From Heliocidaris erythrogramma (Eukaryota; Echinodermata; Echinoidea; Camarodonta; Echinometridae), in NCBI GenBank assembly GCA_025617745.1, contig CM046853.1:10804974-10868973 (forward strand): a stretch of DNA of 64,000 nt. The letters run 5' to 3'. Below the pieces are notes generated by a model, which was not told the DNA's origin, ran no database searches, and saw nothing but the letters and a program-made list of their open reading frames with translations. A program made the translations under genes and the position numbers. This document shows positions 1 to 64,000 of the stretch, piece after piece. The number at the start of each line of letters is the position of its first letter. Positions within the stretch are counted from its first letter, which is position 1.

Positions 1-1
1 T

Positions 2-138
2 GGTTCACTTTTTAAAAGCAAAAACTCTTTTTAAAGTGAACCATAATAATAATAATAATAATATTGCGCTGTATAAAACGGAATATTATTATTATTATTG
101 TTTTGGTTCACTTTAAAAAGAGTTTTTGCTTTTTAAAA
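2..138. repeat. AT-rich hairpin with nested inverted repeats
   Basis: The arms at about 9-42 and 105-138 are reverse complements over about 34 bases with a small A/T-run difference. The left arm (2-42) is itself nearly palindromic, beginning GGTTCACTTT and ending AAAGTGAACC. The inner ATA/ATT triplet runs (about 43-65 and 81-100) also pair, so the whole block can fold into one long hairpin. It looks like the end or whole of a small foldback element; no coding capacity. Confidence 0.8.
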
Positions 139-3100
139 TTTAAAACGAAAATTATGATTGACACTTGTACTTGATAACACAGAGATTGGGATATAAGAGA
201 GGAATTCAAGAATATATAACAAGTTAAATGCCTTTTTTAATGTGGAAAACAGTTTCATTTCATTAAATTATTTAAAATAATTTATTTGTATGAGCTTATA
301 AGGACCAGTCTTTCTGAAATATATTTCAGAAAGACTGGTCCTTTCAAATTTAAGCCCATCGCACATAGTACGATCGACTGCCATCCGATTTTAGATATTA
401 ATCGCAATAACATTAAAAACGGACATTGAAACAAATAAAATCTTTCTGATTGAGGTTCTGAACAATGGTATGATTACTAAACCCATAAGAATTTGTAGCG
501 TTCTTCCCGGAATAAAAGCCAAATAAGCTTCAAATCGTATAGACAATCGTAGCACTGCTCTGACGTCTCTACAATTCCGTCTTTCCTCCAACTAGCAATG
601 ACTAGAAAGCTTGCAACAGGCTGTAATTTCGATTGTGTTATATCCATATGCTGATTCTGAACCTTAGCCAAAAATATTCTATGTCTTTAAATGTTCATAA
701 TCATAATTATGCTATTACATTTTCTTCAGAAATCGGATCGCAGACCGATCGTATAGTGTGCGTTGGGCTTTACAAGTACTGAGAGAGAGAGAGAGAAAGT
801 ACATGATACGGGAGCAATTTTGGTCCTGTTGATCGAATGGTTCAAATTTGTTTCTAGACATTGCTCGTTAACAATGATTACAGGAACTGCAGAGTGAAAG
901 TGTTTTTCTCCAACCTTCTTGCTTGTATTAAACGTTGAGGGCTTGACCAACAACATCCGTTTATCATTAAGAGTCTTGTTAAAAGAAGGAAAGTCTGCGA
1001 AAACATATTGGCTTGGTTATCAACATTGACTTTCACATACCAGACAGAATGCCAAATGGAAATAATTTGCAGCAACGATGTTTAGACCCCCTTATATTAT
1101 GCTTTTGCTGTTAAAAGTGAACATGAAATAATTGGGAGCTTACGTGTTGATCCTTGTTTATCTAATTAATTAATTACATGTATTCAAATGTTTATAGAGA
1201 ACTTGAAGGGCGGAAAGTGCACAGTAAATGAGTAAATGATAAGATGGAATTGGCATTTAGACGCTTGGGATTGAATTGCACTGAATTAGATTCAAATACT
1301 TACAAACATAATCTTTAAAACAGCTGATAATTATGCGAAAATGCATCAAAACAAACACTCGTAATCAACTTAATGTACTTTCAATAGTCAAACGTGATGT
1401 TTATTTATGAACAAGGATATTTTTGATGAGATATTAAATTTTGTATCTAACTAATCAAAGGAATATTATTTTCCTATCTGAATTAAAAGTTTAGCACATA
1501 TACAAAAGGAAACATGAAATTCAGGTTTAAAAAAAAAGAGAAAAAGTACACGTATATACGTACAGCAACGTGACATTTCCCCATAATTCAAGAAAACGCT
1601 ACATTGCCAATAATTGGGTATAAAGATGCATCAGCCTGACAAAAATATACATGTATATCTTTATACTATAATCATGGCAATGTTGTTGATATCACTAAAC
1701 AGGTGACGAGGTGAAATGTACCTCAGCTGTCGGGTTGAGCTCCACAAGATTTTCGAACATTCAATAAATTCTCTTGCAATCTGAGGCAGGCACTTATCGA
1801 CAACAATGTGATTTTTTCTATGCCGATTATAGGGGGAGAGGTGGCGGGGGGAGGGGGTCCCTCATATGCTGAATATGTCACAGAGCTATGTTCCTACCAT
1901 TATTGCTTAGGGCATGAGGTATATCGTCCAAACTATACCTCCAAATTAAATTGATATCACAACTTCACAATTATGATGGAACTGCATAAGCTTTACGTTA
2001 TACATCTGGAGGGGGGGTCTTCAAAAGTTCATCACAACATGAACCCCACAATAAACCATGGTTTTGTCGAAAAAAGGGTTCTGCTAGAGATAGATCTCAT
2101 GCTGAGATGTGAATTCTCGACCTCAGACTGACTTCCCAGCAGGACCACCAAAACTATACTATCAGCAGATAGCTGATAAACTATTTCAAGAGGGTATAGT
2201 CGAAGTGGAAGTTCAACTTTGTGTCTTCATGTAGATATCCTTCTGGTTTTCCATTTTCAAATAAACTAAGAAGATTGTGGTTCCCACCGATATTTACGTT
2301 AAATAGAGAGATATTTCCTTTATAACTGTCATGAGAGCCTACGAGGCCTATCTCACCCCTCTGTACATGTTCATTATAACCCCAATAACATTTTGAGCGG
2401 TTCACAGGTTATCAAGGAGTATATGTTTACAATTTCTTGCCTTTCATTAGGATGAACAAATCATAGTCAGATTTCACCTCACTATATACATAATCCAACT
2501 GCGATATTAGTATAGGGTGCACAGTTAATTCAATTAATGCGCATTTATTATGCTGATGTCTGAAGTACTCATCTAGATTTAACTCCACCCAATCGCTTGC
2601 ACGACAATATACAGGTATTTTAAGGCTTTAAGAGTACCGCCCTTCCTCGTTGCTGACTGCGTTTTTTTCTTCTCTTTTCTTTTTTTTTCGCATACCTTGA
2701 GCAAATCAATAAGGTGCGAATCATTCTCAAAAGCCCATATAGTAGGTCTCGAAAAATCGACCCTTTTAAATAATAGCAACAGACATATCGAAAAGCCAGT
2801 TTTCGGTACTTCTTCGTTCTTGGTAATGATACATTGTAATTATATAGTGTGGTCATATTTGATCCGCCATAGTTTATCACGGATATGAGAGAACAAAAAG
2901 AAGTCCCTCATTTTCTTTCTTGATTATTCCAGCAGTCAACTTCCCATGTTAATCAAAATTTCTGTTAAAGCTCCTTTATTCTTGATTATTTAACCAATTT
3001 TTTCAAAAGTGGCTCAAGCTGATGATAGCTGCTATCTAATTCAAAAGAAGATGTTTTGTAAATGACAACCAATGAAGAAACCATTAATTTATTATTTTAA

Positions 3101-3189
3101 TAATATCCAAAATGCCCCCTTTTCTGCTGTTAGATGTCTATGTTGGATTGTTTGTTTCGTGATCTAACTTGCTGTTGTTTCTCGTGGAA
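139..3189. other. Non-genic upstream region
   Basis: No convincing exon or RNA gene is visible. The stretch is AT-rich with a perfect palindrome (300-343), a short GA run near 780-797, and G-rich patches near 1830-1857 and 2010-2017. An open frame on the minus strand at 2181-2405 has a non-repetitive composition but no recognisable domain and no splice support, so it is not called. Confidence 0.6.
300..343. repeat. Perfect 44-bp palindrome
   Basis: Positions 300-321 and 322-343 are exact reverse complements with no loop; the outer end is AAGGACCAGTC and the centre is AAATATATTT. It can form a cruciform or RNA hairpin. Read directly from the sequence; function unknown. Confidence 0.9.
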
Positions 3190-4024
3190 GCGCAAAATAT
3201 TTACATAGCAGACGACAAAGTGCAATTCCTCAACTACGCATGCGTGCAGTTCCGAACTTTCGTGCACTGTGAGTGGCCAGTGCGTGAAATAGCAGACGAT
3301 GCTTGTTGAACTTCAGTCAAGTCGAGCACACAATACATGTACTTCTCGCTCAGCCACCGATAGCGCTCCGGGGATCAGCAGAGACTCAGTGTCCTAGATA
3401 TTTCATTCAGTGACTACCCTTTGATCGAGAGCACACTCGAATGACATCAAATGGGACTGATGTGGATTGGACCTACAGGTGTATAATGAGGTGTTATTTA
3501 AAGTTGAGCGTATTAAACACGGACTAAAGCAGACCCGAAAGCAGGTCCTATTCATCCACACAAACAGTTTGCAGATCTAGGCGGAGAGCTTGGGTGCGAA
3601 TCAGATCAAAAGTTCTCATTCGGGGTTTTCTAACGCCTGTCTTTCAGATTTGGGATTAACCCTTTCAGATTCTAAAGAGGAGGAGAACTGTCTCTTCTAA
3701 AACAGTATAGATGTGGCATAATGCTTAAGTAGTTTCTTCATTAAGCGGCTTTTCGACATAAGAGGAATCATCACACCTAGATTTCGTATTTTCATAATCC
3801 TTCGTTTTTCATCACTTATACCATGACCTACAGTTAGTATCTTAACGAAGAGGTGAACGTTGTAGTTTAACGTCTTCTTTTAGAGGCAAAGGTCAAAGTA
3901 AGAATCCTACATTCAATGGTACGAATTCCCTCTTGTCCTATAACTACCACATATTAGGCCCTATATATGAATATCTCTTTTATTCATAATTCGATACAAG
4001 GTGAAAAGAGAAGCAACTATTAGA
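3190..4024 (+). promoter_or_regulatory. Probable promoter and 5' UTR zone of the NtA-TSP1-TSPN-EGF gene
   Basis: The stretch from about 3190 to 3660 is less AT-rich than its surroundings. It precedes the first coding exon and contains initiator-like TCAGTC near 3314. A TATA-like CTATATATGA sits at 3961-3970, about 55-60 bases before the start codon, which would allow a short 5' UTR. Which of the two is used, and whether there is an upstream non-coding exon, cannot be settled from sequence alone. Confidence 0.25.
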
Positions 4025-4616
4025 ATGGCTCATGGAAAATCCATTTCACGTCTTTCAGCAACATCATTAGGACGAGCCTTTGTCGTGGTTTTTGTTTCAA
4101 TTATCGTTGTGGTTGACGGATGTGTATTAATGAAACTAAATGAATTTGAGCCGATATCAGTGGAGAAAAGGACTGCTTTAGCTGATGTGATCATCTCAGG
4201 TACCGTACTACGTACTTTTCGAAATCAACGATCATGGGACACAACCTACCCTGCCGATGTACTCGTTGCTGATGTCTACAAGGGATATGAATTATTCGAC
4301 AACGCGACGTCGCTGGCAGAAGATGAAATTCAAGCGGAATATCGGAGCTATTACCCTCACGTTTACCGCATCGACAAATTCGGTGATCAACGACTATGCT
4401 GGGCCGATGTCGTCCCAGGAAAGAACTACGTGTTCTATCTGACGACGAACCCGAGCCCGAGAGACCTGGAGATGGCGTCTGACGGTGACGAGATGGTTGA
4501 TATGTCAGTGATGATGACCGAGGAAGGTTTAAAACTTGAGGCTAGTCACGATGCTGTATCTGGAGCTTCTATTGACTTTGATGTGAAAACAGAGGAAAAC
4601 ATTCTCAATATACTAG
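4025..4616 (+). CDS. Exon 1: signal peptide and NtA/NTR-like domain of a secreted matrix protein
   Basis: The ATG at 4025 has A at -3 and G at +4, a good eukaryotic context; an in-frame GTG at 4001 is not needed. Residues 18-30 are a hydrophobic signal-peptide core (FVVVFVSIIVVV) ending in DG before Cys33. Residues about 33-185 resemble the N-terminal agrin (NtA) module of the netrin/TIMP (NTR) fold: the order is an ADVIISGTV strand, a VADVYKG strand, a FGDQRLCW segment with Cys125, then VFYLTTNPSP. In agrin the NtA domain binds laminin; here that role is only inferred. FDNATS (91-96) is an N-glycosylation site. The exon ends at a consensus donor (CTAG|GTATGT) in phase 1, matching the phase-1 acceptor of the TSP1 exon at 51124. 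The family assignment is by pattern and moderate. Confidence 0.75.
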
Positions 4617-6299
4617 GTATGTATTAGATTTTATTTCCAGTCTGATAAAACTTTGCCTTACATGAGTTATCACTGGAGTCGTCACTCGACTTCTTGTATA
4701 ATATTATGTTGACTATCAGAAAAGTGCATTATGATATTGGTTTAAATGACATGCGTAATGAGAAGCATTGTGTAGTTGTTTTGACTCAACTTTTATGTGG
4801 ATAGATTAATGTTGACATTATCATGGTTATGGCAATGGTACTGAATAAGAAACGGATTGGTGGTTGCTTTGAAGGGGATCTTGACGCTAATAATGGTGAC
4901 GATGATCATATGATGGTGATGGTGAGATGGTGATGGAACAGTGGTGTGAATGAAGTGTTGGATGCTATGTGTGCTGAGCTAACAATCGATTGCTCATTGG
5001 TTATTGATGATAGTTATGGTACACAGATTGGTAAAAAAAAAATAGTGAGTTAAAAATCGCGTATGCTTAAGAGAAGAAGAAGAAGAAAAAAGACAGCTGA
5101 GTGATTTCATGTTTGACAAATGGTTGTAACCTTTTCATAGCATTCCATGAGGCAGTTAGTCTCAAACATTTTATGTCATCGTGGGATTGACATTACTTCA
5201 ATCCATATGATACTAATGACTATATGAATATGTAAAGAGACTACTATAAAAGCCAATGACCATCTCACGGTATAAGTTTGAAGAGGTTTTCATCTTTTAA
5301 AACAGTACGCTCAATGATTGAAGAAAAAAAGAGACTTTCTGTTCATCTTCCGATTCCATTAACACCCAACCACAAACAGTCTTAGTATGCCCTCAGCCAA
5401 GGGTGAGTTTACGGTACGTCTCAGTGGTTACCTTCATACTCACAGTATGTGACATTCATGTTTCTCTCTAGTTTCACTCCATGGTCGTAATGTAATATAA
5501 CACCTGCTCATTAGAGCAAAGTTTCAGATTTTGAATAGAAAAAAAAGGGGTGAAGTCGGGCTAGGCATTATCAGCCACATTCATTTAGCGCACCTCCAAT
5601 CTGAGGCTTCACACATTAAGTTGTACTGAGTAGGGAATGGGGGGGGGGGGGGTAATGTATATTATCTGCGATATTCGGGTTGACAGGTACCACAGTAATT
5701 GTTTTGATATTCTAGTAGGCAATTTGTAATTATTTGCGATGTATATGGCGTTACAAGGAACTCCATGCAGGTAATGTGAATATTTTGGATAGAAATATCT
5801 TACACCACCCCCCCCCCAAAAACCAAAAAAAAAAAAAATGATATAAAACAAACAAAAAATAAGTCTGGAAAAAAAGCTTATTTTGTGATTTTTGTAGAAT
5901 AAATCATTTGCCTTTCAAAAATGGTACCTGCTATACTAGATATCAAATAGATTTCGATGTGTAATTTGTCATCCTGGATTGTTTTCCGCCCCATTAGGTT
6001 TACCACAAGAGATATTAGCTCATCTGAAATGATGCCTAATAATCCCTTAGAGCGTTCAATATTTTGTTCATTCAGCAGAACAACTTTACCGTGTCAATAA
6101 TACATTAGTAGCCTTGTTCAGCAAACTGGAAGTGATTGAAGAGGTACAAGAGACGTCGTATATATATGTTGTAATAAATCAATGGTATGATAACATAATC
6201 AGAAAACACAATTTAGCGGTCTACTTCCAACATTCCAGCATTCCCAAGTGATATTGTAACATACCACAATGAACAAATAATACCAGTTTAACAGACGAA

Positions 6300-6560
6300 G
6301 ACAGTTGCATCAGTTATAACAATAAAAAATAAGATCTTATTTAGCAGGGTAGCCCCATCAGTATTAATGCTGCTGTTCCTGAGGGTCCTGCAGTTTTCAT
6401 TACCCAGCATTGCTATGTACCCGTACACCCGAGTCGAGAGAAACGAATCTGGATAAAATACCTTGTCCAATGATGTATAAGCACCGGGCAAGGATCGAAC
6501 CCATGAGCTCTCGTGTTAGAGTCAGGAGCCATCACCAATAATTATTCCAATGTGCTCCCA
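6300..6560 (-). mobile_element. tRNA-derived SINE, minus orientation
   Basis: Read on the minus strand, a tRNA-like head lies near 6485-6540 with a B-box-like GGTTCGATCC. It is followed by a body containing ATTGGACAAGGTATTTTATC and CGGGTACATAGCAATGC. This is the layout of a Pol III SINE body downstream of a tRNA promoter, and it is a relative or subfamily of the copy at 6850-7115. Boundaries are approximate. Confidence 0.6.
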
Positions 6561-6849
6561 GTTCAGTGGAGGGGTATAGTCGATAGTAGATATGCCCTAT
6601 TAGAAGATGTCCTTGTTTGTTTTTAAGGAAAGGGATGCACTTGTCCATGTACCAATAAATCTGATCAATTATGTATTGTTCAGTCAGCTTTTCCATTTAT
6701 TGCCTACTCTTAAAGGTCAAGTAATAAGAAAACGAAGTCTCTTTTAGAAAATTAATTGTAATTTGTTGAAAACCTTCTTCTACTTTGTAACTCTCATGTC
6801 CTATATTCTCTTTCACTCCTTGGATGACGATAGGTCGGTTATCATTCAG

Positions 6850-7115
6850 AGAGGTGTCGTGGCCTATAGTGGATACGTCTCCGAACTGCATGTAGATCAA
6901 ACGGTTTGCGGTTCGAGTCCCACCCACGGCACGAATGCCCTTTGGAAAGATATAAATCTGCATTTTCCATTCTCCATCCAGGTGTAAAAAATGGGTACCT
7001 GGTAGAAAGTAATTCCTTGAATGCTTTCAACGCCTTAGGGACGCGTGGCTAAAGCCACGTAGTTTGTTGGCTCCTTGAGCATCTCCTGGGATGGATATGT
7101 GCGTAATATAAATGT
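6850..7115 (+). mobile_element. tRNA-derived SINE
   Basis: The tRNA-like head at about 6853-6932 has an A-box-like TGGCCTATAGTGG and a perfect B box (GGTTCGAGTCCC). The body has CCTTTGGAAAGATATAAATC, a segment near ATGGGTACCTGGTAG, and an end near CCTTGAGCATCTCC and TGTGCGTAATATAAAT, all shared with the copy at 12772-13110. A 7-bp stem (CGTGGCT/AGCCACG) lies near 7045. It sits inside intron 1 on the gene's strand. Confidence 0.75.
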
Positions 7116-8681
7116 GGCTACTCTTTCTATCATTCAATTATCATATCATCCACAAGGATATGTTAAAAGTTATTTTATCTCGTTAATGTGAAAAATCCCG
7201 TTTCACCTATTTTTTTATTCTTAGTGCTACCAACATTAACAAATCTAACAACCTTCGAATAGCTATTGTCGCCATCATGACTTGTCAAGCGCCTTTTTAC
7301 TGGTTTTCTCCTCCCAGTCAATTGGTCTGTCGCTAATCGCTAATATACATATTGGTCATGTTGGTGTGTCGAGTTAATTCTTATTTATTCTTCTGAAGGT
7401 TTTATAGCTTTCAGTTTTGTATTCTTTCTTCAATGTACACAAACAAATGCACGAGAATCAATGCATGCCACATCTATATAATCTAAGGAGTGAATTCCCA
7501 TATCAATCAGTCAATCTGTGAAATTAATTTACCATAAAGAGAGTTTTGATCCAATTGATTAAAAGTCCTCGAACACGTTCCTCGAGCCATATATTTGTTA
7601 ATAAATCAAGCAACAGAAATTGGACGTTTGCAAATTAGTAAGTTTGTAATTCATGTTTTATTTCATAGTCGTAAAGGGAACGACAAATATCTTATCGTTG
7701 AATGATATATCTATATAATAAGCATTTCGTTTGTGAATTCGATTATATAGCAGCCTTCTTAATATTAGAGTTTAGGTCACTAGCCAAATTGCCTTTCCAA
7801 CCTCTTTTTAAAAGTTTCATCAATACGTAAATACCAGTATTAGAAAGAACAAAAAAACAGATCTTGCAGCTGACCTATAATGACATTTTCAAGGATACAT
7901 CGTGTAAGAAAAAATAAGAAAAATAAACCCGATCGAATAATAGATACTTTCCATACATTTTTTTTTTCTTTTAATGAGCCATCAGATAAGCCATTTAGAT
8001 GGTCACCGTTCTTTAACCAATAAAAAAAGAGAAATCTCGAAGTGGAAAATTGGAGGTAATTTTATTCTTTCTTTGAGCAAAGAAAGTGAACAAATAAAAC
8101 GTAACTTTTCACTAAGCACTTTATTACCCGTATCTTTTTTTATAGGGGGCCGGCTCGAATCGACTATTTAGAATTACCTTTTCTTAACTGGTTCCCTTTA
8201 AAAAAAATGGTACTTCACATTCAAAACAGATTAAATGCTCTAGTACTTTGTAATTTTGTTTTTGAAGCTATTAAGAGCTTACTGTGTCTGAAATTATAAG
8301 TTACGTACCTAAGTTACGGGCTCTTCAACAAGGCATGCGAACAGAGATGACGTTTTTCTCTCCTTTTTTTTTAATGTTTTTTTTAATCTTTTATTTATTC
8401 ATTTTCTATTTTTATTTTTTAGCTGTATTCGATTTTTGTACTTCATGAGACCTCTACGACAAAGCAAAACTTAGAGAATTGCCTCAAGCTGTACACGTTG
8501 TATTGAAATGAAAATGAAATGAAAATGATTAGGAATCATTGGTGAAGAAAATTATTAGAATGTATCATTCTATATGGATCTGGATACGTACATGTACAAC
8601 AAAGGAGGCGGGAAGAAGCTCATGTTCAAAGATTAAGTTACAGACGCAATCTAAACTTTTTTTTTGAGGAGATTAATACAT

Positions 8682-8758
8682 CGTCTGTTTGGAGCCAGAG
8701 AGGCGTTAACTCTGTACAAATGATGGGACTGAACGCCCTTCTTGCTCCAAACAGACGA
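8682..8758. repeat. Short foldback inverted repeat
   Basis: CGTCTGTTTGGAGC at 8682-8695 is the reverse complement of GCTCCAAACAGACG at 8745-8758. Pairing extends inward imperfectly to GGCGTT/AACGCC, giving arms of about 30 bases and a loop of about 20. Origin unknown; possibly a tiny foldback element. Confidence 0.75.
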
Positions 8759-9577
8759 AGTTTTTAAAAAAGAGAAAAGGAGGAAGATGGTACGCTCAGT
8801 AGGTCAATCATTTCAACGAGTCACTTCCCTCGTTTGGGATTAATACATGTCACACCTATTAGAAGGGGTGCTTGGTCCGGTAGGAGGGGGCGTCGAGGGG
8901 TGGCAAGCCGCATACCTATCTTCCTGAGGTCACCAGTCCCGAACTGACATGATACATGTAACGAGCTCTGTCTTTTGAAGTGATATGGTTGTCGAAGAAA
9001 GAATGTTTCCCACAATACAGCTCCACCTGTCCCGCGAAGGCATCAAAATATTTTCCTCGACTCGGATGTCATGTGAGGGATGTCGACCGGTCCGTCATTC
9101 GAATAGCGATCCCACCTCGGCTATTATCATGACGATGATGGGATTAAATGATGAACGTGATAATAAGATAGTCAGGTGGAATGGGGAGGAAAATCACATC
9201 CGGTGTGGACATGTCCCCTTTGGTGTTCATCAGTGGCGTAGCTAAGAGGTGGAGGGGGAGCGCATGCCCCCTATCGAATAATAAAAGGAAGGAATGCAAG
9301 AAAAAAAGAAAGGACGAGAGAGAGAGAGGGGGGAGACTGAAGAAAGTGAAAGGGGATAAGGAAAATGACATGATTACGATCCCCTCCCCCTTATTGGTAT
9401 CTTTCTTCATTCGCATTTCATCTGGTAAAAGTAGTTCACCCCAACCACCTTGACACCAGATGTACAAGAAAGAAAAAAAAATATCGAGAAGAGAAGAAAT
9501 GACGCATTAAACAAACCTGGAGAACCTTAATGAACAAGAAAAATATAGGCATTGTCATCACCATCTACACTCCTTGA

Positions 9578-9628
9578 TTACCCACGCCGATGAAATCGGC
9601 AGGGTTATGTAAAGGGCTCCGTATGTTT
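9578..9628 (+). repeat. Extra 51-bp copy of the element's 5' end
   Basis: The first 51 bases of the unit, including the GCCGAT...ATCGGC hairpin and AAAGGGCTCCGTATG, occur once more immediately before unit 1. This is a short tandem duplication of the 5' terminus, or the stump of an earlier unit. Confidence 0.85.
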
Positions 9629-10817
9629 TTACCCACGCCGATGAAATCGGCAGGGTTATGTAAAGGGCTCCGTATGTTTGTTTTTTTTTTTTTGTTTGTT
9701 TGTTTGTTTGTTTGTTTGTTTGTTTGTTTGTGTACAAGATAACAAGAGAACGGGTGAACGGATTTGCACCAAATTTTCAGGGAATGTTCAGAAAGTGACA
9801 GGAAAGAATCGATTAGATTTTGGTGATGATTGGTTGACCCCTGCACATTCTGTGTGACCTTGAACTTTTGACCCTGTAGTAAAGTATAGGAACTTCAGTT
9901 CAGAGAGTGACAGGAAAGAAACTAGAAAGATTGATGACCCCAAACTTCGCCTGCAGATGCAGAAATATTTGGGCCAATCAAAACATTCATTACTTCTTCT
10001 CACCAAAAGTCTATTTCAGGTTTATGAATTTTAGAAGACTTTTAGACCCATTATTTGCCATTTCACTTCAAATCCGTACGAGCCTGCAATGAATATTCAA
10101 AGCAACGTATCCCAGCAACAAGGGATTTTTTGCACTCGAACTGTACTCTCGATGCGAAATCGAAAGCGGCTAGGTATACGGTATTCGTATAGCCTAGCAC
10201 GTCTAATTTCTCCTCTATTTCTTATCTTCTGTGCATTTCTGTTTATTTTCCCCGGTTCTTTCCACTTTGTTGTGGAAGTTTTTGTGATTTATTTTATCCT
10301 GGTGGACGTGTAGTACGTGATTTTAATTGTTTTCGGTGAAAATCTGGTGAGTTTCTTCGACGTGAGTGTCTATCGCACTCGCGTGTGTTGATCTGAGTGA
10401 GTGGTTGATCGCTGTGTACGTATATACACAGCACTGTCGCGAAGTGCCCTGGGGTTGACTGTAGTAATGAGTGAATAAGCTCTGTTCCTCGCATGCACGT
10501 CATTTTGAAGTCGAGATCCAACTTCTTTTGTCGTCATATTTATTTTATCCAAGCCCGATGAAAACAAAACAACAACCCGAATTGCAATGTAAAGATAGAA
10601 CATGAATACATTTACTAACACACTGACATGTCACTGAACACTGAATACAAATTGCTAACATTTTTTTTCTCATCACGCCACGCTCTCTGACATGTCTAAT
10701 CAATTACTTTTAGGGGAGGGATGTTTCAATAATAAAATATCTTTTTCAGAAGAATTTTTTCAAGGGTGGGGACACACAAAGCTATGACCTGGATTATGGC
10801 AATTTTTTTTTTTTTTT

Positions 10818-10849
<32 letters not shown>

Positions 10850-10961
10850 GATGTGCCTCTTGTTATCCCCTTTGAATGGCTACTGCTTACAAAAATAATC
10901 GCAACAAAACAAAACCTATTGGGTTAAGGCGTGGGTCTGCCGCCTTTGACGGCCTTTCTAG
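9629..10961 (+). mobile_element. Helitron-like array, unit 1
   Basis: The unit is 1333 bases. From left to right it has the 5' hairpin, a (TTTG)n tract at about 9678-9731, a unique body, a T-run followed by a G-run (about 10802-10848), and the 3' hairpin 10926-10946 with CTAG at 10958-10961. Short open frames in it recur in unit 2 only because the DNA is duplicated; none has a known domain. Confidence 0.65.
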
Positions 10962-12304
10962 TTACCCACGCCGATGAAATCGGCAGGGTTATGTAAAGGG
11001 CTCCGTATGTTTGTTTTTTTTTTTGTTTGTTTGTTTGTTTGTTTGTTTGTTTGTTTGTTTGTTTGTTTGTTTGTTTGTGTACAAGATAACAAGAGAACGG
11101 GTGAACGGATTTGCACCAAATTTTCAGGGAATGTTCAGAAAGTGACAGGAAAGAATCGATTAGATTTTGGTGATGATTGGTTGACCCCTGCACATTCTGT
11201 GTGACCTTGAACTTTTGACCCTGTAGTAAAGTATAGGAACTTCAGTTCAGAGAGTGACAGGAAAGAAACTAGAAAGATTGATGACCCCAAACTTCGCCTG
11301 CAGATGCAGAAATATTTGGGCCAATCAAAACATTCATTACTTCTTCTCACCAAAAGTCTATTTCAGGTTTATGAATTTTAGAAGACTTTTAGACCCATTA
11401 TTTGCCATTTCACTTCAAATCCGTACGAGCCTGCAATGAATATTCAAAGCAACGTATCCCAGCAACAAGGGATTTTTTGCACTCGAACTGTACTGTACTC
11501 TCGATGCGAAATCGAAAGCGGCTAGGTATACGGTATTCGTATAGCCTAGCACGTCTAATTTCTCCTCTATTTCTTATCTTCTGTGCATTTCTGTTTATTT
11601 TCCCCGTTCTTTCCACTTTGTTGTGGAAGTTTTTGTGATTTATTTTATCCTGGTGGACGTGTAGTACGTGATTTTAATTGTTTTCGGTGAAAATCTGGTG
11701 AGTTTCTTCGACGTGAGTGTCTATCGCACTCGCGTGTGTTGATCTGAGTGAGTGGTTGATCGCTGTGTACGTATATACACAGCACTGTCGCGAAGTGCCC
11801 TGGGGTTGACTGTAGTAATGAGTGAATAAGCTCTGTTCCTCGCATGCACGTCATTTTGAAGTCGAGATCCAACTTCTTTTGTCGTCATATTTATTTTATC
11901 CAAGCCCGATGAAAACAAAACAACAACCCGAATTGCAATGTAAAGATAGAACATGAATACATTTACTAACACACTGACATGTCACTGAACACTGAATACA
12001 AATTGCTAACATTTTTTTTCTCATCACGCCACGCTCTCTGACATGTCTAATCAATTACTTTTAGGGGAGGGATGTTTCAATAATAAAATATCTTTTTCAG
12101 AAGAATTTTTTCAAGGGTGGGGACACACAAAGCTATGACCTGGATTATGGCAAATTTTTTTTTTTTTTTTTTTTTTTGGGGGGGGGGGGAGAGATGTGCC
12201 TCTTGTTATCCCCTTTGAATGGCTACTGCTTACAAAAATAATCGCAACAAAACAAAACCTATTGGGTTAAGGCGTGGGTCTGCCGCCTTTGACGGCCTTT
12301 CTAG
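10962..12304 (+). mobile_element. Helitron-like array, unit 2
   Basis: A 1343-base copy of unit 1 joined directly to its CTAG end. Differences are mostly length changes in the TTTG tract (about 11010-11077), the T/G homopolymers (about 12154-12189) and one small GTACT duplication near 11491. The 3' hairpin is at 12269-12289 and CTAG at 12301-12304. Confidence 0.65.
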
Positions 12305-13249
12305 TTTGTTTGTGTGTTTGTTTGTTTGTTTGTTTGTGTACAAGATAACTAGAGAACGGGTGAACGGATTTGCACCAAATTTTCAGGGAATGTTCGGATA
12401 GTGACAGGAAAGAATCGATTAGATTTTGGTGATGATCGGTTGACCCCTGCAAATTCTGTGTGACCTTGAAGTTTTGACCCAAACTTCAGTTCGGATAGTG
12501 ACAGGAAAAAATCGATTAGGAAAAGAATCGATTAGATTTCGGTGATGATCGGTTATAGGAACTTCATTTCGGATAGTTTTTTTGTTTTTAAGAATATTTT
12601 ATTACTTCCTTTTTAAAAATAACATTTTTCACAATAATCAAGGTAAAATACACAAACAAATATATTCACATGCAGTATCATTGTGCCAAATTACGTAATA
12701 ATAACAATAAGTAACCATAATATTTAACATGCATAGACTGTAGATTATGCCAAATCTGGAAATCTGGAAATCTGTGGATCAGTGAATAAGTCCCCGGACT
12801 GTGAACCACGAGGTCCGGGGTTCAAATCCCACCGCAGCACTAGCGTCCTTTGGCAAGACGTTAATCTACATTTGCCACTCTCCACCCAGGTATTAAATGG
12901 GTACCCGGTAGGATGGCGAAAGGTTATGTCCTTTGCTTAGCATGTCTGCGCTTACAGGCGACTGGCTGGAATGCTCCCCAGGGAGTGGAGAATGTGCATA
13001 CACTGTGTGCGGGCGTGCCAGAATCCAATGACCGGGGGTAATAATTTGCGCCTTGAGCATCTAATCAGGATGGAAAAGTGCGCTATACAAGTCACATGTA
13101 TTATTATTATTTATTGCGATAAAAAAAGGAGAAAAAAATATAAAATATAAAATATAGTGACAGGAAAGAATCGATTACGGAAAGAATGCAACGACTCGAT
13201 CTGTAGCGCCGCTAAGGCGTGGGTCTGCCGCCTTTGACGGCCTTTCTAG
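12305..13249 (+). mobile_element. Helitron-like array, degraded unit 3
   Basis: This copy lacks the ACCCACGCC 5' end, starts in the TTTG tract and is diverged (a GTGACAGGAAAGAATCGATT motif is repeated several times). It is interrupted from about 12570 to 13150 by foreign DNA including a SINE. It regains the same tail, with hairpin 13214-13234 and CTAG at 13246-13249. Confidence 0.6.
12772..13110 (+). mobile_element. tRNA-derived SINE inserted in the Helitron-like array
   Basis: The tRNA-like head at about 12773-12840 has a canonical B box (GGTTCAAATCC). The body contains GGCAAGACGTTAATCTACAT, ATGGGTACCCGGTAGG and GCCTTGAGCATC, and it ends in GCGCTATACAAGTC followed by a TATTATTATT tail. This is the most complete copy of the family in the window; related copies are at 6850 and, in reverse, at 59866. 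Its insertion dates after the third array unit. Confidence 0.8.
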
Positions 13250-13445
13250 TTTATAAATGTTTTTATATCATCATTCAACGTCAGAATGTGAATTATATTT
13301 TCAAGTTAAGAGTTATCTATACTTGCGTGAAGGAACATGTTTGTTTGATTAAACCTATGTTAGAGTATACCTCCATGTTAACATTTCATATTTTGTTGAT
13401 ACCTTTTTTTTCCTCTCCCAACGCCTCTCTCGGTTCTAACTACAC

Positions 13446-13479
13446 CCCCTCTCTCTCTCTTTCTTTCTCTCTCTCCTTC

Positions 13480-13510
<31 letters not shown>

Positions 13511-13660
13511 GCCTCTGTCTCTGTATGTCTGTCTGCCTGTCTCGGTCTGTTCTTCTCTCTCTCTCTCTCTCTCTTCTGATTCCTGGTATCTATCCCTGCC
13601 TCTATCTGTCTCTGTCTCCTTCTCCGTCTCTTCGTTTCTCTCTCTTTCTCTCAGTCAAGC
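13446..13660 (+). repeat. CT-rich microsatellite
   Basis: An impure (CT)n/(CTGT)n tract. The long + strand frame across it (13219-13743) is Leu/Ser-rich low complexity with no domain and is not a gene. Confidence 0.9.
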
Positions 13661-16373
13661 CCCTGCAACGTCTACATTCACCCCGCTTACCTTTTCCTAT
13701 GTTTCCCCCCTCTCATGCCTGCCCCCACTTTAATACTGTCTGAAGTGTCTCTAAGCCTGCTTCCTGGCCAACAATTTCAAACCCAAGATCCGTCCCATTA
13801 TCAACAAACTAATTATGAGTAATTTGAACTATCTAGTGCCACTAAACATGTTGTGAAGTTGTTACCTGTGCAGTTTCGTGGGCGTTGATTTTCAATCTGT
13901 GTTTGTTAGGGCACCTTGGTCACGAGCAACATTCGTAAGAGAGAATGAAATTGCTATTTGTCAGGAGATGTAGACATTTACCTTGAAATCAAAAGTATGC
14001 CTTTCCACTTTCTGCATTATGTGATCATTTTTATCAAATACTTTGTAAACTCCTCACTGGGTTGAGAGTTTGATAGATTCCATGTTTGTTCGTAATTGAG
14101 TGACAGCAGCGTCTAGCTCTATAGAACATTGTTCCTATAAACAGTAAAGGAGAAATCGCACTTATCTTACTGAACCCTTAATTTTATTACAGAAATGGTA
14201 CAAATAAATGCAACCCAACCTTTTTCTTATAAATAAGCAAGAATGATATTCAAAAGTATGTTATGGTCCCATTTTCTGTAATTTCAAAGAAATTACCTGT
14301 ACAGTTCGTCATACATATCATACAATACTTTTATGACATTCTTTGTTTGTAATATTTCTTATCATCATAATGAGCATATAAGACTTTGATGGATATTTGT
14401 TCAGAGATATTATACCTCAATTCATCAAGTGATTAACATGTTAAGGGTTAATCATTGTTTGATTAACCAAAGTCTAATCAGGATTTTTGACACCGAAGGA
14501 TTACATATACTATATCCTGAATGTAGCATGTCTTCTGTTGTATTCACATTTTATTTTTCCTCCTCGGACTATAATATTAATACATGCCAACAAGGGGAAA
14601 GCTCCAACATAGTTTTATAATTATTTTGGAGGTATACAGGCATTGACCGGTTTCATTTAATTTCCAGTCCAATCTTCGATCGTTGATGAAATATCGTATT
14701 TGTGATGACTGTATACTTTGTGGGAATTTATGTTATTTTGCCAAGTAATACACAGGCACAAAAACGATATCCCTATTATTTTCGAATATTTTTTTTCCTC
14801 TGAAATATTTTTCTAATATTTCTGGTGCAATTTTCGTAGATCGCGTATATTTTGATTGTTATACATAGTTCTTACTGTCTCAAAAATAACATTTCGGTAT
14901 TGCATGATGGCCTCATGTCGTTGGCAGAAGACAAAACGTAATGAGTACAATCTTCTTCGACCATCATCATGTTGCCCCTTCAAGTTCAAAGTTAGTTCAT
15001 CACTCACGAAAGTAGAGGCTTAAACCAAGGAACCAAGTCCCTATAACCATACCACTCCATATCAAACTTGACTTTCATTCTCCCTCCTACGTACTGGGAG
15101 AAAAATCGATAGTGCACCAGACATTCTTCACCCCCTGAAATGTTAACCAAATTACCATGAAAATAGGGAGTTAAAAGTATTTTTCAGATAATAAATCACG
15201 GTTTCATCAAACAAATGTGACATGCTTTGATTTACGTCTACCGACCCTATCTCTATTTACATGTTAGGTAGAGAATTGTTGATATTTGGTCGACATGTGC
15301 TATCTCATTGTATACACTATAGACGATGTCGGGAAAAGTCATGGTCGCGATGGCGTAGCCCCTGGCCTGTTCAGGGGCAACCGCCCTAATGATAAACATC
15401 AATGGTGCCACGAATGACAAGGAGTTCAGTTCAGTTCAGATCAGTTTGCATGGTAATTTTAACAGTAAAATCCTAAATGTAATTGTATCGGCAAGGACAT
15501 TAGAGCCATATGAAATAGACCTCAACAAAAACGAGTTTAGAATTATTTTCTACCTTAATGTTTCTTGGCCCATGACATGAAGTAAAGATAATGTTGCCGT
15601 CTAACAACAATGAGAGCAGCTTATCAGTATATCCTTCTCCGTCTGCATGCACAATCACTAGAAATAACATCGCTATGAGACGCCATGTTAGCTTGGGCTG
15701 AGTGCTATTATAGCTGAGGAAAGTGTGTGATTAATGATTAGGGTCATAAGACACATTTCACTGACGTGAAATGTTGTCAAGCTTTATAAATCATCTTCAC
15801 TTCTCGCAGAACTGATGGTTTCGTGCGCTGCACAGAGTTTGTATGTTCACCTCCATCAAGCACTTCAAGCGAACAAAGACAGAACTTCACAAGACCATTT
15901 TAAATGGGGAGGGGGGTTGTCGGACTAAATATGCCGACAATTTCGCTGGAAAAAAAAATCCCTCAAAATAAAAAGGGGGTCATCAACAGAAATTCCAAGA
16001 TTTTATGAGAAGAATGATTGTAACGTTTGTGACAGAATAGAGTATGAAGTGATAAAGGAATGTGCACCTGTGCACGGTGATTCGGAGTTCACGTTGAAGC
16101 GGCAGTCAGGTTCGATTCCACTAACTCATGTTAACATTCTGAGCACTTCACCAGTAATGATCGTGATAGACAAGGAGATGAACAAGCATCATGGTGTTGA
16201 TTTGATGGGAGTTTAATTTCTACCTGTCATCGCATGCTTAGGAGCAGATCGCAGTCATTCATTTTAATCAACGAGATTGGCATATGAGTGGGAGAAATCA
16301 TGAAAGAAAGAGAGTGTGGAATTTTATATGACATGTATGAGAGATCGACAAAAATAAGGAACAACGGGGTAGC

Positions 16374-16496
16374 GTTTCATCAAGTGTTTTGTCAGTGATT
16401 TTTACCGACAACTGTGATAAGCTACTGAAATCCTTGCATCTGATTGGCTGAGAGCAAATTTGTCGGTAAAATCACTGACAAAACACTTGATGAAAC
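16374..16496. mobile_element. Small foldback element
   Basis: Near-perfect inverted arms of about 37 bases begin GTTTCATCAAGTG and end CACTTGATGAAAC, enclosing a short loop that contains CTGATTGGCTGAGAGCA. A second copy lies at 30592-30708, so this is a dispersed family. No coding capacity. Confidence 0.8.
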
Positions 16497-18295
16497 ACTC
16501 CCCTGATCTCCAAGATAGAGAGTGAAAATGAAAATGAGATGCATGCCTACTTCAGAAAGGAATTCAGATAGGAATTAAGAAATTATCGAAACAAGTTTAA
16601 TGAAAGAGGTATACCAGCGATAATATAAATGGAGAGGCCAGAGAAAAAGATAAAGGATAGTAGACAGAAGAGAAAGAGGAAGAGAGAGGAGTTGAGGTGA
16701 GAGATTGAATTTTGGACCACATTCTCTACCAGCAGGAGTAAAGAGGCTTTCCACTAAATTAGATACCACCTCCTAAGCGGCCAATGCACCATAATTCAGT
16801 TACTTAAACGTGTCAAAATGGATTCATCTTGAGGTTTGCATTTGACTACCTTATTCCACTGAAAGCTGCAACGTAATCATAAGCAGTTTCTGAGAAAAGC
16901 AAATGAAAGGAACGGTCAAGAGGATACCACTGAGATGAGTTTACACTTGAATCTAAATGATGTTGTCATGGTGATGATGATTCATTCAGGGAACACTTCC
17001 CTGATTCATTCCACCCCGATTCTGAGAAGATTCATTAAATTGAAGTGTTTGAAAGCTTAATAAACTTGGTATTGCTGAATTAAAGAATGTTACAAAAACC
17101 CAACACCTGATATATTACTTAAATGACGAAGACTATTTTGCCCTAGATTTCGTTCTAATCAAGAATGCACAGTAGCAATATCAGGCCCGATATAATTATT
17201 TGATTCCTCTTTATTTTAGGAACCCACTTTTCCAGTGCATATGAATTTTGACGACGTCCTGTAAATTAAACACCAGGTTTGTGTCCATTCATGGCGAAGA
17301 TCGGTCAAGCGTGGGACCGTTCTAGTGATCATATAGAGTGGCCGTGACAATGGGATAAAATCTCTGTGTCATACGTCAAGTGGTCTTGTCTGGATAACCC
17401 GTTCAGTACTTGAAATCTATATGTCCAGTGGATCTTGATTGGACATGGTCAAGGTTCAGAAACGGGATTTATGGTTTAAATTTCCAACGTAAAGGGCACA
17501 TTATAATTTATAGAATGACGGTAATACGGTATGGGAGGGGAGAGAGTTGTAAATTGCTCACTTTAATCTGAAATCGATTAGAAGCAAAGGAATACAATGA
17601 CAGAAAACCAAGAGGGCAGAAGGACTGATCGACAAGATTATCAATCGCTATATTATACGATACTGACAATGTAAATCAGCCTTCATGAAAACAAATGTAA
17701 ATTACACTTTATTTATTGTGGAATCATTTCTAAGTCACTTTGATTTCGGTTTCTTCATTTAAAAATATCTTCGATCGTAATTATTCTTTAAGATACAGTA
17801 ATTTGTTTTCAAGGGTTTAAAATCTTTAATTTCTGTGTATTCAACAATATTACATTGCATCTCAAGTGTATCTGTATCGTGTATTGAATTGGAGATACGA
17901 TACTGCACCCCCTGCTGTTATCTCAGTACACACTGTCCATCATGATGGAACCCTAACTGGGCCGAAATATATTGGAGTGGTCACATTAATGACGACTGAT
18001 GGTCAAGTGTCTGGCCATACGGCCTATCATAACAATGGTCATGAAAGTCTTTTCTAACGGTCAAGTGACAAGTGGTAACTGTCTGGACACCCCACGATGA
18101 TCATGGATCAACAACTTCCAATCAATACCCTGGAAGGCACCGCATTGATGTTGGGCTCTTATTGTTTTAGTAAGTCCCCATTAGGTACTGTATCTTACTG
18201 AAATTTAAGCCAGTCCTTGATGTATCATGGCAGTCTCCTCGACTATCTTTTTTTCGAGTGGCTAGAAGTAGAAACTCATTCTTTTACAAAAAGAA

Positions 18296-18910
18296 ATGCG
18301 TTCGTACGAATCTCACTGTTCACTGTTCGTACGAATTCCAGAGTTCGTAGAGATTCATAGATGGGGCATATATTCTTACGGCCTTCTTACGAAGTTCGTA
18401 TGAACGCCGTTTAATTCGCAAGAACAACATAAGACCTTCATGAGAAACGAAGTGATTTTCGGTTATACAATGGCCCTAGAGTTCGTACGTTTTCCGTAAG
18501 AATGCCTTGAGTTATTCTTTCGTCAAACTTACGGCCATCTTACGAATTTTGTTGTCGCAAGATGGTCGTATGTGCAACTCACGGCACTCTCAAGTCATTC
18601 GTAAGAAGATCTTACAAATTTTTGTATATTTTGTTTGGTTGCAAAAAGGCGCTGCCGTGTACTGTCGAAAATTATGTGACTGTTGAAAGTTTGAGGATTT
18701 GAACTTCGTGCGTTTGGCTTTATACCCCCTAAAACTCGACATTTGCACAAATTGTGTACGTGCGCCTTACGACCACCTTACGAACGCCTTACAAACGCCA
18801 ATAATCGTTTGTAAGAGCCCGTACGGATCTCCGTTCGTAAGGTGTTCTTACGACCGCCGCAAGAGCCCTCTATGAACAAATTAAGGCGTTCTCCCAATTA
18901 TCGTAAGAAT
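18296..18910. repeat. Dense cluster of CTTACGA/TCGTAAG motifs
   Basis: About eighteen variants of CTTACGA, TTCGTAAG and TTCGTACGAA occur in both orientations in about 615 bases. The motif is partly self-complementary, so many alternative hairpins can form. I recognise no family; it may be a decayed foldback transposon or a satellite-like element. Confidence 0.7.
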
Positions 18911-20510
18911 TTAAGGTTTCTAGAATTGTCTCCAGAGCCCTACTATTCTCGAGTTTCAAAATCTGTTATCTCCACTAATACACATTCTCTAGAGTTGACC
19001 TTTATATCAAAATAAAGCTTATGAAATGGGGAATAATAATCAATAAATAAATCAAAATTGAAAAAAAAAACTTTTGTCTCATTTTGACGTGACGTGTCAC
19101 ATTTAATAAACTTTGTCATCCTCCGTGGAAATCATTTAGTGGTTAGTAAAATATCCCCAATTCATGCAGGGCATATCATATGATTCTGGTTACAGGGAGA
19201 GAACGGTAGGAGGAATAGGGGTAAAGAGCGGGTAAAAGGTGGGTGCATTGTAATGACGAAAACACTTTTAAAATCATGGTGCCAATATCAGTAAGTTAAC
19301 TTGTTTAAATCGTTAAAGTAAAATGTCCCTGAGAGTTTCTTGTAAGTACAGAAATGTAGGCCACTTTTTGCTCCCATATTTCAATTTGTGTGACTGATAA
19401 AACAAACTGCAGCTACCCTCAACCCCAAAGTCACTGATAAATTGATAGGCTGGTGATAACTCCTGAATTCGTCATCTTAAAGTTTAGAAACCACAGATGA
19501 CTTTTTTGTTCGAAATTTCAATGAGCTCAAATGCCTGAGGTTTTGTTTCCGAAAGGGCCATTGGGCACAGCCTCTACTGATCTTACGGTTGGGATGCTAC
19601 TTGGGAAAGTTTTAAGTCACTTCTAATGCCCTACGTTTTGTTCTTGGATTAAACGGTACGGCCTCTTGTTCCTCTCTTCTCAGTATCTTATTAACAGATG
19701 ACACTCTTAAATTCATGAGAGTAAACATTAAGAGATAGTTCGTCATGCCAGTTGGATGGTACTGATATAGTTTCACTATGTGCTGGAGATTAATCAGTTG
19801 CATTTCATCGCCTAGGCATCAATGCAAATATTGCACCCACTCGGTAGCCATTTAGGACCCTTGACTTTTGTTAGTCCCACCTATTCTATCTCGCATCAGG
19901 ATGTTGCGGGCAAACGTAGACGGACAAAATGAAACAATTGCTCTCCTTTCTAGCCCAGAGACAGTGTGAATCTAAGTGATGAGAAAGCTGAAAAGGCATT
20001 TTCACTGTCCTTCAAGCGATTCGTCTGCCTGTTAAAGATGGACCAATTACACCACCCGCGAGGCCACGAGGTTTCTAATTTTGAATTAAAGTCTGAAGAA
20101 ACAGTAGCACATGAATGTAACATGATAATGATTAACCAAAACAGGAGCTAAACAATCCTGATTAATTCGATTATCCATGGTATCAGCCAACTTTGACAGC
20201 TGTCATTTTAATTTTACTGAAGCAGGTTTGAATCTCGATCAGTCTTGATCCCATGTTGTTATTTGGTATGGACATGAATACTCATTACCATGTATAGCTC
20301 ATTTGTGACATCACTATACACAGCATCCTTAACGGTATTATTTCGTTGGATACTGGTTTTAACCCTAGAGTTTGGTCTACAAACACCTTTAACATTGTAA
20401 AGGTGATATTTTCTTATCAAATGTATCATGAACATACACGTTTTGTTTGTAATTGCCTTCTGCATGTGCAAGGTTGTGTAAATATTTGCTAGTTTAACCA
20501 AGGAGTTGGT

Positions 20511-20765
20511 TTAACGTGTTGCAATTTGATATAGGTGACAATGTGATACTTCTGTTGGCTCTGTTGGAATATCTTTCATAGCAAAATTTATCAGACAAGT
20601 ATTGATATCACGAGCTATTTGTTGTCTATTAGATATAATATTCAAAATATATGAGAGATAAGCACGATGACATAACTTAACAATGCTTTTATTGGTTTTT
20701 AGCTTATTATCTGAATGCATATACAAAGCTATCTCGTATGCCAGTTTAACCACCCTGCGAATCAA
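20511..20765 (-). pseudogene. Possible non-LTR retrotransposon reverse-transcriptase fragment
   Basis: The 84-codon minus-strand frame reads like the segment after the RT core of CR1/L2-type LINEs: a KLAYEIALYMHSD stretch (compare the common NLGV-LD motif), KLKTNKSIVKLCHRAY, then LNIISNRQQIARD. The later residues no longer match the expected LDYCN-GLP block, and the frame ends at a stop, so it is a relic. Recognition is from memory of the family pattern only. Confidence 0.35.
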
Positions 20766-23393
20766 ATGCTATTTTGTAACATTATTTTAGAGTGGCTGTG
20801 CTTCTATTAGCCGGGCTAATTAATGACAAAAAATCGAGGATTAATTATAGCCCATGTGGGCTCTCAATTACCCAATGAAATTCTCTTCAAATACAAAAAA
20901 ATAGGAAATTTAATATTTCCGCCAGTTATGAGCATGTACAACAGAACAACATACACGGACCAGTCAAAATTATCATGCACTGGAACATGTCAAGTTTCGT
21001 ACAAGGTTGTGTGATCATATTTGACGCTATTAGTCGGTCACCACAAAAGGCAAAATTTCCGATATGATTCTGATTTTAGGGGCTTTGCCACGATAACAAT
21101 GAAATCAATGGACGACCTCTTAGAATTGGCGCCCCGAGCTCTATACCGTCAGTAAATACAAACCAAGGTTGAGGTGAGAAGGGAAGTGTAGTATTCATTG
21201 GTAGAACCGTTTAGCATTCACATTGGTGGATTGAATCACATTTTCCCCACTACTTTTCTCTATGTATCAAATATGAGTAACCATGGCAACATTACAAATT
21301 AAGTGAAAAAGTAACCAATAGTATAGTTAAGGGCATAAATCTCATTTAAAGTGTGGATACAACTAGTACCATTTCACACCAGTGCATATTATTTTAGTGT
21401 TGTCGTGATCGGAAATGTTAAATCTTTTGCATGGTCATTGACGAAAAATTGTGGGTATTGTGGAGCACAAGATATGTCGAATGAAAATCTGAATCGCCTT
21501 TAGACTTTATTTATGGAATGTTTTTCAGTACATTCACCATCACCCATAATTTCGGTTCAACACTTTGATTAAACTTAACTGAGTCTGAATTGATTATTGT
21601 TTGTTACTTTTAAGTCGGTATGGAGCTATCATGGATCTTGACAAATCCAACCAGAGTCTTAGCTCATAGACTATAGATTGCATTTAAGACTGCGGGGAGA
21701 AATTAAACTTCATATTTCAGGTGGATGAATGGTGAACTTCTCCCCAGGATATGCTTACGCGACAATTTCACAGAAAAGGGGTGCTAATCCACCGTTTGAA
21801 AACATTGGTTTTTCTCTCATTTTTTAGAAGTTGGATGTATAGGACAGAGAGGTCGAATTAGAAGAATACTATAGATCTAATGAGATAATATAAGGAATTC
21901 TTCCGTTTGGATGTTCGAGTATCATTTTATCGACTGTCATTATTTGTGAACATTTTGCCATGTGTTCCTGAAGATTAATTACGTTTCCTTTCAAAATATG
22001 TCTTCTTTCTTTGGCCATTAAACAGATAAATGGTACATAATATTCACCAAATACGATGCATGATGCATGATCCATATCCATCTCTTCCTTTTTCATCGAC
22101 GACCATTCTATAATACATGTATCTTTAGGATTCTTTATTTAGTTGGTTAATCTAATATACTAGAACCTATATCTATCTACAAATTTAAGGTCTTTTGAGA
22201 GGGGCGATTTAAGAAAGGAGCGATTGAGATATATTTCGATATATTTCTGATTGGTACTCATTAAACTTTTGCCTTGACTTTAACAATAATATAAGGTTTT
22301 AATTGTTTCATTTTATCCTGTTTGTTGTTATTGCTCTTCAAGATTCATTTATTTACTTGAATTGAGTTTAGAATCAGTGTTATGATCTGTTCTTGTGTGT
22401 GTTCTAAAACTCATTCGCAAGGAGGAAATTTGTATTTTCATGATTATTGACTAAAACAGTGAATGTGCCATTTTTTATATGTAGTGACTTCAAATTTTTG
22501 TGACTCATATTGGCCTTTTTCCATAATGCTAATTTATATGTAAGGTCCCTTTTCGTTTTAGATAAAAACTAGAATTTTTATAATACCAGACAGTTTTGCA
22601 CATTCATGCAATGTTCGTAAAACCAATGCAGAATTGACCACCTGCTCACCAAATTTTACTTGATTCACATTGTTTATCGGATTTAGAAAATGAAATATTA
22701 GGAGTTATGTATTTTCCTTACAACAACACCTTCTGGCAATCGATGTCTATTACAAAATGAGGCACTTTACACTGTGATCAATGATTTGATTTCTAGTCGA
22801 GAGCTCTGAAAGGGGTTTCCATTTTATATCGGTCACTCTCTACCCTTCCTGAGACCCATAACAAGCCTGACCCACATCTCACAATTCTCTGGCGAATATG
22901 AAATAATAAAGAACAAACTTTGGTGACCATTTTCCAAGCAAACGGTGCCTCCTTCAATCTTCACCCATTGAATGGATTAAAGGATATAAAGGAGGGTTTC
23001 GTAGGTATAAACAAGGGGTACTTCCACTGGGGATTAACTGTGAGTTTTTCTTTATGAATCATATTGATTGTGGAACCTATCAAGATCAAGATGCCCCTCT
23101 ACATTGTCTGGAGCCTAGCCTAGTTTTATTGGATTTAATATTTGTAAAATTAGATTATCATGGTGAGGAAGAAAACTTGGTTACAACAGACAGACACAAT
23201 AACTTGCAGAAAGAAAAAAATAATTGAGTTATGAATATTCTAGAGAGTGGGAAAATCGATAACATTATTGTTCTGAACATTGATTGACTAAACAGGACAT
23301 GACTGTTTTATTATATTATCTCAGAAAACAAGTTTTAATAACAGGTTTAGCTACCCTAAAAAATCACATCAAGCTGATCAAACGTATTGGTTT

Positions 23394-23437
23394 ACCCAAG
23401 GAGTTACTAGGCAAACTTGCCTAGTAACTCCTTGGGT
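23394..23437. repeat. Perfect 21-bp-arm palindrome with 2-base loop
   Basis: Positions 23394-23414 and 23417-23437 are exact reverse complements (outer end ACCCAAGGAG), separated by AC. It can form a cruciform; nothing else surrounds it. Confidence 0.9.
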
Positions 23438-24484
23438 TACCTGACTTTTTGAGCATATACATGTCCGTAGGCTACCCAATATTTTCTTGTTAACATTTTT
23501 TTCTTCCTGTGGTCAAAACTGGTCAAAGGTCTAACATGTCTTTTTTTAACACTCGAAAGATTATAAAGATCACGAATTCAAATCAACACTTTCCACTCAT
23601 TTTATATTAGAAGAACAATGTTTATTCCTGTTTATTTTTCAGAAAAGTTAGAAGCAATTTTGATATTTCAGTTGTTATTTTTCAATTTCCGCTACAAATG
23701 CAAGTCAATTAGCATAAACTACTTAACACATATACATACCACAGTGAAGTGCACTTTATCGGTATGACTAGACTGAATATTAACAATAACACTATTCGTG
23801 TAGGTTGTATAAATGTTATTGTTTCATCTCAGCATAACTTGGAGGACGAAATTTCAACCTTGATCACACCAGTAATTGGAGGGTGGTTTAAGGTTTAATT
23901 CTGAAACTCCAAACGGTTCCTACCTATGTTTTCTTTCTTTTCATTTCTCTTTTGTTATTGTGTTAATTTGACCACACAGGCTACTCATTAACATTGATTT
24001 GCCCAATGCAAAATAATTTTTTTCCTTTTTCACCTATTTTTGGACGGTTGGAATTTGTCAAATATTTTTCCTTTTGCTTCGCGTTTGGCCAGTGCCTGCT
24101 GCGACCTGTCGTACCAATTTCCATTATTCGTAATGATGTCGCATTAACACAATTCATGATGACGGCTTCTGATTGGGAAACAATATAACAGTTTCCGTTC
24201 GAAGTATATGTGTCAGCAGCTCTGAATTTAGGTTAAAATATGATAATGAGCATTTTTTCCCCCAAGATTCGATCGGAGCAATCTATTTCTTTAGTTTCTG
24301 ATGGAAGAAGATATAATTTTCAGTTACTTTATAAAGTATTTACATTTACAAAATAATCAGGTTCATTATAATTGAAAATATCCAAACCTATCATAAAACT
24401 TAATTTATCTATATTTGTGGTAGTGTATACTATTCCCATATTTCTTATTATGTATTTCTTTGTCCATTATTTTCATACTGTTAA

Positions 24485-24550
24485 TGGTTTGATTCCTAAC
24501 TCTTGACCTCCTGGTAACGAGATTACTGCTCTACCACTGAGCCATGTGCA
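24485..24550 (-). mobile_element. tRNA-like relic (SINE head or tRNA pseudogene)
   Basis: Read on the minus strand, TGGCTCAGTGGTAGAGCAG is a good tRNA D-arm/A-box match. It is followed by CTCGTTACCAGGAGGTCAAG and a degraded B box (AGTTAGGAATCAAACC). The arms do not fold into a full cloverleaf, so it is a pseudogene or SINE remnant. Confidence 0.45.
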
Positions 24551-27500
24551 TGTGTTGCATGTTACGTGAATATTCGACAGGTATACACGAGCCTTTCACA
24601 TCTAGCTCATTTTACAGCATTTGCTACATTACATCATGGACTAACAGAACATACGCAACACCAAGTTCCGGTCAAATGCTCCAACAGTTAAGACCAGAAT
24701 AATTAATCAGGTAGGCAGGGTACTATTCAATAAACGCTTTGCTTGGTGAAAGGTCCAACTTGTAAATATATTGACTCAGATATAAATATATTATACCAAT
24801 ATGAGGCATTGGTTATAACTTCGTAATCCCTTTGAAATTTATCATGGCACTTCATTAACATTGTACGTTTTGTTTGTGGACAAGAAAATATAAAGAGTAT
24901 GAAAAATACCACGAAAAATAAATGTACATGTATGTTTTGTTCATGGTTTGAATATCAAAGAAGATTTTGAACGTGAAATGAGTGCTATTCGAGCTATAGT
25001 TTTATATCTGAGATCTCTGGCATAAAAGTTTCGATTCAGCCCAACTCCGAAAAATCTCACGCGACCTCGACTTTCATTCACTCAGAACCGTGTATTTACA
25101 ACTTCATTACTGTTAAGTTTAAATTGCAAAGTGTATATGATAAAATACAATGTAGAACGCATGGGTCACTTTTATTATTTAGTCTGGTTATGTGATGATC
25201 TAATTTAGAAGTGGAGGCGATATTTTGACCGTGGGGAACAATTACATCGAGGGAAACGACTTCCTGAGAGAATTGAAGAGCGAATTGAAAGAGATTGGTC
25301 ACTTGTGCCTGCAGACATGCATGATGACATTCCATCACTTGTGGTCATGAATGAGTTGTATATTTTCTAAAGTGGTTTTGGGTAACCTGAAAAATAATTC
25401 TCAGCAGTTTGGTGTATTATAGGCAAATTATCAACATTATAGACCTGCAAAGGCGTGTTTCCAAAGTGCAATTCATGTTACAGGAAATGTAAAATATAAC
25501 TGATTTTGGCAGGCTGTTGGTCTTCAGTGTCCAATTAACATATCTCATGTTCAATGTCAATTCTCAAGAAATACTTTCATACTTCTGATAATTTTGTTTT
25601 GCCACAAGTAATTGGCACACTAATAAATGTTTTGGCAAAATATCCAAAGTTTTATGTTACTTTTCGTCACTGATGGGCAGCCTTCGACGTAGAAGGAACA
25701 CAACATTCAAATATTTAAGGGGTCCGATGCACTTTTCCTCGTATAGACTGAAATATGTTTTGCTAAATTGAGAATCCTTCCGTTTACGTATCATTGGGGT
25801 GAATGTCGTGACAACCAAAACGGGAAGCATCTTTATGTTTAGTTTCAACAATTTTCCTTATTATGGTGTTTTTTCTCTCCAAATGTTGTCGAAGAGGAAG
25901 TGGGAAGTTAAAGTGTTTTGATATACGAATCATATTCATGATTTATAGGGATTCGGATTTACGGTCCACTGTGCAATTCGTTATCGCGTGCTTGCTACTC
26001 ACAGGTGCATATCTTTGTTTATTGAAATGATAGCTTTTATTTATACATGACTTGTTTTTTTATTCAAGTCTATACATAAGACGCAATACTTATATATCTG
26101 TATTTGGCAGTTATATAAATGGAATGATACCAGTTAGTATTTTCTCAGAAAATGGATCAGGTGTCACAGATTATCATTCTATTGTTTCATTTTTGGGTGC
26201 ACTATTTTATCGTCATAATATTAATTTTGTTCTTGCTCGACTGTTGTTTTTTTAATGTTAAACTTATCTTGATTTCTTATTGTGGTCATGTTAGTAGGCA
26301 TGCAACATATCTTATCATTCCTGAAGCAATGATTTGATTGTATTAAATATTTTGTAGTTCAGAATCAAGAGAACTGGATGAGTAATCGTGATATGTTTTT
26401 CTAAACCAGGTTATATTACTCCATCGTCAGATGGATAAATGCGATAAAATAGCAGTATACTACCATAGCTTGTACAGCGACAGGTGTATATTCCCATTTT
26501 TTCACAACGTTTTATCTCTGTTCTTAACGATTAAACATTATGGCATAAACATAACAAGGTTTTTCTTGATATGAAATGATGAAGGATCATCTCCCTGATG
26601 GATTGCGCCTCTATTCTCACTTTTTAGCCACAGGAGTGTCAGAGGAAGATATCAAATGACATTTGATAATCATCTTGCCCTTTCAACTTCCTTCATCCAA
26701 TATTAATGTAAAGAGGTCGAGCGGAAATATTCCCTCCAGTCATAGGCCATCATTTGAGATGTTTGTTCGAATTCTTTAACGGAAAATTATCTTCCATATA
26801 TGACGTGTGTGGTCTGTGATGTAGAGGTGTTACCATGGCAACTGCATCTTATCCTATCTTGGGAGGTTGCAAGGAGCGAGTCTCACCTGTGGCTTAATAT
26901 TGAAAACTTGCTATCCGATTGGACTTTTGGCAAATAAAAATAATTGCCTAAAATTCTTGGCAACCTTATATATTTTTCTGATATGGTTTAGATTTAAGAT
27001 AGTCCTCAGGTAAGATATTTCAATTTCAACTGACTTTAAGTATTACCTTTAAGATATCTTTTTTCCCCTTTCTTTTTTATTTTTTTACTTCAGTATGCCT
27101 TTTCTGTTAAATAATGTATATTTAATCAATAATATTGTATCAGTGCGTGCCAATGGGTTTGTTTCTTCTTTTTTTGCATGCATTTCGTAAAATTAGGTCT
27201 GGCATGATAAATACCGTCACAAATATTCAGGGTGGAGTAGGGAAATATCTTGATACTTTATATTGCCAACAAACTTTAAAAATTCACACGATTATTTATT
27301 TTGATCGCTTTTCCACACTTTCGTTCTATTTATTGGAATTAGTTGCATTGTTGAAATTTGAGTGACGTTACAGAAAAAATAGTAAACTTGCTTGCGAGTT
27401 GCCATGGCAATCATATCCTCTAAATATCAGTGTCAATTCTAAAAAGACATTTTCGTGCGAAACAAATGGAATTTGAGAAGAAACTTGGAATATTCCAAAT

Positions 27501-28899
27501 CCGATATTGCTATTTCGTGGTCTCCTATTACCATTTACATTTGTAAATACCTTGCAAATACATTTTGTTTCAGAATTGGTAACAAATTCATTCATTCATT
27601 CCTTCATATGCGATTATATCAACACTAAATATGATCCAACAAAATAAGATGATAATATAAAGATATGTCTAATGTTTTCTTGCCAGAGATTGTGATCTGT
27701 AGAAGGCCCCAAAACTGTGTACATGACAACATTGTTTAATTTAAATAATTCTCACTATTAGAAAGGAGTCAGCATGATTAGTGTACTGTGTGATTTTTAA
27801 GATGATGTTCAGCGAGATTTTAGTACGGAAGTTAGATAAATCTTGGTCGCTATATAGACACAAGCTAAATAATGTAGAGCCCAAAAAAAGTCGATATTGT
27901 TCACGAATTTTCTTGTTTTCCTTCATTCACCCACCCTCATAATCTAGGTCAAAAACACACACATCTGATTTAAGCGGCAGCCTACCAATTCCCATTGAAA
28001 CAAACATATGAATAGATTCTGTATACGGTACATTACAGTTTTCCCTTGTCCACCTCTCGGTGATCCTGGATCATTTCCATAAGCCGAACCCCCGGATGTA
28101 CATTAACACCATGCCCCATATATAATCTAAATTCAATTGGATCCTAATCATTTCGCATTTCGATTCATTCATATAAAAATTATTGGATTTTTGCCACGTT
28201 TATTGTCAACAAAAAATTACAGAAATTGATCAGATGATTGGCTAATAGCACGTTTAATAATCTCGAATGCCTAATTATAGATCTAAGCGTGTTGAAGGGA
28301 ATAAGATATGAATATGCTTTGTAAAAAAAGGTGATGAAAATGGACTTCTATAGACAATGTCCATCATGCTTTGTCCGTAAGTTTAAATTTATCTCTATAA
28401 TCAGATCCCATCCCTCCTTTAATGCAGAAATACTTTCATTCATAGAGAATAGACAATTTTCAGATGTGGTGATTTATGACTCTTCAAATATTCTTCCTTC
28501 CTGCCTAATCTTACTGTATGGTTATGGTGATTTGCAATATTATGCTCTCGATATTAAACCCTGGAGTTGATAGATACACGGTTACTGTTATTATATATTT
28601 ATGCCTCAAATAATACACATATCTCTCGATGTAAGGTTATCAATTTGGCTAAGAAACAGGTGAATTTCTTACATCTAAAGGTTACCATAATGGTAAAATG
28701 ACCAGCTTTCATGATTAAGCCGTGGCCATACCTCCCTGCTGCATCGTATCTCATACCTCTAGTATTTTGTGTCGTATCGTAAACCGATACGTTAATGCAG
28801 GGGGTCATAATATACCACACCCCCTGAAATTGAATTTGACATGTACCAGCCACACTTTAATCTCACAGATATGATACCGATTGAGTGGATTCTGTCAAA

Positions 28900-29236
28900 C
28901 TCTTCCCAGCCATCTTTCTCTTTCTCTCCTATTACCATTCCCGATCTCTCTCCATCTCTCTCTCTCTCTCCCACCTTCACTCTATATCTTTAAACCACCG
29001 AATGTAATTTTAGTCTGCAGCCCCTCCCATCTATTTGATCCTATTTTCCTCTTCGCCCTATTTTCTATAAATTCTTTTTTATGCTGATTAAATCTTCAAC
29101 TTATTATTTGGTTGTTCATGATTCGTGAATCAATGCTTCCTCTCAAGGGCGATACCACCTATACAGTGTACTATACTCCTTCCTCTCTCTCTCTCTCTCT
29201 CTCTCTCTGTTATTCTCTCTCTCTCACTCTCATACA
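28900..29236 (+). repeat. CT-rich microsatellite tracts
   Basis: Two (CT)n tracts at about 28900-28975 and 29178-29236, separated by ordinary AT-rich DNA. Open frames over them are low complexity. Confidence 0.85.
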
Positions 29237-30591
29237 ACCATTCCTTTTACTTTATCAATGATCTATCCATCTTTCGCTCCATCTCTCAACACCCACATGG
29301 TCGTCAAAACCACCGTTGTCATTATTTGTCACATTGGTCGTGTTGGTTTCACTGTGGGCGTTGCCGAATTAGAAACTAAACAAAAACAAAAATAAATACC
29401 AGGTGGTGATCAAATGCTTCCATCATTCATCACATAGTTACAAGAAAAGAACTTGTCCCCTGAAAAAAGAGATATTTTTATGCCATCCTATCTTCTTGTG
29501 GTAAACTATGTGAAGCCATAATCGTTTTTTTTCTTCTAAAAACTAGAACTACCCCTGACCTTGTATCTTTGTCTTTTATTTACCTCGGCATACAATAGCA
29601 GTAGATGCGTGCAAGAAATTTTGAAACAGTTTTCTAATGAAAACAAAAATCACGCAAGAGAAATGAGAACGGCGTCTATCTTCATGTCACAGTAATCAGT
29701 TGCCATGGCAACTTTTTGGGTGGGTTATTAATATCTTTAAACTGATCGTGACTGTGATCTCTAGGCAAACATCCAGAAATGGCATGTGTCTGCAGTAAGA
29801 AGTTTTGTTCTGGTGAACAGCTGCTCAGCACAGACTCCATCTGAAAATTAACACGAAATGTTTCACAAAAATAGAGTGTTAATTAAGTTCCCATGAAGTG
29901 ATGACTGAGATAGAGATATAGTTGTAAGATGTTTTGTTAAAACCTTTCTCATTTATTTTTCAAAATTATTTTGTAAACTCTTTGCTAGGAAAATAACGCT
30001 AATTGATCTCAAAATCATACAAATTTCGTTCCACAAAAAACTGAAAAATGATAAGTGACCGGAATTTTATATCTCGTATTCCAATCGTCCCAGTAAAGTC
30101 GTAATAATTGATTACGGGTTCAACTTGTGGCGCCGAGGTCGACTTGGGGGTTGTCAGATGGATGGCCATAAGAGACCTTCGAATTATTAGGATGGGTAAA
30201 AATCGAATGGAAATGTGAAAGACACCGTGGTACTGTAATATAATATCGGAATACAATATAGAAATAAGATGAAGGTCAAAGGTAGAGGACAAGAAGGGAA
30301 TTCGCGAAGGAGCTTGGGGTGTAACTGCAAAATGAAAAATGTATATAGCTGAATAAGAGGATGACATTTGTGAATCTGAACACATTCTGTAGCACTATAA
30401 TTTTATTAAGTTGATTTAAATTATATTTAAATTAAAAATCGAAATAATTAAATTGTGTATAAAGCAAATAAATTATATCTAATATAGACGATAAATTAAA
30501 ACACATTAAGTAGTTAATCACAGTTGACAATCAGATATTCAAATAACAAGAAAAAACTTATATAGTTAAAAGTGCTAAAACGAAATGATCT

Positions 30592-30708
30592 GGGCCCTGT
30601 TTCATAAAACATGTCATCAATGACAAGTTGCAATAACTGCACCTGATTGGCTGAGAGCACATTTTGTCGGTAAAAATCACTGACAAGACACTTGATGAAA
30701 CGCCCCCT
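30592..30708. mobile_element. Small foldback element, second copy
   Basis: It shares CTGATTGGCTGAGAGCA, TTGTCGGTAAAA and CACTTGATGAAAC with the element at 16374-16496. The left arm begins GGCCCTGTTTCAT and the right arm ends ATGAAACGCCCC, but the left arm has diverged more. Confidence 0.75.
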
Positions 30709-32714
30709 GAAGCTTTACCCCAAATGGTATTAGCTTTATGATATGTCTGCTATGGTCCCTGTGTAAAGAGATATCCAAATTATTTTCAAAGAAACAATGC
30801 GCCGTCGGAAGGAAAGTTTTCAGACAAAGTATGAAGCTCCATCACCTATATTTGAAGGTCAAAGTACTTGTACTTGAATTAAGCCCCTGTATGGCGATTA
30901 ACACTCGCAAGGGTTGACTTACTAAATCACTTGGTCCTTGCCCCCAGATTACAGACTAACTTTAAGATGCTATCGGATATGTGGGAACAGGTACCGCGGT
31001 TCAATCAAAGTTCGACAGAGATAATGTTCCCTTTTGTTTTTAAGGTTTTAAAAGAAAGCCAAGATACAGCTAAAGGTCAAGACATGTTTTATGCACCTTT
31101 GTGATGTACTCGACTCTTAGGTGTTCAAAGTTTTTGATTGAGCAAAGATATGCGAAGGGCAAGTTGATAATATACAAAGATATAAATATGAACATTTGTT
31201 CTTTAATTACCTTATTGATATTTATTTGATCATTGTTATATCGCTTATTTTCTTTAGTCAAACTTTAGCTTCATTGCAATCAATGATTGTTTAACTACTT
31301 CAGTTCGGATATCCTTTAACTGAAAATGCATTGAGAGCCTTGCATCGAAGAAAAACAAATCTGGAAAGTTTAAAGATATGTTTTTGTGACAGTTCGAGCT
31401 GCATGAATTTCATAAAAACCCATTTCGGCTTTGCAAACTGGAAACATATAAGAGGTCAGAATGCCATGATATTGAGGTTAAGTCCTAGATTCGAAGGCAA
31501 TTTGTAAAAGAGAATTTGGACAAGTCTTGCGCAAACTTTTGGCATACATGACATCTAGGACCTCTTGATGTTTACAGAGGATACTTTGTAGAACCAGCGA
31601 TCGTCTCATTCTAAAGAGTTTCGGAATAAATTTCATATCAGACTATTATTTCGTATGAACGTTTCTTCATCTCAATATATAATGCATGTAAAAATAATAC
31701 TTGTGACAGAATAAAAAAGGTGACAACTTTGTACCATTCTGGTTTTAAACATGAGTCACTAATGCCAATTATGGTTTCTCTTTAAGTAAATTTGAGTTTG
31801 GATCATTTTGTAAACCATCATTGTACTCATCCAGATCTAAACCATTAACCCAATAACTTAAGTGTTTCAAAGGAATCTAGGGTCCTATTTCACCTCACTT
31901 GTTGTCGTTATTGTCTCTATTATTGATATAGTTTGGATCTAGGGTCGCTTTGTGGGGTATTTTGCTTTCCTCTGAAAGTTGCGAAACTTCTCGTAATCCC
32001 GAGAGGAATTCTTGGCAAGAAACACGACAACATTACAGCGTCATCTACCGTGTCATTGCCTGCTCTCAAATCCTGTTTGTTTCAATGTCACAAGGATTCC
32101 GATCACGGGCATTTACATAGGAGGGGAAATGGGGGAGGGAGACCGACAACATTTGTCATAACGGCATGTTTCACCAGTGTATAAGACATCTGAAAGGTAG
32201 ACACTAAAGATTAGAAGAAGATTATTATGGAAAGAGAAAGAGCGAAATTGTCAGCAGAGTGGGGATGTGACTCCCCTCTTCAAATTTCTGTCGGCAAATG
32301 AACAGTAAGAGAGGACTTTATTTATTTATTTATTTTTTTGAAAATTTGCTCAAATAGCCTGTCAGATAGCTTGAAAATTGAATGGATTCTTGGGGGCGTG
32401 TTCAAAATTTTCTGCAAATTTGTAGGCGAATTTCGTCCAAAACACCCCCTTCAAAATGGCCTGGCTACGCCCCTGAATAGAGTAGTTATTAATGTGAAGA
32501 AAGGAGTCTTACCACGTATGTGGTCATTGAATGTGCTCATTATTGTCCTATTTTCGCACTCCACACCCTTATAAACATTGGCACAATTAACATTCGATGT
32601 AAATGCGACAAATTATTTCATATCACTTCCTCCAGCTCCGCACTCGCCTCACCCATTTCAGCTACCCTTTATATAAATCATAAAATTTGTTTTAGTTATT
32701 CTTCCTTTGACAAC

Positions 32715-32718
32715 TTCT

Positions 32719-32752
<34 letters not shown>
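32715..32752 (+). repeat. (TC)n microsatellite
   Basis: An almost pure TC run in intron 1. About 250 bases upstream (32450-32476) is the motif CTGGCTACGCCCCTGAA, a terminal-repeat-like sequence seen in other elements of this window. Confidence 0.85.
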
Positions 32753-32755
<3 letters not shown>

Positions 32756-34299
32756 CTTTCTTCCTATCAAATTTCCTTCCCCCACAATGTGCTCTGATAC
32801 CACGGTAACATTCGCCTCCGTTGATTTGGATACAATCCTTGAATTCACACCTTTTCTTATTTTGCTCTTAATACGCCCCTTCCTACGTTTGATTTCCAGA
32901 ACCTACATGCGGCCTGGTTGTTGAATGTTATTCATGTTATCATAAAATGATACCGTTTCTTGACATCTGTGCGTGTCCCTTGACAGTGAGCTATAACTCG
33001 TAACATTTGTTGGCCCTGTTCAGTATTGATTGTGTACTACAGCTACTGTGTTCCTCGAGATCTCACGCGGAGAAATCATACGATATCAAAGTCCTGCGGA
33101 AGTAGTGATACTAACATTTTTACGGTTATAATAGGAATATGATCAATCTATGAGCTATCCAAAGTATAGCACTTCTATATCACAAACAACAGAAACAGCT
33201 GGTCAGATTCCTGTTAGTTGTAGATCATTAGAAAGCTTTGGGTGGTTTTTTCTCTCTCGAGGCTTGACACATTTTGAAATGCAATAATATTACCATGGTT
33301 AAAGATTTGTAATGCTTTAAGATGGGTTAGTAGTCTTGCTCAAAGGCATTAACTTCACGCTTTAAATTTCTTTTAGCCTTATATAGATTATGAAATGCAA
33401 ATATTGTGAACATGGTGAAAGTAACTCTTTTCAGCTAATTCAGCTTTTCCACTAATCCCATACTTAACGATAGATTCCAGCATGAACTTTATTGATTGTA
33501 AAATATCATTAAGGAATAGTCTAAAATATTGATTATTGTTGTATACAAGCTTATTTTGATTTCATGTTTTCACTTTTTACATAATTTTACAGGACTCGAG
33601 AAATCAGTTGGCAGATTTAAATAAAAATCAAATGATATTTAGAGCTTTGTCTAATAGGATTTTCCTAACAAAATTGAAGGCCAGATAAAGCAATTCGATC
33701 TGTAACCATAAGATTACATGTATCTACCAAGAAGGCGATCATTTTCAGCTTCTGAATAAACACTCCTGAGAACCTGACTACACCCGTTGTTGTCATGATA
33801 ACATTCCCTTTCGATGACATCCTTCCTCTTGGAGGACAGTTGAACTAAGATAATGATATAGCATGATTAGGTTGTTTGTGGATTTCTTGTGTGCATTTTT
33901 CTGCGTCTTATTTGGAAGTTTCAAAATCAGTCAAAATTCTTATTTACTTGAATGTTGTCAGATTACATGTCACGTAGGGTATCATTATGTGTCAAGACGG
34001 TCAAACAGGCGGTAACCATGGAAACAGGGAACAGGTGATGCGGAGAATGTTTGATTGCATGTTAGTCAGTGAAAATCAATGTTCTTGTCGCTTCAAATTT
34101 TATTTTTCTGCAATACTTGCTCTCACTTATGATGTATTGCAAAAGCGGGAGCATCATATTCAGATATTCATAAATTACTACGAGAACGATCCTTCTTGTT
34201 CTTTTTGAATATTCATCAAATTGAATTTTAATTAGAAATTGATAGTTTTTTATGTTTCATTGTTTATGGGACATGTTGACATTATTCGACATTAATTGT

Positions 34300-34775
34300 A
34301 TCCCCTCCTCCTTCTTCTCATCCTTTTTTCCTTGTCCTATTTCCACTCGTCCTATTTCCCCCCTTCCCTTTCTCCTCCTTCTCCCTCTTCTTTTCTCCTC
34401 CTCCTCTTTCTTCTACTATTTCTCCTCCTCCTTCTTCTCCTCCAACGCCTTTTCCTCCTCCTCCTTCTTCTCCTCCTCATCTTCCTCATTTCCCTCCTCC
34501 TCCTTCTTCTCCTCCTCAGCTTCCTCATTTCCCTCCTCCTCCTCCTTCTCCTCCAACACCTTTTCCTCCTCCTCCTTCTTCTCCTCCTCAGCTTCCTCAT
34601 TTCCCTCCTCCTCCTCCTTCTCCTCCAACACCTTTTCCTCCTCCTCCTTCTTCTCCTCCTCAGCTTCCTCATTTCCCTCCTCCTCCTCCTTCTCCTCCAA
34701 CACCTTTTCCTCCTCCTCCTTCTTCTCCTCCTCAGCTTCCTCATTTCCCTCCTCATCCTTCTCCCTTCCCCTCCT
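34300..34775 (+). repeat. Polypyrimidine minisatellite, 72-bp period
   Basis: An almost pure C/T strand built of CTC/CTT triplets. From about 34440 a higher-order unit recurs: the landmark CAACACC is at 34554, 34626 and 34698 (72 bases apart), with an older copy CAACGCC at 34443. The period is a multiple of three, so all frames stay open and give long Ser/Phe, Leu or, on the minus strand, Glu/Lys and Arg repeats. These are not convincing genes. Purine-pyrimidine strand asymmetry makes triplex (H-DNA) formation plausible. Confidence 0.9.
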
Positions 34776-36307
34776 TCCCGTTATATGCTGATTATTCAGA
34801 TTAATTCTTTTAATATGAAGAGGTTGTATTGCAGATTTCTAAGCTATTATAAGTTCTACAATGTAGATGATAATGAAATTGAATATTCAAATACAACAGT
34901 GGCTGACTACTAATTTAACTCCTTGATATTATACACAAATCATGGCTATGAACATGATGAAATCATGTTGCAACTCGTATTGAACAGTGTATAACAGAGA
35001 TTCTCCAAGGTCAATAACAATAGTAGGAAAGCAAATTTACGCGTAGGAGTTTGTTCTAGTGTTGGGAGAATTGGATGAGAGAAATTGTTGTGACATCATT
35101 ACCCCGTTGGATTCAGACGAAGAATGAGATGAATCATGTTGAGGGATAATGTTCACCAGATGTGAACCAAAACAATCAAATAACAATGTATCATTCTATC
35201 GTAGTCTCACTCAAAGTTCACAACTGCTCAAAGTACCGACCATGGTTACGAAGTTATAGGATGAGGGGCGTGTTCCTTTGCATGGAGGAGGGGTCTAGGG
35301 CAGTTTTCTCCATGGTTCTACAAGATTTGAGAACTGACATTGTTATGTAATGAAGGACATTATCTCATGCATCTATCGTCTCAGGGAAAGGTCTGAAAGT
35401 ACTCTTACCAGGGAATATAGAATGTTACCTAACACTGACATTATAGACTGATCGTTCTGTGAGGCTAGTGTTGAGTAAACTGCACATAGAGGAAATGCGA
35501 ATGTGCCAAGCTTTGTATGCAATGGATGTGTAGTGCGTATGGGGGGGGGGGGGTTGTTAGGGGTATGGAGTATTCGTTGCCTATGGGATTATACTTTCTC
35601 AAATGTCGAATGCGGAGGGTCGAGAATCAAACCTGGTACTCAACTCGTTATTGAGCCTCGAATGTCTAACATTCTCCCTTCAGGGAGGTGTACCATTTCA
35701 CCTATCCTTTTCTCTCCTTGTCGAACCCGAGACATGCAATGGCAAAAGTCATGCTTTAAACGTTATTAGCTGATAACTTAGGTGTCAACACGCGATAGAA
35801 GGATGATGGTGGCATTACTATACATTTGGCAATCACCACAACCCACTGTCAAGGTGAGAGTGAAGACATACTAAAGGATAGTGCTCTCCACGGTTTTCAA
35901 TTGTCTAACATTATTATCAACATGCGTGAGGGATGGTTCTGCAACAGTGCATTTTATAATGCTAGGTTTCTGCTAAAGCGGTAACGCTATTGGGTAGTAT
36001 AATGCCAATTGCTACTGGATAACCTATAATGTGGCACGTAGGTGTTACATTAAAGCAGGGAAGTGTTCCCTGATTAAAGCATCTGTTGAGAGCCAAAGAG
36101 CGTTACCTCTATATGTGAAGTGCAATCAGTTAACGCCTTTCTAGCTCTTAGCATACGATTGAGAAGAGATTATCCCAGAAAAAAAAATCCTTCGCTGAAA
36201 GCTTTCTTGTGTCAAATCGTGAAGTATGTATTAAATTATTGACAACATATGCAAGGGTATATAGAGAAAATTGTTATGTAAAATATACCACCTATGTCTC
36301 TTTTATA

Positions 36308-38464
36308 TAGGGTTGGAAAAAAGTTTGGAATATTTTTATTCCAAGAATTATTTCTTGCCTTAAACATATCCCTCGTCATTTTAAGTTCTTCTTTGAGGTT
36401 CAAATAAAAGATATGTGTCCCTTTTTAACTTTAAAAGCACAACATTAAAAATCAGGCTTATCACACAGTGCAGAGGTCCACTTGGAATTCGGAAGCGTAT
36501 ATTTGCTGTTTTTGCAAATGTCTAACGAAAAAGTTAAATAATCAGATACAGTTTAATTGCTATACCGAAGTCCTCAAAATGACTACAAACTGCACGTAGC
36601 TTTTTCAAAATTCCACGTGAAGTACAGAAATGTATAACAAGATGTTCAAACACAAAAGGTACGTTCACACGTAGAGCGATAGCATCGATGCTATCGAGGT
36701 GTCGATGCTATTTTGGTGAAGACCAGATAGTGTCGAGACCAAACGCTGTCTGAACGCAGATAGTCACGAGATAGAAGCGAGTTTCCAAACTATTCTTGCA
36801 GCGAGTTTAGCAGGAGTAAATCTCAGGATCCAGCGACAAAGCATCGACGCTTTGCGGTAGACCACCCACCGCGCTTGTGACTATTTGTCGTGTGAGCGCA
36901 ATCGCTGCTATCTTCACTCGCTGCTATTATAATTATATCTGTTTCATGTGGTGCTATAATATAATGCAATGTATGTATTCATGTGATGTACCCTCTTCCC
37001 TACTTTTTTTTTCTATTATCATTCTGTCTGTTTCATCTGGTACTGTAATGTAATGTATGTATTCATGTGATTTATATAGGGGTATAGTAGGGTAATGTGT
37101 ATACTGTGTGGTAAGGAAGGGGGGTTGTTGTTGTTGTTGTTTTTTTTTTTTTTGGGGGGGGGGTTCCTTCTTTTTATCTTTTTCTTTTTTATATATGTGA
37201 CCAGGCACCACAAAACCATCCAAAAGTCGCACTGTGTGATTTTCAGTTAGAGATCAATCAATGTGTTTTGGTTGGCATGCATGGTCAAATTTTAGTTTTG
37301 GGTATTTCCTGAAAGAGAATACTTTTTTCTAAGTAATCTAAGATGTGGAGGCACCAAACAATCTAGAAGTGGTATTTTTGCCAGCTTTTTATCAGACTTT
37401 TGTGTGTCTTCTCTGGATTTTGTTGTATTACTTTTCTTTTTCACGACCCTGAATACTTGTCTCATTTTAATCTCCCATAAATCTCCCGGAGTAAGTTCTT
37501 GCATTGATACTTGTGCACTATGATAAACATGATATGTCTATGTAGTATGCCAAGTTTTAGGACAATCTGATAATCTCTTCATAGAAATTTTCATTGAGTT
37601 CTAATCCTCCATTTGTCACCTTAGCACAACACTTCGCGAGTCAGAGTGCTTCAATAGACTGCAAACTTTAAACCCTTATTAAGAAGTAACATTATGAGGG
37701 ACTGTGCATTCTTCTCTTTGTACATTGAGTTGTGAACATCCAATGAGTTATATATCATTTTAAAGCTGAGAATCTGCTCTTTCAGAATCAGACCTTAACT
37801 AAAGTATGATGTGGTCTTTAGATATTGATTTACATGTGCTTACCAGAGAATATAGTGTGCATGCATGTGTTTTATTTTGGCATAAGATTGGAGGTCAGTC
37901 AATTTTGACCAGTACAAGGTTTATTTAAAATTAAGTATTATAACACATGTATTTGCTACTTGAATGTATTATCAATATTTCAAATGAATTGTTATTGTGT
38001 TATTATGTTGATTTATGAAGACAAATAAAATATTATTCAAAACAAAAGCTTCACATCATATGACCCCTGGACACAAACTTCCGCGCGTTTATTGTTTTGG
38101 CAGTGGGTGAGCAATGAATAGTCACGAGTGGGTGATAGAAGCAAGTCGATCACGGCCTGTCTGAACGTACTGGAAATATTTTTGAAACTTACATAGCATT
38201 GATGCTATCATAGCATCGATGCTAGGTACTACGTGTGAACATAACTATTTATAGCAAATCTGACAACATGTGGTTCATTGGTCAGCCATTGTAACATGTT
38301 TAACAATATTACGTAATCTTTGGTACAAGATGGAACAGTAGACTTCATTCAACACAGTTAATCCGATTTGGATGAATTATTCATCACAATATAGTAGAAA
38401 CTAGCATTTAAAATCAGACATACTCATCGCCAAAAAAAATATTCCAAACTTTTTTCCAACCCTG
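36308..38464. mobile_element. Non-autonomous TIR element flanked by TA (Tc1/mariner-like)
   Basis: Terminal inverted repeats of about 30 bases, beginning T/CAGGGTTGGAAAAAAG, lie at 36308-36337 and 38435-38464 with one mismatch. Both ends abut TA (36306-36307 and 38465-38466), the target duplication of Tc1/mariner elements. The 2.16-kb interior encodes no transposase. It contains a second inverted-repeat pair (36663-38240), several TAGCATCGATGCTA palindromes and a (GTT)n-T-G homopolymer patch at about 37125-37163. Confidence 0.75.
36663..38240. mobile_element. Inner inverted-repeat element nested in the TIR element
   Basis: GTTCACACGTAG at the left (about 36663-36674) is the reverse complement of CTACGTGTGAAC at 38229-38240. 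Next to both are GCATCGATGC palindromes, and related blocks (CTGTCTGAACG, TAGTCACGAG) occur at each end. It is either a separate element that inserted into the outer one, or subterminal structure of the same element. Confidence 0.55.
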
Positions 38465-40553
38465 TAGACGTTTTGTAAAAGCAATTTTCCTATCTTCCTT
38501 AATCTGATATGTGTCCATGTGTGCAAATAGTCCGCGACCAATAAAAGCTGTTGTGTGAGACAAGTTGTAGGTATTTTCATATAAAAGACATTGATATTCG
38601 TTTTCTTTGCTTTAAATCAGATTAAAGATTTCAAATAAAACATTATGGAGTCACAGATGCTATCAACATCTACTAGCCATTATGCCAGCTGGCATTTTTT
38701 ATATAAAAGGTATTTTGTTGTCCGAAATTTTGCTCTGAAAAACATTCCTTTAATCCTCGGATACTGACATGACTGATAGTTCTCACAGTATCGTATTAAG
38801 TCTTGAACCTGACTTTATTTTTCTGTGCATCTCACATAACTTTCAAAAGAAATATAGAATGTTTTTGCCAGGCATACATCAGCGAGGTCTATGGTGTAAG
38901 CCAAATCATTTTCATCACCTTTCGTTATCTAAAAATTGTCAATAAAATTGCAGTTCAAGAAAAAGCAGTTGCTTCCTGCTTAGACAATTAACTAATTGAA
39001 CCATGAATGTTCATGTATTAAGAGTCGTATTTTGGCATTAGTAAATCATCTGACAAGAATTATGATAAGAATATTCATAATTTACTAAAGTTATGTTTTT
39101 GCCAATTTTGATAGAACAAAAACTAGCCAAAAAAGTGGGATAAAGTTCTTTTCATGCAGGAAGCTGTTTGATGCGGGATTCACAGGTGTTTAAATTTGAT
39201 TTATTTCTTTATAGTTCTCAATAAAAAAAAAAAATTTGTTGATTCATCTCTGTGTTCGGTTTTTTGTTGTTGTTGTTGTTGAGTGTTTTCATGACTTTTC
39301 TTCATTTTATTGCTGACGAATGAGATGCCACTGTGCAATTAAATTATTTCCATTTATATTTTTTTTGCACGTTTGTACAAACTAATCAGCTTGTTTGTTT
39401 AAAGACTGTAGTTCAATTTCTGAACAGCTTAACATATAGAATAATGCCCCTTTTTTCACTTAAGAATCCTGGTGATTAAGAAGCCAGAGATTAAGAAGCC
39501 GTGGGATTTTCATACGTCATGTACGTAGTAGCGGATTTAGGACTATCTGACGGGGGGGGGGGGGCACAGGTGTCAAAAAGAACTGAAAATTCTAAAATAG
39601 AATGCTAGCACAGAACCATACCGTAGAAGTTAATGCCAAATCTATTGCACAATTTTGTAATATCGAGATCACGGTTACGACACTCAGTAGAAATTATTTC
39701 ATCTTCAAGTTTCTCTCCTCGGGGTTCATATCGGAGAGCGGAAATATGAAATAGAAGATAAATCACGTCGTGTTGCTCACCATTAACGATAAACCGTATA
39801 CTCCCTTGGCATAAACATCTTCATCCTCCTACATTACCTGTCTTATATGCTTAATATGGTGATGCAAACTGGTAGCCTGAAAAATGATATCTTAGCTGAT
39901 ATATTGTATTTCAAGTTTGGTCTATTCTGAGGAAATTGCTGCAAGTGTCAGAAAGGTTAAACGTTGTTTTTTTTCTTCTTTTTGTTCGTTAATGTCTTGT
40001 GAAATGATGAAAAATCTCATTCCATATTCCTGGATATATTCTGATTGATAATGATTTGTTTTCCTTCAAAATTTTACAGGGAATATGAATATGAGAACAT
40101 GTCCAAACTGTTGCTTTTCCGCTATTGAGGGATGGCAGAAGACAAAAAGTAAACTTTAAAGTGCATTTTTGCTATATGTTGAAATTAGAGATAATGTTGA
40201 AAAGATTATGAATGAACAAGTAAAATGTAAATAGAATGTTCATAATATTCAAAAGTGAAGGAGATGAATATACAAGAGTGATAGAAAGAGAACAATAGAT
40301 TTAGACGATTAATAAGAGAAAGAAAAAAAAATAAAGGAAATGTGAGTGAAACGTAGAAATGACGCTTTGTATTTTGCGTAAGGGGTATAAGGGGTACATG
40401 ACTATTTAGAAACAAAAGGCTTGACTCATCTTTTTCAACACGACATTGACGCTTTTTTGTATCAGGTTTTTATGCATGGATTTGCTAAAGAATAGCCATT
40501 GGCAGAAGCAAGATAGTGATAAAATCAAATCAAATCAAATCAAGTAAAAGACA

Positions 40554-40615
40554 GGAGAGAGAGAGAGAGTGAAGGAAGGAAAGAAAGGGAGAGAGAGGGG
40601 AGGGAAGAGGGAACG
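40554..40615 (+). repeat. GA-rich microsatellite
   Basis: A (GA)n-rich tract, preceded at about 40524-40543 by an (AATCA)n run. A similar (AATCA)n run occurs at about 51467-51488 after an unrelated sequence; both could be retroposon tails. Confidence 0.8.
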
Positions 40616-40884
40616 ATGTCGGGAGGGGATACTCTCGAGTTCGATCTTCATTACGTGATGATAGAGATTTCACTCGCCTCGTGTCACTGTGTCTACTACT
40701 ATTACTACGCTTCTCTGACTCAAGGCTTGAATGATGATCGACATTAGAGTGGTTGGTTAATACCAAATAACCTATGATATGAAGGGAGAAATCTAGATTA
40801 CACCTTACAAGTTCCATCAAAATCAGGAAAGACAGACCAATAGTTTGTCTTTCATAATATTTCGTACTGACACCAGTCTACGTT

Positions 40885-42039
40885 CAGGGGCGTCGCTAGA
40901 TTGGGGGTTGTCACAACCCCCTCCCCCCCCCCCCCCCCACTCAAAATTGTTGTCGGCAAAAAAAGGAGGGGAAGAAAGGGAGAGGGAAGAGGAAAGAGGA
41001 AAGGGAAAAGGAAAAGGAGAAAAGAAAAAGGAGAAGAAAAAAAAGAGAAAAAAGAAAAGGGAAAGGAAAGTAGAAAAACAGAAGGAAAAGAAAAGGGAAG
41101 GAAAGAAAAAGAAGGAAAAATTTTGTTCGCAAGAACACTGCAATTTTGATATATTCGGGGAAAAGGCGTCCCCTTCGGAAATGGGCTGCAGCCCTCAACC
41201 CCGCGGATTTTCGAAGTTCCGATATTCATATTCGGGCAGCAAGGTGCTAGAATAGCCAAATATTTGGGAAGCAAGGTTCCCAGATAATAATATTGCATGT
41301 ATGTAACTTGTGTATATAACTTCTGTACATTTTCACTACGTAAAAAATCGCAAAAATTTAGAAATTGAAAAGTTGATATTTGGGCGAAAGGCGTCCCCTT
41401 CAGCAATGGGATGCACCCCCCTCAGCAATGGGATGCACCCCCCTCCCCCCGAGGATTTTCAAAGTTCCGATATTCATATTCGGGCAGCGAGGTGCTGGAA
41501 TATCCAATATTTGGGAAGCAACGTTCCCAGATAATAATACTATATTGTGTATGTGCCTTCTGTACATTTTCACTGCGAAAAGCTTTTTTTTAAATTTGCT
41601 CACTCGCTTCGCTCGCTCGCAAACATTTAGAAATTGAAAAATTAATATTTGGGCGAAAGGCGTCCCCTTCAGCAATGGGATGCAGCCCCCTCCCCACCCC
41701 CGAGGATTTTCAAAGTTCCGATATTCGGGCACCCACCACTTCATATTCGGGCAACGAGGTACCAGAATATCCACATATTTGGGCAGCGAGGTTCCCAGAT
41801 AATTATGTAACTTCTGTATGTAACTTCAAGAGATTTGTGAGCGAGCTTTGCTCGCTCGCAAACATTTAGAAATTGAAAAGGTGATATTTGGGCAAAAGGC
41901 TTCAGCCCCCTCCTTGCGAAAATGGGCCCGTCAGTGATCAAGATCTCTACATCTGCGGCAAATTTGGTGCCAAATCCCACAAATTTGTCGGCAAATTTGG
42001 GTCACACCCCCCATTCAAAATGTTCTATTGACGCCCCTG
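40885..42039. mobile_element. TIR element carrying a minisatellite
   Basis: The ends CAGGGGCGTC (40885-40894) and GACGCCCCTG (42030-42039) are inverted repeats. Inside are a C-run (40920-40939), a purine-rich tract (about 40960-41125) and about three and a third copies of a 225-270-bp unit. The unit marker is AAAGGCGTCCCC at about 41162, 41387 and 41656, with a diverged copy at 41895. No transposase is visible. The terminal motif resembles hAT-type ends, but no clear 8-bp target duplication was found. Confidence 0.6.
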
Positions 42040-42060
42040 TCTAAGTTTCATGTGAAATCA

Positions 42061-42130
42061 GTCGTAGTATCGTAGTATCGTAGATACCCCCCTCCCCCCC
42101 CCCCCCCCTCCTCCCCCCCCCCCCCCCCCC
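42061..42130 (+). repeat. TCGTAGTA repeat followed by long C-runs
   Basis: Three TATCGTAG units are followed by nearly uninterrupted C over about 40 bases (42087-42130). No gene. Confidence 0.9.
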
Positions 42131-42774
42131 TCTTTGCATTCAAAGGTCATTAAATCCATGTTATAAATCCATGTTATCTGCAATTTTCCGTCCGTTTGGA
42201 AAATCTTTCTCTTACGACGGCAAACTTTTATTATTTGACTGTCGCCCTCTTCTAATATTTTAGCATGGCCTTGGTTCAAGTAAAAGGAAGTGATCAACTG
42301 TAATATTCTTCCTATTACATTATGAATATTTACTTGTAATTTTCATGTCAACCGAAGGTGCATCCTATGAATTTCTCCCTTTTCTCTCATGAAAAGAAAC
42401 ATATCGCCATCGTGCAATACTTGACAGGGGTGAGAAAAATATCGCCATTGATGTCTTCATTCCCTTCTCCTCGTGTATTGGTTTTATACTTCTACAGCTT
42501 TAGGAGCCTGAGGTTGAGAAATGCATGTCAAATGTCTTATGACCACCATTCATAATCCTCGAGCAAACATCAAACTAAGCCGTTAGTCCGTAACATAACT
42601 TCCAAGTCAAACATTGAAGGAAAATATAGCTATAGGGGACATTATGTCGACATGCAATAGATTCCATCGAATGCGAAAGAGACGTCGGTGAAAGTAGAGA
42701 AATACGGTGGTCATGACTTGGGAAAACAGAGATGAAAATTAATATTACGAGCGGATGGAGATGAGATATTTTGA

Positions 42775-43045
42775 GAAGAAAGAGAAGAGGGAGAGAGAAT
42801 GTGGCTGGATAGAGAGAAAGAGAGAAAGAGGGTAGATAAAGAGGAGAGAGGGGGTAGACATGATAGAGGTAAGGGCCGAGAGAGAGGGAAAGATAGACAG
42901 AAAAATAAACTAGGAACAAAATGAGGAAGGGAGGACAAGAATAGAAAGAGAGAGAATGAAATAAAGAGAGAGATAGACATGGACAACGGTAAAAGGTGGA
43001 GGGACGAAGAGGTGTGACCCCCCCCCCCCACACACACACACCCAC
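42775..43045 (+). repeat. GA-rich tract ending in C-run and CA microsatellite
   Basis: Purine-rich GAGA DNA to about 42990, then a C-run at 43018-43029 followed by (CA)n. Minus-strand frames over it are Ser/Leu-rich low complexity. Confidence 0.85.
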
Positions 43046-44691
43046 ACTTACGCACACTCACATAAAGAACGGTTTAGCCACACCCTTGGTGAGAAAGAGA
43101 GACATAATAAATAAATAGCAAGGAAAAGGGACAAAACTGAAATATAGAGGAAGTCGTATTGTATGAAGAGAAGAAAAGCACCCGAAAAGCGAAATCATTC
43201 ACCATAAAGGTCACATGACACGTAACTGATTATACCCCACAGGGGACAGCCACGTACTGATGTTTCATCTAACATTATTTCATGATACCAACCATAACTG
43301 ATCTTTTTATGAAGTACATAGTGTGGTTGACAACTGTACCATGTCAACAAAACTATTAAGAAGGCAAATTTGTCAATGTGAACCAAAAGTTTGTCCTAGT
43401 TTTTGATGATATCGGAAATATGGTTCAAAGTGCATGAGTGAGGGGGAGGCCGGGGTCAAGAAAAAGATTTTGTATTTATTTTTGGTTATTCAAAAGGCAC
43501 CCTAATCTGTTTCAGTGATAGATGTATTTGTAATCGATTGAAAATACTGTTATTTTAATTTGACTTTTATTCTACAGCGGGGAAAACTAACGTTTTTTCA
43601 CAAGGGTAACATAACATGATGTATTTCTGAGAAGGCATTGTAAACGGTTTATTTTTCATGCTCCGTTTTTCAAAGTCCCTAAAGATATTCATTTAATCAT
43701 TCGACAGTAATGTCGGGGATAATCTGGCTACGTGAAGGTTAGCATTGACTTTTATCACGTTTATCATGTTTATGTAATAGCTCTTTCCTTTCCAGAAAAT
43801 TCATTTCGCTGAAATCTCTTTGACTTTCCGTTACATTACAAAACAATGCCTTTACATTTCCGTTCTCGCAAATTCCATTATTTTATTATTATTAGCATTT
43901 ATTCTTTTTTGAAAGCGAGATCTAAGCTTGTTTATTTTTGATGTGACAAAATCTTGTCATTAAAAGCAAGGACTTCGTCGGTGAACTGCGGTAGGTTACG
44001 GGTCACCATAAAGTGTCGCTGTAAAGTGACAACCTGAAAATATGATTCATGACTTCTCATTTCCCTTCTTTTTCAGACCCTAAAATTTCCCAATCTCTTT
44101 TCCAATGTATTCAGAAAAGCATCGTAAAATTAATATGTTAATGGGTATATATCCTTTCATGATAATTGTGTGTTAGTATTTGTCTATAATCATGATAATG
44201 TACTACTCAAATAAGTATTACTGCACCAAGTACCACGAATCTGTGGAAAATAATCGGAAAACAACCAAATTTCTCTTTCTGTCTTGAAATCTGGCAGTAT
44301 ATCGCCAAGTTCTCGCTCTACCATACGTACCAATCTCATCAAGCCAAAGAGGGAAATCGGAACAAAATATATTGCAATAGTGCAACAAATACGATTCTTA
44401 TTTTAAAAAATCAATAACAAAGTGCAATGATTTAAAACGAATCCGTGAGCAACAAATCTCGACCGTTGAGTTATTAATGATGTTTTTCTTGTAGTCCACG
44501 TGTTGACAGAGCCCAGGAAAAAGTACGACGCCGAAATATTTCTTGACAATACCTCTTCAAATTGTTTATTTTTCCAAAAACAAAAAAGTAATTTTTCATG
44601 TCGATTTGCGTTTATACGTTCGAATCAAAATGTACAAAAACTACTAGTCTTCGGGGAAAACGGGTAACTGCACAGAAGAGAGGGAAAGGGG

Positions 44692-44725
44692 TGAGAGAGA
44701 GAGAGAGAGAGATGTGAGAGATGAG
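44692..44725 (+). repeat. (GA)n microsatellite
   Basis: A short GA run in a purine-rich stretch just left of the TTAA foldback element. Confidence 0.85.
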
Positions 44726-44881
44726 AGAGAGGGGCAGAAAGATATGTGAAGAATGACGGAGAGGGGGAGATAAAGAGATGGGATGGATATAATGTCAAAT
44801 TGTAGACTAGCACCAACTGAAGATGACAGTCTACTCATGTTTAGGTATATGGTGAGTAGACGCTTCATAGATCATTCGATG

Positions 44882-45379
44882 TTAAAGGGAAAGTCCACCC
44901 TGATAATAGGTTGGTTCTAAAAGAAGCAGAAACATTTAAGAAACAGATAAATGAAAGTAAACTTATGAATATTTGTAGTTGTAATCAATCAAACACAAAT
45001 TGGCAACCCGTGACGTATCTTGCGAGTTCCTCTCCCATTTGCTTCGTACACAAAAATGTATAAATTTTCATTTTCTTTGTGTTTGATGAAGGAATAGATT
45101 TGTATCATACAGGTTTGGTGTAAAAGCATAAGTGAAATGATTATATCTAGGGTGCATGTAGTAAACAATTTTCTTTAGAGATAATGGAAATTTATGATTT
45201 TTAACTATGTACAGGGCAAATGGAAGAGGAGCTCGCAAGATGCGTCACGGAGTTGCCAATTTGTGTTTGATTGATTACAACTTCAAAAATGCATAACTTT
45301 CTTACTCAAACCTACACTCATCTTAATTTTTCTGCTTCTTTTAAAATCAAGATGATGTCAGGGTGGACTTCCCCTTTAA
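44882..45379. mobile_element. TTAA-flanked foldback element (piggyBac-like ends)
   Basis: TTAA at 44882-44885 and 45376-45379 borders inverted ends reading AGGGAAAGTCCACCCTGA on the left and TCAGGGTGGACTTCCCCT on the right. Inverted similarity continues inward: ATCAATCAAACACAAATTGG pairs with CCAATTTGTGTTTGATTGAT. TTAA target duplication is typical of piggyBac-type elements. It has no coding capacity. A second family with the same style of ends is at 60297-60905. Confidence 0.8.
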
Positions 45380-46202
45380 ATTTGAGAAATAAGAAAATGA
45401 TATATGATATAAAACGGGGAGAAAAACGACAGAGAAGATGAGCAGACATATAGGTGGGGTGAATTAATTGGTGGGTAATAGCTTGGAGGTATACCGTAAG
45501 TGGATGGGAGGTCATGTAGAAGGAGTACATGCATGGAATGATAGCTATAGCTCTGCTACTGAGCTGACACAAATCAATCACAACATATGTGAAATATTTC
45601 ACAGAGCCATGTAAACATTGTTATGCTTTAGAAACAAAGAAGAAGAAGAATAACATTCGACCGTCAGTGAGTAAGATGAATGGCCAATCAAAAACTAGAT
45701 GTCATCCACGGGACATCGACCTGTGTCTGTCGACCCTCTACAAAATGTGAGATACTGTAAAGATTGATGGAGATGTGTTGAATATACTGTTTATTATGAG
45801 CAGGTTTTTTCGTGGAAGTAATTACAGATTAAATTTACTTGAAAAAAGTAGAACAGATATTGTTGCTATTGTTTTAAATTTGATAACAATTTTACGACAG
45901 CTTCTATAATGCGTCTTAATGATATTCATGCATCATTCCACATTTTCATGCAATAGGAGAGTGACCTGGTTTCGTGTTATGTTTCCAGAAATAAACCACT
46001 TTTAATGTTTAAAAATAGTAAGATTTAATGCAGTCACCCTTATAACCCTATGTCTGAACTTCTGAAGGTACAGCACTGAACCACGACCTTTGCTGCATGA
46101 CCTCCAAATAAGTAGTGAAAAACCTCACTCGCTTTTCGGGATATTTCAACATCTATTGCACGAAACAACACACTTCATAGCAGCCTGGTATTTTCGAACT
46201 TT

Positions 46203-46417
46203 TCATAAATATTTAGACCATCGTTGATAAGCGCCAACGACAAAGACAGATAAACTGACACTGATGACTGCTAACATGGTCCTCAAAATGAGCTCGTAGC
46301 GAGGAAAGCCGAGGGTCGTCATCCTGTCAAGAGCTTCAAGCCTTAGGTCATCGTTAAAACTATACCAGCCTTCCACTGTGACGTTCCACATGCAACATGA
46401 GTACCAACAGAGGAATG
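46203..46417 (-). CDS. Candidate antisense exon of a claudin/PMP22-like membrane protein
   Basis: On the minus strand an acceptor-like AG precedes 46417. The frame then reads FLCWYSCCMWNVTVEG, passes an acidic stretch and LRLEALDRM, and enters a hydrophobic span (MLAVISVSLSVFVVG) ending at a TGA (46203-46205). This resembles the claudin-family first extracellular loop (W-x-x-C, then the LQA-x-R-like helix) and second membrane span. Third-position usage looks coding. The second loop cysteine is not where expected, no donor of good quality follows, and I could not find the partner exons. It could be a nested gene's exon, a decayed copy, or chance. Confidence 0.35.
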
Positions 46418-46419
46418 CT

Positions 46420-49400
46420 AGTTTTGAGTTGAAACATGACAGAAATCAGTATTCTTTTCTCATTTGCGACATAATGTCCCTTGGTTTTGTTAAGCGTGAA
46501 CCTAATATTATTACTTACTGTTTACAAATGATGATTCTCCGTTTTATTCACACAAATAAATCTCTGAGGTAGTTTACATTAAGAAATAAACCATTATTTA
46601 TTTCACTTTACTTCCTGCTACGCCTAATGCGTGAAGTGCATTTTTTTTTGTGTGGGGGGGGGGGGGAGGGTGGGGACAAAGTCCTTACCTTGAGTCATAT
46701 TTTTTTTGCTATGCCGGTATACCAATACATGTTTATCGCATTTTTCTATAATACTAATTTATAATTATACACATATTTTGAAACTGTATGAATACAAAAG
46801 AAACTGCTTGATATTTGCTCGCTTCAAATACCCAAACGAGACATGTTACAAAATAATAGTAATATCAAGATTGAGTTTTGTCTACAAGGCATGAAGAGAT
46901 TCACTATTGAGTAAATACAAAATAGAGATAGATTCTCTATTGTTTACCAGACCAGAGGAATATGCAATATTTCAATCTTTGCACCTCTCATGATAACAGA
47001 ATGATTGTCTGGTGGGTAATGTAAACGTGAAACTCTGCGGGAGAAGTGGCATGGTCGTGCACCACCGGAGGATACAGGGGGTACAAGACAACCCCCCCCC
47101 CCCCCCCCGAATGAGATAGATATTAAGGTGAAAAATGTTGGGATGAGTAAGGAGGGTAGAGAACAAAAAGAAAATGTGTATATGTCTACAATAGATTGAT
47201 GATATATTGCTGAGGAAAATAGTTCAGAGACACGATTAACACTGAAAACGCATATTTAAAAGTGCAGAATGAGCACGACCTTCATGTTGGTATAGTAAAA
47301 AATAAAATGGTAAGACCTTTGATCTGTTTGTAATGTACATGTACATGTAATGTAGAATAAATTGTCGTTCTCATTAAAAATTTCTTGCTGATCTCTCAAT
47401 CTCTCAATCTCTCAATTCCCATGTTTCAATTAAAGATCATTTAAACAATAAATCTTTTTTTTTAGTAGAGAGGAAATAGTCCTTTCATAGAATGGTCAAG
47501 TGGTAGGCCTAGATCAAGGTCTCTAGCCCATCATTCACCCTATTTAAACCATCTTTAATTTTAGAATGGTTAATATTTAATCATGTTTAATTATTGCCGC
47601 GTTGAAATACCCGCAAATTTTTAAGCTGAAAAGAATTCCCATCATGGCGCGAGGCCCTTTTGATACCAATATCTATTCAATCTGGTTATACCACTATGAA
47701 AATGTAGGTTTATCCTAACCTCTCTTAAAATTGAACAGATCGCACTCCAGTGCTGATTATGATTAAGTCCTCAAATTGATATCTAATTACAGAGAGCAAA
47801 CAAAGATATGCTTAGAATGGCAATAAAATCGTACGAAATGTAAATAATGAAACGAATGACAAAAAATTGAATACTTTGTCATAACTCTTTGAGCTCTTCT
47901 GTCTAGGGTCGATAAACTGACAATGAGGTTGTTGATAATTATGTGTGTTTTTCGAGTCAGTATAAAAAAATGAAATACAGTGTAGAGTGAGCTGAGAAAC
48001 CAAGACTGGTGCTACACAATCATTATGTAATTACAAATCATAAACATTTGATCACTCTCTTAATTTCGATATTTAATATCTGTCATAATCCAGATCCATT
48101 TAAACGCAAGAGAATTGCTATTTCCAGATGTTTTCTTTTTCTTTGGGGTTGTATTAGATCAATCCAATAGCACGTTGGACTATTTTAGAGTGATTTGATT
48201 ATTATCTGAAATCCTTTGGTAAAAGGAATATATACACTCTGCCAAAAACACCCTTCTGTCATGTCTGGCAAAATACACTCCACACGATTTCGATTTATCG
48301 GTAATCTCAAATCCTCAAACACAATTGGTCACTAGAATAAATCGCTACAAAACTATTTTATCATTAAGGTGGGGGATCATCGATATAGTTGCTACAATTC
48401 TTCGCATATTAAATGCTGTTTCCTATTCATTGAAATAAAGGTTTGGTCGTATACCTTTAACATAGGATATGCTAAATTGGGCCTATTGTGACTTGCAAGT
48501 GGTGTAGCAGCCGTTGAGAGAACTACGTGTACGGTATCATCGTTTCTTCTCGGACAGTTTGTTCCACTTTCTAACAGATACCGCGTTACGGAGGAGGGGA
48601 AGGGGGTGTATAACCCTCCAAATTGACAACTTTCTTGGTATATAGTTGCTTGTCAGATTGACGACATATAACATGCTTCCAAAAAATGTGCTGAAATTTA
48701 TTTATCTATTCCTTTTTTTCTTCAAAATATTGTTTTTTTCATGTATTCAATCTATTTTTGTCTACCCCCCCCCCCCCCAAAGTGATGTTGGCGCAGCCCC
48801 TTGGTTCTAAGACCTCCTTGGTAGCTCATATTCGATGTATTCTTGAGGCTGATGATAAAAAAAGAGTGATATGAAAATAGGATATATGTTTGCAGCCACT
48901 GACCATGTTGACTTACAAGTAATGGACCCCATACTGCAATTCAAGCTTCAAGCACAAACAGGGTGTACAAACAACTCACGCTGATAGCAAAACATCGCCA
49001 TGATGGTTCGCTCTCTCCCTAACAAGGTCTAGCTATTTTTCGATGTTTGGTTCTTCTATTCTTGTATTATTTTGACCAATTTATGATCATAAATGATATG
49101 TTGATTTTTTATGAATGGAATAGTAATGGTGATTTCCGATCTGATAGCAGAGTTCAACGTCTTTGAGAGTAGTACCGACCTTGTACAAAAATTGTTGAAG
49201 TGGAAATGAAACAAAATTACCACCTTAATAGAAACTGTTGCCGAATTTTTTTGAAAGTATAAAGCGAAGTAAATCTTTATTTTTTTAAAGGTAATTCAGA
49301 GATAATTTTTTTGTGAATTTTGAAGCAAAATGGGAGGCATCCCGAATTCTATTTTTTTTTATTCATTCCAAGATGCATAAATATAATTATTGCAAACGTT

Positions 49401-51123
49401 TGTTTCATGTTCAGAAAAAAGGTTTGCGGTACAACCATGTGAGTTGTTTCATGTTAGCCATTATAAAAATATGTTTGTTTGTTTGTTTGTTATTTGTTTT
49501 GTTTGTGTTTTTTGTAACAATTTCTCTCGAATGTTAACTTTTTTATGTATAAAAGTTAGTGGTTTCGGTCTTTAGATGTATAAGATGATCAGAATTGTAT
49601 AAATTTCTATCACATTGTAATCTCCAAACATACATCATGAAGAGTGCATTACTAGGAGTATCACATAAAGGCATAATTTTATCAGGTCAGCGCATGGGAC
49701 TGGGTTGGTTTGGTATCATAATAATGTCTTAGAAGTCTTGAGGAACTAATTAATAAGGGAAGGGATTTTAAAAGCCACAATCTTGCATTATATCTCTTCG
49801 TCCATCATGCGTCATATGCAGAGCTCGCTTTCAGGATTATTCACCAGGTGTATGCCGGTTAAGGTCAAAGTCAGAAAGAGGTCATTACAACATGGCGTGG
49901 TTTGAATCATATCAAGGTGTCTTTATGAACTGATTCACGAAGATGCTTGTTACTTCAGGTCATGTAGATCATTAAATACATCTTTTTAAAGGCAACCAGA
50001 TGATTTTGGTCCATTTCATTAAGTTGGTCGTGTTTCTAAGATCTTACATGTACCTTCACCACTGCTGGCATTCAGTAAGAAAGAACGTCATGTCAGAAGA
50101 ATAATAATGTATTAACTAATATGCAGTTTAACTTTATAATGTCCACTAAACAAACGATAAAATATTTGGATCTTCGCTTAGATGCTCTAAGGTATATTTC
50201 AGATGACTAACGGTGCAATTTGACAAGAGATATGAAAGATTGATATCCAGTGGAAATATATCTGTGTTTTTTTTCTCTATATACCCATACTCATTGAAAA
50301 TGATCTTTCTCAAATACCCATGTGTAGTCTCGACAGGAAATACTGAACGCTTACCGCAGGCTTGAAGAATACGTCTGAAAGGGGAAGGGGCTTCCATTAT
50401 TTTGAGGTCCAGGTGCAGAATTTTGTTTTAAAACTGCTATCTATGAATGGGACAATAAATCGGAAAATACTGATGAAAAAGTAGGGAATCCGCAGTTTTC
50501 ATACACGCATATCACTAACGTCAGTTCATCATGATTTATCCTGTTTTATCTTTCTTATACAGGAAGACATTTTTAAAGAAAATATGTACGTCTTGTTCTT
50601 CATCTTTAGATTACAGAGGTAATGATATTAATTGGATTTGTAAATCGCCTTTTCCTAAGAATACAAACCTGTGAATATTACTTTTACATTGGGCTTTAGC
50701 CGAGCTACCGTGATAATGTGTTCAATCATTCAACAAATCTCTCTACTGGAACCCAATTACTTCACATGGGTCGAGAGGGGCAAATATCCATTAAATGTCT
50801 CGACAAAGGACGTTTGTGTCGTGACACACCCGGTACCGCGTGGTCCTTCTTCAGGTGGCTAATCCCCTGGACTGCGACATCTCTACGATATCCTCCAGAA
50901 GATATATGACGAACCATGATAAATACATGTCAATTATAAGCATAAAGTGACTATACACGGGATCGTTCGCATGTGACAAGTACAGAGTCCGATGCGAACA
51001 TCAATAAAATTCACCACGATGTTATTGCAATTGGTGATTTTGTTGTTGTTTTGTTGTTGTTGTTTTTTTAATTACTGATTTGTTATATCCTTTTAACTTC
51101 TTTTGTTCTTTTTTCCCACCTAG
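46420..51123. other. End of intron 1, no further gene recognised
   Basis: AT-rich DNA with G-run (46657-46667) and C-runs (47092-47108 and 48765-48778), an 8-base (TCTCAATC) repeat near 47393-47416, a (TTTG) patch near 49470-49500 and a TTG repeat near 51040-51066. The minus-strand frame at 50146-50397 is non-repetitive but unrecognised. Confidence 0.5.
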
Positions 51124-51273
51124 GTTGGAGACCTTGGGCTTCGTGGTCATCATGTAACAAGGATTGTGGAGGGGGTCATCAGACACGACGACGGGTGTGT
51201 ATTCGTGATGTTCCTAATGCCTGTGAGGGAGATGCCAAGCAGAGACGACAATGTAATACCTTCGATTGTGCAG
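51124..51273 (+). CDS. Exon 2: thrombospondin type-1 repeat A
   Basis: The acceptor CACCTAG ends at 51123 and the donor is CAG|GTAACC. The 150-base exon is phase 1 on both sides. It encodes a single TSP1 module: WRPWASWSSC (a W-x-x-W-x-x-W C-mannosylation motif), then CNKDCGGGHQTRRR and six cysteines ending TFDCA. The usual O-fucose acceptor in C-x-x-(S/T)-C is Asp here (CNKDC), unlike the two later repeats. TSP1 modules act extracellularly in adhesion and in binding glycosaminoglycans or growth factors. It follows the NtA domain directly in the protein. Confidence 0.9.
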
Positions 51274-51849
51274 GTAACCCATCTTCTCAATATTCGATGT
51301 GTAAAATATTGATGTAAACCAAAAGGGGTGGGATTAGAAACGTCCAAACTATTCCCAAGAATATGAAAGTTAGTTAGGACCCCATTGGAAATAAGCCATT
51401 TCGGCTTTCATGGGCTATCCTGTCATGGTACCTCGATATGTTTGTATTGCAATATACCTGACGAATAAAATCAAATCAAATCAAATCAAGGGAAAAGGCA
51501 CGAAAAAGGCGAAATATGATAGGAGCGTGTCGCGTAGTCAGCCCGCCCAACCATTCTTTTATCCTCCCATGGTGATCCGCATAGCCAAAATGACACCGGT
51601 AATGTTATCCTATATGGAACGGATATGATCAATTTACAGGTGGGTATTTTTGCAATGTAAATGAATCAGTATCCTCTTTACCATTTTGGTTTCGAGTATT
51701 AATTACAAAAATATGGATTGATATTCTTGTCGGCTTATTTGAATCTCCCAAAGACCTGTAAATGATATATCACAATATTTATTCAACACTATGTTCCTTT
51801 AAAAGTATTTATTGTTGCTGTACACCACGATCCTACTGTAATGTGCATC

Positions 51850-52550
51850 GCATCATCTTCTATATCACCATCACCATCATCATCGTCATCATCGCCATCG
51901 TCATCGTCATCCCCATCATTAATTTGGTATCATCTTAGCAAGACATAGGCCTATAGCACAACTTTGATTACCACTTTGATATAATTAGTATCACTGCATT
52001 GTCGGCTTTCATCACCGTCAAATATACCGTTAACTATATCCCAATTGCAATCGTCACCCCTACCGTCACTCTGCTCATCTGATACTACTCGTATACCACT
52101 CGGATACCACCGGCCATCATCTACCACTTCTTAAGGAATCCATCCTTCCCCCTCCCAGTAAGAAGATACCATTGTCGCATGAGCGGTGGTATCAGTACAG
52201 TTGTATTCCATATCTTCTCAAAACATCCTGCAGGATTGAGCCAGCGAGCGAAGGGGGTGGTTGTGTATTCATGAACAGACATGACCGATAGATGACCTGA
52301 ATCTGATTTTTTTCAAGATTTAACAACCTAATAAAAGTTTAAATAATTTGCAAATAAAGCAACATGGCTTCCGTCTTCTTAATTCTTAATGGTGTATATT
52401 ACAAGCAGATCTACTAGTCAAAACTGTTATACTTTGTCGCCATCATCTTCCCCGATTCGTTCAGTTATAGTCAAATCATCATTACCATTAACATCACCAT
52501 CACCATCATCACCACCATCATCATCACCACCACCACCACCACCACCATTA
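51850..52550. repeat. CAT/CAC trinucleotide microsatellite patches
   Basis: Two patches (about 51850-51915 and 52485-52550) of CATCAT, CACCAT and CGTCAT units. The minus-strand Gly/Asp frame at 52427-52609 is a by-product. Confidence 0.85.
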
Positions 52551-53279
52551 TGAAAATCAGGAACGTTATCATCATCACCATAACACCTCCCATTTCTTTG
52601 AAAGGCCAAAAAAAAAAATTCCTATAACTGATACTTTTTTAATTCTTTACTTTTTGCATTGAATTAAAAAGGGGGCTCCCTGACGGAGAAGTTCCAAAGT
52701 ACATCGTAACCCTGAAATGAACTTTCCATCTACCAGACACATCTCATGAACAGATGAAATTACGTTACTCATGGGTATCTGTTAGAATAAACATTTTCAC
52801 CTCGAATGATGTCAATTTGATGATTCTCACTGATTGACAGACTACTCGAGTGGAACTGAATGTGTCAAGTTCTGGGCTAAATTCTGAACTTTGGTGACCT
52901 TGTTTTGAGGAAGGAGATGTACTAATGATCGCGGAAAGTACGAGACATTGTTGGAAGTAGTTGAGAAGTTCATGGAAATGGTGGAGAGATTGGGGTTACC
53001 CCAAGCTGAAAATATGCAACACGTGATTCACCCTTCAAATTGTTTACGCGAGTAAACTTCATGAGCCACAAAGAAGATGAAAATTAATATTCGTGTTTAT
53101 ATGTTTTCTTCTTTGCACTTTTCATTTTAATAATGCAATTGAGTGTAATGATATCGATGCCAAAAGTATTATATTAGTCACACTTTGATTTTGATTGTCG
53201 TAAAATTGTGATTTATGAAAAACTACATTATCGAAAATTGTGAGTTATCCATATCTGTGTACTTGTGAAAGTGTTTTTT

Positions 53280-53460
53280 CTGTCTTTCCTAGTGCCTCTC
53301 TATTTCTCTCTCTCACTCTCTCTCTGCCTCTGTCAGGATGTTTGTTTGTCTCTCTGTCTCTGTCCCTCTTTGTCTGTCTCTCTCTCTTCTCTCCCCTTCT
53401 CTCTCTCTCTCTTTCTGCCTCCCTTTCTCTCTCTTTGCTCTCCCTCTCATTCTCATTCTT
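53280..53460 (+). repeat. CT-rich microsatellite in intron 2
   Basis: (CT)n, (CTGT)n and CTTT mixtures. The Leu/Ser frames on the + strand and Arg/Glu frame on the minus strand are low complexity. Confidence 0.9.
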
Positions 53461-54738
53461 CATGTCACCCCCACATACTCTACCATTCATCTGATCTGAT
53501 TCCCCTCCCTCAAAACATTCAAGTCATTTCAAACCTTTCCAGTTATGAAGTAACAAACTAGCATTTGTTGTTGAAAAAAAATATATCTTTTCCCACACCC
53601 TAATAGTTCATTAACCAATCTTCGAACTTGTAAAGTCAACTGATGCACCTATATCGCGTGATGAATTATCCAGGTGGAAATAAGCAATGCAGAAATTTGT
53701 TTCGATTTGTTTGTTAGTGTCAATGTCAGTTACCTTGTAAAACTCTTAAAATTATCAGAAGTGAGCCTAATCACAACATACCCATTAAACTAGAAAGTGC
53801 AGTGAAAGTCATTCGGATAGGATGGAAGTTCGCTATTATGACCGATTTCACTTGCAGCAGACTTCCTCTTTCTTTTTTCGCAGAAAATGTAGCCAAGAGA
53901 AACTTCGAATGGAATGTCCGCAGAAAACAACAGATTTAAAACAAAAAATGCACCGATAATGATTGGGTTCAACGGTAACAAAAAATATAGTGTCCGAATT
54001 AAGGAATGCATCAGTAAAATAAAGATGTATCATACACAACATTGATATGATCAATTAATCAAGTCGTAAAAAATATTTAATCATGACTCTTGTGCTTTAT
54101 GGATATTGATTTGACTGTTGTTCCAACACTAAATCATTCTTCGTTTATTCGCTGTAATCTACTATACCGTTAAAATAAGTAATCTTCATTCAAAATATAC
54201 TTATTAACAAGTATCAAACAAAATGAATGGGTGCAAAATCAGTGTAAAGTATCAGCAAGTTTAAATAACCATAAGCAAATAATTCTTCCTAAGTGGCATA
54301 TGCAGTAAATCCCTTCAAATGTTTTATTATTAATGACGACTTGCGTACAGCAGCATGCAAAAAGAAAACGATAAGTGAAAATTCAAGATTTTTTTCCATA
54401 CAATGATGCCCTACTCACTCACGAGAAAAATTTTAGCAATAGCAACTTGTATTTTTTTTTCTTCAGTTTATTAATGTGCATCGACAACCCGAAGGTTTTA
54501 ATGATCACGTCTTTAATGTGATAATTCCTTTCTTCTTACTTGTTTAATAAAACCGGTAATGAAACATAGAGTAAAGAAACAATTGTTCACTTGGTGAAAA
54601 GTCATAAAATTTTCATCATTAGACATGTACCATTTTCTTTCGAGTTGCTTTTAATTAAATGCATGTATACATACAAAATTTGGAAACTGTTCCAAAGGAG
54701 ATAGAACAGCTGATTAGAGAAATATGCCGCTCAATGTT

Positions 54739-54936
54739 CACTGTAAAAAAAAATACTGTTACGGAATTACAGTAAATTACTGGCAACCCGGCTGCAGAGT
54801 AAAATACTGTTATATACCGCTGTTTACCGTTTAACTGTAGAATAAACAGTACACAATACCGTGAAAATGCAGTAATTTAATGTGCAGCGGGTTGCCAGTA
54901 CTTTACTATAAATTCCTACAGTAATTTTTTACAGTG
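54739..54936. mobile_element. Foldback element with CACTGTAAAA ends
   Basis: Inverted ends CACTGTAAAAAA (54739) and TTTTTTACAGTG (ending 54936). Inner arms also pair: TTACTGGCAACCCGGCTGCA with TGCAGCGGGTTGCCAGTA. The size (198 bp) and full palindromic design fit a MITE. It lies about 500 bases upstream of the TSPN exon. Confidence 0.8.
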
Positions 54937-55082
54937 TACGTAAAATATAATTTTAAAGTGTCGTCATATCTTTGTTTATGGCTACGCATGTTGATAGATT
55001 GGTTTATATTTGTAAGACACTCATTAGATGACAATTGTGAAATAAATGACTGTGTCGGTAAATGTTCGAAACATTGTTTAAT

Positions 55083-55327
55083 GTTATATTGATTCTGAAA
55101 AAGAAAACTTTGAAATGTAAACTTTTGAACCTATCAAAAACAGTATACTGCAGACAATATCGGCAAAAAGAAACGTTGAATGGTTACATCTAAAAAAAAA
55201 AAAGGTTTTTCTTTTATTGTAAATGCCGCATTTGCAAATATTATTCAACCTCATATTGATTTTAAAAAAGAGAAATTCGAAATGTAAACCTTTGCCCGTT
55301 CGTACATGAATTATACTGTAGACAATC
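55083..55327. repeat. Imperfect 80-bp direct duplication before exon 3
   Basis: The blocks 55083-55162 and 55251-55327 share ATATTGATT, GAAATGTAAAC and TATACTG-AGACAAT in the same order with scattered differences. The second copy ends about 105 bases before the TSPN exon. Confidence 0.7.
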
Positions 55328-55432
55328 TAATAATACAGAAGATTGAGATGTCATTACTTTGTTTAGTGTTCTCACATTTTTTTTACTTTTTCGTTTTCAA
55401 TGTTTGCCTTTTTCTTATTTCCCCTTCCCCAG

Positions 55433-55954
55433 ATGTGAAAGACATGAAGAAAATCCTCAACCTCGATGATTTTCCGCCCGGGGGTTCGACGGGCTCCAAG
55501 TCGTTGGACAGCTTACAGAATCTCACATCAAGCCAGAACCCTTCGTGTTTCTACCGATAAGATATACGGCAAGAGTTTTCCAGACCAGTTCGCCGTTCTC
55601 CTTACCGTCAAACCCAAAGTGACGCTACGAAAAAACCGCGGAGACCCGTATGCCTTGCGCTTCACTGACGCTGGTGGCAACATTCAATTTGGCATCAAAC
55701 TGGCAAAGACTCCTTCCATCGTATATAGTCAACTCGACGGAATGCTCAAGGAAATTAACTTTACCGACTATGTTTTGGATAGAAGTTGGCACTACATGGC
55801 ATTTAGTGTGAACAAACACACAGTAACTTTGATTGCTGATTGTAAACAAGTGTTCACGCTTAATATTGAGAGGAGCGATCGGGCAACAATTGATGCTACT
55901 GGTACAACATCGATTGGTGGTGGATATCGAGCAGTAAATAATGCTTATTTTGAG
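55433..55954 (+). CDS. Exon 3: TSPN (collagen V/XI-like laminin-G fold) domain, frame broken by one base
   Basis: Phase 1 from exon 2 starts DVKDMKKILNLDDFPPG. From the C3G5 run onward the recognisable TSPN sequence lies in another frame: AYRISHQARTLRVSTDKIYG, then FAVLLTVKPK, FGIKLAKTPSIVY, SWHYMAFSVNKHTVTLIADC and DRATIDATGTTSIGGG. The order and spacing match the TSPN domain of fibrillar collagens V/XI, including the conserved W-H and D-C. Removing one G from 55480-55484 joins both halves and gives phase 0 at the donor (GAG|GTAAGT), which the next exon requires. NFTD is an N-glycosylation site. The single insertion is a sequence error or a real mutation. Confidence 0.85.
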
Positions 55955-56198
55955 GTAAGTGAAATAATTTCAAAATACAGAGAGAAGTCGGCACTAAAAA
56001 GCAAAGATAATTAATAAAAATAATGAAATAATGTCATAGAAAATTTCGGAAAAGGGAATGATCATTTGTATAATCGTGATATTACATGGCTAATAATTCA
56101 TCAAATTGTCACTTTTATACTAAGAATATTTTTTAAATAGAGTTATTTACATTATCTTATACGGTATATTTTCATTCAAATATTTTATTTCACTTTAG

Positions 56199-56273
56199 GG
56201 TGATATTGATCAACTGGTTTTGATGAATGACACATCAACAGCAGAACTACAGTGCCTCCCACAAGAAAGACGA
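56199..56273 (+). CDS. Exon 4: end of the TSPN domain
   Basis: A 75-base exon, phase 0 to phase 0, between CACTTTAG and a CGA|GTAAGC donor. It reads GDIDQLVLMNDTSTAELQC, completing the F-E-G-D-I-x-Q-L-L motif that ends collagen-type TSPN domains, with the final conserved Cys. The split after F-E of that motif fixes the exon 3/4 join. Confidence 0.9.
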
Positions 56274-56387
56274 GTAAGCAACCAATCACCAAAATATTGA
56301 TTCTATTCACTCTGTTTGTGTGTCTTTCCATGACTCTCTGTATCTCTGTCTCTATCTCTGTCGCTCTCTGTCTCTGTCTGTCTCTTC

Positions 56388-56438
<51 letters not shown>

Positions 56439-56829
56439 CACATTTATCTTTGTTATCTTCTTTCTATATCTTCAATGTAGTTGTTTACTGTTGTGTTTCC
56501 CTCTCTTTTCTTTGGCTGCTATTTTCTTTTTCTGTTTTTAAATGTCATGCACAATCAAATCAACTTTTGTGAAATGTACGGGGATTGAAACATGTGCAAT
56601 TTTTTTCACAACAGTGAATTCTGTAAAAAGGCTTCATTGATTCTCGTCATGTGAATTAAATTCATTGTGCCATTTGAATTTGAACTTTTATCCCCATCTC
56701 ACATGGTATTATCAAACCATAGTGTTCATCCTACCAAATTAATTATCTTTATCATGAAATGTTTATAAAAAAAACAACATTTTAAAATGTAGAAAAAAGT
56801 ATAAAGATTCTCTATTGACTTGCTCCCAG
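56274..56829 (+). other. Intron 4 with (TC)n(TA)n microsatellite
   Basis: The (TC)n(TA)n run is at about 56393-56434. Low-complexity frames over it are not genes. The intron ends TTGCTCCCAG. Confidence 0.85.
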
Positions 56830-57087
56830 TTCCCCGACCTGCTAGACATTGCATCGACCGCCCCACCCTCGAGCTCAGTGAACGGCATGGATGCTTCTAT
56901 TGATATTGGACTTGTGTACGACAACCTATTCGATCCCTTCCTCTTCATGGACACAGAAACGACCACGTCTTCGCCCATGGACACGACGTTGCCTTCGTTC
57001 TCGCAAGTCGACATCACCGAAGACGGACAGAACGAAGCGAGTGTGTCACCGACTATGCCTTCAACCACTCAAATAATAACTAACAAG
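56830..57087 (+). CDS. Exon 5: Ser/Thr/Pro-rich linker
   Basis: An 86-codon exon, phase 0 to phase 0, acceptor CTCCCAG, donor AAG|GTGAAG. It starts FPDLLDIASTAPPSSSVNG, is acidic in the middle (ASIDIGLVYDNLFDPF) and ends in Ser/Thr/Pro-rich sequence (SVSPTMPSTTQ). No cysteines and no known domain; it looks like a flexible, potentially O-glycosylated spacer after TSPN. GC content is clearly above the flanking introns, which supports coding. Confidence 0.8.
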
Positions 57088-57435
57088 GTGAAGTGTTTCT
57101 TCTAACAGAACTTTAAATCAGCAGAGAAACACATTTTTATTGCACTTTGGAATTTTGAATATGAATTTGAAGTAAACATTTTAAAATTTTTTTAAAGATT
57201 TTAAAAAATGCTTTTAACAAAATTTTAATGAGTAACAAATTTATTTTAAAAATAGATATGGGGTACAAAATATGAATGAAAAAAGATGTAGAGGAAGGAA
57301 AAACTATAGAGAAAAACACTGCATGCCGAAAGAAATAATAAGAAATGAAGGAAAAGCAGATGTGGAGAAATAAAGAACCTGAGGTTAACTACAAAACAGA
57401 AATAACATTTATACCGTGTCTTTTCTGTCCCTTAG

Positions 57436-58126
57436 ATCATGACTCAAAGACCAGAAACATCAACTCCAGCGCTGACAAAACTAACTGTCAAATGGGACAA
57501 TGGAGCATTTGGAGTAGACGAATCAAACAGTGATATTATCAACAACATCATGAATCCTGAGGAATCAGTAGAAATTGGATTTGAAGGTGAATCGCCCATT
57601 GATTACAATCATGCTACAGCCGAACCAGTAACTGTTGACAGAGGTCTAGATGTCTCTGGACGTTCGGGTGACACCATGCAGGGAACGGATGATTCAAAAT
57701 ACTGGACGATAACTCCTACCACTCCGACGTCGCGACGAGGACCGAGCGCCTACTCGCAGATTAAGGTCATCCCAACAACGATCACGGAATCAACAACACA
57801 CAAAATGACCACAACAAAGAAACCAACCTCACTCCCGACAAATACCGAAGCTGCAACAACGGTAACAACGACACAAGCCCAAACAACAACCACTTCAGCA
57901 CCAACAACTAGAACAATAGCGACGACCAAACCGTCGTCGACGACTGTCTCGGTACAGTCGACATCGGAAATGAATGACATCCTAGGCGATGAGGATGTTG
58001 ATAATAAGAGTGAAAGACCACTGAATGATGGTCTGATCCCACATCCTCCTGGTGATGCACTCTCACCTGTTGCTCCTGCCAATGTCCCACGGCCATCCAT
58101 CTACCAATACGGTAGACCACATGATG
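57436..58126 (+). CDS. Exon 6: mucin-like Thr-rich linker
   Basis: Acceptor GTCCCTTAG, phase 0; donor GATG|GTATGT, phase 1. The exon encodes 230 residues. The middle is a Thr-rich stretch (TTTKKPTSLPTNTEAATT and TTQAQTTTTSAPTTRT), expected to be densely O-glycosylated. It ends with a Pro-rich segment (LIPHPPGDALSPVAPANVPR). No cysteines. It separates the NtA/TSP1/TSPN head from the TSP1/EGF tail. Confidence 0.85.
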
Positions 58127-58567
58127 GTATGTATCACTTCAAACTAACATTACATGGGTAGGCCTATATATTGCATGCCAGGTTTCTTACTATGTCCCTC
58201 AATATTTTATGAATACGTAGTAACCCATTAAAAGCAATTTGGTAGGGTGACGAAAAGAGACAACATTTTTTATATACAAATGTAATGCAGGTGCGTTGTA
58301 GGAGAAAGGAGGTGCGATGGGGCAGATATTCCAGAATTTTTCTCCACAAATGCATAATTATTGTCGGTGAATTCATACCGATTTTAGCCATTTCCCATGT
58401 CGGAAAATAAAAAAACCGGGAACCTTTTTTACCGTACTCGTTTGATAATTTTATAGAGACTTGTCGACAACTTTGGTTCGTATGATACATACTAATGCTA
58501 AGTTATCGGATGTCCTCCCTTTCCGTATTTTTCATCCCATAAAACGTATTTCTATTCTTATGATTAG

Positions 58568-58732
58568 AAAATGCAAACTGGTCGACATGGAGCACATGTA
58601 GCAGGACGTGTGGTACTGGAACCAGGTACAGGTACACAGTCTGTAGCGGAGATTCGAACCTTCCAGACTGCAGGAATGGACGCGGGATCGCGGCACAACA
58701 TAAACCATGTCAACTGAACAATAATTGTAAAG
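58568..58732 (+). CDS. Exon 7: thrombospondin type-1 repeat B
   Basis: 165 bases, phase 1 on both sides, acceptor ATGATTAG, donor AAAG|GTCTGT. It encodes NWSTWSTCSRTCGTGTRYRY and six cysteines in TSP1 order. W-x-x-W and CSRTCG are the canonical C-mannosylation and O-fucosylation sites. The exon equals the domain, so it could be duplicated or skipped without frame change. Confidence 0.92.
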
Positions 58733-59186
58733 GTCTGTCACGCTTTGATGTATTGTGAATTTTCCAAGAAAAAAAAATTCATATAAAGAGACTGTGAAAT
58801 TTTATTTTTAGCAAATACTGGGGAAAACGATTCAAAAATGAAGGATCGAGGAAAAACGACTGAGAGAAAGAGCGACAAATTTAAGTATGGAGTCTTGTCT
58901 TGACTTGTAGATATGTTACAAAACGCCTCGAAATGGTTATCGATGAACAGATACCACCGAAAAGAGAAGAAAAAAGATTATCAAGTACAGAAAGTAGAAA
59001 ATAATTTTAAAAAACAGGAAGAGGAGAAAGAAAGATGTAGAGAATGGGACGAAATTATTTCTAGCTAAATTATTTTCTATGAAATATCGTGGCAATTATA
59101 CATGTAGTTGCAGTTTTAGACACTGAAATTCGATATTACTCAGTTCATAGAACATTTCCCTCCCCTTCCTCAATTGATTTTAACAG

Positions 59187-59351
59187 GTGTACTTAGGTGG
59201 AGCGATTGGGGTTCATGCACACGGACTTGCGGTTCAGGGTTCGAGACTCGCGTGGCCTTCTGTCGAGACATCGATTCGCATGAGAACTGCACAAAGGTCG
59301 GCCAATTAATGATCGAGAGGAGGAGATGTGAGGGACTCTCTGAATGTCCAA
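59187..59351 (+). CDS. Exon 8: thrombospondin type-1 repeat C
   Basis: 165 bases, phase 1 on both sides, acceptor TTTTAACAG, donor CCAA|GTAAGT. It encodes RWSDWGSCTRTCGSGFETRV followed by the remaining TSP1 cysteines (FCRDIDSHENC, RRRCEGLSEC). W-x-x-W and CTRTCG sites are present. Same length and phase as exon 7, so the two are probably tandem exon duplicates. Confidence 0.93.
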
Positions 59352-59363
59352 GTAAGTTATATA

Positions 59364-59428
59364 CATTGTAATCATCATCGTCATCATTATTATCATCATC
59401 ATCACCATCATCATTATTATTAACATTA
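59364..59428. repeat. (ATC)n microsatellite in intron 8
   Basis: ATC/ATT repeats just after the exon 8 donor. The minus-strand Met/Ile frame over it is an artefact. The rest of intron 8 (to 59761) shows no gene. Confidence 0.9.
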
Positions 59429-59761
59429 CAACACTACTAGTTCTTATCTCATAATTTTTCATATCGTTGCGGTGACGAGAATTTTCACTCTGCGTTGATT
59501 TTCAATGTTATGCATGAATACCATGTATGAATTTGATACGAGATCGAAGTATAGAATAGACTCTGTCAAGGGCATACCTTACCTTTTCATGCAGTGTTTA
59601 ATACGTAAGGTGTTTTACTGGTCCTGTATGGTACAGTTAATTATAGCACTGTCAGTTTTCATATGGATATATTTTAGGGAGCTTGGGGCGTGAAATACCG
59701 TCATATTTTTGTATTTTCACAAATGATGTTCATAATATGGATATGTCATCATTTGATATAG

Positions 59762-59857
59762 ATTACTGTATTGGTGGATGTTTGAATGGAGGAACGTGTA
59801 TGCCTGGAGGTGTGTGTCAGTGTCCCTCTGGATATAACGGACAGATGTGCGAGAGAG
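59762..59857 (+). CDS. Exon 9: EGF-like repeat 1
   Basis: 96 bases, phase 1 on both sides, acceptor TTGATATAG, donor AGAG|GTAAGA. It encodes YCIGGCLNGGTCMPGG then VCQCPSGYNGQMC: six cysteines spaced C-x3-C-x5-C-x5-C-x-C-x8-C, the compact type found in tenascin and WIF1. There is no Asp/Asn calcium-binding signature at the start. Confidence 0.92.
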
Positions 59858-59865
59858 GTAAGATT

Positions 59866-60078
59866 ATAATAATAATAATTATATTTGATATTTATATAGC
59901 GCTCATATCCACCATGAATGGTGCTCAAGGCGCTCCAATATCACCTCGGCTCTAGCTAGGCAACCGATTTCGGTGCTCACAGCATTCCAGGAATTAATTC
60001 CTACCGGTACCCATTTAACACCCGGGTGGAGAGTGGCAAATGTAGATTAATGTCTTGCCAAAGAACAGCAGTGCCGTG
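59866..60078 (-). mobile_element. 5'-truncated tRNA-SINE in intron 9, minus orientation
   Basis: Read on the minus strand it has GGCAAGACATTAATCTACAT, ATGGGTACCGGTAGG, GCGCCTTGAGCACC and GAGCGCTATATAAAT, ending in a TAT/ATT tail. These are the same body landmarks as the copy at 12772, but the tRNA head is missing. It lies 8 bases past the exon 9 donor. Confidence 0.75.
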
Positions 60079-60296
60079 CCTATACTCCTTTACTTTCTCA
60101 TCTTCCTATATTTCTTTTTCTTATCGGAATATTTTGCCATATTATTATTTCTGTCATCTTTCTCCCTTTCTTTCTCATACGCACTTTGCGTTAATTTGCT
60201 TCAATCTCGGTTCTTGTATTTTCGCGTGTATTGCTTTCTTCCAGGTTAGCTCTTAGAATTCATATTTTGTACTCCACAGCAAGAAGAAAGATTTCA

Positions 60297-60905
60297 TTAA
60301 AGGAGTACTCCGGCCTGAAAATAATAATAATCGAATGAATAGAGTATAATTAAACAAGCAAAACACTGAAAGTTTCATCGAAATCCGATAAAAAATAACG
60401 AAGTTATTGAATTTTTAAGTTTTGCATTATTTTGGGAAACAGTTCTATGCATGTCATCATGAATATGTAATGAGTTAGCTGATGATGTCACGTCCCCACT
60501 TTCCTTTTTTAACTATATTATATGAAATCTTAATTTTTTCATTTTTTCATACATGTCTATAAAAAATATCTCCCTTGTAACAAAATAGGTTACAGCAATG
60601 ATGTACTTACACATTAAATAAGGAGTCATTCCTTTTAGTTATAGGCTTGGAGCAGAAAATTTGAATAATTGCAATTTCATATAATAAAATACAAAAGAAA
60701 AAGTGGGGATATGACATCATCAGCTCACTCACTGCATATTCATGATGACGTGCACATAACTGTTTTACCAAAATAATGCAAAACTTAAAATTCCATAACT
60801 TCATTATTTTTCATCCGATTTCGATGAAATTTTCAGTGATTTGTTTGTTTAATTTTACTCCATTTATTCAATTCATATTAATTTCAGGCCGGAGTACCCC
60901 TTTAA
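60297..60905. mobile_element. TTAA-flanked foldback element in intron 9
   Basis: TTAA at 60297-60300 and 60902-60905 borders inverted ends AGGAGTACTCCGGCCTGAAA and TTTCAGGCCGGAGTACCCCT. Inverted similarity continues almost to the centre: TTTCATCGAAATCCGAT near 60373 pairs with ATCCGATTTCGATGAAA near 60814. No coding capacity; piggyBac-like target choice. Confidence 0.8.
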
Positions 60906-61096
60906 TGTCCGAAAATGCATACTATATCCTGTGAATTCTGAAAGTCATTATTTTTGGCTCATCTTTATTAGGTTTCTGATATCAATCAATTATCTTAAAT
61001 TTTCTTCTTATTATTTGGCTTTGTGCCTGTCACTTCTACTCCATTTTCATTCATTATTATGACTATGATTTGTTGCATGTTCTTTTTTATCATCAG

Positions 61097-61189
61097 AGCT
61101 TTGCCAGCATTCATGTAAGAACGGTGGAAGGTGTGTTGGAAGGAACAAGTGTCTATGCCCATATGGTTACTTACCACCGTTTTGTGAGC
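61097..61189 (+). CDS. Exon 10: EGF-like repeat 2
   Basis: 93 bases, phase 1 on both sides, acceptor ATCATCAG, donor GAGC|GTAAGT. It encodes LCQHSCKNGGRCVGRNKCLC then PYGYLPPFC with six cysteines in the same compact spacing as repeat 1. One-exon-one-domain organisation. Confidence 0.92.
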
Positions 61190-61536
61190 GTAAGTGAAAG
61201 AGAATGAAAATATATATTCCCTCTCCCAGTATAATGAGGGAAGTGGTGATGATATATCTTGGTAAACACATTGAGAAAACATATTTTTTTTTACATTTTA
61301 AATGCAGTACAATGATGAAGCTTTTTAAACGGCCAATTCTCCCCTTGATGAAACTATTCTTCGAGGTTCATTACATAAACAATGAAGAATAAAAATTGTG
61401 GTGCTATGCAGTCATTTACAGGTGCATACTTAAAATACCTGCACATACAATTGCACTGAAGATATAGGAATAAATGCACATTGTTTAATGTAAAGTATCT
61501 TTTTATTGTTTTATTTGTTTTTCTCTCATTATTGTA

Positions 61537-63497
61537 TCCCCGGCAGTATGCCGGAGGATACTTTGGATTCAGCAGCGTTTCGCCGCCGCCGCGTCACATT
61601 CTTGTGTGCGCTCTAGCGGTCACATTTCTCGACGAATTTTTTTCAGACTTCCTGTGGACGTGTATCTTGGTAAAATCTGGACCCCTATAGTTTCTGGTGA
61701 TGCTGCCCCCAGTGTTCCGTCTTTTATAGGGTAAAAGGCCATATTTTTTGGGATAGTTTGTGTGCGCTCTAGCGGTCACATTTCTCAACGGATTTTGTTC
61801 AAATTTTGTATGAAGGTGTCTCTTGGTAAAATCTGGAACCCTATAGATTTTGGTGATGCTGCCCCCAGTGTTCCGTCTTTTATAGGGTCAAAGGTCATAT
61901 TTTGATAGATGTCTTGTGTGTACTCTTGTGTGCGCTCTGGCGGTCACATTTCTCAACGGATTTCGTTCAAATTTTGCATGAAGGTGTCTCTTGGTGTAAT
62001 TTAAAAACCTATAGTGTTTGGTGATGCTGCCACCAGTGTTCCGTCTTTTATAGGGTCAAAGGTCATACTTCAGGGCATGGCGTGATTGCACTCTGCAGGC
62101 CACATTTCTCAACGGATTTTGTTCAAATTTTGTATGGAGATGTATCTTGGTATAATGTACACATGTTTAATTTTTGGTGATGCTGCCCTCATTGTTCCGT
62201 CCTTTATAGGGTCAAAGGTCATTTTTCCATTTCTTGCACTCTTACTTCTGCATTTCTCGACGGATTTCGTTCAAATTTTGCATGAAGGTGTCCCTTGGTG
62301 TAATCTAAAAATCTGTACTTTTTGGTGATGCTGCCACCAGTGTCCCGTCTTTTATAGGGTCAAAGGTCATACTTCAAGGGATGGCATGAGTTCACTCTGC
62401 AGGCCACATTTCTTGATGGATTTCTTTCAAATTTTGTATGGAGATGTATCTTGGTATAATCTATACATCTTTACTGTTTGGTGGTGCTGCCCTCATTGTT
62501 CCGTCCTTTATAGGGTCAAAGCTCATTTGTCCCTTTTGTGCACTCTTACTTCTGCATTTCTTGACGGATTTCATTCAAATTTTGTATGGAGATGTATCTT
62601 GGTATAATCTACACATATTTAATTTTTGGTGATGCTGCCCTCATTGTTCCGTCCTTTATAGGGTCAAAGGTCATTTTTCCATTTCTTGCACTCTTACTTC
62701 TGCATTTCTTGACGGATTTCGTTCAAATTTCGCATGAAGGTGTTTCTTGGTGTAATCTAAAAACCTATAGTTTTTGGTGATACTGCCACCAGTGTTCCGT
62801 CTTTTATAGGGTCAAAGGTCATACTTCAGGGAATGGCGTGAGTGCACTCTGCAGGCCACATTTCTTGATGGATTTCTTTCAAATTCTGTATGGAGATGTA
62901 TCTTGGTATAATCTACACATCTTTCTGTTTGGTGATGCTGCCCTCATTGTTCCGTCCTTTATAGGGTCAAAGCTCATTTGTCCCTTTTGTGCACTCTTAC
63001 TTCTGCATTTCTTGACGGATTTCATTCAAATTTTGTATGGAGATGTATCTTGGTATAATCTACACATATTTAATTTTTGGTGATGCTGCCCTCATTGTTC
63101 CGTCCTTTATAGGGTCAAAGGTCATTTTCCATTTCTTGCACTCTTACTTCTGCATTTCTTGACGGATTTCGTTCAAATTTTGCATGAAGGTGTCTCTTGG
63201 TGTAATCTAAAAACCTATAGATTTTGGTGATGCTGCCACCAGTGTTCCGTCTTTTATAGGGTCAAAGGTCATACTTCAGGGCATGGTGTGAGTGCACTCT
63301 GCAGGCCACATTTCTTGATGGATTTCTTTCAAATTTTGTATGGAGATGTGTCTTAGTGAAACCTACACATCTAATTTCTACACCATCCTTTTGTTTGAGG
63401 GAGGGGATGGGGGAGGGTCTTTGTCCCTCCTTCAAATCGCTGCCAGTGCCGGGGGATACATTTAGCATTGCGCGGCCCCAGCAATGCACATTTCTAG
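61537..63497 (+). mobile_element. Non-autonomous Helitron in intron 10
   Basis: Inserted between A (61536) and T (63498), starting TCCCCGGCAGTATGCCGG and ending with a 7-bp hairpin (GCATTGC at 63465-63471, GCAATGC at 63481-63487) and then CTAG at 63494-63497. These are the diagnostic Helitron ends (5'-TC, 3' hairpin then CTRR, A|T target). TGCCGGGG near 63450 mirrors the 5' end. No Rep/helicase is encoded; almost the whole body is tandem repeat. Confidence 0.85.
61600..63360 (+). repeat. Tandem array of about eleven 148-168-bp units with trimeric higher-order structure
   Basis: The marker TTTTATAGGGTCAAAGG, in variant form, recurs with its GGGT at 61729, 61885, 62053, 62209, 62357, 62513, 62661, 62809, 62964, 63112 and 63259. 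Spacings are mostly 148 or about 156. From 62209 on, three-unit blocks of about 451-452 bases repeat (62209, 62661, 63112). The short open frames are by-products of the repeats. Confidence 0.88.
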
Positions 63498-63552
63498 TTG
63501 TTTGAATGACTTAGTCTATGGTTATCTCTAATTTTATTTGTTATATTTACAG

Positions 63553-63648
63553 CGATGTGCAACCCTCCTTGTCAGAATAATGGACGATGTATACACCCAG
63601 GAAGATGTGTGTGTCCTAAGGGATATACTGGTCCCGCCTGCAGTAAAC
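63553..63648 (+). CDS. Exon 11: EGF-like repeat 3
   Basis: 96 bases, phase 1 on both sides, acceptor ATTTACAG, donor AAAC|GTACGC. It encodes MCNPPCQNNGRCIHPG then RCVCPKGYTGPAC, six cysteines in the same spacing as repeats 1 and 2. It is the last exon in the window. Its phase-1 end means the reading frame must continue beyond the right edge, probably with more EGF repeats. Confidence 0.92.
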
Positions 63649-64000
63649 GTACGCTTTCTATTATCTCCTTTTAACTTAAATTATTATTCAACTTCGCTTC
63701 CTTATGCCATCATATATATCTCACTTGAGAAAAAGTTGCAACTAAATAAGTACGTTCAATTATACATCTTTTATCACGTGCACTATAATAATAACTTCCT
63801 TTTTCTGGCACAGTGATAAATTGTAATATATGCTGAATTAGCTAATGCATTTAGTTTTCTTATATATTTAAAGAGCTTGCCTAAATATTTGTAATGAAAT
63901 TAAGTATACACCGGGATGATGTAGACTATATTGACTACCAACAAAAATGCCTATCGTCACCTTGAATATCTTTGGGCCTTGGACAATTTGTTTGATAACG
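63649..64000 (+). other. Start of intron 11
   Basis: Begins with a GTACGC donor; AT-rich, no further exon or repeat recognised before the window ends. Confidence 0.7.

What the first reader, a model, noticed from the sequence alone, without database searches (positions are those of the whole stretch)
4025..63648. Unusual domain mosaic: NtA/NTR - TSP1 - TSPN - mucin - TSP1x2 - EGFxN
Splice sites and phases join eleven exons into one secreted protein. I know no vertebrate protein with this order: NtA is typical of agrin, the collagen-type TSPN of fibrillar collagens V/XI, and TSP1 plus compact EGF of other matrix proteins. It may be a lineage-specific matrix or adhesion protein.
Basis: partly seen in the sequence, partly recalled or inferred. 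Interest (0 to 1): 0.75.

Follow-up and report, generated by a model that had tools for sequence, protein, structure and literature searches.

The report
Second NtA gene, a matrix mosaic
This stretch holds most of one animal gene for a secreted matrix protein that combines the laminin-binding front end known from agrin with thrombospondin, collagen-type, mucin, EGF and EMI modules, an order I could not find described.

Summary
The domain order is real and the gene is longer than the finding says. Exons at 4025-63648 encode a signal peptide, NtA, TSP1, a collagen-type TSPN/LamG, a Thr/Ser-rich linker, two TSP1 and three EGF domains. In flanking DNA of the same assembly the gene runs on with three more EGF exons, a Cys-rich piece and a C-terminal EMI domain: 17 exons, about 1159 codons, stop at window coordinate 67425. 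The next gene downstream has its own signal-peptide exon at 80032.

The one other NtA exon found in the assembly lies in what looks like agrin, on another contig. It has the same plan (start, signal peptide, NtA, phase-1 donor) and lies about 125 kb before the first follistatin exon, so the 46.5-kb intron 1 here is not suspicious.

Caveats: from its strongest acceptor, exon 3 holds one base too many; weaker acceptors avoid this. No transcript and no second species could be tested.

Most likely role: a laminin-anchored, self-associating matrix linker (inferred). Novelty: known modules in a combination I could not match; NtA outside agrin and a C-terminal EMI are the unusual points. Interest 0.45.

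The parts
4025..4616 (+). Exon 1: start codon, signal peptide (residues 1-32 by eye; a Cys follows), NtA domain; phase-1 donor
   Evidence: Pfam NtA 36.1 bits vs cut-off 25.1; 31% identity to the other NtA exon of this assembly, BLASTP E 3e-12 for the pair; A at -3 and G at +4 of the ATG
4617..51123 (+). Intron 1, 46.5 kb, repeat-rich; no other Pfam domain found on the + strand
   Evidence: Pfam on all three + frames read through stops: only the TSP1 exon beyond its 3' end is hit; initial-exon and exon scans
51124..51273 (+). Exon 2: TSP1 domain, phase 1-1
   Evidence: Pfam TSP_1 39.8 bits vs 21.6; splice scores
55433..55954 (+). Exon 3: most of the TSPN/LamG domain; 5' border uncertain (strongest acceptor 55433, in-frame alternatives such as 55512, 55533, 55584); main frame supported from about 55508; contains an RGD
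   Evidence: frames, acceptors; collagen IX 2uur; Laminin_G_3 with E4; below cut-off without E4; RGD
56199..56273 (+). Exon 4: end of the TSPN/LamG domain, phase 0-0
56830..57087 (+). Exon 5: Thr/Ser-rich linker, phase 0-0
   Evidence: no Pfam match; exons 5-6 together T+S 28%, no Cys
57436..58126 (+). Exon 6: Thr/Ser-rich, mucin-like linker, phase 0-1
58568..58732 (+). Exon 7: TSP1 domain, phase 1-1
   Evidence: Pfam TSP_1 30.7 bits
59187..59351 (+). Exon 8: TSP1 domain, phase 1-1
   Evidence: Pfam TSP1_ADAMTS 26.5 bits vs 23.8; TSP_1 20.4, just below cut-off
59762..59857 (+). Exon 9: EGF 1, phase 1-1
   Evidence: EGF_2
61097..61189 (+). Exon 10: EGF 2, phase 1-1
   Evidence: EGF_2
63553..63648 (+). 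Exon 11: EGF 3, phase 1-1. The gene continues beyond the window (window coordinates extended): E12 64041-64136, E13 64669-64764, E14 65294-65389 (EGF 4-6), E15 65910-66009 (Cys-rich), E16 66816-66938 and E17 67359-67425 (EMI domain, stop)
   Evidence: EGF_2; further exons from L009 of the same contig; EMI 27.4 bits vs cut-off 25

Best explanation
One gene of about 63 kb encodes a secreted matrix glycoprotein of about 1159 residues: signal peptide, NtA, TSP1, TSPN/LamG, mucin-like stalk, two TSP1, six WIF1-like EGF, a Cys-rich piece and a C-terminal EMI. Shown here: exons, domains, splice signals, stop codon, single copy at the sensitivity used, and a separate downstream gene. Inferred from the known behaviour of the modules: the N-terminal NtA docks to the laminin coiled coil of basement membranes, as agrin NtA does. 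The TSPN/LamG, TSP1 and EGF modules contact collagen, heparan sulphate or receptors; the O-glycosylated stalk holds them apart. The basic C-terminal EMI domain drives self-association. It would then work as a multivalent linker between basement membrane and neighbouring matrix or cells. Its first exon probably arose from a copy of an agrin-type NtA first exon, which brings its own start codon and signal peptide and ends in phase 1, set in front of phase-1 modules.
For: Domain hits above curated cut-offs for NtA, three TSP1-type domains, LamG (E3+E4 together), EGF and EMI. Seventeen exons with GT-AG sites, start to stop. No competing domain on the + strand of intron 1. Of five initial-exon rows in 3.9-51.1 kb, only E1 has a strong ATG context and an HMM-recognised domain. 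NtA in only two places of the assembly at that sensitivity, here and C13. The C13 exon has the same plan and phase and is followed about 125 kb later by ten Kazal hits on the same strand; the first can be entered in phase 1. Downstream, a signal-peptide exon at 80032 starts another gene. No hydrophobic stretch of transmembrane size after residue 40. The EGF array's best solved relative is WIF1, E 1.2e-30. Laminin attachment by agrin NtA: PMC10381214, passages. EMI in multimerisation: PMC11949838, passages.
Against: No RNA evidence that exon 1 splices to exon 2. The start of exon 3 is unresolved; from its strongest acceptor the frame breaks. NtA similarity is modest: solved agrin chains scored only E 1.7-1.8 by phmmer, below an unrelated chain at 1.1, and the genome-wide NtA profile search missed this exon. 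The laminin-contacting helix of agrin was not tested in this NtA. The EMI domain has 4 cysteines where the passage read gives three disulphides for EMI, and it matches only profile positions 1-57 of 69; with E15 attached it passes the cut-off by 0.2 bits. E15-E17 were chosen partly because their phases fit.
Confidence: 0.55

Rival explanations
1. Two genes: the NtA exon belongs to a separate transcript, and the TSP1-TSPN-mucin-TSP1x2-EGF-EMI protein starts from a first exon that I did not recognise.
For: Intron 1 is 46.5 kb, about ten times the next longest, and no transcript was available. A first exon coding only a short signal peptide could hide; one search lists two candidates with poor ATG context at 23054 and 25938, besides two rows from a TGTT repeat, and three rows on the minus strand of the same stretch as a chance level.
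Against: No Pfam domain on the + strand between the two; phases fit; the agrin-like gene of the same assembly has an even longer gap after its NtA exon.
Confidence: 0.15
2. The protein is a secreted signalling modulator rather than a matrix linker: its WIF1-like EGF array and TSP1 domains hold it on heparan sulphate and tune Wnt or related ligands.
For: The EGF array's best solved match is WIF1; TSP1 and EGF repeats carry O-fucose and C-mannose consensus sites (motifs recalled).
Against: No WIF domain in the protein pieces scanned; compact EGF arrays are widespread, with Delta-like 1 and teneurin-3 next in the list; NtA, TSPN and EMI point to matrix anchoring.
Confidence: 0.2
3. A decaying gene or a broken allele, not a working one.
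For: From the strongest acceptor, exon 3 reads into an in-frame TAA.
Against: The other sixteen exons are open, with splice sites, 6 cysteines in each of the three TSP1 repeats and 36 in the six EGF repeats; weaker acceptors or a short intron would keep exon 3 in frame; an assembly error would also explain it.
Confidence: 0.06

Closest known systems
Agrin (NtA domain)
   Same: N-terminal signal peptide plus NtA in one first exon with a phase-1 donor; both NtA exons found in this assembly share that plan
   Different: None of the Kazal_2 hits listed lies within the gene, and Pfam finds no SEA or Kazal domain in the protein; TSP1, TSPN, EGF and EMI instead
WIF1, teneurin and Delta type EGF arrays
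   Same: Six compact EGF_2-type repeats, one per phase 1-1 exon; WIF1 is the best solved match; the Pfam teneurin EGF model also matches well (145 bits, cut-off 65)
   Different: No WIF domain; no DSL match above its cut-off; no other teneurin domain matched
Collagen IX / fibrillar-collagen N-terminal TSPN domain
   Same: LamG family; 2uur E 1.8e-10
   Different: No collagen triple helix or COLFI domain in the protein
Thrombospondins 1/2
   Same: TSPN-type domain, TSP1 repeats and EGF in that order
   Different: No TSP type 3 repeats or TSP C-terminal domain; NtA and TSP1 precede the TSPN
EMILIN/Multimerin (EMI) superfamily
   Same: One EMI domain, slightly above the Pfam cut-off
   Different: EMI is C-terminal here; the passage read in PMC11949838 says it is consistently singular and N-terminal

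Membership tests
Agrin | N-terminal NtA domain after a signal peptide | tested here: met
   NtA 36.1 bits vs 25.1
Agrin | Array of Kazal/follistatin domains | tested here: not met
   None in the protein; 0 of 109 Kazal_2 hits lie inside the gene (which scores only its best candidates)
Agrin | NtA binds the laminin coiled coil | not testable with these tools
   Needs protein; no structure model could be obtained
Thrombospondin | TSP type 3 repeats and lectin-like C-terminal domain | tested here: not met
   The gene ends in EMI; no such Pfam match in any piece
Fibrillar collagen | Triple helix and C-propeptide | tested here: not met
   No match in any piece of the protein
WIF1 | WIF domain | tested here: not met
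   No match
WIF1 | Array of compact EGF repeats | tested here: met
   E 1.2e-30 to WIF1; six EGF_2 stretches
EMILIN/Multimerin | EMI domain | tested here: met
   27.4 bits vs 25 for the EMI piece alone, 25.2 with E15
EMILIN/Multimerin | EMI at the N-terminus | tested here: not met
   Last exons before the stop; rule read in PMC11949838 passages

The most novel reading that the evidence does not exclude
A non-agrin family of NtA proteins: the agrin first exon, with its own start codon and signal peptide, was copied and captured a train of phase-1 modules ending in a C-terminal EMI. This made a natural laminin-anchored, self-associating linker, comparable in design to engineered laminin linker proteins (recalled). 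Because the predicted mature N-terminus is a cysteine of an NTR-type domain, a TIMP-like protease-inhibiting role is a bolder variant that is not excluded.
Probability: 0.35. Interest if true: 0.62.

Novelty: new variant of a known kind. Interest (0 to 1): 0.45.

Why it matters
NtA is the part of agrin that anchors it to laminin. A second gene that uses NtA in front of quite different modules would show that this anchor is portable in nature, and that a signal-peptide-bearing first exon can be shuffled like an internal module. It would add a candidate basement-membrane linker for the animal group concerned.

Tried and rejected
Rejected: that the gene continues into the lectin/kringle/transmembrane gene at 80-142 kb; a signal-peptide exon at 80032 and an EMI plus stop at 67425 separate them. 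Rejected: that this gene is agrin; the agrin-like gene lies on C13. Rejected: TAL-effector chains listed for the EMI piece (best E 1.7e-8), because 0 of 8 rows had a stretch passing on its own; no EMI chain was listed. Corrected on re-check: I first placed the frame change of exon 3 at 55549-55562; searches show homology in the second frame from about 55508, so it lies further upstream. About 25 residues of the joined protein (near residues 264-288) are therefore probably in the wrong frame, and one of the seven N-glycosylation motifs (residue 277) falls away. A splice solution for exon 3 is not excluded: one search lists 13 in-frame short-intron pairs and 5 in-frame acceptors, all weakly scored.

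Led nowhere: tRNA and Rfam scans, no hits; NCBIfam, no hits for the N-terminal part; viral contigs, no match for E1. Seven paper searches gave no description of this domain order in what they listed. I read passages only of PMC10381214, PMC3927612, PMC4224354 and PMC11949838; the others I saw only as listings, and subscription journals are mostly not held. Not reached: structure prediction, genome-wide EMI search, COX1 search to name the phylum. In one search the two short test stretches (4000-4640, 63400-64000) were given in the wrong frame and count as nothing.
Full report
What was checked. The window lies at C1:10804974-10868973 of an assembly of 1.064 Gb in 26 contigs. All eleven exons of the finding are there, on the + strand, with GT-AG borders. 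Home-made splice scores for E2-E11: donors 0.0 to 7.8, 9 of 10 above the window's 95th percentile (1.4); acceptors -1.5 to 7.9, 6 of 10 above theirs (2.3). The exon scan finds them too, E1 and E3 only in their 3' parts and E11 in another frame; its codon scores were trained on these same exons, so it is no independent proof.

Domains. Pfam recognises NtA in exon 1 (36.1 bits, cut-off 25.1), TSP_1 in exons 2 and 7, TSP1_ADAMTS in exon 8, Laminin_G_3 and Laminin_G_2 in exons 3-4 together, and EGF_2 in exons 9-11; exons 5-6 match nothing and are 28% Thr+Ser with no Cys. Exon 3 without exon 4 stays below the LamG cut-offs. The only solved chain near exon 3 is collagen IX alpha-1 (2uur, E 1.8e-10), which supports 'collagen-type TSPN' but not V/XI in particular. 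Solved agrin chains match exon 1 only weakly (E 1.7-1.8, with an unrelated chain first at 1.1), yet the NtA exon of the assembly's own agrin-like gene aligns at 31% identity, E 3e-12 for that single pair, and E 0.03 genome-wide.

Exon 3. From the strongest acceptor, 55433 (score 7.9), the entering frame reads to a TAA, while the frame that leaves into exon 4 is one base over. Read in that second frame, 55478-55954 matches 2uur better than 55562-55954 does (44.6 against 37.6 bits), and the alignment starts near 55508. So the frame change, if it is one, lies upstream of that. One search shows weaker ways to stay in frame: acceptors at 55512, 55533, 55584, 55620 and 55644 (scores -0.3 to -11.2) or one of 13 short-intron pairs of 28-160 nt. 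I cannot decide between a surplus base in the assembly, an allele and such splicing. The 41 residues of the first frame (55435-55557) match no Pfam family.

Where the gene ends. Flanking DNA of the same contig (L009) adds exons at 64041-64136, 64669-64764 and 65294-65389, each one EGF in phase 1-1, then 65910-66009 (Cys-rich), 66816-66938 and 67359-67425, ending in a stop. The last two exons match the Pfam EMI domain at 27.4 bits (25.2 with the preceding exon) against a cut-off of 25, over profile positions 1-57 of 69. They contain 4 cysteines, so this EMI is degenerate or short. The exon choice at this end used phase agreement, so the EMI hit is the independent support. A signal-peptide exon at 80032 with a phase-1 donor and a C-type lectin exon at 81650 begin the next gene.

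Is exon 1 part of it? Intron 1 is 46.5 kb. Read through stops in all three + frames, it gives no Pfam match at E 0.01; the scan did pick up the TSP1 exon just beyond it (29.2 bits), which shows that the method works. The minus strand of the intron was not scanned with Pfam. A scan for start codon, hydrophobic stretch and phase-1 donor over 3.9-51.1 kb gave five rows: exon 1 with a strong context, two from one repeat, and two with poor context; the minus strand gave three. The best control comes from the same assembly: the other NtA exon found (C13:2920975, 87.8 bits) has the same plan of start, signal peptide, NtA and phase-1 donor. Ten Kazal hits follow on the same strand, the first at 3045715, about 125 kb on; its exon has a phase-1 acceptor and an agrin-like follistatin sequence (likeness recalled). 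A long first intron after an NtA exon thus has a precedent here. The NtA profile search itself missed the window exon, so a further diverged copy cannot be excluded; the protein search found only these two. The TSPN piece is single too: beyond its own two exons the next match is 38% identical with E 0.04.

How it probably works (inference). Signal peptide and no later hydrophobic stretch of transmembrane size: secreted. NtA: attachment to laminin, as stated for agrin in PMC10381214 (passages). TSPN/LamG, TSP1 and EGF: contacts with collagen, heparan sulphate or receptors; one RGD sits in the TSPN, which could be chance; four WxxW motifs and two classic O-fucose sites in TSP1 repeats. The EGF array is closest to WIF1 among solved chains (E 1.2e-30). 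EMI: described as taking part in multimerisation and as consistently N-terminal (PMC11949838, passages); here it is C-terminal, with 15 basic and 1 acidic residue in the last 95. Together this suggests an oligomeric linker anchored to basement membrane.

Known or new? It fails membership of agrin, thrombospondins, fibrillar collagens, WIF1 and EMILINs on at least one defining feature each (see Membership tests). PMC4224354 lists NtA among Pfam domains found only in matrix proteins of the human proteome, and PMC3927612 calls agrins unique within their LamG family in having it (passages). Seven full-text searches listed no description of this order. Whether unnamed orthologues sit in animal protein databases could not be tested, so the claim is a new combination of known modules, not a new kind of protein.

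Noticed in passing
L011-L017, window coordinates about 80032-141725 (outside the window): Next gene downstream: signal-peptide exon, then C-type lectin and kringle exons (two lectin pieces and one kringle piece, joined from predicted exons, above Pfam cut-offs; more by eye, plus a PAN-like exon that Pfam did not match) and a transmembrane-like exon near 141.3-141.7 kb. An unusual membrane lectin/kringle mosaic.
   Followed up: partly
L010, window coordinates 70592-75885, - strand (outside the window): Long open frames of 1255 and 520 aa with reverse-transcriptase/RNase H-like and zinc-knuckle-like sequence (by eye): a LINE-type retrotransposon that looks intact.
   Followed up: no
61602-63373: Tandem array with a unit of about 148-156 bp, 11.6 copies, inside the intron between EGF exons 10 and 11.
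   Followed up: no
9788-10630 and 11135-11981: Direct repeat about 1.35 kb apart inside intron 1, with identical open frames and a small indel between the copies.
   Followed up: partly
G000:C13:2920975-3069641: Agrin-like gene of the same assembly with about 125 kb between the NtA exon and the first follistatin exon.
   Followed up: partly
L021, window coordinates about -9475 to -9110 (outside the window): Open frame resembling the end of a TMBIM/Lifeguard family protein (by eye); probable upstream neighbour on the same strand.
   Followed up: no
G000:C5 9.81/9.98 Mb and C7 43.41/43.44 Mb: Pairs of TSP1 hits with equal or nearly equal scores and similar spacing, suggesting recent segmental duplications or uncollapsed haplotypes.
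   Followed up: no
L018-L019, window coordinates 159860-160195 (outside the window): Open frame resembling a Cys-loop ligand-gated channel ligand-binding domain, 25.3 bits, just under the Pfam cut-off of 26.
   Followed up: no
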